Shown here piece after piece: positions 1 through 64,000 of a DNA stretch of 64,000 nucleotides. The DNA lies in NCBI RefSeq assembly GCF_007992115.1, contig NZ_BJZQ01000008.1, forward strand, positions 1 to 64,000. Direction: 5' to 3'. Below the pieces are notes generated by a model. It was not told the DNA's origin, ran no database searches, and worked only from the letters and a program-made list of their open reading frames with translations. The position numbers and the translations under genes are program-made. Numbering within the stretch: position 1 is the first letter of the stretch; each line of letters starts with the position of its first letter. The stretch comes from Aeromicrobium flavum (GTDB taxonomy: Bacteria; Actinomycetota; Actinomycetes; Propionibacteriales; Nocardioidaceae).

Positions 1-6
1 AAAAAG

Positions 7-31
7 GCCCGCCACTCGTCGAGTGGCGGGC
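7..31 (-). terminator. Rho-independent terminator of greA
   Basis: A 12-bp GC-rich inverted repeat with a single central base is followed, on the minus strand, by five T residues (plus-strand A run 1-5). It lies 34 bp past the greA stop codon, as expected of an intrinsic terminator. Confidence 0.85.
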
Positions 32-39
32 GAATCTGC

Positions 40-58
40 GCCACTCGACGAGTGGCGG
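40..58. repeat. Second hairpin copy beside the greA terminator
   Basis: The same palindromic core as the terminator hairpin (CGCCACTCG and its complement) appears again just before the terminator, without a T run. Either a tandem terminator or a small duplicated palindrome. Confidence 0.5.
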
Positions 59-64
59 CCGGGA

Positions 65-562
65 TCAGAAGGGCTTGGCCTCGACGATCTCGACGGTGAT
101 GGTCTTGCCGTTGGGGGTCTCGTAGGAGACCGAGTCGCCGGCGGACTTGCCCATGATGGCCACACCGAGCGGCGACGTGGGGGAGTAGACGTCGAGGTCG
201 ACCGAGGAGTCCATGCTGAGCAGCTCGCGCGAGCCGAGCAGGAACGTCTCGGTGTCGGAGTCGCCCTGGAAGCGGATGGTGACCTTCATGCCGGCCTCGA
301 CGAGACCGTCGTCGGCCGGGACCTCGCCGACCTCGGCCCGGCGGAGCCGGTCCTCGAGCTGGCGGATCTGCGCGTCGGTCTTGCCCTGCTCCTCGCGGGC
401 GGCGTGGTAACCGCCGTTCTCCTTGAGGTCACCCTCTTCGCGCGCGTTCGCGATCTTCTGGGTGATGTCGGGCAGGACCTCGTTCTTGAGGCGGTTGAGC
501 TCGGCGACGAGTCGGTCGTAGGCCTCCTGGGTGACCCAGATGGTCTCAGTCTCAGTCGACAT
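65..562 (-). CDS. greA: Transcription elongation factor GreA
   Basis: GreA (165 aa) enters the RNA polymerase secondary channel and stimulates cleavage of backtracked transcripts. The N-terminal half is the expected coiled coil, with the acidic tip segment EEGDLKENGGYHAAREEQ. The C-terminal half is the FKBP-like domain ending in VSYETPNGKTITVEIVEAKPF-type sequence. Length is normal for actinobacterial GreA. The start at 562 was chosen because GAGGAG lies 8 nt upstream; an in-frame ATG 5 codons earlier has no ribosome site. It is followed by a strong terminator and preceded, in the same direction, by the DUF4307 gene, separated by a hairpin. Confidence 0.95.
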   Translation of the reverse strand: MSTETETIWVTQEAYDRLVAELNRLKNEVLPDITQKIANAREEGDLKENGGYHAAREEQGKTDAQIRQLEDRLRRAEVGEVPADDGLVEAGMKVTIRFQGDSDTETFLLGSRELLSMDSSVDLDVYSPTSPLGVAIMGKSAGDSVSYETPNGKTITVEIVEAKPF

Positions 563-587
563 GGCTGTTCTCCTCACTACGTACGAG

Positions 588-609
588 CACCCCGGGACCT
601 CCCGGGGTG
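588..609. terminator. Hairpin between the DUF4307 gene and greA
   Basis: A 10-bp inverted repeat (CACCCCGGGA, 2-nt loop, then its complement) lies in the 66-bp gap upstream of greA. It has no T run. It may terminate or attenuate read-through from the DUF4307 gene. Confidence 0.45.
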
Positions 610-628
610 AAACCTCGAGTCTACAGCA

Positions 629-1009
629 TCACACCGGTTCGCAGGAGTCCAGAACGGCGGTGACCGCACGCCGCTCGGTGCGGATCTCGCCGACGACGCG
701 GACGTCGCGGTCGGAGGCCGGGACCTCGATGGTCTTCTCGCCGACGACGACCTTGTCCTGCGACTGGGCGAAGACGCGGCAGCTGAGGGCGACGGGCTCG
801 TCGCGGAAGATCTCGAGGTCGACCTTGGTGGTGCGCTCGTCGACGACCTCGTAGGAGTGGACGCGGGCCTGGTGGACGGGCACGTCGGTCCACGAGGCCC
901 AGGCCGCCCAGGCGACGCCGATGGTGATCCCGATGGTCGCGACGAGGGGCCACAGCCACTTCGGGGTGGGGCGGCGGTGGCGGCCGTAGCGGGCGTCGAG
1001 ATCGGTCAC
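629..1009 (-). CDS. DUF4307 single-pass membrane protein
   Basis: A protein of about 126 aa with a basic N-terminus, one membrane segment ([18 protein letters not shown], residues about 18-36) and an extracytoplasmic beta-rich domain ending in a Cys-containing tail. This is the layout of the DUF4307 family, found beside greA and mca in many actinobacteria; its function is unknown. GTG at 1009 was chosen because it gives the usual short N-terminus ([10 protein letters not shown]). It diverges from mca with 38 bp between the two starts, so both promoters must share that gap. Confidence 0.8.
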
Positions 1010-1047
1010 GACATCCAGTGTCTCAGGGGCGTGGAAGACTGGGCGTC

Positions 1048-1935
1048 GTGGTCGAGAACGAGGCAACCGACAAGCTCCGCCTGATGCACGTGCATGCCCA
1101 CCCCGACGACGAGTCGAGCAAGGGTGCGGCCTCCACGGCCAAGTACGTCGCCGAGGGGGTCGACGTCCACGTCGTCACGTGTACCGGTGGCGAGCGCGGA
1201 TCGATCCTGAACCCGGCGTTCGAGCACCCGGGGATCCTCGAGAACCCCGAGCTCATCGCCGAGATCCGCCGCGAGGAGATGGACAAGGCGCGCGAGATCC
1301 TGGGCGTCACCCAGGACTGGCTCGGCTTCATCGACTCCGGCTGGCCGGAGGGCAACCCGAAGCCGCCGCTCCCCGACGACTGCTTCGCGCTGGTGCCGAT
1401 CGAGGAGGCCGCCGCCCCGCTGGTGCGCCTGATCCGCTCGTTCCGTCCGCACGTCCTCACCACGTACGACGAGAACGGCGGCTACCCGCACCCCGACCAC
1501 ATCAAGTGCCACGAGGTCAGCGTGTACGCCTTCGAGGCGGCCGCCGATCCCGAGCGCTACCCCGAGCTGGGCGAGGCGTGGCAGGTCAAGAAGCTCTACT
1601 ACCACCACGGCTGGTCGCGGGCCCGCATCGAGGCGATCAACGCTGCGATGGAGCGTCACGGCCTCGAGTCGCCGTACAAGGACTGGCTCGAGAAGCGCGA
1701 GATCGACCCCGAGCACGAGAAGCGCATGACCACGCGGGTGCCGTGTGCCGAGTACTTCCACGTCCGCGACCGGGCCCTGATCGCGCACGCCACCCAGATC
1801 GACCCCAACGGGTTCTGGTTCGCCGTGCCGCACCAGGTGCAGGAGGAGGCCTGGCCCACCGAGGACTGGGAGCTCGTGACGTCGTTCGTCGACTCGGAGC
1901 TGCCCGAGGACGACCTCTTCGCCGGCCTGCGCTGA
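1048..1935 (+). CDS. mca: Mycothiol S-conjugate amidase Mca
   Basis: Mca is a zinc amidase that cleaves mycothiol S-conjugates, giving a mercapturic acid for export and GlcN-Ins for mycothiol re-synthesis (family knowledge). The zinc motif AHPDDE is near residue 18 and the PHPDH motif near residue 150; both are intact. About 295 aa, the usual size for Mca and in the range of the MshB relatives. GTG 1048 is preferred over GTG 1018 because it gives the family's short N-terminus and clears the divergent gene. The 3' end meets the oxidoreductase gene tail to tail, 1 bp apart. Its presence indicates a mycothiol-making actinobacterium. Confidence 0.92.
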
Positions 1936-1936
1936 C

Positions 1937-3562
1937 TCAGCGGCGCAGCGAGCGGGCCCAACCGCGCACCGGCGAGACGACCTTGTCGATCCGGCCGTGC
2001 GCCAGCGCCGCGCGGGCGGCGTTCATGCCGGGCGCCCCGTGCACCCCTCCTCCGGGGTGCGCCGACGCCGAGCCCAGGTAGAGCCCCGAGATCGGCGTCT
2101 CGGCACGCCCCAGGCCGGGGATCGGGCGGAAGAACAGCTCCTGGTGCATCTGGGCCGTGCCGCCGTTGATGGCGCCGCCGGAGAGGTTGGCGTCGCGGGC
2201 CTCCAGGTCGTGCGGCCCCAGGACGCGCCGGGCCATGATGCGCGAGCCGAAGCCGGGAGCGAGCCTCTCGATCCGGTCCTGCATGCGGTCGGCGAAGCGC
2301 TCGGCGTCGTCGTGGTCCCACACACCGCGCACGGTGCCGTCACCGGCGTCGCCGATGGTCTTCTGCGGGACGTGCGTGTAGGCCCAGACCGACTCGGTGC
2401 CCGCGGGCGACCGGGTGGGGTCGGTGGTGGTCATCTGACCGGCCAGCAGGAACGGCGACGCGGGCACGTAGCCGGCGTGCACCTGCTGGAGGGCCTCGGC
2501 CATCTGGTGCCGCGTGTCGGCCACGTGGAACGTGCCCGGGTCGTACGGCGGGGCCGACGCCCACGGGATCGGCCCGTCGAGCGCCCAGTCGACCTTGACC
2601 GTGCCCGGGTCGAGTTGGAAGTGCCGCATCCGCTGGTGGACCTTGGCGGGGACGTCGCCGGGATCGAGCAGGTCGCCGTAGAGCGCCGGGGCGAGCACGT
2701 CGGCGACGACCGCGCGGGTGGCCCCGTACGGAGTGCCGTCGGCGGTGCGCACGCCGGTGGCGCGGCCGTTGGTCACGTCGATGTGCGCGACCCGGGTGGA
2801 CGTCTGCACCAGGCCGCCGCGGTCCTCGACCCGGCGCGCGAGCGACTGGGTCAGCATGCCTGCGCCGCCCTCGGGCACGGGGAATCCCACGGTCTGGCCC
2901 ATCATCGTCATCATCAGGCCCATGAGGCCCGAGCCCGGGGCGTTGAGGGGGATGTCGGCGTGGCCGGCGTTGCCGGCCAGCAGAACGCCGGGGGCGGGCC
3001 CGCCGAAGCGGGTGTCGGCCATGTCGATGACAGGGCTCAGCAGCATCTTCACGAAGTCGATGCCGCCCACCTTCGGCAGGTGCCGGAGCAGTCCGAGTCC
3101 ACCCCTCACCGGGGGGAACGGGGTGAGCAGGCCCGTGATGAGGGCGTCGCCGATCTCGTCCCACAGCGCACACAGCTCGAGCCACGCGGCGCCGTCGCCG
3201 GCATGCTGCTGGTCCATCAGCCCGGCGGTGATGTCGCGGTCGCGGTGCAGCATGGCCCACGCGCCGTCGTGGCCGGGGTGTCCGAGCACGGCGGGGGCGT
3301 GGCGCCACACCAGGCCGTAGTCCTCGAGGTGAAGGTTCTGGATCGTGCGGGACGCCGCGGCAAGCGGGTAGAACGTGCTGAAGGTGTCGTGCACGAAGTC
3401 GGGGTGCACGTCGTTGTCGCTGCGGACCGCGCCACCCACCGTGGGCTGCTCCTCGATCACGAGCACGGACCAGCCGGCGTCGATGAGGTGGTTGGCGGCC
3501 ACGAGCCCGTTCGGCCCGGCGCCGATGACGATGGCGTCGAAGGTCATCGACTCGGTGGTCAC
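1937..3562 (-). CDS. Phytoene desaturase-like FAD-dependent oxidoreductase
   Basis: About 541 aa with an N-terminal Rossmann dinucleotide motif (VIGAGPNGLVAANHL) and the phytoene dehydrogenase/amine-oxidase-like architecture, including a C-terminal second FAD contact region (GLYLGSASAHPGGGVHGAPG). Such proteins use FAD to oxidise or isomerise lipophilic substrates; no carotenoid genes are nearby, so the substrate is unknown. The GTG at 3562 overlaps the stop codon of the upstream SRPBCC gene (GTGA), which implies translational coupling; ATG 3547 is an alternative. Confidence 0.85.
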   Translation of the reverse strand: MTTESMTFDAIVIGAGPNGLVAANHLIDAGWSVLVIEEQPTVGGAVRSDNDVHPDFVHDTFSTFYPLAAASRTIQNLHLEDYGLVWRHAPAVLGHPGHDGAWAMLHRDRDITAGLMDQQHAGDGAAWLELCALWDEIGDALITGLLTPFPPVRGGLGLLRHLPKVGGIDFVKMLLSPVIDMADTRFGGPAPGVLLAGNAGHADIPLNAPGSGLMGLMMTMMGQTVGFPVPEGGAGMLTQSLARRVEDRGGLVQTSTRVAHIDVTNGRATGVRTADGTPYGATRAVVADVLAPALYGDLLDPGDVPAKVHQRMRHFQLDPGTVKVDWALDGPIPWASAPPYDPGTFHVADTRHQMAEALQQVHAGYVPASPFLLAGQMTTTDPTRSPAGTESVWAYTHVPQKTIGDAGDGTVRGVWDHDDAERFADRMQDRIERLAPGFGSRIMARRVLGPHDLEARDANLSGGAINGGTAQMHQELFFRPIPGLGRAETPISGLYLGSASAHPGGGVHGAPGMNAARAALAHGRIDKVVSPVRGWARSLRR

Positions 3563-4005
3563 GGCGTCGGCATCTCGCGACGCTCGGCGATGAACGCCAG
3601 TCGGCGGAGCGTCTCGGTGTTGCGCCACTTCAGCGGGAGCGCCTCAAGGGGCGGGGGGATCATGGCCGCGGGACCGCTCACGGCCGTCTCGGTGATGGAC
3701 ACGTTCGTGCCGGAGCCCTGCGGCTCGAGGGTGATCAGGACCTCGGCCGCCCCGGCGGGCCACGCCCGGGCGTGCAGCTTGATCAGGCGGCCCGGCTCCA
3801 TCTCCAGCACCTCGGTGTGGTCGTCGATGAGCAGGGGCCAGGTGCCGACGGAGTGGTGCAGCTTCGACCCGACCTCCGGCCAGGTGGTGTCGACGTCGCG
3901 CATGCGCGAGGCGCCCACGACCCACAGCGGGTACAACCAGCCGTCGGCCAGGACCTCCCACACGCGTTCGGGAGTGGTCTTGACGAGTCGCGTGTTGGTG
4001 CTCAT
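3559..4005 (-). CDS. SRPBCC (START-like) ligand-binding protein
   Basis: 148 aa. The sequence shows the SRPBCC pattern: an N-terminal strand (STNTRLVKTTPERVWEVLADG), a WPEVGSKLHH turn, strands with EVLEMEPGRLIKL, and a long C-terminal helix. These helix-grip proteins bind hydrophobic ligands in a cavity; no ligand can be named here. Start ATG 4005 fits the fold; TACAGA lies 6 nt upstream, compatible with leaderless transcription. It shares an operon with the FAD oxidoreductase, with overlapping stop and start, which suggests a joint role on a lipophilic compound. Confidence 0.82.
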   Translation of the reverse strand: MSTNTRLVKTTPERVWEVLADGWLYPLWVVGASRMRDVDTTWPEVGSKLHHSVGTWPLLIDDHTEVLEMEPGRLIKLHARAWPAGAAEVLITLEPQGSGTNVSITETAVSGPAAMIPPPLEALPLKWRNTETLRRLAFIAERREMPTP

Positions 4006-4121
4006 GCACCCTCTGTACCCCGTTCGGGACGGTCCCACCACCCCAGTGGTCTGCCCGTGCTTCGTGGGGATCGTTAGGCTCCTGAGGTCAGCAGTTCGAT
4101 CGACAAGTGAGGATGCGGCCC

Positions 4122-4244
4122 ATGTGCTCTCCGGTCCCCTGCAAGCAGTGCGGCAAGACGACGTGGCGCGGTTGTGGTGAGCACGTCGACCAGGTCAGGG
4201 CCGCGGTCCCGGCCGACCAGTGGTGCGGTCACGAGCAGGACTAG
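4122..4244 (+). CDS. Tiny Cys-rich putative zinc-binding protein (40 aa)
   Basis: A short frame starting MCSPVPCKQCGKTTWRGCGE and ending in DQWCGHEQD. It has five Cys and two His, including a CKQCG zinc-knuckle-like pair. I recall small proteins of this pattern in many actinobacteria, but the function is unknown to me. An AGG about 10 nt upstream of ATG 4122 could be its ribosome site; ATG 4113 is too close to it. The stop codon TAG is shared with the -10-like box of the next gene. Confidence 0.65.
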   Translation: MCSPVPCKQCGKTTWRGCGEHVDQVRAAVPADQWCGHEQD

Positions 4245-4247
4245 GCT
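4242..4247 (+). promoter_or_regulatory. Leaderless -10 box for the small membrane protein
   Basis: TAGGCT lies exactly 6 nt before the GTG start at 4254 and there is no ribosome site. It overlaps the upstream stop codon. Confidence 0.55.
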
Positions 4248-4253
4248 GCTGGT

Positions 4254-4472
4254 GTGACCATGCTGGATCTCGCGGTGATCGCCGCCCAGGAGATCGACCC
4301 GAAGGGCAACCAGTCGATCGGCTGGCTCGCCGGCCTCTACACGCTCGGCCTGTGCATCGTCGTGGGCCTGCTGCTGTGGTCGTTCACGAAGATGGCCAAG
4401 AAGGCCCGTCAGCCGTGGGAGGGCGAGGACCAAGACGTCCAGCGTCCCGAGGACGACCCGCCGGCTCGATGA
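4254..4472 (+). CDS. Small single-pass membrane protein
   Basis: 72 aa with one clear membrane segment (IGWLAGLYTLGLCIVVGLLLW, residues about 22-43), then a basic stretch FTKMAKKARQ and an acidic, proline-containing tail. The positive-inside rule places the tail in the cytoplasm. No family is recognised. GTG 4254 is the leaderless start; ATG 4260 is an alternative. The stop overlaps the start of the ASCH gene (ATGA). Confidence 0.7.
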   Translation: MTMLDLAVIAAQEIDPKGNQSIGWLAGLYTLGLCIVVGLLLWSFTKMAKKARQPWEGEDQDVQRPEDDPPAR

Positions 4473-4912
4473 CCGGGTTGCCGCGCCTCTGGCAGGACTT
4501 CGTCGCGGCGCACCCCGAGCACGCCGGCGAGCAGCCGGAGGTCGAGCCCTTCGGTGACTCCGTGGAGATGGCCGAGGACCTCGCGCAGTTGGTGCTCGCC
4601 GGGACGAAGCGCGCCACCGCCGCTCCCGTCGAGGAGGGCGTGCCGCCGGACGGCGCGCACTGGGTGCTGCTCGACGGTCGTGACGTGGCCGTGGCCGTCC
4701 TGCGCACCACCGAGATCCGCATCGGTCGGCTCGACTCGGTGGACGACGCGTTCGCCTGGGACGAAGGTGAGGGCGACCGCACCCGCGACTGGTGGCTGGA
4801 CGCCCACCGGGGCTTCTTCCGCCGGCGCCTTCCGCACGTGACCGACGTCGACGCGCTGCCGACCGTGTTCGAGCGCTTCCGCGTCGTGTGGCCGCCCGAG
4901 TACGCGGACTGA
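4469..4912 (+). CDS. ASCH domain protein
   Basis: 147 aa. The pattern fits the ASCH (PUA-like) family: QPEVEPFGDSVEMAEDLAQLVLAGTKRATA near the N-terminus, the GTKRAT nucleic-acid-facing loop, and WWLDAHRGFF before the C-terminal RFRVVWP strand. ASCH proteins bind RNA and some hydrolyse nucleotides or modified nucleosides; this one's substrate is not evident. It overlaps the membrane-protein stop by 4 nt and sits 1 nt from the GNAT gene, so the run 4254-5764 is probably one operon. Confidence 0.8.
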   Translation: MTGLPRLWQDFVAAHPEHAGEQPEVEPFGDSVEMAEDLAQLVLAGTKRATAAPVEEGVPPDGAHWVLLDGRDVAVAVLRTTEIRIGRLDSVDDAFAWDEGEGDRTRDWWLDAHRGFFRRRLPHVTDVDALPTVFERFRVVWPPEYAD

Positions 4913-4913
4913 C

Positions 4914-5471
4914 ATGGCCGAGTTGCAGACCGAGCGACTGATCCTCCGTCGCTGGCGCGAGAGCGATCGTGAGCTGTTCGCCGCACTGAACACCGACCCC
5001 GAGGTCATGGAGCACTTCCCGGCTGCGCTGGACCGGGCCGCCAGCGACGCCATGGTCGAGCGCATCACCGCCCACCTCGACGCACACGGTTGGGGCCTGT
5101 GGGCGGTCGAGACCGACGACGGTCGCTTCGCCGGGTTCACCGGTCTCAACCCGGTGCCGCCGACCGTCGCCGCCCTGGTTTCTGGAAACCCGACGGTCGA
5201 GGTCGGTTGGCGGCTGGCCCGGTGGGCGTGGGGCCACGGGTACGCCACCGAGGCCGCGACGGCCGCGGTCCGACACGGCTTCGACGTCCTGGGCCTGGAC
5301 GAGATCGTCTCGTTCACGGCCGCCGGCAACCTCCGCTCCCGCGCGGTGATGGAGCGACTCGGCCTGACGCGCGACCCGGCCGACGACTTCGACCACCCCG
5401 CCGTCCCGCCGGACAGCCCGCTGCGACACCACGTGCTGTACCGCCTGACCTGTTCGGAGACGGGGAACTGA
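4914..5471 (+). CDS. GNAT acetyltransferase (RimJ/RimL-like)
   Basis: 185 aa. Typical opening TERLILRRWRESDRELFAALNTDPEVM, the acetyl-CoA-binding region VGWRLARWAWGHGYATEAATAAVRHGF, and the C-terminal FTAAGNLRSRAVMERLGL motif. These enzymes transfer acetyl from acetyl-CoA to N-terminal or small-molecule amines. The ATG follows the ASCH stop codon by 1 nt; the end overlaps the next start. Confidence 0.88.
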   Translation: MAELQTERLILRRWRESDRELFAALNTDPEVMEHFPAALDRAASDAMVERITAHLDAHGWGLWAVETDDGRFAGFTGLNPVPPTVAALVSGNPTVEVGWRLARWAWGHGYATEAATAAVRHGFDVLGLDEIVSFTAAGNLRSRAVMERLGLTRDPADDFDHPAVPPDSPLRHHVLYRLTCSETGN

Positions 5472-5764
5472 TGGCTGGACGAGACCTCGCCGCCGAGTTC
5501 AGGACGCTGCGCGAGCTGCTGGTCGGGGTGCAGCGTGTCGATGACCACGGTCCGATCCTCACGATCGAAGCGGTGGTCGCCCTGTCCGAATCGGCCGAGG
5601 TCATCGAGGGCCGCATCCACTTCACCGACGACCGAGCCCCCGGTCGCCCTTCGCGGACGTCCGACTTCGACTACGAGGTCCGTCAACTCGCCGTTGACGG
5701 CCCGAAGGATGCGGCAGAACTGCTGCTGATCAACCTGGAGGAGGAGGCGCTCGCCGCAGACTGA
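5471..5764 (+). CDS. Hypothetical protein, 97 aa
   Basis: Starts MAGRDLAAEFRTLRELLVGV and contains no recognised domain, signal peptide or membrane segment. It is acidic at the C-terminus (LLLINLEEEALAAD) and looks like a small cytoplasmic alpha/beta protein. The TGATG stop/start overlap with the GNAT gene implies coupled translation. Strong third-position GC supports a real gene. Confidence 0.65.
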   Translation: MAGRDLAAEFRTLRELLVGVQRVDDHGPILTIEAVVALSESAEVIEGRIHFTDDRAPGRPSRTSDFDYEVRQLAVDGPKDAAELLLINLEEEALAAD

Positions 5765-5784
5765 CGGCTCACCGCCTGCCCGGG

Positions 5785-5790
5785 TAGCGT
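5785..5790 (+). promoter_or_regulatory. Leaderless -10 box of the native DUF255 gene
   Basis: TAGCGT followed by 6 nt and the GTG start at 5797. With the element inserted this promoter drives only a truncated frame. Confidence 0.5.
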
Positions 5791-5796
5791 GAATGC

Positions 5797-6009
5797 GTGG
5801 CCAACCGACTCGCTCAGTCCCAGTCGCCGTACCTGCTCCAGCACGCCGACAACCCGGTCGACTGGTGGGAGTGGAGCCCGGCGGCGCTGGCCGAGGCCGA
5901 GCGCCGGGACCTGCCGATCCTGCTGAGCGTCGGGTACGCCGCCTGTCACTGGTGCCATCAGGGTAAGCGCCTCGTGGAATCTCACGTCGAAGTCGCGATT
6001 TTGCTTTGA
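5797..6009 (+). pseudogene. Native 5' end of the DUF255 (YyaL-type) gene, cut by the element
   Basis: Encodes [20 protein letters not shown] and on to GYAACHWCH, the start of a thioredoxin-domain DUF255 protein. The homology stops right after the CHWC motif at codon 54. The frame then runs 16 codons into unrelated element sequence and ends at 6009. The rest of the gene lies 33.5 kb away, joined to an element-encoded start at 39303. About 45 of 54 residues match that replacement. Base use here is chromosomal (very high third-position GC). After excision this start would regain its own downstream part. Confidence 0.9.
5929..5957 (+). repeat. attL core
   Basis: 29 bp beginning GTCGGGTACGCC and ending CACTGGTGCCA, identical to 39435-39463. 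Identity stops sharply on both sides: C versus G before it and T versus C after it. It encodes the thioredoxin-like CHWC motif of DUF255. Confidence 0.85.
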
Positions 6010-6074
6010 TTTTAAGGTTTTTCTTGGATGCCCAGTTTCACACGATTTCGTCGAATATCGCCACTTTCGGGCCC

Positions 6075-6102
6075 TCGTGTATCACTCTCGTGTATCACTC
6101 GG
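6075..6102 (+). repeat. Left copy of subterminal 28-bp repeat (arm-type sites)
   Basis: Contains GTGTATCACT twice (6077-6086, 6090-6099), 13 bp apart. An identical 28-bp copy lies at 39235-39262 near the other end. It sits about 120 bp inside attL, where integrase arm-binding sites are expected. Confidence 0.65.
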
Positions 6103-6516
6103 CTGTCGAAGGCTTCGCTCTCCCCCACGTTGAGTAGCCATGTGCCTATCAAAAGAATCCACTCAACTTCTGCTGATGGGTCGGCCTCCAAGGCCGGAAC
6201 CGAGGAGGTCGGCAAGCAAGTTCGCCCCGGTCACACTGATGCCGTTCGACGGAGCCAACGGCCACGGGCGCGAGTACCGCCGTCGTGACGCTCTCGTGGC
6301 CAGATAGAGGGGAGACCGGAGGGGCCACGGCGCCGGCGTCTGAACTGTCGAGGGACTTAACACGTTCTGGCGACATGTTAAGGATTGACGTACTTCTTAA
6401 CACGTCGCGCGGACCTCCAAGTACGAAGGCCGCAGGTTTCCCGTGGCTTCGTCCGCTACCCGGCGGCGAGGAAAGGCCGGATCGTTTCGGACGCATCGAC
6501 GAGCCTGCCGATCCTG
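6103..6516. other. Non-coding stretch at the left end with TTAACAYGT boxes
   Basis: No convincing gene on either strand. It contains CTTAACACGT at 6356-6365 and 6396-6405 and its near-inverse ACATGTTAAG at 6373-6382. These could be excisionase or repressor binding sites. The frame after the HTH gene's stop does not encode the PIN toxin that would be expected there. Confidence 0.45.
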
Positions 6517-7059
6517 TCAGTTGCGGGGCCGAGTCTGACGACGGGCCGCGATCGCGGCCCGGACGCGATCGACCTGTTCGGCCGTCACCTCCGGTGCATC
6601 GTCGGTGGCGTAAAAGTCCTCGACGGCCATCTCCATCAACAGCGCGTACTGGGCCTCGCGGCGGCGGGACTTGCATGCGAGCACGTCATCAAGCTTGATC
6701 ATCCGACGGCGAGTGCCGGGCGTCTCTGCGGGAAGCTCACCTGAGTCGATCAACTTGATCACCGTGGGCCGGCTGACCCCGAGCAGGTCGGCGGCCTGTT
6801 GCGTCGTGAGCAGCGTGTTCTGCGGAGCGACTGAGACAGCCTTGCCGAGGGCCATGGCTTCGACGACTTGCAGCAGGGCGCTGTAGACGGACTCGGGAAG
6901 TTCAACCTGATCGCCCTCGCCCGGGCCCGCCAGGAAGTAACGGTCAGCTGGACGGCTGCCGCGGGCATCCTCGTGCGCCTTGATGAAACTCAGCACCTCG
7001 GCGACCTTGTCCTCAGCCGTCGGCACGTAGGTCTGCTGGTCGAGTGGCTGCGCGGCCAT
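6517..7059 (-). CDS. HTH antitoxin-like / excisionase-family DNA-binding protein, orphan
   Basis: 180 aa. The helix-turn-helix is LTTQQAADLLGVSRPTVIKLIDSGELP (residues about 84-110), followed by a basic wing and LDDVL. Proteins of this kind are usually antitoxins encoded just upstream of a PIN-domain toxin (family knowledge). Here no PIN-coding frame follows the stop, so the toxin appears lost or never present. ATG 7059 was chosen for the AAGGAG 6 nt upstream; an upstream start at 7128 would include operator DNA. Two palindromes directly upstream suggest autoregulation. Confidence 0.75.
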   Translation of the reverse strand: MAAQPLDQQTYVPTAEDKVAEVLSFIKAHEDARGSRPADRYFLAGPGEGDQVELPESVYSALLQVVEAMALGKAVSVAPQNTLLTTQQAADLLGVSRPTVIKLIDSGELPAETPGTRRRMIKLDDVLACKSRRREAQYALLMEMAVEDFYATDDAPEVTAEQVDRVRAAIAARRQTRPRN

Positions 7060-7068
7060 GATGTCTCC

Positions 7069-7112
7069 TTCTTTCGAAGAAAGCGTAACGAGGTTTCGTT
7101 TCTTTCGAAAGA
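7069..7112. promoter_or_regulatory. Paired palindromic operators of the HTH gene
   Basis: CTTTCGAAGAAAG-type palindrome at 7069-7083 and a perfect TCTTTCGAAAGA at 7101-7112, with centres about 30 bp apart (three helical turns). Both lie directly upstream of the HTH gene start and probably bind its product. Confidence 0.6.
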
Positions 7113-7145
7113 TTGAATGGTGCGTCATTCGATCGTTTCAATGTT

Positions 7146-7340
7146 CTATACGACGTCCTCAACGAGCGCCGATAGTGCGTCGCTGCCTAGTCGCTGGACC
7201 TTGTCAGTGACACCGTCGATCGGGTGAACGCCCTCTTCGGCGAGGAGTTCGGCGGGAACACGTGTGTCGCTCGGATCGGACCACGCGAAGCCAGGGGCGA
7301 CGCGTTCGTCGGATGTCAGCTCCCGCCACGGCTGCGAACA
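7146..7340 (-). pseudogene. Possible C-terminal remnant of a lost gene
   Basis: On the minus strand a frame after a TAG near 7341 encodes WRELTSDERVAPGFAWSDP and ends GSDALSALVEDVV at the TAG at 7146. Codon third positions are strongly GC, as in real genes, but no start codon exists near its upstream limit. It may be the tail of a gene disrupted before or during assembly of the element. Family unknown. The rest of the 360-bp gap between 7060 and 7419 shows nothing else. Confidence 0.35.
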
Positions 7341-7419
7341 CTAGGCAACTCCTCGACTCTCCTCAGGTTGCGGCGCGCATCGTCTTCACGCCGGCCTCCG
7401 GGAAGGGATCAGGCCAGCG

Positions 7420-8268
7420 TCACGACGACGTCTTCGGCGGTGCCTCCGCTTCGTCGATCGTCTCGATGAAGTCGTTCACCCAGGCGACGGCGGCTTCGAC
7501 GTTGGGAAGCGACTCCACGTCCTCCGCTGCGGCGTCGTACAGGGTGTCCCACGCTGGGCCGGGGGTGACGACTGGTGGCCAGGACTGTTGGCGCCGGTAC
7601 GTGAAGAGCCGAGCGCACGTGGCCTTGATTTGGCACAGGTCGAGGTCTTCGCTCCTGCTCAGAAGCTGGAGGTCGACGAGGTCGTGGGCTCGGTCGCTTC
7701 CCTCCGAGGTGAGGGCATGAAACTTCTGCGCGATTTGGTGGTCGGCTCGCATCACGGGGACGGGTTGTGGCGCCTCTAGCCCGACCTCCGTGAAGAGCAG
7801 GGCCAGATCCTCCGCAAGATGGAACTCCGGCTCCTCGGCGTCACCGATCTCGTTGTGTCCCAGCTCGAACTTCACCGTGCACCACGACTTGCTGCGGTAG
7901 CTGAGCTTCACCTCGAACGGTTGCATGACGTACGCGGTGGGAATCGCAGGCGGCCGTGGAGGGGCCTTCTCGATCAGTCGTCCGGTGAAACCCGCCCAAC
8001 CGGTGGCGAGCGAGTCCTCGAACTCGCTGCGGAATCGAGCAAGGGGTCTCACTCGCGCGGCGTCCAGATCTTGGGTGAAGCGCGTTTCTCGTCCGTAGCG
8101 CAGCGCCATCGCACTCCCGCCCTTGACGGCTCCCTCGGGCAGCAATTGACCGACGATCACCAAGGACATGGCAACGCGTCGTCGGAGGACGAGCCCATCA
8201 CTGCCCTCGATATTGCGGATGCGCTGGTCCAGCGACCGGACATTTGCCGGTGGGGTGGAGTGGGTCAC
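7420..8268 (-). CDS. AbiEii-like nucleotidyltransferase toxin
   Basis: 282 aa. The nucleotidyltransferase signature KGGSAMALRYGRETRFTQDLD lies near residue 50 and the C-terminal HQIAQKFHAL ... AHDLVDLQLL pattern near residue 170, both typical of AbiEii/AbiGii toxins. AbiE-type toxins are nucleotidyltransferases that block growth on phage infection, with tRNA as a reported target (family knowledge). GTG 8268 overlaps the antitoxin stop (GTGA); an in-frame ATG further upstream lies inside the antitoxin. With the antitoxin gene it forms a bicistronic phage-defence toxin-antitoxin module. Confidence 0.88.
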   Translation of the reverse strand: MTHSTPPANVRSLDQRIRNIEGSDGLVLRRRVAMSLVIVGQLLPEGAVKGGSAMALRYGRETRFTQDLDAARVRPLARFRSEFEDSLATGWAGFTGRLIEKAPPRPPAIPTAYVMQPFEVKLSYRSKSWCTVKFELGHNEIGDAEEPEFHLAEDLALLFTEVGLEAPQPVPVMRADHQIAQKFHALTSEGSDRAHDLVDLQLLSRSEDLDLCQIKATCARLFTYRRQQSWPPVVTPGPAWDTLYDAAAEDVESLPNVEAAVAWVNDFIETIDEAEAPPKTSS

Positions 8269-8807
8269 GGCCGGAGCTCTCGCCTGACGCGCCGCCACTC
8301 GGCGCCGGTCAGCAGTCCTGCGTTGCGGGCCTCCTTGGCTGCGTCAACCAAGCGCTCGTTCACGATCCGTCCCCGGCACGCCAAGATGGCGTCAGCCATC
8401 GTCTGCGACTCCAAGCCTTCGTATTGAGTGGTCGTGACGTCGTCCTTCACCTGGGTCAGCTCGATCCACGGGGGCAGGGTCACCCGTGTTCGTCTGCGGA
8501 CGCCGACCCTGATGCGCCGCGGATTGACGTCGGCCAGCCCGAAGAGGGCCAGCACCGATTCGCCGTGGAGGAATGCACCTTCGCCGGCACGCAGGAGCGC
8601 TTCTGCGAACTGGTCGTACTGGGTGGGGAGCATGTCAGGCACGCGGTACAAGCCGTAGGCGACATTCTCGAGCCCGCCGCGCGCGGCGAGTTTGGGGAGT
8701 TCGATCGCCGGCACGTCTGCCTCGACCGCGTCGCGTGTAGTGACGTAGCCGTATTGATCAAGCGCGATGTCGCGCACGATCGCGCGATACTTTGTCCCGG
8801 TGGCCAT
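8265..8807 (-). CDS. AbiEi-like antitoxin and autorepressor
   Basis: 180 aa. The N-terminal winged-helix region (IALDQYGYVTTRDAVEADVP, then LENVAYGLYRVP) matches AbiEi antitoxins, and the C-terminal half carries the SVLALFGLADVNPRRIRVGV pattern. AbiEi proteins bind inverted repeats in their promoter and neutralise AbiEii (family knowledge). The start at 8807 directly abuts a 34-bp perfect palindrome and has no ribosome site. TATAGT is 6 nt upstream, so the mRNA is probably leaderless and repression by the protein would cover the start site. Confidence 0.88.
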   Translation of the reverse strand: MATGTKYRAIVRDIALDQYGYVTTRDAVEADVPAIELPKLAARGGLENVAYGLYRVPDMLPTQYDQFAEALLRAGEGAFLHGESVLALFGLADVNPRRIRVGVRRRTRVTLPPWIELTQVKDDVTTTQYEGLESQTMADAILACRGRIVNERLVDAAKEARNAGLLTGAEWRRVRRELRP

Positions 8808-8841
8808 GTCACAACTATACCGAAAACGGTATAGTTGTGAC
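8808..8841. promoter_or_regulatory. Perfect palindromic operator and symmetric promoter of abiE
   Basis: Two 15-bp arms with perfect complementarity (GTCACAACTATACCG) around AAAA. Each strand carries TGTCAC, a 17-bp spacer and TATAGT, so the same promoter is formed in both directions. Minus-strand transcripts would begin at the abiEi ATG; plus-strand transcripts would begin near 8842. Confidence 0.75.
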
Positions 8842-8858
8842 ACCCGCAGGAGAAAACT

Positions 8859-9227
8859 TTGGACGGTCGGTCGATGAGACTGGTCTTGTTCCTGGTGCTG
8901 GTCCTCGTCGTGATGATCTTGATCATCGTGATGGAACCTCGTCTACACGCCATTGAGGCCGGGTCCGGCTTCGTGGCCCTGAGGTCGAAATCAAGTCGGA
9001 GAGAATTGCGTCTCGACTTGGTCTACGCAGGTCGGCGGCGTCGCTTCGGCTGGGGGAGCAGGTCGGTGATGTTCGACCGAGATCCTGCGGGCTCGCGCGC
9101 GTTCAGCGTGGCCTCCGCGAGTTTCAGTTGCCGTTCCTCCCAGGCCATCAGCTGGTCGAGGCGCCAGCGGTCGGGGTGCCGGACGACGGGCGGCGGGATC
9201 ATCTCGCGGTCCTTGAGGTTCTGGTAG
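8859..9227 (+). CDS. Possible small membrane protein opposite abiE
   Basis: TTG 8859 has AGGAG 6 nt upstream, just downstream of the symmetric abiE promoter. The frame begins LDGRSMRLVLFLVLVLVVMI and continues LIIVM, a strong membrane segment, then turns basic. It may extend to 122 aa, but the distal part runs antisense through the excisionase-like gene 9023-9319 and could be meaningless. Only the first 50 or so codons look convincing. No homology is recognised. Confidence 0.3.
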   Translation: MDGRSMRLVLFLVLVLVVMILIIVMEPRLHAIEAGSGFVALRSKSSRRELRLDLVYAGRRRRFGWGSRSVMFDRDPAGSRAFSVASASFSCRSSQAISWSRRQRSGCRTTGGGIISRSLRFW

Positions 9228-9319
9228 CCGCGGGTCTTGCCCCAGCCGTAGCGACGCAGGACGTCGCCGGCGGAGAGGAAGACGTGGCGGGGGTCGTCGT
9301 CGGTCGTGGACATGGACAT
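9023..9319 (-). CDS. AlpA/MerR-like DNA-binding protein
   Basis: 98 aa. A helix-turn-helix of the AlpA/excisionase type, FLSAGDVLRRYGWGKTRGYQNL, is followed by a wing (PPPVVRHPDRWRLDQLMAW) and a highly basic C-terminus (PQPKRRRRPA). Such proteins act as excisionases or as activators of element genes. The ATG at 9319 overlaps the stop of the upstream HTH gene (ATGA), so the two are translationally coupled and probably work together on excision or transfer control. Confidence 0.75.
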   Translation of the reverse strand: MSMSTTDDDPRHVFLSAGDVLRRYGWGKTRGYQNLKDREMIPPPVVRHPDRWRLDQLMAWEERQLKLAEATLNAREPAGSRSNITDLLPQPKRRRRPA

Positions 9320-9573
9320 CAGTCCACCTTCCGGATCCGGCCGACGGGCGCCGAGGCGAGCCGCTGTCGACGAATCCAGTGGCGCACGTCGCCGACGGTG
9401 GTGAAGAGCCGGCGACCGAGCTTGAAGAACTCCGGGCCGGTGCCGGTCTGGCGCCACCAGCGAAGCGTGTTCTCCGGAGTATGCAGGATCTCTGCGACCT
9501 CATCGAGGGTGAGCAGGTCGTCGTCGTGCCGCTCGGGGAACGGTACGTCGGGGGAGGGGTGGTGTCTGGTCAT
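9319..9573 (-). CDS. Excisionase-like HTH protein
   Basis: 84 aa. The central MerR-type helix-turn-helix LLTLDEVAEILHTPENTLRWWRQ is followed by the wing FFKLGRRLFTTVGDVRHWI, the standard Xis/excisionase-family signature. AGGAGG lies 7-8 nt upstream of ATG 9573, which decides against the earlier in-frame ATG at 9636. It probably directs integrase towards excision or regulates the relaxase region. Confidence 0.8.
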   Translation of the reverse strand: MTRHHPSPDVPFPERHDDDLLTLDEVAEILHTPENTLRWWRQTGTGPEFFKLGRRLFTTVGDVRHWIRRQRLASAPVGRIRKVD

Positions 9574-9738
9574 GGGTGCCTCCTGGCGTCGGTCGGCGAT
9601 TGCCGACGATTGGACGGGTGAGGGGACACGTCGCAACGAGTGCTGGTGGCCTCTCGCCAGGAAGGTGCGCAGCGGGTTCCGCGGTCAGGTCAGCGCGGTT
9701 CGTCGGGCCATCGCAGCGACATGAGGAAGAGCCGGCCC

Positions 9739-9883
9739 ACGGTGCCGGCGATTCGCCGGCACCGGGGTGACCTGCGGAAACTGCGTGCTTACGGTGCGGG
9801 CGATTCGCCACCGCCGCCCACGACCTGCGGAAACGCTGTTTACGGTGCCGCCGATTCGGCATCACCGGCGTGACCTGCATAAA
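9739..9883. repeat. Three ~42-bp palindrome-bearing direct repeats, 51-52 bp apart
   Basis: Units at 9739-9780, 9791-9833 and 9842-9883 share ACGGTGCCGGCGATTCG at the left and GACCTGCGGAAA at the right. The first contains a perfect hairpin (GGTGCCGGCGA with its complement); the others are degenerate. The surrounding stretch 9574-10070 holds no gene. Position between the relaxase and excisionase-like genes suggests oriT, iteron or operator function. Confidence 0.65.
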
Positions 9884-10070
9884 CGTCAGTTCGCTTCAAC
9901 TCGGGCCCGCCGTGGACGTCTCCGATCAACGTTCGGATCACCTCGACGTCACACTCCATCCTTCGACAATGCGCCGACCTCGCGTTGCCCGTCAACCCTC
10001 GGATGACAGTCGTTTTCCCCGACTGGGACAGTTCGCGACGTGGGCGGACATCCCGCTGCATGCACACGCA

Positions 10071-12629
10071 TCAGAGGTCGAGTCCAGGCGCCGACGTCGT
10101 GAACGACGGCGGGTTCGCGGGCTCGGACAGGTGCGGCCGCGCTGGACGCTGGCGCCCGATGTACTGCGGCGGCGCCTTCGGCCCGTACCGGTCGATGGCC
10201 TCGGCCGCCGCGGCGCGGGCGTGGGTTGGGCCGAGGTCGGCGCGGTCGCGACCGAACACCTCGACCCACTGCTGGCGGGCGTCCTCGACCGAAGCGGCGA
10301 CGAGGTGGGCGACGTTGCGCTCCCTACCGCGAGTCATGCCGACGTAGGCCGAGGCCGCGCCGGTGTGCTCGCCGACGATGACGTGCGAGACCGGCACGGT
10401 CGAGCCCTGCGCGCCGTAGGCGGTGGTGGCGTAGGCGAGCTCGACGTGGCGGAGCACGTACTCCGGCGGGAGGACCCGCCGACCGGATGCGCCGCCAACG
10501 GTGAGGCCCGCCCCGTCGCAGGTGAGCACGGTCCAGGTCTCACGGTTGGCGACATCCGCGTCGTGGTCGTTACGACGGGTCGCCACCGTGTCGCCGACGC
10601 CGATCCGCTCACCCGAGGACGTGACGACACGGTCGGTGACCTCGCGGTTGTCCCGCCTGACCCGATGGGCCAGCGCGTTGATCCTCGCGACCTGCTCGCG
10701 CGTGTCGGCGACCACCAGATCGCCGAAGGTCGCCCGGGCGGTCAGGGCTGCCTGGCGCTCGACGTCGCTGGGGTACACCACGATCTCGCCCCGGCGCAGG
10801 AGTTCGTCGAACACTTCGCCGGGCTTCTCTCCAGTGCGCATCCGCAGCGACAGCGAGGCGTAGGCGGGATCGGTGAAGCGGCGGACGCCGTCGAGCTGGG
10901 TGACCCGATCCGGCGCGTAGCGGACGGCGAGGTCGAGGACGCCGCCACGACCGACGGCGGGGAGCTGGTGCCGGTCACCTACGAGCAGCACCGTGGCCCG
11001 GCACTCGTCGGCGAGGCGGAGCAGGGCACGTGCGGTGTCCTGGTCGAGCATCCCGGCCTCGTCGACCACCAGCACGTCACGGGGATGCAGCCTGGCCGAC
11101 GGCATCGGATCGGCAGGCAGCCGAGTCCACCGGCCGTCCTCGTCCCAGCGGTAGCCGTGCTGGTGCAACAGCCACGCCACGGAGTGGGCGACCGTGCCGA
11201 CCTCGCCCGCGGCGACCTGCGCCGCCTTGCGGGTCGGGCTGACCAACATCATCTGGTGACCGTCCGCCTCGACGGCCTGTCGCGTCGCGGTCAGCCGGGA
11301 GGTCTTGCCGGCGCCGGCCGCGCCCTCGACGATCGTGATCGACTGCGCCTCCGCGCGGTGGGTGATCCGGTCGACGATCTCGTGCTCCACGGCCTGCACC
11401 TCGCGTGACGTCAGGGCACGCACGTGCTCGGGACTGTCGGTGCGATCGAGCAGGGGACGCGAAGCGGTTACGACGCGTTCAGTCAGGTCCTCGGCCAGCT
11501 CGCGCCGTACGGCCGCGTCGATGACTCCGCCCGTGGCGGCGATCAACTGCTCGACCTCGCCGCGCGCATCGGCGGCGTTCCACGCCGACCGCCGCGCACC
11601 CAACCGCACCAGTGCCACCTCCACCAGGGCGTCGCGGTCCAGGGTTCCGGGCCTCAGCAGCATCGGGGCCATCGTCGGAGTGTGGTGCTTCGGGTAGCCG
11701 AGCTCGTGAAGCTCGTCGACCCAGCGCTCGCGCAGCGCCTCACCGGAGGTTGGCACGACCTTGTCAGGGCGGGCGTCCGCCCACGCACGCCGATCCCACG
11801 CTTGCCGCAAGGCCGGCCCGGGTTCCTCACCCGGATGGTCCGAGCGCCACTGTGCTTCGTAGGTGTCGATGTTGGACTCGATCTGCCGCGCCCGCGCGCT
11901 GAATGCCCCGACGTAGGGCGCGAGCTCGCGGACCTCGCCGGTCTCCGGGTCGAGGGTCAGCCCGTGTGCGGCCAGCGCTTTCCGGAACGCGGGGTGGGTC
12001 ATGACGGCCGCGTGCCCGATCCCGTTGATCGCGTCCAGGCTGTCGCGCACGCCGACGGTGTGCAGGCCCCGCCAGGTGTCCTCGGCGAACACGCGGGCGT
12101 TGATCTGCAGGTGTAGATGACGGTGCGGGTCGCCGGCCCGGGAGGTGAAGTGGCGGATGACGGCCGCCTCCATCTGCTCCACCGGCACCTGCACCTGACG
12201 CCCGCGCGGGCCCATCCGTGTTGTTGCATGGGAGGCGAGCCAGCCGATGATCTCCTGGGCTGCGGCCAGTTGGGCTGCGTCGTAGGCAGTGGCGACCTCA
12301 GGATGAAGAGCCGCGGCGAGCGACCACGTCTTCGGCCCGTTGACCGAGACCTCGACAAACCGCACCGCCTGGTCATCGTTCCGCAGGCGCCCCTTCGGCT
12401 CGCCGGCCTCGACCTCGAATCCAGCGACCCAGCGCTCGTAGGTCGGGCCGTCCATGTCGGGTCGCCGGTCGAGGCCGTCCGAGTCAGCGACAAACCGCAT
12501 CGCGAGGCCGCTGCCCTCGGCCAGGTAGTAGTCATCGGCGCGCGACCGGTCAGCCTCGACGTAGTGCCGCGCCGCTGCCGCCGACCCCCGGTAAATCTTC
12601 ACACCACCGTGCACCCGAACCGCCCCCAT
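10071..12629 (-). CDS. MobF-family relaxase-helicase (TraA/TrwC-like)
   Basis: 852 aa. The relaxase domain has the metal-binding triad HRHLHLQIN (His 169, 171, 173) and an N-terminal GSGLAMRFV segment. The helicase half has Walker A GAAGAGKTS (Lys 442), Walker B LVVDEAGMLDQ, GDRHQLPAVGRGGVLD and the C-terminal YGAQGSTVPVSHV ... SAYVGMTRGRERN motifs of SF1 conjugative helicases. It would nick oriT and unwind DNA for transfer. No partner conjugation gene is visible in the window, so transfer must rely on another element. ATG 12629 is preferred over TTG 12635. Confidence 0.92.
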   Translation of the reverse strand: MGAVRVHGGVKIYRGSAAAARHYVEADRSRADDYYLAEGSGLAMRFVADSDGLDRRPDMDGPTYERWVAGFEVEAGEPKGRLRNDDQAVRFVEVSVNGPKTWSLAAALHPEVATAYDAAQLAAAQEIIGWLASHATTRMGPRGRQVQVPVEQMEAAVIRHFTSRAGDPHRHLHLQINARVFAEDTWRGLHTVGVRDSLDAINGIGHAAVMTHPAFRKALAAHGLTLDPETGEVRELAPYVGAFSARARQIESNIDTYEAQWRSDHPGEEPGPALRQAWDRRAWADARPDKVVPTSGEALRERWVDELHELGYPKHHTPTMAPMLLRPGTLDRDALVEVALVRLGARRSAWNAADARGEVEQLIAATGGVIDAAVRRELAEDLTERVVTASRPLLDRTDSPEHVRALTSREVQAVEHEIVDRITHRAEAQSITIVEGAAGAGKTSRLTATRQAVEADGHQMMLVSPTRKAAQVAAGEVGTVAHSVAWLLHQHGYRWDEDGRWTRLPADPMPSARLHPRDVLVVDEAGMLDQDTARALLRLADECRATVLLVGDRHQLPAVGRGGVLDLAVRYAPDRVTQLDGVRRFTDPAYASLSLRMRTGEKPGEVFDELLRRGEIVVYPSDVERQAALTARATFGDLVVADTREQVARINALAHRVRRDNREVTDRVVTSSGERIGVGDTVATRRNDHDADVANRETWTVLTCDGAGLTVGGASGRRVLPPEYVLRHVELAYATTAYGAQGSTVPVSHVIVGEHTGAASAYVGMTRGRERNVAHLVAASVEDARQQWVEVFGRDRADLGPTHARAAAAEAIDRYGPKAPPQYIGRQRPARPHLSEPANPPSFTTSAPGLDL

Positions 12630-12686
12630 CAACAACCACCAACAACCGCTAAATCGCTGGAAAGTGAGCCTGAAACGTCACTGCCC

Positions 12687-12702
12687 CTACGAACTTTCGT
12701 AG
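12687..12702. promoter_or_regulatory. Inverted repeat upstream of the relaxase gene
   Basis: CTACGAA, 2 nt, TTCGTAG, 58 bp upstream of the relaxase start. It could be part of oriT or an operator. A short CAACAACC repeat lies between it and the gene. Confidence 0.4.
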
Positions 12703-12891
12703 CATGCGTGCCGGGTGATCGGGAGGGCGAGAAGGCGGATTAGTGGGGCAGGTTCGAGAGCCGTCAACGACCATCGATGAGTAGCGAAGTCGACCCACAT
12801 GAGCAGGGTCGATGACATGCCCGAGAAGTGCACCCGTCCTCCAAAGGGCGAGTTGCGTGCGCCCGGTTTTCTAGCTGGCCGCTCATAACGG

Positions 12892-12912
12892 TGAAAGTTG
12901 TCGGCACTTTCA
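12892..12912. promoter_or_regulatory. Putative operator before the defence array
   Basis: TGAAAGT, 7 nt, ACTTTCA: a 21-bp spaced palindrome 44 bp upstream of the first gene's ATG. Its spacing suits a dimeric repressor. No dedicated regulator gene is adjacent. Confidence 0.45.
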
Positions 12913-12956
12913 TACATGATGCAACTACACAAGGCAGCGTGACGCAGGGAGAGAGC

Positions 12957-15900
12957 ATGTCCGCGGACGGCGAGGTCATGAGGCCGGTCGAACTTCTAAA
13001 TCACCGGGAGGAGTCCTGGTCACGGAAGGCGGCAGCCGTCTCACTCATCGCCGAGTGTGACGTGAATCCGGAGTTCACCGAGCAGGCGTTGGGCGTGCTC
13101 GGCCAAGGGTACCGGGTTCTCAACCCCAAAGGCAGGGCCGAGGGATGGCTTCGCCGCTGGCCGGCGGTTCACGTGATGTCCACCGTGCTGGTGGCGACGG
13201 AGCACTACAGCAACGGCACATTCTGGCCGCGCCTGTCAGAGCTCGCGGGGGTCGCCCAAGATCAACAGTTCCAAAGAGCGTGGGGTCAGGCGTTCTTGCA
13301 CAATCTCGAACAGTTGGGGCTCCCCAGGTTCGAAGACGTGGACGATGCGGGCAGTACGTACGTGGGTCGCATCCTGTTGCACTCCGGGGTGCCCACGTAC
13401 TGCTTGCCGGACTTCTTCACCCTCGTGGAAGAACGGCGACGGCGGACCCCAGGGCTCAGTGCTGATGCGTTCGTGGCGTGGGCTTCGTCCCGCCCTCTCC
13501 CTCACGTCGACAAGCCCGTCGCGCGCTTCCTCAAGTATGGCGGGGAGTTTGCTGTCGACGTCGTGGACCGTGTTTTCGACCTCTTGGACATTGCTTCGGT
13601 GGGAGGGAACCTTGACGAGGTTCCTCTGCCTGACAGGTTCCGTCAGGCTGCGCTGGAGCTGGCGCAAGCTGGCTCGATCGCGCGCAGGTCGCGTCGTTCT
13701 GCCTCAGGGCTGAATGCAGGCGCTGACCGACACCCGCGATTGTTCCTCGACCCCTTCGGTCGGGGTCTGCTTCTGCGGCTCCCCGCCGTGAGTGAGGCAC
13801 CAGACGGTACAGCCAACTGGGTCGTCGGCATGGATGGCGTACGCCAGCGAGTAGCGACGAAGGCCCTGTGGCCGGGCTCCGGAGAGCCTGCCCCACCAAC
13901 GGATGTATCAGTTCGTGCTCCGGTGCGAAGCGTTAGCGCCGCTCTGGAGAGTCACGGGCACTTGGCGGTCACGCTGCCGGTCGTTGATGAACGCGACCCC
14001 CTCCTCGCTTTTGACGAGGAAGGCACCCAACTCGTTCCCGGAGTGCCTTGGCGGGTTTCGACAGCTTGGTTGCTCTTCCCCGGCCAGAGGGACGATCTAT
14101 CGGTGACCGGCACCTTGCACGTGCTCACGGAGGCATCCCTGCCTCCGGGCTGGGTGGGTTGGTCCCTCATCCAGGTTGACCTGACCCACGTCACCTCGAT
14201 CTCTCATGGCGACAGCGCGAAGGCGCACCCCGTGCGCCGTGCCCATTCAGCGCGGATCGTCGTGCCCACTCCCATCGGTGGCGTACGAACCCGCACAGGT
14301 GATCCGGTGTTCACGGCGCCACCTCACATCGATCTACCCCCAGAGCTGGGTCCCGATGTGACATGGGAGGTCAGTATCGTCAACGGGCGAGGGGAACTCC
14401 TGGCCCGTCGTGTTGGTTTGACGGATCCTGATCAAATCTGGAGCGAAATACCCCGCCCCCTCTTTGGGGCCTACGCGCTCAAGGTCCGTGGGCCATGGGG
14501 ACGCAGCGCCTCCCGTGATCTGGTCATTGTGGAAGGCCTGACCCCGACCTTTTCTCCCGTCTGGCGGCGGTTCCAGGTGCAGGGCGGCCTCGTGCCCTGT
14601 GAGGTCCGCATCGACGTCAACGAGGCCATGCACTGTGACTCCGCGTCGCTTTCGTTGGACTCGCACACCGTGAAGAGCAGCATCGCCATCACCCGCGGCG
14701 CTGACTCCCTGCATCTCTCGGTGGAGCCCGCCCACATGTCCGTCACGCACCAGTCGACTCAGGGGGTGACAGGCCCAACGGTTCAACCGCCGCTGTTATA
14801 CACCGAGGACCTGGCCGCAGAGCCTGGCGTGCTGATTCTTTCGGTCGGGGCATCGGCGGCTCCGCTCCTACACGTGTTCGACGGCAAAGAACGACTGCAG
14901 GTCGTGGAGCCGGGCGCCGACGCTCGACACGGACTGCATCGATTCGATCTACGCAAGATCACCGACACGATGTTGGCCCACCCGCAGTTGAGACTTTGTG
15001 TTGACCCTGAGGGCATCCTGGAGATCGCGAACATCCGCCCTCACCGGTTGTTCAGTGGACTCCGGATTACAGATGGTGTCATCGTCCTCGATGACTGTGT
15101 CAACTTGGCTGGTCTCACCGTGATCGCGTATGCGACGCGTGCTCCCTGGCGTTCGGGAGTGCAGATTCCCGTCTCCGATGGCCACGCGTCACTGCCCGCC
15201 GAACTCGTCCAGGCCGGGCCCCTCGTCGTGAGCGTTCGGGTGGAGGACCCGTGGCTGCCTGAGCCGGTCCCGGCGTGGGCGCAGCCCGGTGAGGCCACGA
15301 TCGTTTACGACGATGGGCATCTGATCAGTGCAGATACCGAAGAAACAGCTTTGTCGGCCTACCTGGCAGACATGGGTCCAGTGCCGTCTGACCTCAAGGA
15401 CCTGGGACGGGTCTGGTCTACGTTGGCACGCCTCGACCAGATGCAAGTACGTGAGCGGACGCGAAAGCAAGGCGAGTTGGCGCGTTTGCTGGCGATGGAT
15501 GTGTCCAGTTCCCTCATCGCGCTCACCTCCTCGGCCCTTGATGCGGCTGAGCGACTCCAGGTGTTGATCGATTCCAAGCTCGCCGCGGCTCCGGTCCAGG
15601 GTGCCCCGGTGCAAGTCGCAGACTTGGACTGGTCGAGGCAGAGTCTGGTGATGTCGGTGCTTCTGCTTGGTGCGGTGGATCCCGCTGCCCATCAACAAGC
15701 AATTGAGGAGGCAGTGGTCAGTGGTGGAGATCTTCTGCGGCTCGCTGCGCTGGGGAAGGACCCCGCTCCTCAAATCAGTGCCTTAGGACCGAGTCATGAC
15801 CTCTACGACTCGTCTGGCCCAGACGTTCGTGCTGCCCTCGAGTCCGTCGCCGCCTTCGTCCCTCAAGGGGTCGTCGATCCTGAGTCGCGTCGGCTCGCGA

Positions 15901-16274
15901 CCTTCGAGTTCTTGAAGACACGACATGACCATAATTTGGGCCTCGTCATTCCGCCCGCCGAGAAGCTTCTGGCCCAGGCGCGCGTCCTGTTCACGCGTGT
16001 CGGCGATCCGGACTCTGCTTTAGCCGTGGATGCACGAAGTCACCCGACGAATCCCACCTCATGGCGCACGATTCCACAACTTTCGATGGCCTTCGCGTGC
16101 GGCGCACGGCACGCCGCCCACGGCAGTGCAACGGCGGCGGGTTGGATCGACGCCCACCGGCGAGCCTGGTCCCAGATCGTGCGCGCATGTCCGGACTTGG
16201 TCGCAGCGGACCTGATTCTCGCCGAGTTGATGATCAACCCTCCGTCCCTCCCAGATCTCGAGGAAGCCTTGTGA
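12957..16274 (+). CDS. Large protein of unknown function, first gene of the defence array
   Basis: 1105 aa, family not recognised. The N-terminal third is helical and contains [33 protein letters not shown] and [20 protein letters not shown], which look like conserved motifs. The middle (about 330-800) is rich in short beta strands with Ig-like spacing; the C-terminal part is helical. There is no ATPase, nuclease or methylase motif and no membrane segment. ATG 12957 has GGGAGAG upstream; the longer frame start lies inside the palindrome region. The stop overlaps the next start (GTGA), so it is made together with the helicase and may be its partner or a target-sensing subunit. Confidence 0.8.
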
Positions 16275-19200
16275 ACCCCTCTATCGACGCCGTCGGTGCC
16301 TCCCATGACATCACTAGCACCTACCGGCGGTACCTGAGGTCGCTCCTGGCGGTCCGCGACGCGAAGATGGGTGCGGCGCTCACCCACGCGATCGAGACGA
16401 GCCCGCTTTTGGACAAGGGGCCTTTCTTGGAGGCCACGCCTCCTTACGCTCCCCGAGCCACGCTCCAGGACCTCATCGATGAGGGTGTTCTCACCCCCGG
16501 GTTCGCTGATATGGCCAGTGCCGCCCTGCCGTTTGACCGGCCTCTGTACGCCCATCAGGAGAGTTCCGTCCGCAAGGTTGGAGCCGGGCGGAACGTGGTC
16601 GTTGCCACGGGGACCGGATCCGGTAAGACAGAGTCGTTCCTCTTGCCGATCCTTGACTCGCTTGTGCGCGAGAAGGAGGCAGGGACCCTCGGACCCGGCG
16701 TACGAGCGCTTCTCCTATACCCGATGAATGCACTGGCGAATGACCAGATGAAACGCCTGCGACAGCTGCTTGCGCAGTACCCGGACATCACCTTCGGTCG
16801 GTACACCGGAGAGACCGAGCAGGACCCCATCAAGGCCCGCGAGAAGTTCGCGGACCTCAACATCGGCGAGCCGATCCTGCCGAACGAGATCCTCAGCCGC
16901 CAGGAGATCCGAGATGCGCCTCCGCACTTCTTGCTGACGAACTACGCGATGCTCGAGTACTTGTTGCTTCGGCCCTTGGACTTCGAGCTCTTCGGTGACG
17001 GCAACAGTTGGCGCTTCATCGTCGTCGATGAAGCGCACGTCTACGACGGCACTCAGGGCGCCGAAGTTGCCATGTTGTTGCGCCGTGTCCGGGATCGAGT
17101 GGCTCCAGGGCGGGCGATTCAGTGCATCGCCACGTCCGCGACGGTTGGCGGCGACACCGACCCTTCGACCGTGACGACCTTCGCCACGAACCTCTTCGGC
17201 GAACCCTTCGAGTGGCGAGAGGGCGACCCCGAGCGGCAGGACCTGATCCTTGCGCGTCGAGTAGGCCTCCCCAACGGGCCGTTCTGGGGGCCACTGTCTG
17301 CCCTCGAGTGTGTCCAGATAGCCGCCAGTGCCGACCCTGAGTCAGCGGTTCTGGCCAAGGCTGAAGCGCACGGCGCAGTCGGCGAGACCGCCGCTGACGT
17401 CCTGGTGAACGAGCAGAGCCTTGCCGAAGTGCGCCGTATCTTGACAGAGGGTCCCCAGCCGATCAGGACGGTGGCCAGACGGGTGTTCGGTGACAGCGAT
17501 GAAGCCGAGGCCGGTCTGGCCGCGCTGGTTCAACTTGGGAGCGCACTGCGTCGACACGATGGAACGACCCCCCTATCAGCTCGTTATCACCTCTTCCTAC
17601 GGGCCACCGAAGGGGCTTTCACGTGCTTGGGCACGTCAGGCCCCCACGTGCAGCTGGCACGACACGAGAACTGCCCGGACTGCGCTGCGCGCATGTTCGA
17701 AGTGGGTTCGTGCACCCGGTGCGGCTCCGTCCACTTGGCTGGGTCAGTAGAGAAGGTCGGTACTCAGGACTTCTTCTTCCCGCCCAGAGCCAGCCAGCGT
17801 CCCACCTGGTTGGTCCTCGGCGATCCGGACGGAAACGTTGACGAGGACGAGGAGGCCGTCGCCTCCGATGTGTTCCTGCTTGAGAGTGAAGCGTTTGCTC
17901 TGTGCGTCATGTGTGGAGCGCTCGGAGCTCCGGGCTCTGGGACGTGCCCGTCCCCTGAGTGCTCCTCGACCGAGGTGAGACTGGTCCGGCGACTCAAGCG
18001 ACAGGGCGAGGAAGTCGCGGGTTGCTTGGTGTGCGGTGCGCGTGGCCAGGGAACTGTCCGGGGGCTTCAGTCGGGCGCGGACGCCAGCGGTGCCGTGATC
18101 GCCACCTCGCTGTACCAGAACCTCAGCGCGCCTGATGTGCCCTTGACGGTGACCGACCACAAGCTGCTGATGTTCAGCGACAGCAGGCAGGCAGCTGCCT
18201 ACTTCGCGCCCTATCTCGAAGATTCCTACGCCCGAGTTCGCCGTCGTCGGCTGCTGAGTCAGAGCTTGGTCCAGGCCGGAACGACAGATGATCCGGTGGG
18301 CGTGGAGGACCTGCTCTTCCACCTGCGAAAGGTAGCCGAGAACGCCGGGGAGTTCGAATGGAACGCGTCGGCCCAGAAGCAGACACGCCACGTCGCTCCG
18401 TGGTTGATGGCCGAGATCCTCAGCACGGACGATCGCCAGTCGTTGGAAGGGTTGGGACTCGTGAGTATCGAACTCATCAGGAACCCTGCTTGGGTGGCGC
18501 CGGCTCCTCTGGTGCAGCTCGGCCTGTCCCCCGATGAAGCGTGGGACCTGATTCAGGAACTGGTCCGAAGTCTGCGTCAACAGGGCGTGGTCTCCATGCC
18601 GGAGCAGGTGGCGCCGAACGACGATATCTTCGCACCCCGACTGGGGCCGATCTTCGTGCGTGGAGAAGGCCCGGAGCCTGGCAAGAAGGTGTTGTCCTGG
18701 CTTCCGGGCAAGGGAACGAATCGGCGCATCGACTATGTGCGGAGAGTGCTGCGGGCCCTTGACCAACAAGTGGACCCGGCAATGGTTCTTGAAGGTGTCT
18801 GGCGAATCCTCACGGCTCCCAACAGCCAAGTGGATTGGTTGCGCACCACTAACGAACCCAAACAGGGGACGGTGCAGCAGGTGGATCACGGAGCTGTGCG
18901 TCTGAGGTGGGTCACGGGGGCAGCCCCGGTCTACCGTTGCTCGGTGTGTCGCCGTACGACGCCGGTGTCGGTGCGGGCTGTGTGCCCTGCCCTCGGTTGC
19001 GAAGGAACGCTGGTGAAGTTCGCTCCACCGGCGATGGAGAATGAGGCGGACCACTACCGGAACCTGTACCGGGCGATGCGCCCGGCCAAGCTCACGGCGC
19101 TGGAACACACGGCACAGTGGACAGGTCGCGAAGCTGCAGCGATTCAGCAGAAGTTCGTCACCGGCCAGGTCAACGCCTTGTCGTGCTCGACCACGTTCGA

Positions 19201-21238
19201 GTTGGGCGTCGACGTGGGAGAATTACAAGCGGTGCTCCTACGAAACATGCCACCGACGACTGCCAACTACCTGCAGCGGGCGGGGCGTGCGGGTCGTCGC
19301 GCCGGTGCTGCTGCCCTGGTGGTTACCTATGCTCAGCGCCGCTCCCACGACCTGAGCAGGTTCGCAGCTCCCGAGGTGATGATGTCCGGTTCGGTGCGTT
19401 CGCCGTATGTCCCGCTGACCAATGAGCGCATTGACCGCCGCCACGTCCACTCAGTGACGTTGGCCGCGTTCTTCCGCTGGTATTTCGAGGAGACTTTGCG
19501 CATTGCCCGCACGGCAGGGGAGTTCTTCCTTGACGGGAACCAACACGAGGTTCCACCGGTCACCTTGGTCGAGCAGTTCCTCAAGGTGGTTCCCAGCGCA
19601 CTCACCGACTCATTGCTCCGCGTGGTCCCGCGTTCGGTCGCTCAACGCCTCGACATTGAGGGCGGAGATTGGGTAACAGAACTGCTTGATCTCCTGAAGC
19701 AGACTCGTGAAGAACTTGAAAATGACGTCCAGGCTCTCAAAGAGCTGGAAGTCGCGGCCGCAGCCGCGGGGAACTACGGTCTCGCGCAGCGCTACAGCAA
19801 GGTGGTCGCCACGCTGCACAAGCGCGAGTTGCTGGGATACCTGTCCAACCACAACGTCTTGCCCAAGTACGGGTTCCCGGTCGATTCTGTCGAACTCCGC
19901 ACGAACTATGGCAGGTCCGAGCACAACGTGGGCAAGTTGGTGGAGCTCAGCAGGGACCTCTCCCGGGCGATCCACGAATACGCGCCGGGTTCCCAGATCG
20001 TTGCCGGTGGGCGGGTTTGGACTTCACGCGGGGTATACCGGATGCCGGGGCGGGAGCCCGAATCGTTCAAGTACCGAGTGTGTGAAGGGTGCGGCTCATT
20101 CCGTCGCTCCCACGGCGAGGTCGATCCCATCTGCGATCGATGTGGGACCGAGTCGACGCGGATGCAGCGCACGCTGACAGTTCCGGAGTTCGGATTCGTT
20201 GCGGATCCCGAGACGACCCGGCCCGGCAGTCGTCCTCCCCAGCAGTTCTGGAGCGGATCTGTCCACGTGCTCGCCCAATCAGCGGAGGCGACGGAATCCG
20301 TGTTGGCCTTGGATGGGGGGCAGATCACCGTCAGCCAGGGCCCGCGGGGACGTATGGTCGCGATCGCCGACGGGCCGTCCGGGATGGGGTTCTGGATCTG
20401 TCAATGGTGTGGTTACGGTGCGCCATGCGCCGAACACCCGAGAAGGCCACCGGGATCTCACACGAGCCCGGTCACGGGCAAGCCGTGTACAGGGCCGGCC
20501 GACCGCTTGGATCTGGCGCACACATACGAGACTGACCTGCTCGACCTCGCGTTCTCCGCTGGACTGTCGGACGACAAGGACACGTGGAAGTCTGTTCTGT
20601 ACGCCATTGTGGAGGCCGCCAGCGAGTCCTTGGAGATCGCCCGCGATGACATCGGCGGAACCTTGTCGCCGACGGGGATGAACGCTTGGTCCGTGTCGTT
20701 GTTCGACACGGTTCCGGGTGGAGCAGGGCACGTCCTGTTGGTCGCCCAGAATCTGCCGAAGGTCCTGCGCGCGGCCTTGGGCCGTGTCGAGAACTGTGAG
20801 TGTGGACCGGAGACGTCGTGCTACGGATGTCTGCGGAGCTTCAGCAATCAACGCGACCATGACGTGCTGTCTCGTGGCCGCGCTGCCGAGCTGCTCTCCA
20901 CCCTGCTCGGCTCGTCGGCATCGGAACGTGCGTCTTCAGACGCGCCCCAGATCCAGGACTCCGATGACCTCCCTTCGGAGTGGCGGGCTGCTTGGGCTCA
21001 AGCAAACCAAGGTGAGCGCGCGTTGTTGCTGACGCTGCTGGCAGCCGATGTTCCTGTCCCGACAGTGGGGGCGGAAACCGAGGAGGGGGTTCCGCTCTCG
21101 CTGAGTTGGCCCCACGCGAAGGTGGCCGTCTCCACTGGACTCGAACCTGCTGAGATGGAGCAATTAGTCAACGCCGGATGGAAAGTCGTGGCAGATGACG
21201 CAGCCTCTGTTGCCGCGGCCGTTGGGGCCGGCGGGTGA
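16271..21238 (+). CDS. YprA-like DEAD/DEAH helicase with DUF1998-type C-terminus
   Basis: 1655 aa. Walker A GTGSGKT is at about residues 114-120, DEAH at 253-256, SAT (TSATVGG) near 298, and motif [15 protein letters not shown] at about 1000-1012. Several zinc-ribbon Cys pairs occur between residues 460 and 930. The C-terminal cluster [12 protein letters not shown] (Cys 1509-1520) is the DUF1998/MZB-type zinc site. This is the layout of YprA/MrfA-related DNA helicases found in DISARM- and Druantia-like systems. GTG 16271 overlaps the previous stop and has GAGGAA upstream; the longer frame starting at 16061 is inside the preceding gene. Probably a translocase acting on invading DNA. Confidence 0.9.
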
Positions 21239-21294
21239 GTGGACCCTCACGGCAGCAACGGGTGTGTTCCTCAGACGCAGTGGATCACGCCGAC

Positions 21295-21300
21295 TAGGGT
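21295..21300 (+). promoter_or_regulatory. Possible internal leaderless promoter
   Basis: TAGGGT lies 6 nt before GTG 21307 in the only real gap (68 bp) of the array, and there is no ribosome site. It suggests the last four genes can be transcribed apart from the first two. Confidence 0.45.
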
Positions 21301-21306
21301 TCCAAC

Positions 21307-24195
21307 GTGACGATGTCGGGCGCAACAGAGGTGGCAAGTGAGTTCGCGGCGCCGGGTTCGGTTCTCGAGATTCGTGACGAGACATGGCTCGTCACTCGCA
21401 GTGAGCGAGCCACCGACGGATGGTTTGTCGAGGTCCAGGGTCTGAGCGAGCTGGTGCGTGGCACCCAAGCGATTTTCTCCACCGCACTGGACAAGATCAC
21501 GCCCCTGGACCCTGCGAAGGCGACGGTGCGTGTCGACATGAGCCCGGGGTTCAAGCAGTCCCGTCTCTGGCTAGAGGCGTCGCTGCGCAAGACCGCCGTC
21601 CCGATGACGGACCCTCGCCTGACGGTGGCGACCCGTGGTCTCCTCGACCCCCTGCCCTATCAGGAGGCGGCTGTCCGGCAGGCGCTCGACCCGGAGAACC
21701 TGCGGCCCAGGATCCTGCTGGCCGATGCCGTCGGATTGGGCAAGACCTTGGAGATCGGCATGATCCTGGCCGAGCTCGTACGCCGTGGACGGGGCGAGCG
21801 CATCCTGGTGGTGACGCCGAGGCACGTGCTGGAGCAGATGCAGTTCGAGTTGTGGACCAGGTTCGCCCTGCCGTTCGTTCGACTCGACTCGGTGGGCATC
21901 CAGCGGATCCGGCAGAAGCTGCCCGCCAACCGCAACCCCTTCGCCCATTTCAAGCGCGCCATCGTCTCCATCGACACTCTGAAGTCCGACCGCTACCTGG
22001 CGTACCTGGAGAAGCAGCACTGGGACGCGGTTGTCATCGACGAGTCCCACAACGTCACCAACGACGCCACCCAGAACAACCGTCTGGCACGCCTACTCAG
22101 CCAGAAGAGCGAGGCCCTCATCCTCGCGAGCGCCACCCCACACAACGGCAAGCCGGAATCCTTCGCCGAGCTCATCCGGATGCTAGAGCCCAGCGCCGTC
22201 ACCCCCGACGGGGAGCTCGTCGAGGACGAGGTGCGGCGCCTGATCATCCGCCGTCACCGACATAGCCCGGACGTCGCAAGTGTCGTCGGCGCCGACTGGG
22301 CGGAGCGACACGAGCCCCACAACCTGCTGGTGGACGCCAACCCGATCGAGGACGAGATCGCCCAGGAACTTGAGCACACCTGGCTGCACCCCCAAGACGG
22401 CGCCTCGCCGTACTCCGGTGGCAAGAACCTCCGACTTTTCCCGTGGATCCTGGCTAAGGCATTCCTGAGTAGTCCTGCCGCGCTCGCCTCGACTGTCACC
22501 GAACGATTGAAGCGGCTCGATCCCGACAGCCCGACGGCCCCGAAAGAAACCGAAGCCCTCAAGGTCCTCGGCGACCTCGCCGAACGCAATGTGCAGCAGG
22601 GCAGCGCCAAGTACGACCGCCTCGTCGACCACCTCAAGGAAATCGGCATCAGTCGCACGGGCGACGCCCGCGTCGTTATCTTCGCGGAGCGGGTCGGCAC
22701 GCTGACCTGGTTGCAGGAGCGGCTCGTGGAGACGTTCAAGCTGAAATCGGAACAGATCCGGGTGCTCCACGGCGGCATCAGCGACGTGGAGCAGCAGGAG
22801 ATCGTCGAATCCTTCAAGGCCGAGTCCAGCCCGATCCGAGTGCTGGTCACCGGCGACGTGGCTTCCGAAGGTGTCAACCTCCACCTGCAGTGTCATGAGC
22901 TCGTGCACTACGACATCCCGTGGAGTTTGATCCGCATCGAACAGCGCAACGGCCGCATCGACCGCTACGGCCAGCGCCATCGGCCAAGGATCACCACCCT
23001 CCTGCTCAACCCCGCGACGGAGAAGTTCGGCGGCGACATCCGCGTCCTCCAGCGGCTGGTGACCAAGGAGCACGAGGCTCACCAGGCGTTGGGTGACAGT
23101 GCCTCGTTGATGGGGACCTACGACGTGAAGGCTGAGGAGGACGCGATCCGAGAGGTCCTCGCCGGTCGCAAGGAGCTCGACGAAGTCGTGCGCACGGTCG
23201 ACGACGTCAAGGCAGGCAACGGCGTCGAGGCGATGCTGGCCCGCCTTTTCGAGATGGGTGACGCACCCAAGCCGGAGGCGGCGGCCGCCACGAGCGCCGC
23301 CGTCGACAGCGTCTTCGACGACGACCTCGACTTTTTGCGCGACGCCCTCGAGCTCGCCTTCGAGACGCCGGGTGCGTCGGTCCAGATGGGTGGCGTTAAC
23401 TGGCGCGAGCACCAGCAACACGCGATCGTCGAGTTCGTGCCGAGCAATGACTTGAAACAGCGGCTCGACGTACTGCCGCAGTCGTACCTGAAGGAGCGGA
23501 AGGTCTCCGGCGGTATCCGGTTGGCGACCACTCTGGACCGCGGCAAGCAGGCGCTGATCGATGCCCGCGGTCCGGAGTCGACGTCGTTGTGGCCCGAGGC
23601 ACACTACCTGGGACCGCTCCACCCGAGCCTGGACTGGGCGGCTGACCGAGCGTTGGAGTCGCTGGGCCGCAATGAGGTCTTTGCGGTCGCCGGCCAGGGG
23701 GAGCAGGCATTCCTCTTGCTCCAAGGGACGCTCACCAACGCTCGTGGTCAAGTGGTCTCCGCGACCTACGTCGTCGTGCAGTTCCCCGACGCCGCCGACC
23801 CTGTCTTCGCGCTGCCGCAACAGGTCACCACACTGCGCGAGGCTTTCGAGGTGATGGAGTTCCGTCCCGGCGGAGCGAACACCGGCCTCTTAGCCGGGGC
23901 TGAGGGCTTGGACGTGTACGTGGCTCCCGGTGTCGCAGCGGCTCGCACCGTCCTCGACGGTGCGTTCCAAGCCGTCGCCGCAGGTGTCACCGACCGGGTC
24001 GAGCGGTGGTCCGAGCGCGCGACCCAGTGGCAACGGGAGGCGGACGCGCTGGCGCAGCGGCTAGAGATCAAGACCCGTCGGGTCAGGGTTGAGGAGGAGC
24101 GCGCGCTGGTGCGCACGATGCTGCCCGACCAACAGTCCGTCCGCCCGTTGCTTTTGGTTGTGCCTGCACTGAACTCGAAGGGAATGAACGCCTGA
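21307..24195 (+). CDS. SNF2-family (DrmD-like) helicase
   Basis: 962 aa. Walker A DAVGLGKT is at residues 140-147, DESH at 245-248, ASATPHNG soon after, and the SF2 C-terminal motifs VTGDVASEGVNLHLQ and IEQRNGRIDRYGQ at about 516-556. This is the RapA/SNF2 core. The N-terminal 130 residues and the C-terminal 350 residues are family-specific. DISARM class 1 systems encode such a helicase (DrmD) beside a methyltransferase; the same adjacency is seen here. GTG 21307 or ATG 21313 may start it. Its stop overlaps the methylase start by one base (TGATG). Confidence 0.9.
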   Translation: MTMSGATEVASEFAAPGSVLEIRDETWLVTRSERATDGWFVEVQGLSELVRGTQAIFSTALDKITPLDPAKATVRVDMSPGFKQSRLWLEASLRKTAVPMTDPRLTVATRGLLDPLPYQEAAVRQALDPENLRPRILLADAVGLGKTLEIGMILAELVRRGRGERILVVTPRHVLEQMQFELWTRFALPFVRLDSVGIQRIRQKLPANRNPFAHFKRAIVSIDTLKSDRYLAYLEKQHWDAVVIDESHNVTNDATQNNRLARLLSQKSEALILASATPHNGKPESFAELIRMLEPSAVTPDGELVEDEVRRLIIRRHRHSPDVASVVGADWAERHEPHNLLVDANPIEDEIAQELEHTWLHPQDGASPYSGGKNLRLFPWILAKAFLSSPAALASTVTERLKRLDPDSPTAPKETEALKVLGDLAERNVQQGSAKYDRLVDHLKEIGISRTGDARVVIFAERVGTLTWLQERLVETFKLKSEQIRVLHGGISDVEQQEIVESFKAESSPIRVLVTGDVASEGVNLHLQCHELVHYDIPWSLIRIEQRNGRIDRYGQRHRPRITTLLLNPATEKFGGDIRVLQRLVTKEHEAHQALGDSASLMGTYDVKAEEDAIREVLAGRKELDEVVRTVDDVKAGNGVEAMLARLFEMGDAPKPEAAAATSAAVDSVFDDDLDFLRDALELAFETPGASVQMGGVNWREHQQHAIVEFVPSNDLKQRLDVLPQSYLKERKVSGGIRLATTLDRGKQALIDARGPESTSLWPEAHYLGPLHPSLDWAADRALESLGRNEVFAVAGQGEQAFLLLQGTLTNARGQVVSATYVVVQFPDAADPVFALPQQVTTLREAFEVMEFRPGGANTGLLAGAEGLDVYVAPGVAAARTVLDGAFQAVAAGVTDRVERWSERATQWQREADALAQRLEIKTRRVRVEEERALVRTMLPDQQSVRPLLLVVPALNSKGMNA

Positions 24196-27100
24196 TGTCC
24201 AGCGACGCGATCATCGTGGGGGAGGAGTGGATCAGTGAGCACTACTTCACCACCGATGCGACTAAGGAGTCCTTCAAGGCCCGGGTGCTGGCACGCCGCA
24301 CTGCGTGGGACGCGCTGAAGGATCAGGGCACCCCCCGGACCAGGTTCACCGCGGCTCGCAGCAGCCTCCTCAACCGGTTCGCCACTCTCGATGCCCACGA
24401 CGACCGGGTCGCAGCCGTCCGCGCCCTCAACGCCGACGTCCGGGCCCTGCTGGGATTCGACGGGATCGGTTTCACCAGCAAGGTGCAGGGGCCGGTCACG
24501 TTCCTCTCTGCGGCGGGGCTGGATCACACCGCGGGTCTGGCCATCATCGACGCGTGTCCAGCAGAGACCATTGAGCACCTTCTCGCCAAGGACGAGGACA
24601 ACCTCACCGAAGCGTTCCTGCCTGCCGACGTCGGACCCACAGCTGACGACACGGGCGTCCACAAGGATGCCGTCACCTCCGTGGCACGACTGCTGTCGCT
24701 GCTCTTTCTGCACGATGATTTCAAGCCCGCCTTTGCGCTGGTGCTTGCCGGCCCCCACGTCCTGGTGGCCGAGCGCGAACGGTGGCCCGAGGGCCGCTAC
24801 CTCGCCGTGGACCTCCAGCTGGTCGCCGAGCGCAACGACGACAAGAAGGGTGGCGAGGTCGACCGTGCCCTGGCCTGCCTGGCCTCGGACTCCTTGGCAC
24901 CGGACGCCCAAGGCGACATCTGGTGGACCGACACCCTGTCCGAGTCGGTCAAGCACACGGTCGGGGTCAGCAAGGATCTGCGCGAGGGGGTTCGGCTCTC
25001 GATCGAGATCATCGCCAACGAGGTCGTGGCACGCCGCAAGGCCGGCAGCCTCGATCCGCTCCCGTCCGCTGAGGCGCAGCCCCTGGCCAAGCAGTCGCTG
25101 CGCTTCCTCTATCGGATCCTCTTCCTGCTATACGCAGAGGCGTCGCCCGAGTTGGGTGTGCTTCCCGCTGGCGCCCCAGAGTACGAGAACGGGTACAGCC
25201 TCGACCGACTGCGTGAACTCATCCTGGTTGACCTGCCCACCCGGAACTCACAGGCAGGGACTCACCTGTACGAGTCACTGGGGGCTCTTTTCCGGCTAGT
25301 GGACCGCGGACACGATCCGTCGCGCCACGATCAGGCAGAAGGGGAGTACGTCGACGGTCTCACCTTCCGCTCACTGCGGGCGGATCTCTTCAAACCGGAG
25401 GCGACGGCCCACATTGACGAGGTCGGACTGGGCAACGCCGCACTGCAGCGGGTGCTGCGCCACCTGCTGCTCAGCAAAGAACAGCGGGGCCGCGACCGCG
25501 GCTTCATCTCCTACGCCGAACTCGGGATCAACCAGCTGGGCGCGGTCTACGAGGGCTTGATGTCCTACACCGGCTTCTTCGCCGAGACTGACCTGTACGA
25601 AGTGGCCAAGGACGGCAAGTCCGAGAAGGGCTCGTGGGTGGTGCCGGTCGCGGGGGCCGAAGGCATTGCCGAAAAGGACTTCGTTACGGTCGAGGACAAG
25701 TACGGCGAGCGCAAGCCGGTGCTCCACCCGCAGGGCTCCTTCGTCTTCCGGCTCGCCGGTCGGGAGCGCCAACAGTCCGCCTCCTACTACACGCCCGAGG
25801 TGCTGACCCGCTTCGTCGTCTCCCAGGCCTTGGAAGAACTGCTTGACCAGGACGGGCAACGCACCACCGCAGCGGAGATCCTGGAACTGACGATCTGCGA
25901 GCCGGCGCTTGGGTCGGGTGCCTTCGCCATCGAGGCCGTTCGGCAATTTGCCGAGCAGTACCTGAAGCGTCGCCAGGAAGAGCTCGACGAGAGCGTCGAC
26001 CCGGACGCATATCCCCGCGAACTGCAGCGGGTGAAGGCCTACCTCGCGTTGCATCAGACGTACGGCGTGGACCTCAATGCCACTGCTGTCGAACTGGCGG
26101 AGATCTCGCTGTGGCTCGACACCATGGTCGAAGGGCTCGAGGCACCGTGGTTCGGTCTGCACCTGCGCCGCGGAAATTCCCTCATTGGTGCCCGTAAGGC
26201 CGTCTACTCCCGCTCGACCGTGGAGGACAAGTCCTGGCTCAAGGCAGTGCCGAAGCCGGTCAAGCCGGGAACCAATGACATGGACCACGTCGACAGGATC
26301 GACGGCCGCATCCCGCACTTCCTGCTACCGGCCGAAGGTTGGGGAGCGGCCGCGGACGTCGGCAAGGACATCAAGGAACTGGTGCCCGAGGCCGTTGCCG
26401 ACCTCAAGAAGTGGCGCAGGTCCATGCACGCGAAACCCGGCAAGAAGCAGGTCGACGCCTTGGTCGCCCTTGGCCGCCGCGTCGAACGCCTCTGGGACAT
26501 CGCGGGACACCGTCTCGCCATTGCCGAGCAACAGATCCGGCGCGATATCCCGTTGTGGGGCGCGCCGGAGACCGAGGGCGAGGGGGAGGGTCCGTCGCTC
26601 GGGCGTCACGTGAGTCGCGAGGAGATCGAGGAGTCGCTGGCCGACCCCGACGGCGCCTATCGCCGACTCCGGCTAGTCATGGATGCGTGGTGCGCCTTTT
26701 GGTTCTGGCCGCTGACCGAGGAAGAAGTGGCGCCACCCACGCTTGAGCAGTGGTATGACGCGCTCCGGATGATCCTTGGCGCTGACACGATGAGGGTCAG
26801 CACTGCGCGGAAGGGACAAGACACCCTCGAGTCCGCGCTCATCTGGGACGATCTCGGGGACTTCGAGTACAACGACCGGGTCTTCGCAGACGCTTCAAGG
26901 ATCGACGCGGTACTGAACAAGCACCCGTGGCTGAGGGTTTGTCAGGCGGTTGCTGACCAGCAAGGGTTCTTCCACTGGCAGCTCGACTTCGTCTCGGTGT
27001 TCGATCGCGGGGGCTTTGACCTGCAGGTTGGGAATCCTCCCTGGGTACGTCCAGATTGGGACGCTGCAGCGGCTCTGGGCGAGTACGACGTACGCTTCGC

Positions 27101-28904
27101 CCTCGAGGGAAAGATGACCGTTGCGCGCGCCCGCGACCTGGCGGATCAGGCATTGTCGGATACCTCGGCGAGGAATGAGTACGTTGGACTGGCGGGCGAC
27201 CAGCTTGCGGTTCGCGAATCTGTTTCGGATCCCACACTGTTTCCGCATCTTCAGGGACTGCGGCCGGATCTCTATCGCTGCTTTATGGAGCAGACCTGGG
27301 ACCACCGGGCGCCTCATGGAGTCACCGTTCTTCTGCATCCTGAGACCCATTTCACCGATGAGAAGGCCGGGACTTTGCGCGCTGCGACTTATCGACGCCT
27401 GCGGCGGCACTGGCAGTTCATCAATGAGTTGGGCCTTTTTGACATTCACAACCTCGTCACTTACGGAGTTCACGTGTATGGCGCCGTTCGTGCGGAGCCC
27501 AAATTCCTCATGGCCACCTCGCTGTACGCTCCGGAGACTGTCATTCGGTCGCTGACGCACGACGGCGCTGGCGAGCAACCGGGCTTGAAGGACCCGGACG
27601 GAAGTTGGGACCTCCGACCGCATCGTGGGCGCATCCTTGAGGTCGGAGTGGACATGCTGGCTACCTGGCACTCGATGCTGGAGGATTCTCAAGTTCCCGT
27701 GCTGCAAACCCGCATGATTTATGCAGTCAATTCCGCGAGTGCTCGGGTCTTGCGGGTGATCTCCGAGTCAACCCGAATGCAAGACTTGGTACTCCAGTTC
27801 TCAGGCGGTTGGAACGAGACCACGGATTACAAGAAGGGCCGTTTTTCGCTCGAATGGGGGCCAGTTGGATCATGGGCAGAAGTGATTTTGCAAGGTCCTC
27901 ACGTACATGTGGGTAACCCCTTCTATAAGTTTCCGAATCCGTCCATGTCAAGCAACAAGGATTGGGCTTCCGTTGATTTGGAGGCTTTGGGCGCTGGGGC
28001 GATCCCAGTGACCTCTTTCAAAATTCGAGGCGATTTCGCTAGATATGACGCGGCATACAATCATTGGGATGATGCTGCGGCGCGAGACACTTACCGCTTG
28101 GCATGGCGGAAGATGGCCGCCACTACCGGGGAGAGGACACTGATCCCTGCGCTTATTCCGCCTGGCGCGGCGCACATCCACGGGATGTTGTCGCTCGCAG
28201 TAGCTGGAGGTGCTCTGCGTTCCTTGTCGCTACTTGCAGGATTTGCCTCATCATTGGTCAATGACTTTGCATTGCGGGCCACGGGTAAGGCGAATTTGTA
28301 CGCGAGCAGTATCGAACGCCTGGTTCTCACGAAGGGCCATCCCCTCGAAAGCTATTTAATTCTGCGGGTGTTACGGCTCAATTGTTTGTCCGAAGCCTAT
28401 GCCGAACTTTGGGAGGATTTCAGCCGCGATGGGGTAACTGCCGATGATTGGCTTGGTGGCATTAACTTCCCTGGACGTCGAGCGCTCAGCGACGTAACAC
28501 CGACCTGGACCGAAGGAGTGCCTCTTAGGCGCTCCTCTGACAGACGACAAGCTCTGGTAGAGCTCGACGCGCTGGTGGCCCTAATGGTGGGACTGTCGCC
28601 GGACGACTTGTCAACCATCTATCGCACTCAGTTCCCCGTGCTCTACGGCTATGACCGCAATAAGTATCTTTACGACATCAATGGTCGCGAGGTGCCCACG
28701 CCAATCGTGCAGCTCTGGCGAAAAGAGGGACTCGACGAGACCTCGGTTGACGGCCTGACCGCGGACGAGCGGACTCACACCAACGCCTCGGGCAACACCT
28801 ACGTCTACGAACTTCCGTTCATCACCCTCGACCGGGAAGCGGACATGCGACAGGCGTACACGCATTTCGAGAGGGTCCTCGCGGAACGGACGGCGCATGA
28901 GTGA
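24195..28904 (+). CDS. Large class I N6-adenine DNA methyltransferase (DrmMI/PglX-like)
   Basis: 1569 aa. SAM motif I is ICEPALGSGAFAIEAV (P570-F577), followed by VDLNATAVELAEISLWLDTM; the catalytic NPPW is at 947-950. The long spacing and YYTPEVLTRFVV before motif I are typical of PglX, DrmMI and type IIG-like enzymes that mark host DNA. No PD-(D/E)XK endonuclease motif is clear in the N-terminal 500 residues. DNA composition drops from about position 27000 to 28560, which covers the region after NPPW where target recognition is expected. Overlaps the giant helicase gene by 8 nt. Confidence 0.9.
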   Translation: MSSDAIIVGEEWISEHYFTTDATKESFKARVLARRTAWDALKDQGTPRTRFTAARSSLLNRFATLDAHDDRVAAVRALNADVRALLGFDGIGFTSKVQGPVTFLSAAGLDHTAGLAIIDACPAETIEHLLAKDEDNLTEAFLPADVGPTADDTGVHKDAVTSVARLLSLLFLHDDFKPAFALVLAGPHVLVAERERWPEGRYLAVDLQLVAERNDDKKGGEVDRALACLASDSLAPDAQGDIWWTDTLSESVKHTVGVSKDLREGVRLSIEIIANEVVARRKAGSLDPLPSAEAQPLAKQSLRFLYRILFLLYAEASPELGVLPAGAPEYENGYSLDRLRELILVDLPTRNSQAGTHLYESLGALFRLVDRGHDPSRHDQAEGEYVDGLTFRSLRADLFKPEATAHIDEVGLGNAALQRVLRHLLLSKEQRGRDRGFISYAELGINQLGAVYEGLMSYTGFFAETDLYEVAKDGKSEKGSWVVPVAGAEGIAEKDFVTVEDKYGERKPVLHPQGSFVFRLAGRERQQSASYYTPEVLTRFVVSQALEELLDQDGQRTTAAEILELTICEPALGSGAFAIEAVRQFAEQYLKRRQEELDESVDPDAYPRELQRVKAYLALHQTYGVDLNATAVELAEISLWLDTMVEGLEAPWFGLHLRRGNSLIGARKAVYSRSTVEDKSWLKAVPKPVKPGTNDMDHVDRIDGRIPHFLLPAEGWGAAADVGKDIKELVPEAVADLKKWRRSMHAKPGKKQVDALVALGRRVERLWDIAGHRLAIAEQQIRRDIPLWGAPETEGEGEGPSLGRHVSREEIEESLADPDGAYRRLRLVMDAWCAFWFWPLTEEEVAPPTLEQWYDALRMILGADTMRVSTARKGQDTLESALIWDDLGDFEYNDRVFADASRIDAVLNKHPWLRVCQAVADQQGFFHWQLDFVSVFDRGGFDLQVGNPPWVRPDWDAAAALGEYDVRFALEGKMTVARARDLADQALSDTSARNEYVGLAGDQLAVRESVSDPTLFPHLQGLRPDLYRCFMEQTWDHRAPHGVTVLLHPETHFTDEKAGTLRAATYRRLRRHWQFINELGLFDIHNLVTYGVHVYGAVRAEPKFLMATSLYAPETVIRSLTHDGAGEQPGLKDPDGSWDLRPHRGRILEVGVDMLATWHSMLEDSQVPVLQTRMIYAVNSASARVLRVISESTRMQDLVLQFSGGWNETTDYKKGRFSLEWGPVGSWAEVILQGPHVHVGNPFYKFPNPSMSSNKDWASVDLEALGAGAIPVTSFKIRGDFARYDAAYNHWDDAAARDTYRLAWRKMAATTGERTLIPALIPPGAAHIHGMLSLAVAGGALRSLSLLAGFASSLVNDFALRATGKANLYASSIERLVLTKGHPLESYLILRVLRLNCLSEAYAELWEDFSRDGVTADDWLGGINFPGRRALSDVTPTWTEGVPLRRSSDRRQALVELDALVALMVGLSPDDLSTIYRTQFPVLYGYDRNKYLYDINGREVPTPIVQLWRKEGLDETSVDGLTADERTHTNASGNTYVYELPFITLDREADMRQAYTHFERVLAERTAHE

Positions 28905-31900
28905 ACTGCTGCCCAGCCTCGCTGCAGGCAGCATCCGCGACGGGTTGATCGACTACCTCGAGACGACGTTCTCGCTAGCCGACCTCCCGGCCAGGACGGC
29001 GCTCAACGAGTTCCTTGAGCACTCGACCGACGGGATCTTCAAGGGGCCGTATGTCCGGCTTCGACTGCCGTTCCAGCCGGCGGGGGGCGGATGGCGCGAC
29101 AGCCTCGGGTGGCACCCCGCCGACTGGGGCGGCTTCGCGCCGTACAGCCACCAGGCGGCCGCGTACGAGCGGTTGTCCTCTCTCAACCTCGGTCCCGACA
29201 AGCCGCGTCCGCTTCCTACGTTGGTCACCACCGGCACCGGCTCGGGCAAGACCGAAGCCTTCCTGCACCCGATCCTCGACCACGTGCTGCGGTCGAAACG
29301 CGACGGTGTGACCGGTATGAAGGCCCTGCTGCTTTATCCGATGAACGCCCTGGCCAACGACCAGGCCCAGCGACTGGCCGACCTGATCACCACCGACCCC
29401 GCCCTGGCCGGGGTGACCGCCGGTCTCTACACGGGACAGGAAGGACCGCAGCGCACCAAGGTCACTGCTGACGGCCTCATCACCGACCGCTACATCATGC
29501 GCAGCAGCGCGCCGGACATCCTGCTGACCAACTACAAGATGCTCGACCAGATGCTCCTGCGCGAGGCCGACCAGAAGATCTGGGTCGACAGCGCACAGTC
29601 GCTGCAGTACTTGGTCCTCGATGAGTTCCACACCTACGACGGTGCCCAGGGCACCGACGTCGCCATGCTGCTGCGGCGTCTCGGGCTGGCGCTCAAGTCA
29701 CACGGCATGACAGTGGGCGACGGCGAAGCTGATCGTCCGCTGGGGCACATCGCCCCGGTGGCCACCTCAGCCACCCTGGGGGACCGCGGTGACCCCGCCT
29801 CGATGCTGAAGTTCGCCGAGACTGTCTTCGGCGAATCCTTCGGTCCTGACGCCGTGGTCTCTGAGTCTCGCGTTGACTTGGACGACTGGGTCGGCCAAGC
29901 GTCGGAAGAAGCCTTCGCATTGAACCCGCGTGAGGGCGCTGAACTCGTGGGCGCAGTCTCTGCTGCGTTGACGGGACTCGGGATGGATCCGGCCGCGACT
30001 CCGTTGGCCGAAGCAGTGTTGACGGCAGCCTTCGAGGACGACCTCGCCAGTTACCGCGAGGCCCGCGGCACCGCAGGTGACCTGCTCCGCGTGCACCCGC
30101 TGACGGCTGTGCTGGTCGAGGTCTGTCGCGAGGCCACCTCGCTGGCCGACGTGGCCGCAAAGGCCTTCCCGGGCATCGAGGTCGCCGTACGGGAACGCTG
30201 TGTGTCGGCCTATCTGGGTGCCATCAGCCACGTGCGCAAAACCGAGGGGCGATCCATGCCGTCGGTCGAGGTGCACCTGTGGATCCGTGAGCTGACCCGA
30301 ATCGACCGCGAAGCCGCCATGTCGCCAGCGTTCTTCTGGTCCGACGACGGCGGTGCGCCACTCGGGACGGGGCAGGACGAGGACCCGAGCAGCGCCTCCG
30401 GTGCCGTTTTCCCCGCGATCTACTGTCGCCACTGTGGACGCTCAGGATGGGGAGTCTCGCTCTCGCCCGCCAACAGCACCGACCTCGACGTCAGAGACGA
30501 AGACATCCGCCGCCAGCACGCCTCGGGCGAGGGTCGCTTCCGGGCCTTGCTGCTGGCACGCGCTGAGGGGGAGCGCGCCCTTGAGGTGGCGACCACGGCC
30601 GGGGGAGCATCAGGAGCAGAGATCGGGGTCGAGAATCTGCGCTGGTTGCACGTCGCCCAGCGGGAGCTCCTCGCCGCGCCGCCCCAGGGAGAGGCGGCGC
30701 AGGACGGATCCGTGATCCCGGTGCTGACCCACGTCAGCATCGAGGCGGACGACGTCTCCCGCAAGGACCACTGCCCGGCCTGCCAGCAACGCGACGGGAT
30801 CCGATTCCTCGGATCGGCCATCGCCACCCAGCTCTCGGTGGCCCTGTCCACCCTCTTCGGCAGCACCAACCTGGACGCCGCCGAGAAGAAGACGCTGGTC
30901 TTCACCGACAGCGTCCAGGACGCGGCGCACCGGGCCGGGTTCGTGCAGAGCCGTTCGCACAGCCTCACCGTCCGATCCGTGTTGCGCGAAGCCGTCGGGT
31001 CAGCTGCGACGTCACTCGACATGCTGGCCGAGAGGGTCATCGAACGAGCTGGTGACGACGCAGCGCACCGCTACCGCGTCCTGCCGCCCGATTTGGCGGA
31101 GAAGAAGGAGTTCGCGCCGTTCTGGCAGGAGACGACTCTCAAGAAGGTGCCCCAGAGTGTTCGTAAGCGTGTCGCAAAACGGCTTGCGTTCGACGCGGTC
31201 CTCGAGTTCGGGCTCCAGTCCCAGTTCGGGCGCACACTCGAGATGACCAGCACCGTGGCCGTCGAGGTCGAGGCTGCCCCCGGCTTGATGACCACGGCGG
31301 CGCGACAGGCGGTCGAGGACGGGGGAGGGGAAGCGCTTCTGCCCGTCACCGTCACCGACGAACGGGCCCACGCTTGGGTCCGCGGTGTGTTGGAACGGAT
31401 GAGAAGCCGTGGCGCGATCGAGCACCCGTGGCTCCACAAGCTGATCGTGGAGGACGGCAACCGCCATTTCATCTGGCGTGGCCGGCCCCGCTCCGAAGGC
31501 ATGCCCGCCTTCCCGATCGGGCGTACTGCTCCGGCTTATCCCCGAGTTGGTCCTGCGACGAGCGTGCGTGAGTCCGTTCTTGACTCGGTCACCACACCAC
31601 AGAGTTGGTACGCCCAGTGGGCCGTCCGGGTACTGCAGGTCAGTCCCGCCGAGGGCGCCACCCTGTCGCGGCTCCTGCTCAAGCGACTGGCCGGGCACAA
31701 CATCCTGACCGCGACCAGCAACAAGGCCGGTGCCGAGGTCTACGCCGTGCCCCAGACGTCGGTGGTGATCGAACCCATCCAGACCCCAGCCCTCGAGGCG
31801 GGCGAGCACCTTCTCGTCTGCCCCACGTGCCAGGCGCAGGTCCCGGGGTCAGCGACCGTCATCACCCAGCTCGACGGTGCGCCTTGCATGGTGACGCGGT

Positions 31901-34900
31901 GTTCCGGTCTTCTGAAGCGGTCGTCGGGGAACCCCGAAAATTTCTACCGCCGCTTCTTCAGCACCCACGAGGTGCAGCGTGTCATCGCGCGCGAACACAC
32001 GTCGCTCCTCGACGACGACGTGCGACTCGAGTACGAGAACGGCTTCAAGGGTCGTGAGGATCGTCCGAACGCTCCCAACGTCCTCGTGGCCACACCGACG
32101 CTGGAGATGGGTATCGACATCGGTGACCTCTCCACGGTGATGCTGGCGTCGTTGCCGCGCTCGGTTGCGTCCTACCTGCAGCGTGTGGGTCGGGCCGGCC
32201 GCCTCACTGGTAGCGCGCTCGACCTTGCCTTCGTCTCCGGACGTGGCGAGCAATTGCCCCGTCTGGGTGACCCGCTGTCGATGATCAACGGAGAGGTGCG
32301 TCCCCCCGCGACCTACCTCGACGCCGATGAGATTCTGCGTCGGCAGTACCTCGCGTCGCTCGCGGACCGCCAGGCGCGCAGTGCCGGAGGGGTGCATCCG
32401 CAGTTCGCCACCGGCGCCATCGGTTCGATGGAGCCGGGTTCCTACCTGCACTCGATCGCCCTCGACGCCGAAGAGGACCTGCTGGCAGGAGGGACGCACC
32501 TGGACACGTTTCTGGCCGCGTTCCCGACACTGAAGGAACCGGCTCGCGTGATGCTGCGTACGTTCGTCACCCGCGGCGGCGACGCCGAGCTGACCAGCCC
32601 CTTGGGTGAGAGGCTGTTGATCGCTTCGCAGAAGTGGCGCCTCGAGGTCGAGACTCTCGGGCATCGCATCACCGCAATCGAAGCAGAAATCCCTGACCTG
32701 AAACGGGTCGCCGAACTGCCGGTCGCTTCGGAGGACGACAAGCACGCCTACCGCGATGCCGAGGCGTCGCTGCGCCTGGCCAAGAAGCAGCGCGCCCGCC
32801 TCCAAGGGGATTACTGGATCGGCGTCCTGGAACACGCCGGGATCTTTCCCAACTACACCCTGCTCGACGACGCCGTGACTCTCGACGTGGGGCTCTCCTG
32901 GCTGGACCCTGACACGGGAAACTATGAGACCCAGGATTTGTCCTACAGCCGCAACGCTGCTCTAGCGTTGCGCGAGTTCGCACCTGGCGCCACCTTCTAC
33001 GCCGGGGGCCACCAGGTGAAGGTCGACACCGTCGACCTTGGGGACAGCGGTGAGGCGATCCGCACCTGGGTGCTCTGCCCGGCGTGCGGATTCGTCGCTG
33101 ACGTCACCGACGGCACCCAAGCTCCCAGCAGCTGCCCCCGATGCTCCAGCGCCGGGATCGCGGACCTCGACCAGCGCTTCGACGTCGTCGAACTGACGCG
33201 GGTCTCGTCCACGATGCGGCGTGACGAGGCGGTCATCGACGACGGGCGTGAGGAGCGCATCAAGGAGCGTTTCGACCAGGTTGTCCTCGCCGACGTGAAT
33301 CCTGCGGGCATCGCCCACCAGTGGTACATCAAGGACTACGGCTTCGGGGTCAAGCACGTCCGCGATCTGGTGATCCGGTGGCTCAACCTGGGCCGGATGT
33401 CTGGTCATGGTTCGAGTCGTTTCCTCGGTGGGCACGACGTCAACGCCGAGCTGTTCAGGATCTGCTCCGAGTGCGGACAACTCGACAGCGGCGCACGCAG
33501 CAACTCCAAGTACGAACACCGCCCATGGTGTCGCCTGCGCAATGCCTCCGAGGAGGACACTCGAAGAATCGCGCTGTCGCGCACCCTCGTGACGGAGGGG
33601 TTGCTGATGCGGCTGCCGCCGATGATCTCACTCGGAAGCAACTTCGCCCTGCCCTCCCTCGCCGCAGCCGTCAAGCTCGGGCTTCGTGAACACATCGGTG
33701 GAGCACCAGACCACCTCGCACTGGAGGTCGTGGTTGATCCTTCGCCGGACGACCCGGATCTCAACGCTGACGGACTCCTCCTGCACGACCTGGTGCCCGG
33801 CGGAACCGGTTATCTGGCAGAGCTGGCAGATCCCGCCACTCTGCGCGCGATCCTCTTCCGGGCGTACGTGTTACTGCGTGATTGTCAGTGCAGTGGGAGC
33901 GAGAGACTAGCCTGCCACCAGTGCCTGCTGCCCTTCGCCGGCCCCGGCCAGGATCGTCTCGTCTCCCGCTCAGAGGCCCATCGTCTGCTGCACGAGATCC
34001 TGCACGGCGGAACTCAGACCGACGCCGAGCCCGACAAGGCTGCGGGCTGGGAGATCACTGAGGTCGCCGTTCAAAGTTTCGACCCCGAGTCGAAGATGGA
34101 GCAGAAGTTCCGCGCGGTACTCAAGCAACGGTTGAGCACCTTGGGTGCCCACATCAAGGAGATCCCGGGCAACCTCGGGACCACCATGGAGATCACCATC
34201 GGGGGAGGGCGCAAGTGGCGCCTGGATCCCCAGGTCACCTTGCTCGGCAGCAAACCGGACTTTCTACTCATCTGCAACGATCCGTCGGTGCCGCGGATGG
34301 CGATCTTCTGTGATGGTTGGCGCTACCACGCAAGCCCGCTGCACAACCGTCTATCTGACGATGCCGCGAAGCGCGCGATCCTGCGCGACGACGGATTCTT
34401 CGTCTTCGGCATGTCGTGGGCGGACCTCGAGGAGAGCACGCCGAGCGGACCGAACTGGTTCGATCGGGACGCCATCGGACCAATCATGGGCGGTGCTGGA
34501 ATCAACCTGAAGCCGGCACTCTTCGACCTGCTGTCGGGCAGCGTCATGGACCTGTTGATGGGCTGGATCCAGACCCCCGACCCGGAAGGGATGCGTGCCA
34601 TCGGTGACGCCATGCCCTTCGTGATCGCCGCTCGAGCACAGGAGAAGGGAGGCACGGGCCAACGCAGTGACCTCATGGCGATCGCTGGTGGGCTGCTGGA
34701 TGGGCAAGCTCTAGGTCAAGGGGACGTGCCCGTGTGGGCCTGGCGCGACGACACGTTGGTCGTGCTGTCCCGGTGGAACCCCAAGAGCTCCGCCACCGAG
34801 ATCACGGTGACCCTCGACGACCGCGACCAGGTGATCGGTCACCAACACAAGGCCGCGTGGCAGGAATGGCTCAGATTCAGCAATCTCGTGGGGTTGCGCA

Positions 34901-35256
34901 CCGTAGGCACCAAGGTCACGGTGGCGAGCCTGCTGACCACCACCGCGACGCCGACGGTGGATACTACTGCCGAAGCGGGCCGGAGCACGGACTTCAGATG
35001 GGATCCGGTCATCGGACTGGCCGCCGACGAGGAGAGGGAGTTCCTCGTTGCGCTCTCGCGGACTTCCGTGCCGGTGCCCGACCTGGAAGTTGAGATCGAC
35101 GGAGTGCCCTTAGGGCCAAGTTGGCCCGACCGGAAGGTCACCGTCGCTGTCGACCTGAGCGACGATGAGCGCACGATGCTCGCCGACCTGGGGTGGGACG
35201 TGGTCGACATGGACATCGAGGCGGCTGTGGCCGCTCTGGAACTAGGAGGATTCTGA
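28897..35256 (+). CDS. Giant YprA-like helicase with DUF1998-type cluster and C-terminal nuclease-like domain
   Basis: 2119 aa. Walker A GTGSGKT is at residues 113-119, [13 protein letters not shown] follows, then DEFH at 242-245 and motif VI YLQRVGRAGR at about 1093-1102. The DUF1998-type Cys cluster CQCSGSERLACHQC is at 1663-1676. Downstream, residues about 1733-1840 read EQKFRAVL, then LLGSKPDFLLI (Asp 1788), then FCDGWRYH (Asp 1806, His 1811) and a Gly-x-x-Val-Phe strand. This resembles Vsr/DUF559-type PD-(D/E)XK nucleases. So a DNA translocase is fused to a probable DNA cutter. ATG 28897 overlaps the methylase end; the 3' end overlaps the UvrD gene. Confidence 0.9.
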   Translation: MSELLPSLAAGSIRDGLIDYLETTFSLADLPARTALNEFLEHSTDGIFKGPYVRLRLPFQPAGGGWRDSLGWHPADWGGFAPYSHQAAAYERLSSLNLGPDKPRPLPTLVTTGTGSGKTEAFLHPILDHVLRSKRDGVTGMKALLLYPMNALANDQAQRLADLITTDPALAGVTAGLYTGQEGPQRTKVTADGLITDRYIMRSSAPDILLTNYKMLDQMLLREADQKIWVDSAQSLQYLVLDEFHTYDGAQGTDVAMLLRRLGLALKSHGMTVGDGEADRPLGHIAPVATSATLGDRGDPASMLKFAETVFGESFGPDAVVSESRVDLDDWVGQASEEAFALNPREGAELVGAVSAALTGLGMDPAATPLAEAVLTAAFEDDLASYREARGTAGDLLRVHPLTAVLVEVCREATSLADVAAKAFPGIEVAVRERCVSAYLGAISHVRKTEGRSMPSVEVHLWIRELTRIDREAAMSPAFFWSDDGGAPLGTGQDEDPSSASGAVFPAIYCRHCGRSGWGVSLSPANSTDLDVRDEDIRRQHASGEGRFRALLLARAEGERALEVATTAGGASGAEIGVENLRWLHVAQRELLAAPPQGEAAQDGSVIPVLTHVSIEADDVSRKDHCPACQQRDGIRFLGSAIATQLSVALSTLFGSTNLDAAEKKTLVFTDSVQDAAHRAGFVQSRSHSLTVRSVLREAVGSAATSLDMLAERVIERAGDDAAHRYRVLPPDLAEKKEFAPFWQETTLKKVPQSVRKRVAKRLAFDAVLEFGLQSQFGRTLEMTSTVAVEVEAAPGLMTTAARQAVEDGGGEALLPVTVTDERAHAWVRGVLERMRSRGAIEHPWLHKLIVEDGNRHFIWRGRPRSEGMPAFPIGRTAPAYPRVGPATSVRESVLDSVTTPQSWYAQWAVRVLQVSPAEGATLSRLLLKRLAGHNILTATSNKAGAEVYAVPQTSVVIEPIQTPALEAGEHLLVCPTCQAQVPGSATVITQLDGAPCMVTRCSGLLKRSSGNPENFYRRFFSTHEVQRVIAREHTSLLDDDVRLEYENGFKGREDRPNAPNVLVATPTLEMGIDIGDLSTVMLASLPRSVASYLQRVGRAGRLTGSALDLAFVSGRGEQLPRLGDPLSMINGEVRPPATYLDADEILRRQYLASLADRQARSAGGVHPQFATGAIGSMEPGSYLHSIALDAEEDLLAGGTHLDTFLAAFPTLKEPARVMLRTFVTRGGDAELTSPLGERLLIASQKWRLEVETLGHRITAIEAEIPDLKRVAELPVASEDDKHAYRDAEASLRLAKKQRARLQGDYWIGVLEHAGIFPNYTLLDDAVTLDVGLSWLDPDTGNYETQDLSYSRNAALALREFAPGATFYAGGHQVKVDTVDLGDSGEAIRTWVLCPACGFVADVTDGTQAPSSCPRCSSAGIADLDQRFDVVELTRVSSTMRRDEAVIDDGREERIKERFDQVVLADVNPAGIAHQWYIKDYGFGVKHVRDLVIRWLNLGRMSGHGSSRFLGGHDVNAELFRICSECGQLDSGARSNSKYEHRPWCRLRNASEEDTRRIALSRTLVTEGLLMRLPPMISLGSNFALPSLAAAVKLGLREHIGGAPDHLALEVVVDPSPDDPDLNADGLLLHDLVPGGTGYLAELADPATLRAILFRAYVLLRDCQCSGSERLACHQCLLPFAGPGQDRLVSRSEAHRLLHEILHGGTQTDAEPDKAAGWEITEVAVQSFDPESKMEQKFRAVLKQRLSTLGAHIKEIPGNLGTTMEITIGGGRKWRLDPQVTLLGSKPDFLLICNDPSVPRMAIFCDGWRYHASPLHNRLSDDAAKRAILRDDGFFVFGMSWADLEESTPSGPNWFDRDAIGPIMGGAGINLKPALFDLLSGSVMDLLMGWIQTPDPEGMRAIGDAMPFVIAARAQEKGGTGQRSDLMAIAGGLLDGQALGQGDVPVWAWRDDTLVVLSRWNPKSSATEITVTLDDRDQVIGHQHKAAWQEWLRFSNLVGLRTVGTKVTVASLLTTTATPTVDTTAEAGRSTDFRWDPVIGLAADEEREFLVALSRTSVPVPDLEVEIDGVPLGPSWPDRKVTVAVDLSDDERTMLADLGWDVVDMDIEAAVAALELGGF

Positions 35257-37499
35257 TGGCTGTCGTCATCTTCGCCCCGCACAAAGACGGACTGCACGAC
35301 GGGTCGATCCAGAGCCAGATCATGGCGTTCATCAAGAAACTCTTCCAGGACGACACCCTTCCGGGGCTCCACATCGAGCCCATCCAAGGAGCGATCGATC
35401 CCAAGGTGCGTACCGGTCGGGTCAACGACATGTACCGAGCAGTGCTCTTCAAGGTGTACTCGTCACAGGGGGAGCCGCACTACATCTTCACGGGCGTGTG
35501 GCCGCACGACAAGGCGATCGCCATTGCCGAGAAGGCCGTCCTCAAGACCAATTCGGTCAACGGGCTTCCCGAGCTGGTGATCAACCCGCTGGTGGAGCAG
35601 CTCGCGCCGGGTCACTCGGCGCCCCCGACCGTTCCCGAGGCAGTGAGCGAGGCTCCGGCTGGGGCGCCGCTCTTGGAGTCGGTCAGTGCGGGCATCAGCT
35701 TGCAGCGCATGACGGACGAGCTCGGGTTGGATCCGGAACTGGCAGAGCGCGCCCTCGCCGCCACCACCGAAGACGAGCTGCTCGCGCTGGCGAGTGGCGC
35801 CGTCGAGTGGCAGGGGCTCGCGCTGGTTGAACTAACTGCAGGCGGAACGATCGAGCAGGTCTTGGAGAGTCTCGACATCCACGGGACGGTGGAGGTCGCC
35901 GAAGGAGAGTCCGAGGAGGACCGACTCCTCGAAGCGTTGAAGACGCGTGCTGGGAAGGCCCAGTTCGTCTGGCTCGAGGACGACGACGAGTTGCGTGCCG
36001 TCATCGAGGACGGCGACTTCGCCGCCTGGAAGGTTTTCCTGCACCCGGAGCAGCGCAAGTACGTCGAGGGCCTCTACAACGGCTCATTCAGGCTGTCCGG
36101 AGGAGCCGGTACCGGCAAGACCGTCGTCTTGCTGCACCGCGCAAGGTTCCTCGCTCAGCGAGACCCGTCGGCGCGCATCGTATTGACGACCTATACCCGC
36201 ACGCTGGCCGACGCCATGAAGCGCGACTTGCTTTCGTTGGATTCCAACTTGACCTTGGCCACATCGCTAGGCGAGCCGGGGATCTTCGTGACGGGGGTCG
36301 ACTCGGCCGCGAGCGCCGTCCTCTCCAGTGCGACGCCTGCTGCCCTGGACGCGGCGGTGGAACGCGTGCTCGGCGTCGGCGGGAACCGCGCGAGCAAGCG
36401 GACGACCAATGAGGCCAAGGCGTGGCGTGACGCGGTGGAGTCCTCAGGGGTCGGGCTTCCAGATGAGCTCAAGAGCCCGTCTTTCTTGATTGCCGAGTAC
36501 GACGCCGTGGTTCTTCCTCACCGGATCACCACCAGGGACGAGTACCTCAAGGTCCGTCGGCCGGGACGGGGCGTTGCCTTGGGTCGGGCCCAGCGAGCGA
36601 TGGTGTGGGACGTCATCAACGCCTACCGGACGTCCGCCGCGGTGGCCGGCCTGGTGGACTTCGGTGAGGTCTGTGGGATCTCCGCCGCACTCCTCGACCA
36701 GGCGTCCACGGCAGGGCAGGACCGTCGCGCTGACCACGTGTTGGTCGACGAAGGGCAGGACCTCACCGCTGCGCGGTGGCAGTTCCTGCGGGCGCTGGTC
36801 GCAGAAGGACCCAACGACCTGTTCATCGCGGAGGACGCTCAACAGCGCATCTACGGTCAACGCATCACGCTCGGGCGCTACGGGATCAAGATCGTGGGTC
36901 GGGCTCGGCGACTGTCGTTGAACTACCGCACCACCCATCAGGTGCTTCGTTTCGCAATGGGGGTGCTTGAGGGACAAGACTTCGTCGACCTCGAGGAAGA
37001 GGAGACGGACTCCTCCACCTACCGATCAGCACGGAGTGGCCCCCAGCCGGTCCGCAGGGGGCTCGCCTCGCTGACCGAAGAGCTGGACGAAGCCGCACGG
37101 ATCATCAGCGAATGGCTCGACCCTGACCTCGGCATGAGTCCCGAGGCGATCGGCATCCTGGTGCGGGACCAGCGCACGTCTGATCGCGTCACCAAGGGCT
37201 TAGAAGACCGGGGCATCAAAGTCCGGCAGGTCACGAAGGGCGCGGCGACTGCCAAGGATCCGCAGGTCATGACGATGCACCGTGCGAAGGGAATGGAGTT
37301 CTCCCGCGTTCTGATCTTCGGCGCGGACGCTGAGATGCTTCCCGCGTCTTACTTGCTCAAGGATGTTGCGGAGGGTGACCGAAGCGACGTCCTACAACGA
37401 GAACGTTCGCTCCTCTACGTCGCTGCGACCCGAGCGCGCGATGAGCTGGTGGTGCTCTGGGAAGGATCGGGCAGCGCGTTCCTCGCGGGCGCACAGTAG
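35256..37499 (+). CDS. UvrD-type SF1 helicase with RelE-like N-terminal domain
   Basis: 747 aa. Residues 1-110 (IQGAIDPKVRTGRVNDMYRA ... VWPHDKAIAIAEK) have the strand and helix pattern of RelE/ParE-like proteins. A linker rich in acidic residues follows. The helicase core has GAGTGKT at 283-289, VDEGQD at 497-502, LNYRTTHQVLRF, TMHRAKGMEFSRV and LYVAATRARDEL. ATG 35256 has AGGAGG 6 nt upstream and overlaps the previous stop (TGATG). SF1 3'-5' helicases of this sort process DNA ends; the toxin-like domain may bind RNA or act as a sensor. Last gene of the array. Confidence 0.88.
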   Translation: MAVVIFAPHKDGLHDGSIQSQIMAFIKKLFQDDTLPGLHIEPIQGAIDPKVRTGRVNDMYRAVLFKVYSSQGEPHYIFTGVWPHDKAIAIAEKAVLKTNSVNGLPELVINPLVEQLAPGHSAPPTVPEAVSEAPAGAPLLESVSAGISLQRMTDELGLDPELAERALAATTEDELLALASGAVEWQGLALVELTAGGTIEQVLESLDIHGTVEVAEGESEEDRLLEALKTRAGKAQFVWLEDDDELRAVIEDGDFAAWKVFLHPEQRKYVEGLYNGSFRLSGGAGTGKTVVLLHRARFLAQRDPSARIVLTTYTRTLADAMKRDLLSLDSNLTLATSLGEPGIFVTGVDSAASAVLSSATPAALDAAVERVLGVGGNRASKRTTNEAKAWRDAVESSGVGLPDELKSPSFLIAEYDAVVLPHRITTRDEYLKVRRPGRGVALGRAQRAMVWDVINAYRTSAAVAGLVDFGEVCGISAALLDQASTAGQDRRADHVLVDEGQDLTAARWQFLRALVAEGPNDLFIAEDAQQRIYGQRITLGRYGIKIVGRARRLSLNYRTTHQVLRFAMGVLEGQDFVDLEEEETDSSTYRSARSGPQPVRRGLASLTEELDEAARIISEWLDPDLGMSPEAIGILVRDQRTSDRVTKGLEDRGIKVRQVTKGAATAKDPQVMTMHRAKGMEFSRVLIFGADAEMLPASYLLKDVAEGDRSDVLQRERSLLYVAATRARDELVVLWEGSGSAFLAGAQ

Positions 37500-37771
37500 G
37501 CCAACGAAAGGCCGGGCAATCTCCAACTCGCCCACTTCGTCCTGAGCACTGAACTCCCTTCGCTCCGCGTGGGCAGTCTCGCGGCTGTCGAGATCGCAGT
37601 CGGACTCAGATCGCCCTGGGCGGCAGGCGCATCGCAGTTGGATGTTGAGCGCCCGGCGAAGGAGCCATGCGTGGACCGGTCGGAACTTCGAAAGCCCGCC
37701 GAGCACGCGAACTCGGGCAGGCCACGCTCACCCGCGCGTTCTGCAGTCTTCGAAGTTGTCCTGGCGAGTGG

Positions 37772-39175
37772 CTACAGAGTCGCGAGTTTACTGACCGAGT
37801 CACGCAGTGCGTCCTCGCCGGCGCGTACGTAGTGGTTGAGGACGGTGGTGAGCTTGTCGCCGAGGTACTGCGCGACGACCTCCCAGGGCTCGCCGAGTTC
37901 CTCGTGGAACCATTTCGTCGCGGCATGGTGGCGCAGGTTGCGGTAGACGATCGTGCGGGGCCATGCGTTGTCTGGATCGTTCTCGTCGACCCACGCGCGG
38001 ATGCGGTGCCAGCGGTCGTTGTGCCACTCCGGTTTCACAGGTACGCCGGTGAAGGTGTCGACGAACAGCCACTGTTCGTCCTCGGGAGGGACGGGGTAGT
38101 TCCACCAGGCGACGCTCTTGTCAAGCGCGCGGGCGGCGAGGTTGGCGCGGCGCTGGCGCTCGGCCTCTTGGGCATTGGTGACCTGCTGGAGAGAAGCCTT
38201 CGCAGGCAGGCCGAGCAGTTCCTTGACGCGGGGAAGGAGCTCGCCTTCCATGAGCGACCGAGGCAGAGGCACCTCGTGCAGCGTGTGGTTCTTCACCGGG
38301 CCGCGGTAGGGAGCCTGCCCTCGGGGTGTGGTCCAGGAGCCGTTGACCTGCACGTAGCCGCGGTCGAAGAAGACGTCGATTGCACGCAGGGCGTTCTGCT
38401 CGCTGAGGCGCAGGCCGCCGAAGCCGGCGACGCGGATCTTCGTGCCGAACAGCGGGAGCCGGGTCATCTGGCGGTCGGTGCCCTCGGGGCCGCACAACAG
38501 ATCAGCGGCGGCGGCCATCGCGCGCACCTGACGGGTCTCGGGGCGTAGGCGCGGGTCGACGTAGTGCGCGGTCGCTCCGTGGAGGATGTTGGCTCGCGCG
38601 ATCTCAAGGCCGTCCAGCGGATCGATGCCACGGTCGAGCCAGCCGAGCCGCCACGCGAGCTTGCGCATCGCCGCGAGTTGAACACGCAGGTCCTCGCGGC
38701 CGCTGGCGGAGAAACGCGTCTTCGACCCCTTCTCCATCACCTTGCGGCTGTGCTCGATGCGCCACTTGGTCACCGGCACGTCCCCGATCGTCGGCAGGAT
38801 GTGCGCGTTCAGGACTGACACCCGCTGCTCGATGGTCCGCGGGTGCTTGCCGCGCGCCACGCTGTCGTTGACAAACTCCTCGCCGAGCATCCGGATGGTC
38901 CGCGAGGCGCGCAGGTCAGCACCTGCCGGCAGCGCCTGCTCGGTGTCCAGTGCGGCTTCGGCCTGGTTGAAGATCTTGCGCGCCTCTGCCTCCGAGTTGG
39001 CACGTCGCAGCACCCGCTTCCACGGCTCACCCTCGCCAGCGGGAGCGCGGAACATCACCTGGTACTTCGTGCCTCCTGGCGCCGGTGCGTACAGCCGGAC
39101 CCGCCACGGACGCGAAGTCCCGAGCGTGCGCGGCTTCCCCTGCGCCAGTAGCGTCGGCTTCTTGCGAGGTGCCAT
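37772..39175 (-). CDS. int: Tyrosine recombinase (integrase)
   Basis: 467 aa. An N-terminal arm-binding-like domain (RPWRVRLYAPAPGGTKYQVM), a SAM-like core-binding domain (about 100-200), and a catalytic domain with Arg 256 (GGLRLSE), YRNLRHHAATKW (Arg 415) and Tyr 449 (LNHYVRAGED). Two usual His positions differ: Tyr 411 replaces the first H of HxxR and Asp replaces the H of LGH, variants known in actinobacterial integrases. ATG 39175 is used because GGGAGGAG lies 6 nt upstream; ATG 39181 is too close. It lies 260 bp inside attR with arm-type repeats in its 5' region. The 272 bp between it and the UvrD gene hold no gene. Confidence 0.93.
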   Translation of the reverse strand: MAPRKKPTLLAQGKPRTLGTSRPWRVRLYAPAPGGTKYQVMFRAPAGEGEPWKRVLRRANSEAEARKIFNQAEAALDTEQALPAGADLRASRTIRMLGEEFVNDSVARGKHPRTIEQRVSVLNAHILPTIGDVPVTKWRIEHSRKVMEKGSKTRFSASGREDLRVQLAAMRKLAWRLGWLDRGIDPLDGLEIARANILHGATAHYVDPRLRPETRQVRAMAAAADLLCGPEGTDRQMTRLPLFGTKIRVAGFGGLRLSEQNALRAIDVFFDRGYVQVNGSWTTPRGQAPYRGPVKNHTLHEVPLPRSLMEGELLPRVKELLGLPAKASLQQVTNAQEAERQRRANLAARALDKSVAWWNYPVPPEDEQWLFVDTFTGVPVKPEWHNDRWHRIRAWVDENDPDNAWPRTIVYRNLRHHAATKWFHEELGEPWEVVAQYLGDKLTTVLNHYVRAGEDALRDSVSKLATL

Positions 39176-39234
39176 GTGCATCTCCTCCCTAGGCTGGAAG
39201 TCAGGTGTGCAGCCCGCGCCTGCTGAACGACGTT

Positions 39235-39276
39235 TCGTGTATCACTCTCGTGTATCACTCGGGCAGAAGTGATACA
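39235..39276. repeat. Right copy of subterminal repeat (arm-type sites)
   Basis: 39235-39262 is identical to 6075-6102 and carries GTGTATCACT at 39237 and 39250. An inverted AGTGATACAT follows at 39267-39276, and GTGATACAC recurs at 39413-39421 next to the core. They overlap the integrase upstream region and probably also repress its promoter when bound. Confidence 0.65.
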
Positions 39277-39302
39277 TCTGCCACTTGTCAGGAGTCATGG
39301 AC

Positions 39303-41297
39303 ATGACCAACCGACTTTCCCAGTCACAGTCGCCCTATCTGCGACAGCACGCTGAAAATCCAGTGGATTGGTGGGAGTGGGGACCGGAGGCACTTGCGGA
39401 AGCAAAGCGTCGTGATACACCGATTCTCCTGTCGGTCGGGTACGCCGCCTGTCACTGGTGCCACGTGATGGCGCACGAGTCCTTCGAGGACCCGGCGACC
39501 GCGGCCTACATGAACGAGCACTTCGTGAACATCAAGGTCGACCGCGAGGAGCGGCCGGACATCGACGCGGTCTACATGCGGGCGACGCAGGCGATGACCG
39601 GGCAGGGCGGCTGGCCGATGACGTGCGTGCTCACCCCGGCGGGCGAGCCGTTCTTCGCGGGCACGTACTTCCCGCCAGAGCCCACGGCGGGCCACCCAGC
39701 GTTCAGCCAGGTCCTGCAGGCGCTGGTCGACGCGTGGCAGAACCGCCGGGACGAGGTCACCTCATCGGCCGGGCAGGTGCTCGACTTCCTCGCCACGAAC
39801 GACGACCTCGGGGGTGAGCCGCTGACCGCCGACGACCTCGACGGGGCGGCGCGCACGCTCGTCGGGCAGGCGGACGAGGAGGCCGGCGGCTTCGGCGCCG
39901 CGCCCAAGTTCCCGCCGTCGATGATGCTGGAGTTCCTGCTGCGGCAGCACGCCCGCACCGGCGACGAGAAGGTCTGGCAGGTCATGGGCCGCACCTTCGA
40001 GGCCATGGCGCGCGGCGGCATGTACGACCAGCTCGCCGGCGGCTTCGCCCGCTACAGCGTCGACCGCTTCTGGCGCGTGCCGCACTTTGAGAAGATGCTC
40101 TACGACAACGCCCTGCTGCTGCGCGCCTACCTGCACTGGTACCGCGCGCTCAGGGCCCGCGGCGACGAGGGCCCGCAGGTCGCGTTGGCCGAGCGGGTGT
40201 GCCGCGAGACGGCCGACTTCCTGCTGGCCGAACTGCGCACCGACGAGGGCGGGTTCGCCTCGGCGCTCGACGCCGACAGCGACGGTCACGAGGGCACGTT
40301 CTACGTGTGGAACCCGCACCAGCTGATGAAGGCGCTCGGCACGGGCGACGCGGCGTGGGCGGTGCAGCTGCTGTCCGTCACCGGCGGCGGCACGTTCGAG
40401 CGCGGCCTGTCGACGCTGCAGCTGCTGAGCGACCCCGACGACCCGGAGCGCTGGGAGCGCGTGAAGGCGCGCCTGCTCGAGATCCGCGCCGAGCGGACGC
40501 GTCCCGCCCGCGACGACAAGGTGGTCGCCGCTTGGAACGGCTATGCGATCACGGCGCTGGCGGAGACCGGCATCCTGCTCGACCGTCCCGACCTCGTCGA
40601 GGCGGCCACCGAGGCCGCGACGCTGCTGTGGGACCTGCACGTGGAGCCGGGATTCGTCCGGACCTCGCTCGGCGGGGTCCGCTCCGAGCACGCCGCCGTG
40701 CTGGAGGACCACGGCGCGGTCATCGAGGCCTTCGTCGCCGTGCTCGGCGCCACCGACGACCCGCGCTGGCTCGACCGGGCCCGTCACGTGGCCGATCGTG
40801 CGCTCGCGCACTTCCGGGCCGAGGACGGCGGTTGGTACGACACCGCCGACGACACGACGGCGCTGCTGGTCCGCCCGCGCGACGTGTCCGACAACGCGAA
40901 CCCGGCCGGCTCCTCCGCGCTGGCCCACGGCCTGCTCGCGCTGGCCGCGGTCACCGGCGACCACGACCTGCGAGCCGCCGCCGTCGACTGTGTCGAGTCG
41001 GCCGCAGGACTGGCCACGGGCGCCCCGCGCTACGCGGGCTGGACGCTCGCCGCGGCCGAGGCGCTGCACGACGGGCCGGCCGAGATCGCGGTCGTCGGCG
41101 AGGTGGGCGGGCCGATGCACCGTGCGGCCCTCGGACTCACCACGCCGGGAGCTGTGGTGGTCGCGACCCGTGAGGGATCGCCCGTCCCGCTGTTCGGGGG
41201 GCGCGAGGCGATCGACGGAATGGCGACGGCCTACGTCTGCCGCGACTTCGTCTGCCGGCTGCCCGTCACCGACCCCGCCGCGCTGACGGGGGAGTGA
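39303..41297 (+). CDS. DUF255/YyaL-type thioredoxin-domain protein, hybrid gene rebuilt by the element
   Basis: 664 aa. An N-terminal thioredoxin-like domain with Cys50-His-Trp-Cys53, then [11 protein letters not shown] and [22 protein letters not shown], then a six-hairpin-glycosidase-like helical domain ([14 protein letters not shown]). This is the SSP411/YyaL family, whose function is poorly known. The first 54 codons come from the element and the remainder is chromosomal; the join is the att core. ATG 39303 fits the native start, with CAGGAG 8 nt upstream. It ends 4 bp from the convergent trhA stop. The native start (5797) is silent for this product while the element is integrated. Confidence 0.93.
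39435..39463 (+). repeat. attR core
   Basis: Exact copy of 5929-5957, in the same orientation, at codons 45-54 of the hybrid DUF255 gene. To its left codon use is element-like with many A/T third positions; to its right it is chromosomal. Confidence 0.85.
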
Positions 41298-41301
41298 GGG
41301 A

Positions 41302-42003
41302 TCAGTTCCCTCGGTACACCAGGAAGCTGACGCCGATGTAGTGCACGATGAACGCCGCGATCGTCAGCGCGTGGAAGACCTCGTGGTACCCGAACCAGCG
41401 GGGGTTGGGGTCGGGCCACTGGAAGGCGTAGACCAGGGCGCCGATCGTGTAGAACAGCCCCCCGAGCGACAACATGACGAACGTGACCGTGGACGCCGCG
41501 GCCATGAAGTCGGGCAGGTAGATCAGCGCGGCCCAGCCCAGCGCCAGGTACAGCGGCACGTAGACCCACCGCGGCGCGGACAGCCAGAAGACCTTGAACA
41601 GGACGCCCAGCAGGGCACCGCCCCAGACCAGCGAGAGCAAGATGATGGTCTGGTCGCGCTCGAGCAGCAGCAGGGAGAACGGCGTGTAGGAGCCGGCGAT
41701 CATCACGAAGATGTTGGAGTGGTCGAGCCGGCGCAGCGTCTGCTTGGCGCGCTCGCGCCACGGCACCGTGTGATAGACCGCGCTGACGCCGAACAGCAGC
41801 AGTGCGCTGAGCATGAACACCGCGGCGCCGGCGCGTGCGGCCACGCTGTCGGCCAGCACGAGCATGACCAGGAACGAGATCAGGGCGAGGGGTGCGGTGG
41901 CCGCGTGCAGCCAGCCACGGAGCTTGGGCTTGATCTCCTCGACCGTCCCCCGTACGCGATCGCCCACGTCTTCGACGATCGACTCGTGCTTGGGGGACGC
42001 CAT
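41302..42003 (-). CDS. trhA: Hemolysin III / PAQR-family membrane protein
   Basis: 233 aa with seven hydrophobic segments and the PAQR-family residues SAVYHTVPW (His), LDHSNIFVMIAGSYTPF (Asp, Ser) and the C-terminal YHEVFHALTIAAFIVHY (His pair), the metal-dependent hydrolase-like core. Bacterial TrhA proteins influence membrane fluidity. The soluble N-terminus (about 30 aa) is charged. TAGGAT 7 nt before ATG 42003 indicates leaderless transcription. It diverges from the Z-isoprenyl synthase gene, the same pairing as Rv1085c/Rv1086 in Mycobacterium tuberculosis. Confidence 0.9.
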   Translation of the reverse strand: MASPKHESIVEDVGDRVRGTVEEIKPKLRGWLHAATAPLALISFLVMLVLADSVAARAGAAVFMLSALLLFGVSAVYHTVPWRERAKQTLRRLDHSNIFVMIAGSYTPFSLLLLERDQTIILLSLVWGGALLGVLFKVFWLSAPRWVYVPLYLALGWAALIYLPDFMAAASTVTFVMLSLGGLFYTIGALVYAFQWPDPNPRWFGYHEVFHALTIAAFIVHYIGVSFLVYRGN

Positions 42004-42010
42004 GGCCGCA

Positions 42011-42016
42011 ATCCTA
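42011..42016 (-). promoter_or_regulatory. Leaderless -10 box of trhA
   Basis: TAGGAT on the minus strand, 7 nt before ATG 42003; no ribosome site. Confidence 0.55.
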
Positions 42017-42084
42017 GTCCTCGGTGTCGCAGGGGCGAGTCGGGCGACCACGTGACGGTCGTCCCAGCGCGCAGGTCGGCCGCG

Positions 42085-42090
42085 TACGCT
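42085..42090 (+). promoter_or_regulatory. Leaderless -10 box of the prenyl synthase gene
   Basis: TACGCT 6 nt before ATG 42097; no ribosome site. Confidence 0.5.
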
Positions 42091-42096
42091 GGCGCC

Positions 42097-42858
42097 ATGC
42101 CGGTCAGCGATCTCCTCTACGGCGTGTACGAGCGTCGCCTCGCCAAGGGTCTCGAGGCCGAGTGCCTCCCGCGGCACGTGGGCGCGATCGTCGACGGCAA
42201 CCGGCGCTGGGCCCGTGGAGCCGGGGCCGGGGTCGACCACGGCTACCAGGCCGGCGCCGACAAGATCAGCGAGTTCCTCGGCTGGTGCGACGAGCTCGGC
42301 GTCGAGATCGTCACGCTCTGGCTGCTCTCCACCGACAACCTGCGCCGTCCCGCCGACGAGCTGGCGGCGCTGCTGGTCGTCATCGAGCGACTCGTCGAGG
42401 ACCTCGCCGCGGCGGGATACCGCATCCGCCTGATCGGCAACCTCGACATGCTGCCGGCCGAGTCAGCGTCGCGGATGAAGCGCGCCGCCGACCTCACCGC
42501 GGACGTCGAGTCGGCCCTGTCGGTCAACGTCTGTGTCGGGTACGGCGGCCGCCAGGAGCTGACCGACGCCATGCGCTCCCTCCTGCTCGAGCAGGCCGGC
42601 TCGGGTCGCACGCTCGAGGAGGTCGCCTCGACGCTCGAGGTCGACCACATCGCCGAGCACCTCTACACGAAGGGCCAGCCCGACCCCGACCTCGTCATCC
42701 GCACGTCGGGCGAGCAGCGGCTGAGCGGCTTCCTGCTGTGGCAGAGCGTGCACTCGGAGTTCTACTTCTGCGACGCCATGTGGCCCGCGTTCCGTCGCGT
42801 CGACTTCCTGCGCGCGATGCGCTCCTACGCCAGTCGCGAGCGCCGCTTCGGCAGCTGA
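42097..42858 (+). CDS. Z-isoprenyl diphosphate synthase (Rv1086-like)
   Basis: 253 aa. The catalytic IVDGNRRWA is near residue 31, [10 protein letters not shown] near 75, the substrate-binding [15 protein letters not shown] near 205 and SEFYF soon after, all hallmarks of cis-prenyltransferases. Neighbourhood and length match mycobacterial Rv1086, which makes (2Z,6E)-farnesyl diphosphate for decaprenyl phosphate synthesis; the longer-chain UppS role cannot be excluded. Acts at the cytoplasmic membrane in cell-wall lipid carrier synthesis. Confidence 0.9.
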
Positions 42859-42951
42859 CGCTCGCCGCCTGTCGTTCACACAAACGTCACGCGCCGCGCG
42901 GCGAGTCTGCCTTCCTCCGTCACATCCCGGTCGTACTTTCGGGGTGTGCCC

Positions 42952-43005
42952 ATGCTCGATCTCGAGCCCTTCGGTCATCGGAAGGCTCAGCCCCCCACCC
43001 ACTAG
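42952..43005 (+). CDS. Possible 17-codon leader peptide before phoH
   Basis: ATG 42952 to TAG 43003-43005 encodes [17 protein letters not shown]. The end of this frame overlaps a CAGCCC...GGGCTG hairpin. The 194-bp leader of phoH is unusually long for this genome. Leader-peptide control is possible but unproven. Confidence 0.25.
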
Positions 43006-43052
43006 ATGAGGGCTGGGCGCCGGGCGCGCGTGTGGCTCTCGAGGAGGCAGCC

Positions 43053-44375
43053 GTGGCTGCTACGAAGAGTGTGACGAACCGCCCCGATCACCGCACCTAC
43101 GTCCTCGACACGAGCGTCCTGCTGGCCGATCCGGCCGCGATGGCCCGCTTCGGGGAGCACGAGGTCGTCATCCCGATCGTGGTCATCACCGAGCTGGAGG
43201 CCAAGCGCCAGCACCCCGAGCTCGGCTACTTCGCGCGCAACGCCCTGCGCTTCCTCGACGACCTGCGCGTCACGCACGGCACCATCGACGTCCCGATGCC
43301 GATCGGCGACGAGGGCGGCACCCTGCGGGTCGAGCTGAACCACACCGACCACTCGTCGCTGCCGTCCGGGTTCCGGCTCGGCGACAACGACACGCGGATC
43401 CTGTCGGTCGCCCGCAACCTCGCCAACGAGGGCCACGACGTCGTCCTGGTCTCCAAGGACCTGCCGATGCGCGTCAAGGCGTCCGCGGTGGGCCTGACCG
43501 CCGAGGAGTACCGCGCCGAGTGGGCGCTCGAGACCGGGTGGACGGGCATGACCGAGATCGAGGTCGACAGCCTCGATCTCGACGACCTGTACGAGCACGG
43601 CACGATCGACCTCGAGTCGGCGCGTGAGCTGCCGTGCCACACCGGCCTGGTGATGCTGTCCGACAAGGGCAGCGCGCTCGGCCGGGTGACGGCCGACAAG
43701 CAGGTGCGGCTCGTCCGTGGCGACCGGGAGGCCTTCGGCCTGCACGGCCGCTCCGCCGAGCAGCGCATCGCCCTGGACCTGCTGCTCGACCCCGAGGTCG
43801 GCATCGTCTCGCTCGGCGGTCGTGCCGGCACCGGCAAGTCGGCGCTGGCGATCTGCGCCGGCCTCGAGGCGGTGATGGAGCGGCGCCAGCACAAGAAGGT
43901 CATCGTCTTCCGCCCGCTGTACGCCGTCGGGGGGCAGGAGCTGGGCTACCTGCCGGGCAGCTCCGAGGAGAAGATGGGCCCGTGGGGTCAGGCCGTGTTC
44001 GACACGCTCGGCGCCGTCGCCTCACCGCACGTCGTCGACGAGATCATCGACCGCCAGATGCTCGAGGTGCTGCCGCTCACGCACATCCGCGGCCGCTCGC
44101 TGCACGACGCGTTCGTCATCGTCGACGAGGCCCAGTCGCTGGAGCGCAACGTGCTGCTGACGGTGCTGTCGCGCATCGGCGCCAACTCCAAGGTGGTGCT
44201 GACGCACGACGTCGCCCAGCGCGACAACCTGCGGGTCGGTCGCTACGACGGCATCGTCGCCGTGGTCGAGAAGCTCAAGGGCCACCCGCTGTTCTCGCAC
44301 GTCACCCTCACCCGGTCCGAGCGCTCGCCCGTGGCGGCGCTGGTCACCGAGATGCTGGAGGACGTGACGCTGTAG
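43053..44375 (+). CDS. phoH: PIN-PhoH fusion protein (PhoH2-type)
   Basis: 440 aa. The N-terminal PIN ribonuclease domain opens [12 protein letters not shown] and has [10 protein letters not shown] and [12 protein letters not shown] acidic positions; all four acidic sites appear present. The C-terminal PhoH ATPase has [12 protein letters not shown] and [12 protein letters not shown] with [17 protein letters not shown]. PhoH2-type proteins unwind and cut RNA (family knowledge). GTG 43053 is chosen for GAGGAGG 5 nt upstream. It ends at a strong hairpin shared with convergent pepN. Confidence 0.92.
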
Positions 44376-44389
44376 GCGCAGGCACGGAG

Positions 44390-44423
44390 ACGGCCCCTGA
44401 CCACCTCGGTGGTCAGGGGCCGT
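44390..44423. terminator. Bidirectional terminator between phoH and pepN
   Basis: A perfect 16-bp GC-rich inverted repeat (ACGGCCCCTGACCACC and its complement) with a 2-nt loop, in the 60-bp gap between convergent genes. T runs are short on both sides. Confidence 0.8.
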
Positions 44424-44435
44424 TCGCGGGGCGGA

Positions 44436-46952
44436 TCAGTTGATCTCGCGGGCCTTCAGGGCGCGGCGCAGGTCGTCGCGGCCCTCCATGACGTAGCGGC
44501 GCGCGGCGGCGGGGGCCTGCGTCGCGTCGAGCCACGCGTCGACCTTGGCCAGTGCCTCGGACGTCGGGTTCGCCAGCGGGAACAGGTGGATCAGCGCGTT
44601 CTGGCCGATCCACACGCCCATTTCGTCGATGACCGTGTCGGCCATCTCGAGGTACCGGTCGACGTACGGCGCGAGCACCTCGACCTGGCCGGGAACCTGG
44701 AAGCTGGCCGCGATCTGGCGACGCGTCTCGTTGGGGGTCGACGCGTCCTCCACGACGCGGCGCCACGCCTCGGCCTTGGCCTCGGCGAGCGGACGCAGGG
44801 CGCGGGCGCCGGCGGCGTTCTCACGGCCCTGGTTCGTGTCGTCCCGGGCCAGCTCGGCGTCGATCTCGGCCTCGTCGGCATCGCCCAGCCGGGCCAGGCC
44901 GCGGATGAGGCTCCAGCGCAGGTCGGCGTCCAGCTCCAGCCCCTCGACCGAACCGCCGAGCACCTGCCGCAGGCGATCGGCAGAGGTGGCCGCGGACGCC
45001 AGCGCCCGCGCGAACGCGAGCTGGTGGTCGCTGCCCGCCTCGGCCGCGGCCAGCAGCTCGGCCACGCCCTGCTCCCAGTGCCGTGCCAGCTCGGGACGCT
45101 TCTCGTCGGACGTGAAGAGGTTGATCGCGGACTGACCCTGGCGCAGCAGCGAGGAGACGGCGGTGAGGTCCGACTCCGTGCCGACGCCCGCCAGCACGAG
45201 GTCGACGAACGACGCCGACGGCAGCTCCGCGTCCCGGGTCATGTCCCACGCAGAGCCCCAGCACAGCGCGCGCGGCAGCGACTCCGCGACGTGGCCGATG
45301 CCGGACAGCAGCGTCTCGAAGGAACCCTCGTCGAGCCGGATCTTGGCGTAGGTCAGGTCGTCGTCGTTGAGCAGGATCAGGTCGGGACGGCGCCGGCCGA
45401 CGAGCTCGTCGATCGCGGTGCGGTCGCCCTCGATGTCGGTCTCGATCCGGTCGACGCGCACCAGTTGGTCGCCCTGGCGCTCGTAGAGGCCGATGGCGAT
45501 GCGGTGACGGCGCAGCGTCGGGTACTCCTGCGTCGCGGTCTGCTCGACCTCGAACCGCGTGAACTCGCCGGAGTCGTCGACGTCGAAGTCCGCGCGCAGC
45601 GTGTTGACGCCGGACGTCTGGAGCCACTCGGCCGCCCAGCTGTCGAGCTCGCGCCCGGAGGCCTGCGACAGCTCCGCCAGCAGGTCCGTGAGCTCGGTGT
45701 TGCCGTACGCGTACTTCGTGAAGTAGCTGCGCAGGCCGGCGAAGAAGTCCTCCTCGCCCACCCAGGCGACGAGCTGCTTGAGCGCCGAGGCGCCCTTGGC
45801 GTAGGTGATGCCGTCGAAGTTCGCCTCGACCGCGTGCAGGTCGTAGTTGTCGGCGGCGATCGGGTGCGTCGTGGGCAGCTGGTCCTGGCGGTACGCCCAG
45901 TTCTTGCGGTTGTTGGTGAAGCCGGTCCAGGCGTCGGTGAAGCGGGTGGCCTTGACCGACGAGTGATGCGCCGCGAACTCGGCGAACGACTCGTTCAGCC
46001 ACAGGTCGTCCCACCACTTCATGGTCACGAGGTCGCCGAACCACATGTGCGCCATCTCGTGCAGGATCGTGTTCGCGCGCTGCTCGTAGGCCGAGACCGT
46101 CTGGCGGCTGCGGAAGATCATCTCGTCGCGGAAGGTCACGCAGCCCGCGTTCTCCATCGCGCCCATGTTGTACTCCGGCACGAACACCTGGTCGTACTTG
46201 CCGAAGGGGTAGCCCATCTGGAAGGCGCCCTCGAAGAACTCGAAGCCCTGCTTGGTGACGAGGAAGATGTCGTCCTCGTCGAGGTGCGGCACGAGCGACT
46301 GGCGGCAGAACACGCCGAGCGGGATCTCGCCGTGCTGGCCCGTGTACGTGTCGCGCACCTCGTGGTAGTCGCCGGCCACCAGCGCGGTGATGTACGTGCT
46401 CATCGTCTTCGTCGGCGCGAAGTGCCACACCGCGGCGTCGCCGTCGGCGGCGACCGGCTCGGGCGTGGGGGAGTTGGAGACGACCTTCCAGTGCGACGGC
46501 GCGGTCACGTGAAACGTGAACTCCGCCTTGAGGTCGGGCTGCTCGAAGGTGGCGAAGACGCGGCGGGCGTCGGGCACCTCGAACTGCGTGTAGAGGTAGA
46601 CCTTGTCGTCGGCCGGGTCGACGAAGCGGTGCAGGCCCTCGCCCGAGTGCGAGTACAGGCACGTGCCGGTGACGACCAGCTCGTTCTGGGCCTCGAGTCC
46701 GTCGATCGCGAGGCGCTGGTCGGCGTAGGCCGACAGGTCCAGCTCGCGACCGTTGAGGGTCACCGACGACAGCTCCGCGTCGACGAGATCGACGAAGGTC
46801 GACGAGCCGGGCTGCGCGGCGAACGTCAACCTGGTGACGGAGCCGAAGCGCTCGCCCTCGAGGGTCAGGTCCAGGGCGATGTCGTAGGCCGCGTCCGAGA
46901 CGACGGCGGCGCGCTGGCGGGCTTCTTCACGAGTCAGGTTGGTTCCGGGCAT
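44436..46952 (-). CDS. pepN: Aminopeptidase N (M1 family)
   Basis: 838 aa. The exopeptidase motif MGAMENAG is near residue 260; the zinc site HEMAH and the downstream Glu in LWLNESFAEF are near 295-320. The C-terminal half is the ERAP1-type helical domain. It removes N-terminal residues from peptides made by cytoplasmic proteases such as Clp. ATG 46952 starts MPGTNLTREEARQRAAVV, as in relatives. AAGAGT lies 6 nt upstream, so it may be leaderless. Divergent from the GCS2-type ligase gene. Confidence 0.95.
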   Translation of the reverse strand: MPGTNLTREEARQRAAVVSDAAYDIALDLTLEGERFGSVTRLTFAAQPGSSTFVDLVDAELSSVTLNGRELDLSAYADQRLAIDGLEAQNELVVTGTCLYSHSGEGLHRFVDPADDKVYLYTQFEVPDARRVFATFEQPDLKAEFTFHVTAPSHWKVVSNSPTPEPVAADGDAAVWHFAPTKTMSTYITALVAGDYHEVRDTYTGQHGEIPLGVFCRQSLVPHLDEDDIFLVTKQGFEFFEGAFQMGYPFGKYDQVFVPEYNMGAMENAGCVTFRDEMIFRSRQTVSAYEQRANTILHEMAHMWFGDLVTMKWWDDLWLNESFAEFAAHHSSVKATRFTDAWTGFTNNRKNWAYRQDQLPTTHPIAADNYDLHAVEANFDGITYAKGASALKQLVAWVGEEDFFAGLRSYFTKYAYGNTELTDLLAELSQASGRELDSWAAEWLQTSGVNTLRADFDVDDSGEFTRFEVEQTATQEYPTLRRHRIAIGLYERQGDQLVRVDRIETDIEGDRTAIDELVGRRRPDLILLNDDDLTYAKIRLDEGSFETLLSGIGHVAESLPRALCWGSAWDMTRDAELPSASFVDLVLAGVGTESDLTAVSSLLRQGQSAINLFTSDEKRPELARHWEQGVAELLAAAEAGSDHQLAFARALASAATSADRLRQVLGGSVEGLELDADLRWSLIRGLARLGDADEAEIDAELARDDTNQGRENAAGARALRPLAEAKAEAWRRVVEDASTPNETRRQIAASFQVPGQVEVLAPYVDRYLEMADTVIDEMGVWIGQNALIHLFPLANPTSEALAKVDAWLDATQAPAAARRYVMEGRDDLRRALKAREIN

Positions 46953-47063
46953 GTCCTTACTCTTCCACCCGGAGCCCGGTCCGTCCCAGCCACCCGGGCG
47001 CCTCCGGACCGGAGATCGGTCACACGCGCGCCTTTCGGCGGCGCCCCGGCCGAGACCGTCGGG

Positions 47064-47069
47064 CAGGAT
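47064..47069 (+). promoter_or_regulatory. Leaderless -10-like box of the ligase gene
   Basis: CAGGAT 6 nt before ATG 47076; weak first position but typical spacing. Confidence 0.4.
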
Positions 47070-47075
47070 GGGGGC

Positions 47076-48227
47076 ATGGACATCGGGTTCGCCGCCTCGG
47101 AGCGGTCGACGATCGGCGTGGAGTGGGAGCTGGCGCTGGTCGACCAAGACTCCGGGGACCTGCGTCAGGTGGCGCAGACGGTGCTCGACGCGGTCGCGCC
47201 GCAGGGCGGTGGCGACCATCCGCACATCAAGCAGGAGCTGCTGCTCAACACCGTCGAGGTGGTCACCGGCGTGTGCCGGTCGGTCAAGGAGGTCACGGAC
47301 GACCTGAGCCGCAGCATCGAGACCCTCCGCCTCATCACCGACCCGCTGCGGGTCGAGCTGATGTGCGCCGGCACCCACCCGTTCGCGCGGTGGACCCAGC
47401 AGAAGGTCACCGACAAGCAGCGCTACGCCACCCTCATCGACCGCACCCAGTGGTGGGGCCGCCAGATGCTGATCTACGGCGTGCACGTGCACGTCGGCAT
47501 CGAGGACCGCGACAAGGTCCTGCCGATCAGCCGGGCGATGCTCACGCACTACGGCCACTTCCTCGCGCTCAGCGCGTCCAGCCCGTTCTGGGGCGGCCAG
47601 GACACCGGCTACGCCTCGAACCGCGCGCTGATGTTCCAGCAGCTGCCCACCGCCGGGCTGCCGTTCCAGTTCGACCACTGGCACGAGCTCGAGCAGTACG
47701 TCGACGACATGATGAAGACCGGCGTGATCGACGTGTTCGACGAGATCCGCTGGGACATCCGCCCCTCGCCGAAGTTCGGCACGCTCGAGATGCGCATCTG
47801 CGACGGCATCCCGACGATGTCCGAGCTGGCCAGCATCGCGGCGCTGACCCACTGCCTGGTCGAGTTCCACTCGCGCGAGCTGGACGCGGGCCGTGAGCTG
47901 CCGTCCATCCCGTCGTGGTTCGTGCAGGAGAACAAGTGGCGCGCCGCGCGGTACGGCATGGACGCCATCCTGATCCTCGACCGCGACGCCCGCGAGGAGC
48001 TCGTCACCGACGACCTCGAGCGGCTGCTGGTCCAGCTCGAGCCGGTCGCCGCCGATTTGGACTGCACCGAGGAGCTGCAGGGGATTCGCGACATCATGGC
48101 CGCCGGCGGGGCGTCCTACCAGCGCCAGCGTGCGGTCGCCGAGAAGCACGCCGGCGAGCTCGACACCGTGGTCGCGGCGCTCATCGAGGAAATGCGCGCC
48201 GGCCGTCCGTTGTTGGACCGGACATGA
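47076..48227 (+). CDS. Carboxylate-amine ligase, GCS2/YbdK family
   Basis: 383 aa. Signature IGVEWELALVD at the N-terminus, IKQELLLNTVEVVTG (metal-binding Glu), YGVHVHVGI and the C-terminal TLEMRICDGIPT. YbdK-type enzymes join glutamate to an amine or to cysteine with ATP. In mycothiol-making bacteria it may feed ergothioneine or gamma-glutamyl metabolism, but the substrate is unproven. The stop overlaps the next start (ATGA), linking it to a mycothiol-type reductase relative. Confidence 0.9.
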   Translation: MDIGFAASERSTIGVEWELALVDQDSGDLRQVAQTVLDAVAPQGGGDHPHIKQELLLNTVEVVTGVCRSVKEVTDDLSRSIETLRLITDPLRVELMCAGTHPFARWTQQKVTDKQRYATLIDRTQWWGRQMLIYGVHVHVGIEDRDKVLPISRAMLTHYGHFLALSASSPFWGGQDTGYASNRALMFQQLPTAGLPFQFDHWHELEQYVDDMMKTGVIDVFDEIRWDIRPSPKFGTLEMRICDGIPTMSELASIAALTHCLVEFHSRELDAGRELPSIPSWFVQENKWRAARYGMDAILILDRDAREELVTDDLERLLVQLEPVAADLDCTEELQGIRDIMAAGGASYQRQRAVAEKHAGELDTVVAALIEEMRAGRPLLDRT

Positions 48228-48838
48228 CCACCTCTGAGACCGAGACCGTCGACCTCTGGTTCGACCCGCTGTGCCCTTGGGCCTGGATGACGTCGCGCTG
48301 GATGCTCGAGGTCGAGCAGGTTCGGCCCGTCCACACCGTTTTCCACGTGATGAGCCTGTCCGTCCTCAACGAGGACAAGGACGTGCCGCAGGAGTACAAG
48401 GACATGATCGAGCGCGGCTGGGGACCGGTGCGCCTGTGCATCGCGGCCGAGCAACAGCACGGCACCGAGTCGCTGCGCGACCTCTACACGGCGCTCGGCA
48501 CCCGCCGGCACGTCGAGGGCCGCGACTTCGACCGCGCGCTCTACGAGGAGGCCCTCGCCGAGGCCGGCCTGCCGGCCGAGCTGGCCGCCGCCGCCGACGA
48601 CACGTCGCTCGACGACGCCGTCCGCGCCTCCCACACCGACGGCATCGAGCGCGTCGGCGAGGAGGTCGGCACGCCGGTCATCTCGATCGGCGACACCGCC
48701 TTCTTCGGTCCGGTCGTGTCGCCCGCGCCGAAGGGGGAGCAGGCCGGCACGGTGTTCGACGGCGCTCGCGCGCTGGCGTCCTACGACGGCTTCTTCGAGC
48801 TGAAGCGCACGCGCACCCGCGAGCCGATCTTCGACTGA
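48224..48838 (+). CDS. DsbA-like, Rv2466c-family (mycothiol-dependent) protein with CPWA active site
   Basis: 204 aa, closely following Rv2466c in pattern: WFDPLCPWAWMTSRW, FHVMSLSVLNED, WGPVRLCIAAEQQHG, DTAFFGPVVSPAPKGEQAG and SYDGFFELKRTRTREPIFD. Rv2466c uses Cys-Pro-Trp-Cys with mycothiol; here the second Cys is Ala, leaving one nucleophilic Cys. A monothiol mechanism using mycothiol as partner remains possible. Coupled to the ligase gene. Position between pepN and rpiB matches Mycobacterium tuberculosis. Confidence 0.88.
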   Translation: MTTSETETVDLWFDPLCPWAWMTSRWMLEVEQVRPVHTVFHVMSLSVLNEDKDVPQEYKDMIERGWGPVRLCIAAEQQHGTESLRDLYTALGTRRHVEGRDFDRALYEEALAEAGLPAELAAAADDTSLDDAVRASHTDGIERVGEEVGTPVISIGDTAFFGPVVSPAPKGEQAGTVFDGARALASYDGFFELKRTRTREPIFD

Positions 48839-48865
48839 GGCGTGTCGGCCGCGATACTGGGGCCG

Positions 48866-50482
48866 ATGTCCGACGAGAAGCTGAGCGCGGTCGCCCGCCT
48901 GCGCCGACGCCACGAGCGCTGGGCGGACGACCTCCGCCACCGGTTCCGCACCGACGTCCCGACGCGTGACCGCACGCTCGCCTGGTCGTCGGCCGGTCTC
49001 GTCGCCGTCGGAGCCCTGGCGCTGGTGGCCCGGGCCCTCGTCCACGACGTGGGCGTCCCCGAGGTCGCGGCCGCCGTGATCGCGGTCGGCATCGTCCGGG
49101 CCGCGATGCTGCGTCCGGCGACGCCGCCGCACGTCCACGGACTGCCCGGAGCGCCGGAGCCCGAGGTCTGTCCGGCGCCCGAGCCCCGCGACCGTGGCCC
49201 GTTCGTCGTCGCCGTCCGCTGGATCGGCGCCCTGACCGCGCTGGCCGTGGCGGTCGCCCCCGTCCAGGTCGTCGCGGTCGCCTTCGTGGCGCTGCTCGTC
49301 GCGGCCGTCCCGGTGGTCGCGGACAAGCTGGTGCTGTGGCAGGCCCGGCGGGAGCTGCGCCGGGCCCTGGCGGCCTGGGAGCCGCGCTTCGTGCTGGGCT
49401 ACGGCGGCTACGGCGGCGGTCCGATCCACGTCGGCATGTGGGAGCCGCACCTGCTCGCCTCGGGGGACCGCGGCGTGATCGTGGGTCTGCGCGAGCACTA
49501 CTGCGCCGAGCTGCGCGCGGCGATCCGGCCGGCCATGCCGTGGATCGCGACCGGCTCGGACGTGCTGGGCGACATGCGCGCCCTCACGGTCCCCACGATC
49601 ACGACGTTCTTCTACGTCCACAACGCGCCCGGACACCTCAAGCTGATGGGGATCCGCTCGGTCCGCCACGTCTGGCTGGGCCACGGCGACTCCGACAAGG
49701 CCGGCAGCCACCACCCGCGGCACCTGCGGTTCGACGTCCTCGTCGCGTCGGGGGAGGCCGCCGTCGAGCGGTACGCCCGGCACGGGGTCGAGATCCCGCG
49801 CGAGCGCTTCGTGCTGCTGGGGCGGCCCCAGTCCGGCGACGTGCTGCCCGCAGCCCAGCCGGTCACCGAGGTCGCCCGCCCCACGGTGCTCTACGCCCCC
49901 ACGTGGGTCGGCAACGGCCAGCAGACGGGCTTCTCCTCGATGCCCCTGGCGGGGAGGATCCTGCGCACCCTGCTCGACGCCGGGGTCGACGTCGTGTTCC
50001 GTCCGCACCCGGTCTTCCTGCGCGATCCGTACTGGTCGGCGAAGCTCGTCGAGCTGAACGAGATCCTGCGCGCCGACCACGACGACCCGGCCACCCCGGG
50101 CCGGCACGCCTGGGGCGAGGAGGCCGTGCGCGACTGGTCCGTCACCGCGTGCATGAACCACGCCGACGCCCTCGTCTCCGACGTCTCGAGCGTCGTCTCG
50201 GACTGGCTCGCGTCGGGCAAGCCGTACCTGATGGTGAGCATGGTCCACCGGCTCGACGAGTTCGTCGACGCGGTGCCCGTGGCCGCCGGCGGGTACCGGG
50301 TCGACCGGACGCTCGCGGGCCTGCCCGAGGTGCTCGACGAGATGCTGCGCCACGACCCGATGGCCGAGCAGCGGCGCCGCCTCAAGGTGCACGTCCTGGG
50401 CGAGTACGCGGGCGACGAGTCGGCGCGCGCGTTCTCCGCGTGGGTGCACGAGATGGCCCACACGCCCATGGTCCGCGACTGA
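48866..50482 (+). CDS. CDP-glycerol glycerophosphotransferase family membrane protein
   Basis: 538 aa. Two hydrophobic regions (about 45-75 and 110-145) precede a GT-B-like domain with HNAPGHLKLMG, WLGHGDSDKAGSHHPRH, VLYAPTW, VFRPHP and the ALVSDVSSVVSDWLASGKP motif typical of TagB/TagF-like enzymes. These polymerise or attach glycerol phosphate in teichoic-acid-like polymers at the inner face of the membrane. ATG 48866 has GATACT 7 nt upstream; GTG 48842 is an alternative. Confidence 0.82.
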   Translation: MSDEKLSAVARLRRRHERWADDLRHRFRTDVPTRDRTLAWSSAGLVAVGALALVARALVHDVGVPEVAAAVIAVGIVRAAMLRPATPPHVHGLPGAPEPEVCPAPEPRDRGPFVVAVRWIGALTALAVAVAPVQVVAVAFVALLVAAVPVVADKLVLWQARRELRRALAAWEPRFVLGYGGYGGGPIHVGMWEPHLLASGDRGVIVGLREHYCAELRAAIRPAMPWIATGSDVLGDMRALTVPTITTFFYVHNAPGHLKLMGIRSVRHVWLGHGDSDKAGSHHPRHLRFDVLVASGEAAVERYARHGVEIPRERFVLLGRPQSGDVLPAAQPVTEVARPTVLYAPTWVGNGQQTGFSSMPLAGRILRTLLDAGVDVVFRPHPVFLRDPYWSAKLVELNEILRADHDDPATPGRHAWGEEAVRDWSVTACMNHADALVSDVSSVVSDWLASGKPYLMVSMVHRLDEFVDAVPVAAGGYRVDRTLAGLPEVLDEMLRHDPMAEQRRRLKVHVLGEYAGDESARAFSAWVHEMAHTPMVRD

Positions 50483-50492
50483 GCGCACCTGC

Positions 50493-50498
50493 GAGAAT
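50493..50498 (+). promoter_or_regulatory. Leaderless -10-like box of rpiB
   Basis: GAGAAT 6 nt before ATG 50505. Confidence 0.45.
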
Positions 50499-50504
50499 GG
50501 CCGC

Positions 50505-50960
50505 ATGCGCGTCCACCTCGGTGCCGATCACGCCGGCTACGAACTCAAGAACCACCTCGTCACCTGGCTCACCGAGCACGGTCACGAGCCCGTCGACCAC
50601 GGCGCCCACGCCTACGACGCCGACGACGACTACCCGCCGTTCTGCGTGGACGCCGCCCAGGGCGTCCTCGACGACAAGGGCTCGCTCGGCATCGTGATCG
50701 GCGGCTCGGGCAACGGTGAGCAGATCGCCGCCAACAAGGTCCCCGGCGTCCGCTGCGCCCTGACGTGGAGCGTCGAGACGGCCCAGCTGGCGCGCCAGCA
50801 CAACAACGCCCAGGTCATGGGCATCGGCGCGCGCATGCACTCCCTCGAGGAGGCCGAGCAGATCGTCGAGGCCTTCCTGGCCACGCCGTGGAGCGAGGCC
50901 GACCGCCACCAGCGCCGGATCGACCTCCTGGCGACGTACGAGGAGACCGGCCGGTTCTGA
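50505..50960 (+). CDS. rpiB: Ribose-5-phosphate isomerase B
   Basis: 151 aa. LGADHAGYELK at the N-terminus, IVIGGSGNGEQIAANK with the catalytic acid, and AQLARQHNNAQVMGIGARMHS. It interconverts ribose 5-phosphate and ribulose 5-phosphate in the pentose phosphate pathway. The catalytic base position follows the actinobacterial Glu type (GNGEQ). Same neighbours as Rv2465c. Followed 12 bp later by the nei-type glycosylase. Confidence 0.95.
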   Translation: MRVHLGADHAGYELKNHLVTWLTEHGHEPVDHGAHAYDADDDYPPFCVDAAQGVLDDKGSLGIVIGGSGNGEQIAANKVPGVRCALTWSVETAQLARQHNNAQVMGIGARMHSLEEAEQIVEAFLATPWSEADRHQRRIDLLATYEETGRF

Positions 50961-50972
50961 GGGGCGAGCAGC

Positions 50973-51785
50973 GTGCCTGAGGGCCACACCCTCCACCGGC
51001 TCGCGCTGGACCTGACCGGCACGTTCGGCGGCAAGCCGGTGCGCTCGGGCAGCCCGCAGGGCCGCTTCGAGGGCGCCGCGCGGCTGGACGGCCGCGAGCT
51101 GACCGAGGCCACCGCCCACGGCAAGCACCTCTTCGTCGCGTTCTCCGACACCGAGGAGCAGGTCCACGTGCACCTGGGCCTCTACGGCGCGTTCTCGTTC
51201 GTCGAGGACCCGGAGCCGCCGGTGGTGGGCCAGGTCCGCTGGCGGCTGTCGTCGGGCAAGGTCACGGCCGACCTCCGCGGTCCGACCGCGTGCGAGCTCC
51301 TGACGCCCGACGAGGTCGACGCGGTCCTGGCCAGGCTCGGCGAGGACCCGCTCGACCCCGACGCCGACGTCGAGCGCGCGGCCGCCTTCGTGGCGAGGTC
51401 GCGCGCCCCCATCGCCACGCTGCTGATGGACCAGCGCATCGTCGCGGGCGTGGGCAACGTCTACCGCGCCGAGGTGCTGTTCCGGCACCGGATCGACCCC
51501 ATGGTCGCCGGCCGCGACCTGCGCCCCGACACGTTCCTGCGGCTGTGGTCCGACCTCGTCGACCTGATGGGGGAGGGCGTCCGGACCGGACGGATCGACA
51601 CCGTCCGCGCCGAGCACGAGCCCGAGGCGATGGGCCGTCCGCCGCGCGTCGACGACCACGGCGGCGAGGTCTACGTGTACCGCCGGGACGGTCAGCCGTG
51701 CCTCGTCTGCGGCACCCGGGTGCGCACCGAGGTGGTGGCGTCCAGAAATCTGTTCTGGTGCCCGCGCTGCCAGCGCCGCCGGTAA
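50973..51785 (+). CDS. DNA glycosylase/AP lyase, Fpg/Nei family
   Basis: 270 aa. The catalytic Pro-Glu follows the initiator (PEGHTLHRLA), with the HGKHLFVAF lysine, the H2TH region RIVAGVGNVYRAEVLF and a C-terminal zinc finger (CLVCGTRV ... FWCPRC). These excise oxidised bases and nick the abasic site. PEGHT points to the Nei side of the family. GTG 50973 gives Pro at position 2, which must be the N-terminus after Met removal. Corresponds to Rv2464c. Confidence 0.93.
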   Translation: MPEGHTLHRLALDLTGTFGGKPVRSGSPQGRFEGAARLDGRELTEATAHGKHLFVAFSDTEEQVHVHLGLYGAFSFVEDPEPPVVGQVRWRLSSGKVTADLRGPTACELLTPDEVDAVLARLGEDPLDPDADVERAAAFVARSRAPIATLLMDQRIVAGVGNVYRAEVLFRHRIDPMVAGRDLRPDTFLRLWSDLVDLMGEGVRTGRIDTVRAEHEPEAMGRPPRVDDHGGEVYVYRRDGQPCLVCGTRVRTEVVASRNLFWCPRCQRRR

Positions 51786-51788
51786 GGT
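51783..51788 (+). promoter_or_regulatory. Leaderless -10 box of the phosphatase gene
   Basis: TAAGGT 6 nt before GTG 51795, overlapping the stop codon of the glycosylase gene. Confidence 0.5.
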
Positions 51789-51794
51789 CGGTCC

Positions 51795-52919
51795 GTGAGC
51801 ACGACGAGGGTTTCGAGGCGCGACCCGGTCGGTCGCTACCTGTCCACGAACGCCCGCGAATGGCGTTCGGGCTCTCGCGACGGCCAGATGGCGGTGCTGG
51901 CGGCGCTGCTGGTCATCACCGTGGTGATGTTCATCGCCAGCCTCCAGTGGTACGCCCTCGTGCCGGTGTCGATGTTCGTCGTGCCGATCCTCATCGGCGG
52001 CATGCTGCTGCAGTGGTGGCCGCAGGCCGCGCTGTCGGTCATCGTGCTGTTCGCCGCCACCGTGTCGGCGCTGGTCTACTCGGTCGACAACGGCTTCAAC
52101 TCGGCCCGACCCGCCTCGGTGCTCTCGGTCTACTTCGCGGCCGGGATCATCCTCTACAGCTCCTCACGCAACCGCTCCGGCCTGCCCGCCGCGCTCGGCG
52201 AGGCGATGCTGATGGAGCTGCGCGACCGCCTGCAGGCCCAGGGCGCCGTCCCGAGGCTGCCGCAGGGCTGGGTCAGCGAGTCGGCGATGGAGTCGGCCGG
52301 TGGCGCCAAGTTCGCGGGCGACTTCCTCGTGGCCAACCTGTCGAAGGACGAGAAGTACCTCGAGATGGTGCTCGTCGACGTCTGCGGCAAGGGTGTCGCC
52401 GCGGGCACGCAGTCACTGCAGCTGGCCGGAGCCCTGGGCGGCCTGATCGGCTCCCTGCCGCCGCTGGGACTGTTCGCCGCCGGCAACGACTACCTCCTCC
52501 GTCAGGACTGGGACGAGGGATTCGCGACGGCGGTGCACGTCCTGGTCAACCTGGAGACCGGCGGCTACGAGGTGCTCAATGCCGGCCACCCGCCGGCCAT
52601 GCACTGGAAGCGCGACACCGAGCAGTGGGTCGTCAGCGGCGCTCGCGGGCTGGCGCTCGGCATCATCGACCGCCCCGAGTTCCACGGCACGACCGGCGTC
52701 CTGCAGCCCGGCGAGGCGCTCATGTTCTACACCGACGGCGTCGTCGAGACGCGCACGCTCGACCTGGCCGTCGGCATCGAGTGGTTGCGCGGAGCGGCTG
52801 AGATCGCGATCTCGCACGGGATGGACGGGGCGCCGCAGCGCATCCTCGACCAGACGGAGCCGGGGGAGGACGACCGGGCCGTCCTGATCCTGCACCGGCT
52901 GCCCGAGACCGGGCTCTGA
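51795..52919 (+). CDS. Membrane PP2C-type (SpoIIE) serine phosphatase
   Basis: 374 aa. Three or four membrane segments occupy residues about 33-120. The SpoIIE/PP2C domain follows: AGGAKFAGDFLVANL, LVDVCGKGVAAGTQS, AGHPPAMHW, LMFYTDGVVETR and GEDDRAVLIL, with the metal-binding Asp residues present. Such enzymes dephosphorylate anti-sigma-factor antagonists in partner-switching pathways (family knowledge); no partner is encoded next to it. GTG 51795 fits a leaderless start. Confidence 0.9.
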   Translation: MSTTRVSRRDPVGRYLSTNAREWRSGSRDGQMAVLAALLVITVVMFIASLQWYALVPVSMFVVPILIGGMLLQWWPQAALSVIVLFAATVSALVYSVDNGFNSARPASVLSVYFAAGIILYSSSRNRSGLPAALGEAMLMELRDRLQAQGAVPRLPQGWVSESAMESAGGAKFAGDFLVANLSKDEKYLEMVLVDVCGKGVAAGTQSLQLAGALGGLIGSLPPLGLFAAGNDYLLRQDWDEGFATAVHVLVNLETGGYEVLNAGHPPAMHWKRDTEQWVVSGARGLALGIIDRPEFHGTTGVLQPGEALMFYTDGVVETRTLDLAVGIEWLRGAAEIAISHGMDGAPQRILDQTEPGEDDRAVLILHRLPETGL

Positions 52920-52921
52920 GA

Positions 52922-52993
52922 GCGGACGACGAGATTCGAACTCGCAACATCCTGCTTGGAAGGCAGGGACTCTAGCCATTGAGTTACGTCCGC
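52922..52993 (-). tRNA. tRNA-Gly (anticodon UCC)
   Basis: 72 nt. Acceptor stem GCGGACG pairs with CGTCCGC, the anticodon stem CCTGC/GCAGG holds the loop CTTCCAA (anticodon TCC), and the T arm contains GTTCGAATC. The 3' CCA is not encoded. Confidence 0.95.
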
Positions 52994-53039
52994 GCGACGC
53001 CGTGGCGCCGAGTCCATGATGCCACAACCGCGAACGGAG

Positions 53040-53588
53040 TCAGGACCCCGTCGAGACGATGAGGTCGGCGGCCGCGGGGGTGACGTCGGAGGCGAGGTAC
53101 TCCTCCTCCTGTGCGGCCCACACGTCCCACCACGGCGCGTAGGTGTCGCCGTCGCGGGCCAGCGCCCGGGCGCGGCGCTGCGGCTCGTCCGCCTCGAGCC
53201 AGACGAGGTAGCTGAGGAACGGGCGCAGGGCCCGCGCCCCGGAGCCGACGCCCTCGATGATCAGCTCGGGCGTCGGGCGGACCGTGAGCCACCGGCCGGG
53301 CCGGTCGACGGCCCAGTCCCACTGGCGGGCCCGACCGGTCTCGCCGATCGCGAGGTCGGCGAGAAGGGCGCGGACGGACGCCGGGGTCCGGGCGAGCCCG
53401 TGCCAGCCCGGGTAGAGCCGCTCGAGGTGCAGGATCGGCGCGCCGGTCTGGTCGGCGAGGTCGAGGGCGAGCGACGTCTTGCCCGATCCGCTGCGCCCGT
53501 CGATCGCGATGACCCGGGTGCCCCCGCAGGCCGGCGCGCGGCGACGGGCCTGCTCGGCCAGGCGAGTGACGGGTCGGGAGGGTTCCAC
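53040..53588 (-). CDS. P-loop kinase, uridine-kinase-like
   Basis: 182 aa. Walker A AIDGRSGSGKTSLALDLA is near residue 28, followed by LHLERLYPGW, IIEGVGSG (Walker-B-like) and a C-terminal lid region RRARALARDGDTY. It resembles small nucleoside/uridine kinases and dephospho-type kinases; substrate unknown. The GTG start at 53588 has TAGCGT 7 nt upstream, supporting a leaderless transcript divergent from moaD. Confidence 0.8.
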   Translation of the reverse strand: MEPSRPVTRLAEQARRRAPACGGTRVIAIDGRSGSGKTSLALDLADQTGAPILHLERLYPGWHGLARTPASVRALLADLAIGETGRARQWDWAVDRPGRWLTVRPTPELIIEGVGSGARALRPFLSYLVWLEADEPQRRARALARDGDTYAPWWDVWAAQEEEYLASDVTPAAADLIVSTGS

Positions 53589-53595
53589 CGGGTCG

Positions 53596-53601
53596 ACGCT
53601 A
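53596..53601 (-). promoter_or_regulatory. Leaderless -10 box of the kinase gene
   Basis: TAGCGT on the minus strand, 7 nt before GTG 53588. Confidence 0.5.
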
Positions 53602-53638
53602 ACGCGCTCGCCCGATCGTGACCAGAGCGCGTGCGGGA

Positions 53639-53644
53639 TACGTT
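53639..53644 (+). promoter_or_regulatory. Leaderless -10 box of moaD
   Basis: TACGTT 6 nt before ATG 53651; no ribosome site. Confidence 0.45.
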
Positions 53645-53650
53645 GGCTCC

Positions 53651-53893
53651 ATGGAGCCCGTCCGAGTACGACTCTTCGCCGCTGCCCGCGAGGCTGCCGG
53701 CACGTCCGAGACGACCGCCGAGGTGGCCACGCTGGGCGACCTCCTCGACGACCTGATGCGGCGGTACGAGGACCTCGGCCCGGTCCTGACGCGGTGCTCG
53801 GTGCTGCTCGACGGCACGCGCACGACCGATCGCGCCACGGTCATCCCGGCGGGCGGCACGGTCGACGTGCTGCCACCGTTCGCCGGCGGCTGA
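53651..53893 (+). CDS. moaD: MoaD-like sulfur carrier (molybdopterin synthase small subunit)
   Basis: 80 aa. Beta-grasp pattern VRVRLFAAAREAAGTSE, a central helix TLGDLLDDLMRRY and the essential C-terminal Gly-Gly (LPPFAGG). MoaD carries the thiocarboxylate sulfur for molybdopterin. It is convergent with moaA, 1 bp between the stops, and opposite in strand to moaA/moaE. Confidence 0.92.
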   Translation: MEPVRVRLFAAAREAAGTSETTAEVATLGDLLDDLMRRYEDLGPVLTRCSVLLDGTRTTDRATVIPAGGTVDVLPPFAGG

Positions 53894-53894
53894 C

Positions 53895-54872
53895 TCAGCC
53901 GCCGATGGCGCTCATCGGCCGGATCGGCTGCACGAAGGTCGGCGAGTCGATCCCGTGGCCCGCACGCTTGCCGGCGATCGACGTCTCGATGATGCGCGTG
54001 AGGTCGGCGTCGGTGCCGCCACCGCGCAGCACCGCCACGAGGTCGGACTCGTCGCGGGCGAAGAGGCAGTTGCGCACGTGGCCGTCGGCGGTGATGCGGA
54101 TGCGGTCGCAGGCCGCGCAGAACGGGGCGGTGACGGAGGCGATGACGCCGACCGTGGCCGGGCCGCCGTCGACCGTCCAGGTGTCAGCGGGGGAGGAGCC
54201 GCGTCCCGGCACCGGCTCGAGCGTGAACCGGCTGCGCAGCGTCGCGAGGATCTCCTCGGCGGGCACCATCGCGGCGCGGTCCCACGTGTGCCCGGCGTCG
54301 AGGGGCATCTGCTCGATGAACCGCATCTGGGCGCCCGCGCCCACCGCGAACTCGACCAGGTCGACGAGCTCGTCGTCGTTGACCCCGCGCATGGCGACGG
54401 CGTTGAGCTTCACCGGCGTGAAGCCCGCTTCGCGTGCCGCGGCGATGCCGGCGAGCACGTCGTCGAGGCGGTCGCGACGTGTCAGCTGTGCGAAGCGCTC
54501 GCGGTCGAGGGTGTCGATCGAGATGTTGAGTCGTGCCAGGCCCGCCTCGCGCAGCGGCACGGCCAGCTCGGCCAGCCGCAGACCGTTGGTGGTCATCGAG
54601 ACCTCGGGGCCCAGCGCGGCGAGCCGGCGGACGACCTCGACGGCGTCCTTGCGCACGAGGGGCTCGCCGCCCGTCAGCCGGATGGAGGTGACGCCGAGGT
54701 CGACACAGACCCGGGCGACGCGCTCGATCTCGTCCGTGGTGAGGATGCTGTCGCGCTCGATCCACGGCACGCCCTCGGCCGGCATGCAGTAGGTGCAGCG
54801 CAGGGAGCACTTGTCGGTCAGGGAGATGCGCAGGTCGCGGTGGACCCGGCCGAAGCCGTCGACGAGGCTCAC
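53895..54872 (-). CDS. moaA: GTP 3',8-cyclase MoaA
   Basis: About 325 aa. Radical-SAM motif CSLRCTYC near residue 20, TGGEPLV, the C-terminal [4Fe-4S] ligands FCAACDRIRITADGHVRNC, and the Gly-Gly end (SAIGG) needed for activity in MoaA. It turns GTP into cyclic 3',8-dihydro-GTP, the first step of molybdenum cofactor synthesis. GTG 54872, overlapping the moaE stop as GTGA, gives VSLVDGFGRVHRDLRISLTD as in other MoaA proteins; ATG 54884 would add four residues. Confidence 0.95.
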   Translation of the reverse strand: MSLVDGFGRVHRDLRISLTDKCSLRCTYCMPAEGVPWIERDSILTTDEIERVARVCVDLGVTSIRLTGGEPLVRKDAVEVVRRLAALGPEVSMTTNGLRLAELAVPLREAGLARLNISIDTLDRERFAQLTRRDRLDDVLAGIAAAREAGFTPVKLNAVAMRGVNDDELVDLVEFAVGAGAQMRFIEQMPLDAGHTWDRAAMVPAEEILATLRSRFTLEPVPGRGSSPADTWTVDGGPATVGVIASVTAPFCAACDRIRITADGHVRNCLFARDESDLVAVLRGGGTDADLTRIIETSIAGKRAGHGIDSPTFVQPIRPMSAIGG

Positions 54873-55309
54873 AGTCCCACCCATGCGGAGCTTCCCGTGT
54901 CGTCGGTCTGGCGCTTCCAGATGGGCACCTCGGTCTTGATCAGCTCGATCAGCGCCCGCGTGGACTCGAGGGCCTCGCGGCGGTGCGGTGCGCTCGACGC
55001 CACGACGACGGCGACGTCGCCGACCGCGAGGGTGCCGAACCGGTGCGAGACGGCGATGGTGGTCCCGGTCGAGAGGGCGATCCGGCCCGCCAGCGCGGCC
55101 AGCATGCCCTCCGCGTCGGGGTGCGCCTCGTACTCCAGTCCGACGACGGTGCCCGTGGCCTCGGGGTCGTGATCGCGGATCGTGCCGACGAAGACGTCGG
55201 TGGCGCCGACCGCGGGTCCCTCCACGGCGGCCAGGTGCGCCGCCACGTCCAGGGGCGCGTCGATCACGCGGGCGTGGGCCACGCGTCCGGGCACCGGCTC
55301 CTTCGTCAT
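54869..55309 (-). CDS. moaE: Molybdopterin synthase catalytic subunit MoaE
   Basis: 146 aa. The family features are FVGTIRDHDPEATG, LEYEAHPDAE, the catalytic region HRREALESTRALIELIKTEVPIWKRQ with its Lys, and WVGL at the end. MoaE with MoaD makes the dithiolene of molybdopterin. ATG 55309 has TAGGCT 7 nt upstream. Its stop overlaps the moaA start, so moaE-moaA form an operon. Confidence 0.93.
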   Translation of the reverse strand: MTKEPVPGRVAHARVIDAPLDVAAHLAAVEGPAVGATDVFVGTIRDHDPEATGTVVGLEYEAHPDAEGMLAALAGRIALSTGTTIAVSHRFGTLAVGDVAVVVASSAPHRREALESTRALIELIKTEVPIWKRQTDDTGSSAWVGL

Positions 55310-55316
55310 GCGCCCC

Positions 55317-55322
55317 AGCCTA
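55317..55322 (-). promoter_or_regulatory. Leaderless -10 box of moaE
   Basis: TAGGCT on the minus strand, 7 nt before ATG 55309. Confidence 0.55.
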
Positions 55323-55324
55323 GG

Positions 55325-55372
55325 CGGCACGGTCGCACCGGGCGCGCTCGTGAGCGCGCCGGGTCGGTGCCG
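55325..55372. terminator. Large hairpin between moaE and the small upstream gene
   Basis: GGCGCGCTC and its complement form the top stem, and CGGCAC/GTGCCG the base, with mismatches between. It would end transcription of the 59-aa gene before the moaE promoter. Confidence 0.55.
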
Positions 55373-55399
55373 ATGACGTGAGGATGCCGACTCGCAGGG

Positions 55400-55579
55400 T
55401 CACGACCACCAACCGGTGAGGTTGGGCCCGCCGCCGGTGGGGGGAGTCTGGCGGCCCTTCCCGCGTTCGCGCTTCATCGCTCCCGTGGCGCGGCGCCGCG
55501 ACTGGAGGACCTGCCGTTCCTCGTCGCTCAGCTCGACGGGGACGCGCCTGGTCCTGGTCTTGAACAGTCGTCCGAACAT
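55400..55579 (-). CDS. Small basic hypothetical protein, 59 aa
   Basis: Starts MFGRLFKTRTRRVPVELSDE and continues as a basic helix (RQVLQSRRRATGAMKRERGK) with a Pro/Gly-rich tail ending GWWS. No known domain; the basic helix could bind nucleic acid. An upstream in-frame ATG at 55612 is also possible but gives an unlikely N-terminus. Confidence 0.5.
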   Translation of the reverse strand: MFGRLFKTRTRRVPVELSDEERQVLQSRRRATGAMKRERGKGRQTPPTGGGPNLTGWWS

Positions 55580-55670
55580 CGGGGCCCCCGTCGATTCAGG
55601 ACACCCGAGCACCTGCGGTGTCGCTCCGAGCCTAGTCGCCGGACGTCCGTCGGCGCCTGCCTCGAGGGGT

Positions 55671-55743
55671 CGGGATGACAGGATTCGAACCTGCGGCCCC
55701 CTGCTCCCAAAGCAGGTGCGCTACCAAGCTGCGCCACATCCCG
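55671..55743 (-). tRNA. tRNA-Pro (anticodon UGG)
   Basis: 73 nt. Acceptor CGGGATG/CATCCCG, D arm with GGCGCAGCTTGGTAGCGC, anticodon loop TTTGGGA (TGG) between CCTGC and GCAGG, and T loop GTTCGAATC. CCA is not encoded. Confidence 0.95.
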
Positions 55744-55879
55744 TGGGGCACGGATCAGTGTACGGCGGCCGGACGGCGGCCCGTTTGACCCGCCGCCAGT
55801 GCAGCCCCGTAGACTGAACGCTGGCCTGCGTGAGGTGTCCGTGGGCTTGACACGAGCCCATCGACGCAGGAGTCAACAC

Positions 55880-57265
55880 GTGAAGAGCAGCACCGAATCG
55901 CTGAGCCCCACCCGGGTCAAGCTGACCATCGAGGTGCCGTTCGAGGAGTTCAAGCCGAACCTCGACAAGGCCTACAAGACCATCGGTGCGCAGATCCAGG
56001 TCCCCGGATTCCGCAAGGGCAAGGTCCCCGCGGCCATCATCGACCAGCGCGTCGGTCGCGGCGCCGTCCTCGACGAGGCGCTGAACTCGGCCCTGCAGGG
56101 TTGGTACACGCAGGCGCTGCAGGACACGAACACCACGCCGCTCGGCCAGCCCGAGATCGACCTGGCCAAGTTCGTCGACGGTGAGCCCATCGAGGTCACC
56201 GCCGAGCTCGACGTCCGCCCCCAGCTCGAGATCCCCGACGCGTCGGGCATCGAGGTCACGGTGCAGGACATCGAGGTCAGCGACGACGACGTCAACGAGC
56301 AGCTCGAGCAGCTGCGCGAGCGCTTCGCCACGTTCAGCGACGTCGACCGCCCGGCCGCCGACGGCGACTCGATCACGATCGACCTGTCGGCCGCTCGCAA
56401 GGACGGCTCGCTCATCGACGAGGCGCAGGCCGAGGGCCTGCCCTACGTCATCGGCAAGGCGACGATGCTCGACGGCCTCGACGAGGCCGTCACCGGCCTG
56501 TCGAAGGGCGAGTCGGCGACGTTCTCCACCACGCTCGTCGGCGGCGACCTCAAGGGCGAGGAGGTCGACGTCACCGTGAAACTGCAGGACGTGCGCCAGA
56601 CCGAGCTGCCCGAGCTCGACGACGAGTTCGCCCAGATGGCGTCCGATTTCGACACGATCGACGAGTTCCGCGCCGATCTCGTCGAGCGCCTGACGCGCGG
56701 CAAGCGCATCGAGCAGGCCGCCGAGGCCCGCGACCTCGTCCTCGAGGAGATCGTCTCCAAGGTCGACGCGCCGATGCCCGAGGGACTGGCCGAGGCCGAG
56801 CTGACGAACCGTCGCCAGCAGATGGACCAGCAGCTGGCGATGGCCGGCCTGACGCTCGAGGACTACCTGCAGGACCAGGAGGACGGCAAGACCGTCGACG
56901 AGTTCGAGTCCGAGCTCGAGCGCGACGTCCGCGAGTCGATCGTGGCGCAGTTCGTCCTGGACCAGCTGGTCGAGGAGAACGAGTACCCGCTCGACAACGA
57001 CGAGCTGAGCCAGCACATCATGCGCCGCGCCCAGCAGTCCGGCGAGGACCCGAACTCCTACATCCAGCACATCATGGAGCACAACCACGTGCCCGAGATG
57101 ATCAGCGAGGTGCTGCGCGGCAAGGCGCTGGCGTCGCTGGTCGAGTCGGCCAAGGTGACGGACCAGTCCGGCAACGTCGTCGACCTGGCCAACCTGCGTG
57201 CCGACGGCACGGTCGGCACCGACGAGCCCGAGACTGAGGCCGAGGACGCGTCCGACGAGAAGTGA
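55880..57265 (+). CDS. tig: Trigger factor
   Basis: 461 aa. The ribosome-binding domain has PGFRKGKVP (residues about 40-48), the FKBP-like prolyl isomerase domain is in the middle (GDSITIDLSA ... SATFSTTLVGGDLKGEE), and the C-terminal helical arms end in an acidic tail. It binds nascent chains at the exit tunnel. GTG 55880 has AGGAG 8 nt upstream. It lies ahead of the clpP1-clpP2-clpX group, with two lipase-like genes and the SRPBCC pair between. Confidence 0.95.
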   Translation: MKSSTESLSPTRVKLTIEVPFEEFKPNLDKAYKTIGAQIQVPGFRKGKVPAAIIDQRVGRGAVLDEALNSALQGWYTQALQDTNTTPLGQPEIDLAKFVDGEPIEVTAELDVRPQLEIPDASGIEVTVQDIEVSDDDVNEQLEQLRERFATFSDVDRPAADGDSITIDLSAARKDGSLIDEAQAEGLPYVIGKATMLDGLDEAVTGLSKGESATFSTTLVGGDLKGEEVDVTVKLQDVRQTELPELDDEFAQMASDFDTIDEFRADLVERLTRGKRIEQAAEARDLVLEEIVSKVDAPMPEGLAEAELTNRRQQMDQQLAMAGLTLEDYLQDQEDGKTVDEFESELERDVRESIVAQFVLDQLVEENEYPLDNDELSQHIMRRAQQSGEDPNSYIQHIMEHNHVPEMISEVLRGKALASLVESAKVTDQSGNVVDLANLRADGTVGTDEPETEAEDASDEK

Positions 57266-57294
57266 CGACGACGGGCTGAGCCCGTCCGCGTGAG

Positions 57295-57326
57295 AGGAAC
57301 CGGCACCCCCAGGGGTGCCGGTTCCT
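57295..57326 (+). terminator. Terminator of tig
   Basis: A perfect 15-bp inverted repeat (AGGAACCGGCACCCC and its complement) with a 2-nt loop 30 bp after the tig stop. Confidence 0.8.
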
Positions 57327-57370
57327 CCTGTTACCGGGGCAGTGTCCGCCGTCCGGCGCGACGGTCTTGA

Positions 57371-57425
57371 CGTGACCCGCGTCACGGGTGCAGTCTGACT
57401 GTCACGTTCTGTAACTAGTAGTTAC
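57371..57425. promoter_or_regulatory. Two small palindromes upstream of the secreted lipase
   Basis: CGTGAC...GTCACG at 57371-57386 and GTAACT-AGT-AGTTAC at 57411-57425. They lie 45-100 bp before the lipase start and may bind a regulator. Confidence 0.4.
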
Positions 57426-57469
57426 CTGCCGTGGTCTCGGGACGGCCGCACCCCACAGGAGAGAGCCCC

Positions 57470-58684
57470 GTGACCCGTCCTCGTCCCCTTGCCGCGTCGT
57501 TCGCGGCCGCCCTCGTCGGCACGCTCGCCGTGTCCGCCCTCGCCGCCCCCGCGCAGGCCGCCGACGACATCTACGCACCGCCCGCCACGGTGAGCGGCGA
57601 CCCCGGCACCGTCCTCAAGCAGGCGCCGAGCGTCTACGCGCTCGACACGCTCGGCACCAGGGCCAAGGCCACCGTCACGAAGATCCAGTACGTCTCCACC
57701 GGTGCCCGGGGCGACCGGACGGCGGTCACCGGCACGGTCATCGTCCCCGACGCCGCGTGGAAGAAGGGCGGCGAGCGGCCGATCATCGCGGTCAGCCCCG
57801 GCACCCAGGGCCTCAACGACAAATGCGCGCCCAGCAAGCTGATCGAGACCGCGAACCTCTACGACGGCAACTGGATCCGCAAGTTCTACGAGGCCGGGTA
57901 CGCCGTCGCCCTCACCGACTACGAGGGCCTCGGCACGCCGAGCACGCACCCCTACGCCAACAACGTGGCGCTCGGACAGAACGCGCTCGACGTCGTGCGG
58001 GCCGCGCAGAACCTCGGCTTCTCGAAGACGGCGCCGGTCTTCCTGCAGGGCTTCTCCGAGGGTGGCGGCGCCACCGCCGGTGCGCTCGAGCTGGCACCGA
58101 CGTATGCGCCCGAGCTGAAGATCAAGGGCGCGCACGCGACGGCCCCCACGGCCGACCTCGCCGCCATCGGCAAGAACATCGAGAGCAGCATCTACCAGAC
58201 GTTCCTGCTGTTCGCGGTCAAGATGCTCGACGTCACCTACCCCGAGCTGGGCATCCGCGACCTGGTCAACGACAAGGGCGCGGCCCTGCTCGACGAGGCC
58301 GACACGGCGTACGGCTGCCTCCCCGAGAGCCTGCCGAGCGGCTGGCTCGACACCCGCAAGCTCACCAAGGAGGGCAAGACCATCTCCTCCTACCTGACGC
58401 GGCCCGACATCGCGGCGCAGCTGGCTGAGCTCAAGCTCGGTCAGAGGAAGATCGGCGTGCCCTTCAAGGTCACGTCGTCCTGGGCCGACGACGTCGTCCC
58501 GAACGCCTCGGTCAAGCAGGCCGCGAAGGACTGGTGTGGCAAGGGCTCGGCGATCTCGTACAGCACCCTGTGGGCGCCGACGCACGTCGCCTCGGGCTAC
58601 GAGGGCAGCGGTCAGGCCGTCGGCTTCTTCAACGACCTCGTCGCCGGCAAGGCCTTCACGTCCAACTGCGGCTGGCTGTTCTGA
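57470..58684 (+). CDS. Secreted lipase (LIP-family alpha/beta hydrolase)
   Basis: 404 aa. A signal peptide of about 25 residues ends at AQA-ADD. The mature enzyme has the nucleophile elbow LQGFSEGGGA, SPGTQGLND, LTDYEGLGTP, and a C-terminal APTHVAS His region, matching secretory lipases of actinobacteria. It likely hydrolyses exogenous acylglycerols. GTG 57470 has AGGAGAG upstream and gives the signal peptide; an earlier frame start adds a non-signal stretch. Four Cys in the mature part could pair. Confidence 0.88.
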   Translation: MTRPRPLAASFAAALVGTLAVSALAAPAQAADDIYAPPATVSGDPGTVLKQAPSVYALDTLGTRAKATVTKIQYVSTGARGDRTAVTGTVIVPDAAWKKGGERPIIAVSPGTQGLNDKCAPSKLIETANLYDGNWIRKFYEAGYAVALTDYEGLGTPSTHPYANNVALGQNALDVVRAAQNLGFSKTAPVFLQGFSEGGGATAGALELAPTYAPELKIKGAHATAPTADLAAIGKNIESSIYQTFLLFAVKMLDVTYPELGIRDLVNDKGAALLDEADTAYGCLPESLPSGWLDTRKLTKEGKTISSYLTRPDIAAQLAELKLGQRKIGVPFKVTSSWADDVVPNASVKQAAKDWCGKGSAISYSTLWAPTHVASGYEGSGQAVGFFNDLVAGKAFTSNCGWLF

Positions 58685-58695
58685 TCTTCCCCCGA

Positions 58696-58737
58696 GGTGG
58701 TCGAGTGCCCGCCGCCCCCACTGGGCACTCGGCCACC
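58696..58737 (+). terminator. Hairpin after the secreted lipase gene
   Basis: GGTGGTCGAGTGCCC and its near-perfect complement (one wobble) around a 12-nt loop, directly after the stop codon. No T run. Confidence 0.55.
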
Positions 58738-58786
58738 GGGTGAGATCCACCGCCGCGGACGTGACCGGGTGCGGCACCATGGACGC

Positions 58787-60025
58787 ATGACCCCGACCGC
58801 GCGCACGACGGACGCCGCCGCGCTCGCGCTCGAGTACAGCGACCGGCTGGTCCTGGGCACGGTCCGCGACGTCCACACGGCGATCGCGCGGCGCGGCTTC
58901 GCGGCCACCCGCCTGCTCGGCAGCCGTGTGCCCGAGGTCGTGCACGACGCCGTCGCCGGCACGGTCTACGGCTCGCTCTCGTCGGTCCTGCGGCACTCGG
59001 GGCGGGCCGCGAGGTCGCTGGCCGAGCGCGGGGTCGGCGCCCCCGTCGACAGCACCCGGCTCGGCCGCCAGGTGCGCTCGGCGGTGAACGGACTGGTCGG
59101 CGACGAGCTGCGGCTGCTCGGCGACCCGCACGCCATCACGATGTCGCTGCGGCACGAGGGCGCCGACGTGCCGGCCACCCCGTGGAAGCTCCGCCAGGCG
59201 TACCCGGGCGCCACCGGGCACCTGGTCGTCTTCGTCCACGGTCTGTGCGAGAACGAGGAGTCCTGGCTGCGCAGCCACCGGCAGCGGCCCACGTATGCCG
59301 ACCGGATCGCCGCCGACACCGAGGCCACGCCGGTCATGCTGCGCTACAACACGGGCCTGCACGTCTCCGAGAACGGGCAGCACCTCGACGAGCTGCTCGA
59401 GCAGCTGGTCGAGCACTGGCCGGTGCCGGTGCACCGCATCACGCTGGTGGGGCACTCGATGGGCGGCCTCGTCGTCCGGGCCGCCACCAACCGCGCCACC
59501 GTCGCAGGCCACCTCTGGTCGCACCTGGTCGGCAACGTCGTGTGCCTCGGCACGCCGCACGCGGGCGCCAACCTCGAGAAGGCCGCGCACCTAGGCTCGC
59601 GCATGCTGCGGTTCTGGCCGCAGTCCACGCCGTTCGGCGCCATCCTCGACGCCCGGTCGGCGGGCATCGTCGACCTCCGCCACGGCTACATCACCGCCGA
59701 CGAGTGGGAGGGCCAGGACCTCACCGCACGATGGGGCCTGGACCGGATCGCCGCCGCGCCGCTGGCCCACGCGGAGTACCACTTCGTCGCGGCCACGGTG
59801 GGTGCCAGCCGCCGCCACCCGGCGAGCGCGCTGCTGGGCGACCTGATCGTGCACTTCTCCTCGTCGTCCGGGATCGGGCGGCAGGGACCCGTGGTGTCGC
59901 ACGCCCGGTTGGAGTACCTGCCGTCGGCGCACCACTTCGTGCTGCTGAACCACCCGCGGATCGGTGACTGGCTCGTGGCGTGGATCAACGCCCGGCCGCG
60001 GCACACGCGCCGCCTCGGCTCCTGA
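58787..60025 (+). CDS. Alpha/beta-hydrolase (lipase-like)
   Basis: 412 aa with no signal peptide. An N-terminal helical extension of about 145 residues precedes the hydrolase domain: VVFVHGLCENEESW, nucleophile elbow LVGHSMGGLVVRAA, VCLGTPHAGAN and the C-terminal SAHHFVLLNHPRI His. This is like PGAP1/triacylglycerol-lipase-type esterases. The N-terminal part may associate with lipids. CACCAT lies 6 nt before ATG 58787. Confidence 0.85.
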   Translation: MTPTARTTDAAALALEYSDRLVLGTVRDVHTAIARRGFAATRLLGSRVPEVVHDAVAGTVYGSLSSVLRHSGRAARSLAERGVGAPVDSTRLGRQVRSAVNGLVGDELRLLGDPHAITMSLRHEGADVPATPWKLRQAYPGATGHLVVFVHGLCENEESWLRSHRQRPTYADRIAADTEATPVMLRYNTGLHVSENGQHLDELLEQLVEHWPVPVHRITLVGHSMGGLVVRAATNRATVAGHLWSHLVGNVVCLGTPHAGANLEKAAHLGSRMLRFWPQSTPFGAILDARSAGIVDLRHGYITADEWEGQDLTARWGLDRIAAAPLAHAEYHFVAATVGASRRHPASALLGDLIVHFSSSSGIGRQGPVVSHARLEYLPSAHHFVLLNHPRIGDWLVAWINARPRHTRRLGS

Positions 60026-60116
60026 CGCTCGGACGTGACCCGGGTCACCCCATGTGACACCCCGGGTGTCACGGTCGGTTACCCTCCGAAGTCCAGGACC
60101 GAACGAGGAGACGACT

Positions 60117-60599
60117 GTGGCCAACCGTGACGAGATCTCGGCGACGATCGACATTCAGGCGCCCCCGGAGCGCGTGTGGGAGCTGGTCAGCGACCCGGCC
60201 CAGATGCCCCGCTGGAGCCCCCAGTGCCGCAAGATGATCGTCCGCGGCAAGGGCCCGGTCGGCGTCGGCACGACGACGATCAACATCAACCGCCGCGGCC
60301 CGCTGTTCTGGCCCACGCGCTCCAAGGTCAAGGAGTTCGTGCCTGGCCGGCGGTTCGCCTTCAAGATCGCCGAGAACGGCACGATCTGGTCGTACGACCT
60401 GGAGCCGACGGCCACCGGCACGCGACTGACCGAGAGCCGCCACGCCCCGCACGGCGTCTCGGCCGTCTCGAACTTCCTCACCCGCACCGTGCTCGGCGGC
60501 ACCGACAACTTCGAGGTCGAGCTCGAGGCCGGCATCCGCCAGACCCTCGAGCGCATCAAGGCCGCCGCCGAGAGCGGTGACCGCGCGGGAAAAGTCTGA
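60117..60599 (+). CDS. SRPBCC protein, first half of a probable frameshift fusion
   Basis: 160 aa in the zero frame. ISATIDIQAPPERVWELVSD, RWSPQCRKM, a strand-rich middle and a long C-terminal helix (TDNFEVELEAGIRQTLERI) make a complete START-like fold. GTG 60117 has GAGGAG 6 nt upstream. The last codons are Gly-Lys-Val then TGA, and they coincide with a canonical slippery heptamer. Most ribosomes would stop here; a fraction could continue into a second SRPBCC domain. Confidence 0.85.
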   Translation: MANRDEISATIDIQAPPERVWELVSDPAQMPRWSPQCRKMIVRGKGPVGVGTTTININRRGPLFWPTRSKVKEFVPGRRFAFKIAENGTIWSYDLEPTATGTRLTESRHAPHGVSAVSNFLTRTVLGGTDNFEVELEAGIRQTLERIKAAAESGDRAGKV

Positions 60600-60617
60600 G
60601 CGGGGGAGTCCCTCCGC
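60587..60617 (+). promoter_or_regulatory. Putative -1 programmed frameshift signal
   Basis: Heptamer G GGA AAA (60587-60593) read in the zero frame of the first SRPBCC gene, a 6-nt spacer containing its stop codon, then a 7-bp hairpin GCGGGGG-AGTC-CCTCCGC (60600-60617, one G-U pair). Shifting by -1 enters the frame of the second SRPBCC domain. Confidence 0.6.
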
Positions 60618-61069
60618 TCGAGGCGTCGACGTTCCTGCCGGCGACACCGGAGCAGGTGTGGGACGTCCTCCAGGACCAGACCCGCATGCGGCGGTGGAGT
60701 CCCGAGACGTGGGCGCAGCTGTTCTACCCGCGCCGACTCAGCCACAACCAGGTGTCGCTCAACCTGAACAAGCGCGGCTGGTTCGTCTGGCCGACGGTGA
60801 GCCGGTACGTCGACGTCGCGCGACCCCAGCGGCTCGCGTTCCACGTCTACGGTCCGGCCGCGCGCTGGTCGTACCGGCTCGACCCCGAGGGAGACGGCAC
60901 GCGCCTGACCCTGCGTCGTGACCTCGCCGGCGGGCGGCGCACCCTGCTCAGCCGCGTCGTGGCGACGCTGGCGCTCGGCGGGATCGCCGGCCACGACGAG
61001 GAGCTGCGCGAGGGCATGAGTCACACGCTCGCGGCGATCTCGGCCGAGGTCCGCGCGTCCGGTGACTGA
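60593..61069 (+). CDS. SRPBCC protein without its own start codon, second half of frameshift fusion
   Basis: The frame is open from 60581. Protein from about codon 60617 on reads LEASTFLPATPEQVWDVLQD and RMRRWSPETW, homologous in pattern to the first SRPBCC protein, and ends at 61069. No ATG, GTG or TTG precedes the domain; GTG 60656 would delete its first strand and CTG 60596 is the only near-cognate option. A -1 slip at 60587-60593 joins it to the upstream protein as a two-domain product of about 315 aa. A sequencing error is the alternative. Confidence 0.7.
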   Translation, partial: SLSGGVPPLEASTFLPATPEQVWDVLQDQTRMRRWSPETWAQLFYPRRLSHNQVSLNLNKRGWFVWPTVSRYVDVARPQRLAFHVYGPAARWSYRLDPEGDGTRLTLRRDLAGGRRTLLSRVVATLALGGIAGHDEELREGMSHTLAAISAEVRASGD

Positions 61070-61144
61070 CGGACGGTCCCGGCACCCCTGTACGCCGATG
61101 GCGAACACGGGTGCCGGGCGCGTGTCTGCGTCGGTTCCGCGGTC

Positions 61145-61150
61145 TAGGGT
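61145..61150 (+). promoter_or_regulatory. Leaderless -10 box of clpP1
   Basis: TAGGGT 7 nt before GTG 61158; no ribosome site. Confidence 0.5.
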
Positions 61151-61157
61151 CGGTGAC

Positions 61158-61757
61158 GTGAACGCACCCATGAACCCCCAGATGGCCGTCGAGGCGGGTC
61201 CGTCCGACCTCGACGGGCACATCTACAACCGTCTGCTGAAGGAACGCATCGTCTTCCTCGGCTCGGAGGTCCGCGACCAGAACGCGAACGCGATCTGCGC
61301 GCAGCTGCTGCTGCTCAACGCCGAGGACCCCGAGGCCGACGTGTACTTCTACATCAACAGCCCCGGCGGCTCCGTCGACGCGGGCATGGCGATGTACGAC
61401 ACGATGCAGTTCATCTCGAACGACGTCGTCACCGTCGGCATGGGCCTGGCCGCCTCGATGGGCCAGTTCCTGCTCGCCGCGGGCACGGCCGGCAAGCGCT
61501 TCGCGCTGCCGCACACGCGCATCATGATGCACCAGCCCTCGGGCGGCATCGGTGGCTCGGCGTCGGACGTCCGCATCCAGGCCGAGCAGTCCATCCTGCT
61601 GAAGAAGCAGCTCAACGAGCTCCAGGCCCAGCACACCGGCCAGAGCGTCGAGCAGATCGAGGCCGACGCCGACCGCGACCGGTGGTTCACCCCGGCGCAG
61701 GCCAAGGCGTACGGACTGATCGACGAGATCGTCAACACGGCAGGAGACGTCCGATGA
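61158..61757 (+). CDS. clpP1: ATP-dependent Clp protease proteolytic subunit 1
   Basis: 199 aa. FLGSEVRDQNAN, INSPGGSVDAG, the catalytic Ser in GLAASMGQFLLA, the catalytic His in HTRIMMHQPSGG and the Asp in EADADRDRWF. Together with ClpP2 it should form the mixed tetradecamer known in actinobacteria, degrading unfolded and tagged proteins. GTG 61158 suits the leaderless box; ATG 61170 is an alternative. The stop overlaps the clpP2 start (ATGA). Confidence 0.95.
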   Translation: MNAPMNPQMAVEAGPSDLDGHIYNRLLKERIVFLGSEVRDQNANAICAQLLLLNAEDPEADVYFYINSPGGSVDAGMAMYDTMQFISNDVVTVGMGLAASMGQFLLAAGTAGKRFALPHTRIMMHQPSGGIGGSASDVRIQAEQSILLKKQLNELQAQHTGQSVEQIEADADRDRWFTPAQAKAYGLIDEIVNTAGDVR

Positions 61758-62353
61758 GCTACTACATGCCCCAGTGGGAAGAGCGCACGTCCTACGGCTT
61801 CCGTCGGATCGATCCCTACACGAAGCTGTTCGAGGACCGCATCATCTTCCTCGGCACGCCGATCAGCGACGACGTCGCCAACGCGGTCACGGCCCAGCTG
61901 CTGTGCCTGCAGTCGATGGACCCCGATCGCGACATCAGCATCTACATCAACAGCCCCGGCGGCTCGTTCACCGCGCTGACGGCGATCTACGACACGATGC
62001 GCTACATCAAGCCGGACGTGCAGACGTTCTGCCTGGGCCAGGCCGCCTCGGCCGCCGCGGTGCTGCTGGCCGCCGGCACGCCGGGCAAGCGCTTCGCGCT
62101 GCCGAACAGCCGGATCCTGATCCACCAGCCCTACACCGAGGGCACGGGCGGCCAGATCTCCGACCTGGAGATCCAGGCCAACGAGATCCTGCGCATGCGC
62201 GAGCTCCTCGAGAAGATGCTGGCCGAGGCCTCGAACAAGACGCCCGAGGAGGTCAGCCGCGACGTGGAGCGCGACAAGATCCTGACGGCCGCCGGCGCCG
62301 TCGAGTACGGGATCATCGACCAGGTGCTCGAGACGCTCAAGCTCCCGGTCTGA
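61754..62353 (+). CDS. clpP2: ATP-dependent Clp protease proteolytic subunit 2
   Basis: 199 aa. FLGTPISDDVANAV, INSPGGSFTALTA, the catalytic Ser in GQAASAAAVLLAAG, His in RILIHQPYTEGTGG and Asp in SRDVERDKILTA. It differs from ClpP1 in the propeptide and the axial loop, as in the actinobacterial ClpP1P2 pair. Translationally coupled to clpP1; clpX follows 98 bp later. Confidence 0.95.
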   Translation: MSYYMPQWEERTSYGFRRIDPYTKLFEDRIIFLGTPISDDVANAVTAQLLCLQSMDPDRDISIYINSPGGSFTALTAIYDTMRYIKPDVQTFCLGQAASAAAVLLAAGTPGKRFALPNSRILIHQPYTEGTGGQISDLEIQANEILRMRELLEKMLAEASNKTPEEVSRDVERDKILTAAGAVEYGIIDQVLETLKLPV

Positions 62354-62451
62354 GCGACACGACCCGACGCAAACGCCGGTGACGGGTCCCCCACGGTGCG
62401 CACGTGTGGCATCGTGGGGGGACCGTTCGGAAACGACAGGAATACACACGC

Positions 62452-63717
<1,266 letters not shown>

Positions 63718-63725
63718 CACCGCGG

Positions 63726-63731
63726 TAGCGT
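63726..63731 (+). promoter_or_regulatory. Leaderless -10 box of the last gene
   Basis: TAGCGT 6 nt before ATG 63738; no ribosome site. Confidence 0.5.
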
Positions 63732-63737
63732 CGACCC

Positions 63738-64000
63738 ATGGTCGACATCACGCTCTTCGGGGCCACCGGATTCACGGGTGGACTCACCGCCGACTACCTG
63801 TCGGTCCACCTGCCGGACGACGCGACCTGGGCGATCGCCGGGCGCACGCGCGCCAAGCTCGAGCAGGTGGCGGCCCGGATCGCCGCCACCGGCCGCGAGG
63901 TCCCCGAGATCGTCGTCGCCGACCTCGCCGATCCTGCGTCGATGGCCGCGATGGCGGCGGGCACGCGGGTGCTGATCAGCACGGTGGGCCCGTACCTCGA
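63738..64000 (+). CDS. Saccharopine dehydrogenase-like NAD(P)-binding protein (partial)
   Basis: The first 87 codons, cut by the window end. [20 protein letters not shown] is a Rossmann NAD(P)-binding motif, followed by [14 protein letters not shown] and [12 protein letters not shown], the pattern of the saccharopine dehydrogenase / trans-acting enoyl reductase family. Which reaction it performs cannot be said from this part. Confidence 0.8.

Follow-up and report, generated by a model that had tools for sequence, protein, structure and literature searches.

An integrated element of Aeromicrobium flavum very probably carries two known anti-phage systems, Druantia III and ARMADA II, in tandem

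The window, a 64,000-nucleotide stretch of Aeromicrobium flavum DNA (NZ_BJZQ01000008.1), contains six long open reading frames with gene-like third-position GC that run in one direction along the forward strand (12957-37499; Table 1). Four of their five junctions overlap: genes 1/2 by 4 nt (gene 1 stop at 16274, gene 2 GTG at 16271), genes 3/4 by 1 nt at 24195, genes 4/5 by 8 nt (28897-28904) and genes 5/6 by 1 nt (gene 6 ATG at 35256). The remaining one is near, with a 68-nt gap between the gene 2 stop (21238) and the gene 3 start (21307), and the true start of gene 3 (armA) may lie ~14 codons downstream of 21307. The array genes are probably co-transcribed and may cooperate. An earlier sequence-only reading had described six co-directional genes with all five junctions overlapping or nearly so, and its account of the layout and most of the products stands. 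Both of its giant YprA-like helicases possess DEAD, Helicase_C and MZB/DUF1998 domains, its SNF2 helicase (gene 3) is SNF2/DrmD-like by Pfam and PADLOC, and its adenine methylase (gene 4) is Eco57I/PglX-like with NPPW at residue 947. Its RelE-UvrD helicase (gene 6) is UvrD by Pfam, with a RelE-like N-terminus that has no Pfam match and was recognized by reading the sequence and from the published description of ArmD.

Table 1. Positions of the array genes, their shared domain and the features of the carrier element within the window.
Feature	Position	Strand	Description or basis
28-nt exact terminal repeat, left	6075..6102	.	exact repeat
Excisionase/HTH_17	6517..7128	-	TIGR01764
AbiEii-type toxin, cargo	7420..8298	-	Pfam, PADLOC scans
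AbiEi-type antitoxin	8265..8843	-	PADLOC AbiEi 190 bits; below Pfam cut-off
TrwC-type relaxase	10071..12635	-	Pfam
druH (gene 1; most likely assignment)	12957..16274	+	1105 aa; predicted phage sensor/nuclease of Druantia III
druE (gene 2)	16271..21238	+	1655 aa from GTG; YprA-type helicase without PLD nuclease, CTD at end
CTD of DruE	20978..21217	+	C-terminal domain common to ArmC
armA (gene 3)	21307..24195	+	SNF2/RapA (BrxHII-like) helicase; Pfam, PADLOC
armB (gene 4)	24195..28904	+	PglX-like N6-adenine methylase; PADLOC
armC (gene 5)	28897..35256	+	YprA-type helicase, Vsr/MTES_1575-like nuclease and second, degenerate CTD
CTD of ArmC	34996..35232	+	C-terminal domain common to DruE
armD (gene 6)	35256..37499	+	747 aa; RelE-like N-terminus fused to GajB/UvrD helicase
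Tyrosine recombinase, weak match	37772..39181	-	PF00589 E 6e-4, below cut-off
28-nt exact terminal repeat, right	39235..39262	.	exact repeat

The same reading had placed these genes on an integrated element next to AbiE, and both points are confirmed: a relaxase, an excisionase and a weak tyrosine recombinase match accompany the array, an AbiEii/AbiEi pair lies at 7420-8843, and the 28-nt exact repeats, 33.2 kb apart, are likely the ends of the element. The element's insertion site appears to be the 5' end of a DUF255/thioredoxin gene rather than a tRNA gene.

Judged from the sequence by content, order and catalytic motifs, genes 3-6 are an ARMADA Type II system, as described from E. coli NCTC 12900 and ATCC 8739 (Bell et al., 2025 preprint; PMC12458937); the available text of that preprint reports anti-phage activity in E. 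coli only. The strict order is the same, namely a BrxHII/RapA-like helicase, a PglX-like methylase, a YprA-like helicase with a C-terminal Vsr-type nuclease and a RelE-GajB/UvrD protein (RelE by sequence reading), and Walker A and NPPW motifs are retained. ArmA matches PADLOC DrmD (302 bits) and ArmB REase_MTase_IIG PDLC03611 (1427 bits); they are 36% and 33% identical to the respective E. coli plasmid proteins, within a range of 29-36% for Arm proteins of this actinobacterial branch. The ArmC nuclease was recognized by its motif PDF...FCDGWRYH (residues 1787-1811), aligned by eye with E. coli PDY...FLDGFAFH, and by a weak match to MTES_1575 (E 0.001, below cut-off). The AF2 model of residues 1700-2119 has a pLDDT of 89.8, with 92-97 in the block of its C-terminal domain (CTD). 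ArmC groups with E. coli ArmC, apart from all DruE proteins (SH-aLRT 100), in a tree that holds no known Type I sequence and in which E. coli ArmC forms a long branch. In contrast to the E. coli systems, the A. flavum Arm genes lie directly 3' of a druE with an ArmC-type CTD. The guess that the array might be ARMADA was thus right for genes 3-6, but genes 1-2 belong to Druantia III. DISARM class 1 shares relatives of the DrmD-like helicase and DrmMI-like methylase; DISARM was rejected, since the array has no separate DrmA and DrmB, the helicase and DUF1998 module being fused in one protein, and a Pfam scan of the six proteins found no DrmC-type phospholipase D domain, an absence the earlier reading had already remarked upon.

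Genes 1-2 form an actinobacterial-type Druantia III pair. DruE has the YprA helicase core with MZB/DUF1998 that type III requires, with Walker A GTGSGKT at 114 and DEAH at 253, and matches PADLOC DruE1 (597 bits) and DruE3 (577 bits). In the main branch of type III, DruE bears two C-terminal PLD domains, as it does in E. coli; the A. flavum protein has no Pfam match to PLD, and only the ArmC-type CTD lies beyond its MZB region. A distinct III-like (yellow) YprA branch is, in the available text of PMC12458937, mostly without a nuclease domain. The reference sequence of the Druantia III-B YprA branch is GIH50614.1. Druantia III has been tested both in M. smegmatis (PMC13316683, available text) and in E. 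coli (PMC13192584). Like M. smegmatis MSMEG_1253-1254, the A. flavum pair is a two-gene DruH-DruE unit with overlapping ends, similar protein lengths (1132/1667 aa there, 1105/1655 aa here) and a DruE with named DEAD, Helicase_C and DUF1998 domains (PMC13316683). The A. flavum pair has ARMADA genes next door, of which the available text of PMC13316683 makes no mention at MSMEG_1253-1254, and its DruH has diverged. With E. coli Druantia III it shares the DruH sensor layout, a YprA-family DruE and the company of ARMADA II (PMC13192584; PMC12458937, available text).

Gene 1 had been left as a 1105-residue unknown, and it indeed has no match at E<=0.001 in Pfam, PADLOC or NCBIfam; the PADLOC DruH models match 0 of 36 members of its family even at E<=10. 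From sequence comparison it is nonetheless most likely DruH. It is 41% identical over 95% to M. smegmatis P0103, a protein that 9 of 11 published M. smegmatis DruH residues fit at a single offset, although only D240 and D1108 of the 11 are kept in gene 1 itself. A full-length hhalign comparison with the E. coli DruH family gave a colinear alignment of 717 columns scoring 41.4, which none of 40 shuffles reached (maximum 29.1), at an hhalign probability of just 12.6% and E 0.0023. Taken singly, only the C-terminal part beats its shuffles (21.6 against 20.4), whereas the N-terminal (23.4 against 28.4) and middle parts (20.2 against 28.6) stay below theirs. The AF2 model (pLDDT 85.5) has a helical N-terminus, an Ig-like middle and a helical C-terminus, matching the description of E. 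coli DruH, but a Foldseek search with it returned solely generic Ig-like matches among the best 50 of 397, with E. coli DruH (9tud) absent from these. An unrelated sensor swapped in at DruH's place would account for the silent DruH models, the generic structural matches and the two parts within shuffle range; set against the residue fit of P0103, the colinear profile match and the common layout, we regard such a replacement as very unlikely. Further, DruE follows gene 1 in 18/18 loci of a first set (L013 and L025, too short, left out), 17/20 of a second (where L074 duplicates the L021 contig) and 20/20 of a third (L188 repeats L017, a Microbispora MAG locus with the same pair). The DruH-DruE adjacency that marks Druantia III is thus present by the P0103 match and the E. 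coli DruH alignment, though the PADLOC models miss gene 1.

As a whole, the array is, with high confidence, two known anti-phage systems, Druantia III (DruH-DruE) followed by ARMADA II (ArmA-B-C-D), which a mobilizable integrated element carries as a single block of cargo, probably transcribed together. The PADLOC scan suggested by the sequence-only reading matched the helicases and the methylase and left gene 1 without a match, and the content resolves into two named systems, not one. Its other check, recurrence of the gene order, came out positive: the identical order DruH-DruE-ArmA-B-C-D stands beside zorA2B2E on the E. coli plasmid NZ_CP127005, whose DruE and Arm proteins fall into much the same PADLOC families, and gene 1-DruE-ArmA-ArmB-ArmC recurs in four other actinobacterial genomes examined (L009, L010, L012, L023). 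This recurrence, the overlapping junctions, a CTD common to DruE and ArmC and the synergy of Druantia III with ARMADA II in E. coli (PMC12458937, available text) might speak for one new integrated system, a DISARM or ARMADA subtype whose parts work only jointly. Yet 42 of 45 gene 1-DruE loci with CTD-negative DruE have no ArmC in the flanks examined or, where searched, the genome; L004 and L005 have ARMADA without Druantia; and in published work each system protects alone. A single system is therefore very unlikely, and the idea of a new subtype was not borne out, both halves being described systems: because genes 1-2 are a separate, already tested two-gene system, the array is not one new six-gene subtype.

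The pairing itself is already published for E. coli, where ARMADA II frequently accompanies Druantia III (PMC13192584; PMC12458937, available text). The A. flavum array shares with the E. coli Zorya-Druantia-ARMADA islands (SPIDER elements) the DruH-DruE-ArmA-D order and an element bearing an integrase and an excisionase; it differs in its TrwC-type relaxase and in its apparent DUF255/thioredoxin gene target in place of a tRNA gene. Zorya II genes were not found in the array and 8 surrounding genes, Zorya never being the leading PADLOC family for the six proteins among the best 25 matches and having no match in those neighbors.

The CTD common to DruE and ArmC is a degenerate Vsr/DUF559-like domain of ~75 aa. 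With a profile built from ArmC only, the domain is recovered in nine of the 54 DruE proteins; each of the nine is encoded beside ARMADA genes or their remnants, against 3 of 45 CTD-negative DruE proteins with an intact ArmC nearby (Fisher p 4e-8, kinship uncorrected); the independent evolutionary contrasts number 3-4, too few for significance. The DruE of L085, on a separate branch of the DruE tree, has the CTD too, and the profile weakly matches E. coli ZorE. On length alone, the 1667-aa DruE of M. smegmatis would be expected to bear the CTD, with ARMADA genes or remnants in its vicinity. We hypothesize that this domain is a cross-system coupler. Specifically, having lost its catalytic site, it might serve as a common tag that docks DruE, ArmC and E. 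coli ZorE onto one shared partner or DNA structure and that DruE bears only alongside ARMADA, a tentative proposal that we consider rather unlikely in this form. That the two systems are functionally unlinked neighbors in a defense island, with a CTD spread by chance recombination, is an account we hold at slightly less than an even chance. Defense genes cluster in any case, an exchange of ends between DruE and ArmC would be easy because both are related helicases, three loci pair ArmC with a CTD-less DruE, the contrasts are few, and in E. coli, ZorE and the Druantia proteins did not assemble into a stable complex (PMC13192584). The restriction of the CTD to DruE proteins beside ARMADA genes or remnants, its recurrence on a different DruE branch and the related domain on ZorE argue against mere proximity.

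By homology, DruH would be activated when it recognizes a protein of the phage tail or baseplate. DruE, a predicted 3'-loading YprA helicase without a nuclease of its own, would open or hold replicating or non-circularized phage DNA. A stable DruH-DruE complex was not observed in E. coli (PMC13192584), unlike in M. smegmatis (PMC13316683, available text). ARMADA would act on phage DNA through an SNF2 translocase, a PglX-like methylase, the YprA helicase ArmC with its Vsr-type nuclease, and a RelE-UvrD protein, and the degenerate CTD may help DruE and ArmC meet at a shared partner or DNA structure.

The locus carries the published E. coli block of Druantia III and ARMADA II over to several actinobacterial genera and gives a name to a protein family that the libraries used here do not recognize as DruH. 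If the CTD is a coupler, it would offer a concrete molecular handle on the synergy of neighboring defense systems.

The six-gene array joins two known systems whose partnership is also known, here in a less studied lineage. The sequence-only reading had considered a new subtype of a single six-gene system, which does not stand, since the genes correspond to the known pair of Druantia type III and ARMADA Type II. Its alternative placement in ARMADA holds for genes 3–6 (armA–armD), by content, order and motifs, and not for genes 1 and 2, which belong with Druantia type III. The PADLOC search that it proposed returned families for genes 2–6, with gene 1 left without a match at E<=0.001 in three libraries (Pfam, PADLOC and NCBIfam).

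By Pfam and PADLOC, gene 3 encodes a DrmD/BrxHII-like SNF2 helicase, gene 4 a PglX-like/type IIG-like methylase, gene 5 a YprA helicase with MZB and gene 6 a GajB-like UvrD helicase. PMC12458937 defines ARMADA Type II by this same order, with a third protein ending in a Vsr-type nuclease and a fourth almost always fused to a RelE-like domain; it also reports that E. coli ARMADA II loses defence upon mutation of the Walker A or NPPW motifs. Walker A is kept in ArmA (GLGKT, 143), ArmC (GTGSGKT, 113) and ArmD (GGAGTGKT, 282), NPPW in ArmB (947), and ArmC shows the Vsr-like motif PDF...FCDGWRYH (1787–1811; PDY...FLDGFAFH in its E. coli counterpart). The four Arm genes of the E. coli plasmid NZ_CP127005 match much the same PADLOC families, with identities of 36% (ArmA), 33% (ArmB), 29% (ArmC) and 32% (ArmD). 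We assign genes 3–6 to ARMADA Type II on this sequence evidence.

Gene 2 matches the PADLOC DruE1 (597 bits) and DruE3 (577 bits) models, and genes 1–2 are classified as Druantia type III, with gene 1 being most likely DruH, as judged from its position, the residue fit of its M. smegmatis relative P0103, profile alignment and predicted structure. It stands directly before DruE, the place that DruH has in E. coli, and DruE comes after gene 1 in all 18 loci long enough to tell in a first set of 20 (L013 and L025 being too short), in 17 of 20 in a second set (where L074 is the same contig as L021, and gene 1 matches weakly in the three misses, L086, L090 and L091) and in 20 of 20 in a third (L188 repeating L017). 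A gap of ~4.7 kb separates the two genes in L022, L191, L192 and L194. P0103, recovered from a search of 5.8 billion proteins, is 41% identical to gene 1 over 95%. MSMEG_1253 is reported as a DruH of 1132 aa in PMC13316683; at an offset of 72, the length difference, nine of its 11 published residues fit P0103 (864 and 865 do not), as against at most three at each of 13 other offsets. From this fit we infer that P0103 is MSMEG_1253. The P0103 record starts 72 residues downstream of the published start, and start sites across the family look unsettled. D240 and D1108 of MSMEG_1253 are retained in gene 1 as D211 and D1085; at the other nine listed positions gene 1 and P0103 differ at eight and share E at 865.

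None of the 36 members of the gene 1 family alignment is matched by the PADLOC DruH models. A profile–profile comparison of the family to a set of 38 E. coli-type DruH proteins gave a colinear alignment of 717 columns scoring 41.4. Forty block shuffles averaged 21.4 (sd 3.0) and reached 29.1 at most; with the uncleaned set, the score was 40.8 and 60 shuffles peaked at 27.6. A reversed-profile control gave 18.8. Counting against the DruH identity, the hhalign probability is 12.6%. Of the thirds of gene 1, only the C-terminal one exceeds its shuffles (21.6, maximum 20.4); the N-terminal (23.4, maximum 28.4) and middle (20.2, maximum 28.6) thirds do not. The AF2 model (pLDDT 85.5, pTM 0.56) predicts a helical N-terminus to ~240, a beta-rich Ig-like region at 258–785 and a helical C-terminus, a layout shared with E. 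coli DruH as described in PMC13192584 (Ig-like domains at 257–748 flanked by helical ends).

Counting the query's or reference genome each time, gene 1 relatives occur in 2/39 close relatives, 3/396 genomes of the phylum, 8/391 of the same order, 17/348 in the order of G042 (a Mycolicibacterium), 3/297 in that of genome G040 (two marginal) and 29/200 in that of genome G048 (some being fragments). ArmC at E<=1e-60 was found in one of 97 phylum genomes, its own, and in five of 15 genomes picked for having gene 1. Across the five genes compared, L009, L010, L012 and L023 share the window's arrangement gene 1–DruE–ArmA–ArmB–ArmC. Elsewhere, all four ARMADA genes lie upstream of gene 1–DruE (L131, L147), as do ArmB (truncated by the locus end), ArmC and ArmD in L006, or the ARMADA genes occupy the opposite strand (L077/L150, L085/L149). 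Thus, the partnership recurs and its order is not fixed. Solitary RelE-UvrD (ArmD-like) genes, 33–35% identical to E. coli ArmD, lie ~4–15 kb upstream of DruH–DruE pairs in L212, L218, L220 and L022, with ArmC absent from the available flanks.

As the sequence-only reading had proposed, the six genes run in one direction with overlapping or near junctions (four of the five overlap, by 4, 1, 8 and 1 nt, and the remaining one is a gap of 68 nt) and sit on an integrated element alongside AbiE. Besides its terminal repeats, the element carries an excisionase, AbiEii/AbiEi, a TrwC-type relaxase and a weakly matching tyrosine recombinase. Third-position GC is 0.71–0.85 in the six frames, versus about 0.9 and above in most surrounding core genes, which fits acquired DNA. 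Since one element end holds a partial copy of the 5′ part of a DUF255/thioredoxin gene, the sequence suggests that the start of this gene, and not a tRNA gene, was the insertion target. The two end regions span 5798–6102 and 39235–39463. ARAGORN calls a tRNA-Ala antisense within armA (22922–23012, minus strand), probably a false positive as it lies inside coding sequence.

Coordinates of the array and of the ends of its carrier element
Feature	Position	Remark
Six-gene array	12957–37499	
Exact 28-nt repeat, two copies	6075–6102 and 39235–39262	two tandem TCGTGTATCACTC units; element ends
160-nt copy (78%) of DUF255/thioredoxin gene 5′ part	5798–5957	beside 28-nt repeat
DUF255/thioredoxin gene	39285–41297	

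A degenerate Vsr/DUF559-like C-terminal domain of ~75 aa is common to DruE and ArmC. All nine DruE proteins bearing it lie near ARMADA genes, seven with an intact ArmC, L008 with ArmA, an ArmC tail and ArmD, and L007 with ArmD alone; among the 45 without it, several on short contigs, three (L072, L077 and L089) have an intact ArmC within ~20 kb. The association gives Fisher p values of 2e-5 (intact ArmC only) and 4e-8 (remnants included), the rows being related. This count leaves out L202/L222, where, upstream of gene 1 and on the opposite strand, divergent YprA-like, SNF2-like and methylase-like genes stand in the ARMADA Type I order given in PMC12458937. On the DruE tree the trait changes about four times, giving 3–4 independent pairs with none opposed, and L085 DruE bears the domain in a different branch from the main group. 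That the domain follows ARMADA is a lead, short of proof. L085 and L149 also carry two tandem ArmD copies and an additional ArmD-like gene near the domain-bearing DruE, with ArmC on the strand opposite to DruE. Stand-alone ORFs resembling the ArmC tail plus the domain occur at L008:21368–22438 (357 aa), between ArmA and ArmD at a locus where neither ArmB nor a full ArmC was found, and at L135:496–1704 (403 aa).

In M. smegmatis, DruH alone is reported to be toxic and to be bound and neutralised by DruE; once set off by a minor tail protein, the two together prevent phage DNA from circularising and replicating, and the infected cell dies (PMC13316683). In E. coli, PMC13192584 describes DruE loading onto 3′ single-stranded DNA and a dimeric DruH nicking DNA, with no stable DruH–DruE complex seen and none formed by ZorE and the Druantia proteins, and E. 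coli ARMADA II is described as protecting without killing the cell (PMC12458937). Since the DruE of this array has no nuclease, cutting would fall to DruH and the Vsr domain of ArmC. The common end-piece may bring the DruE and ArmC helicases to one site; if it couples the systems, the lack of a stable ZorE–Druantia complex in that E. coli account points to DNA or a host factor as the possible common partner. This sharing of a domain between DruE and ArmC is the unexpected, testable element of the array.
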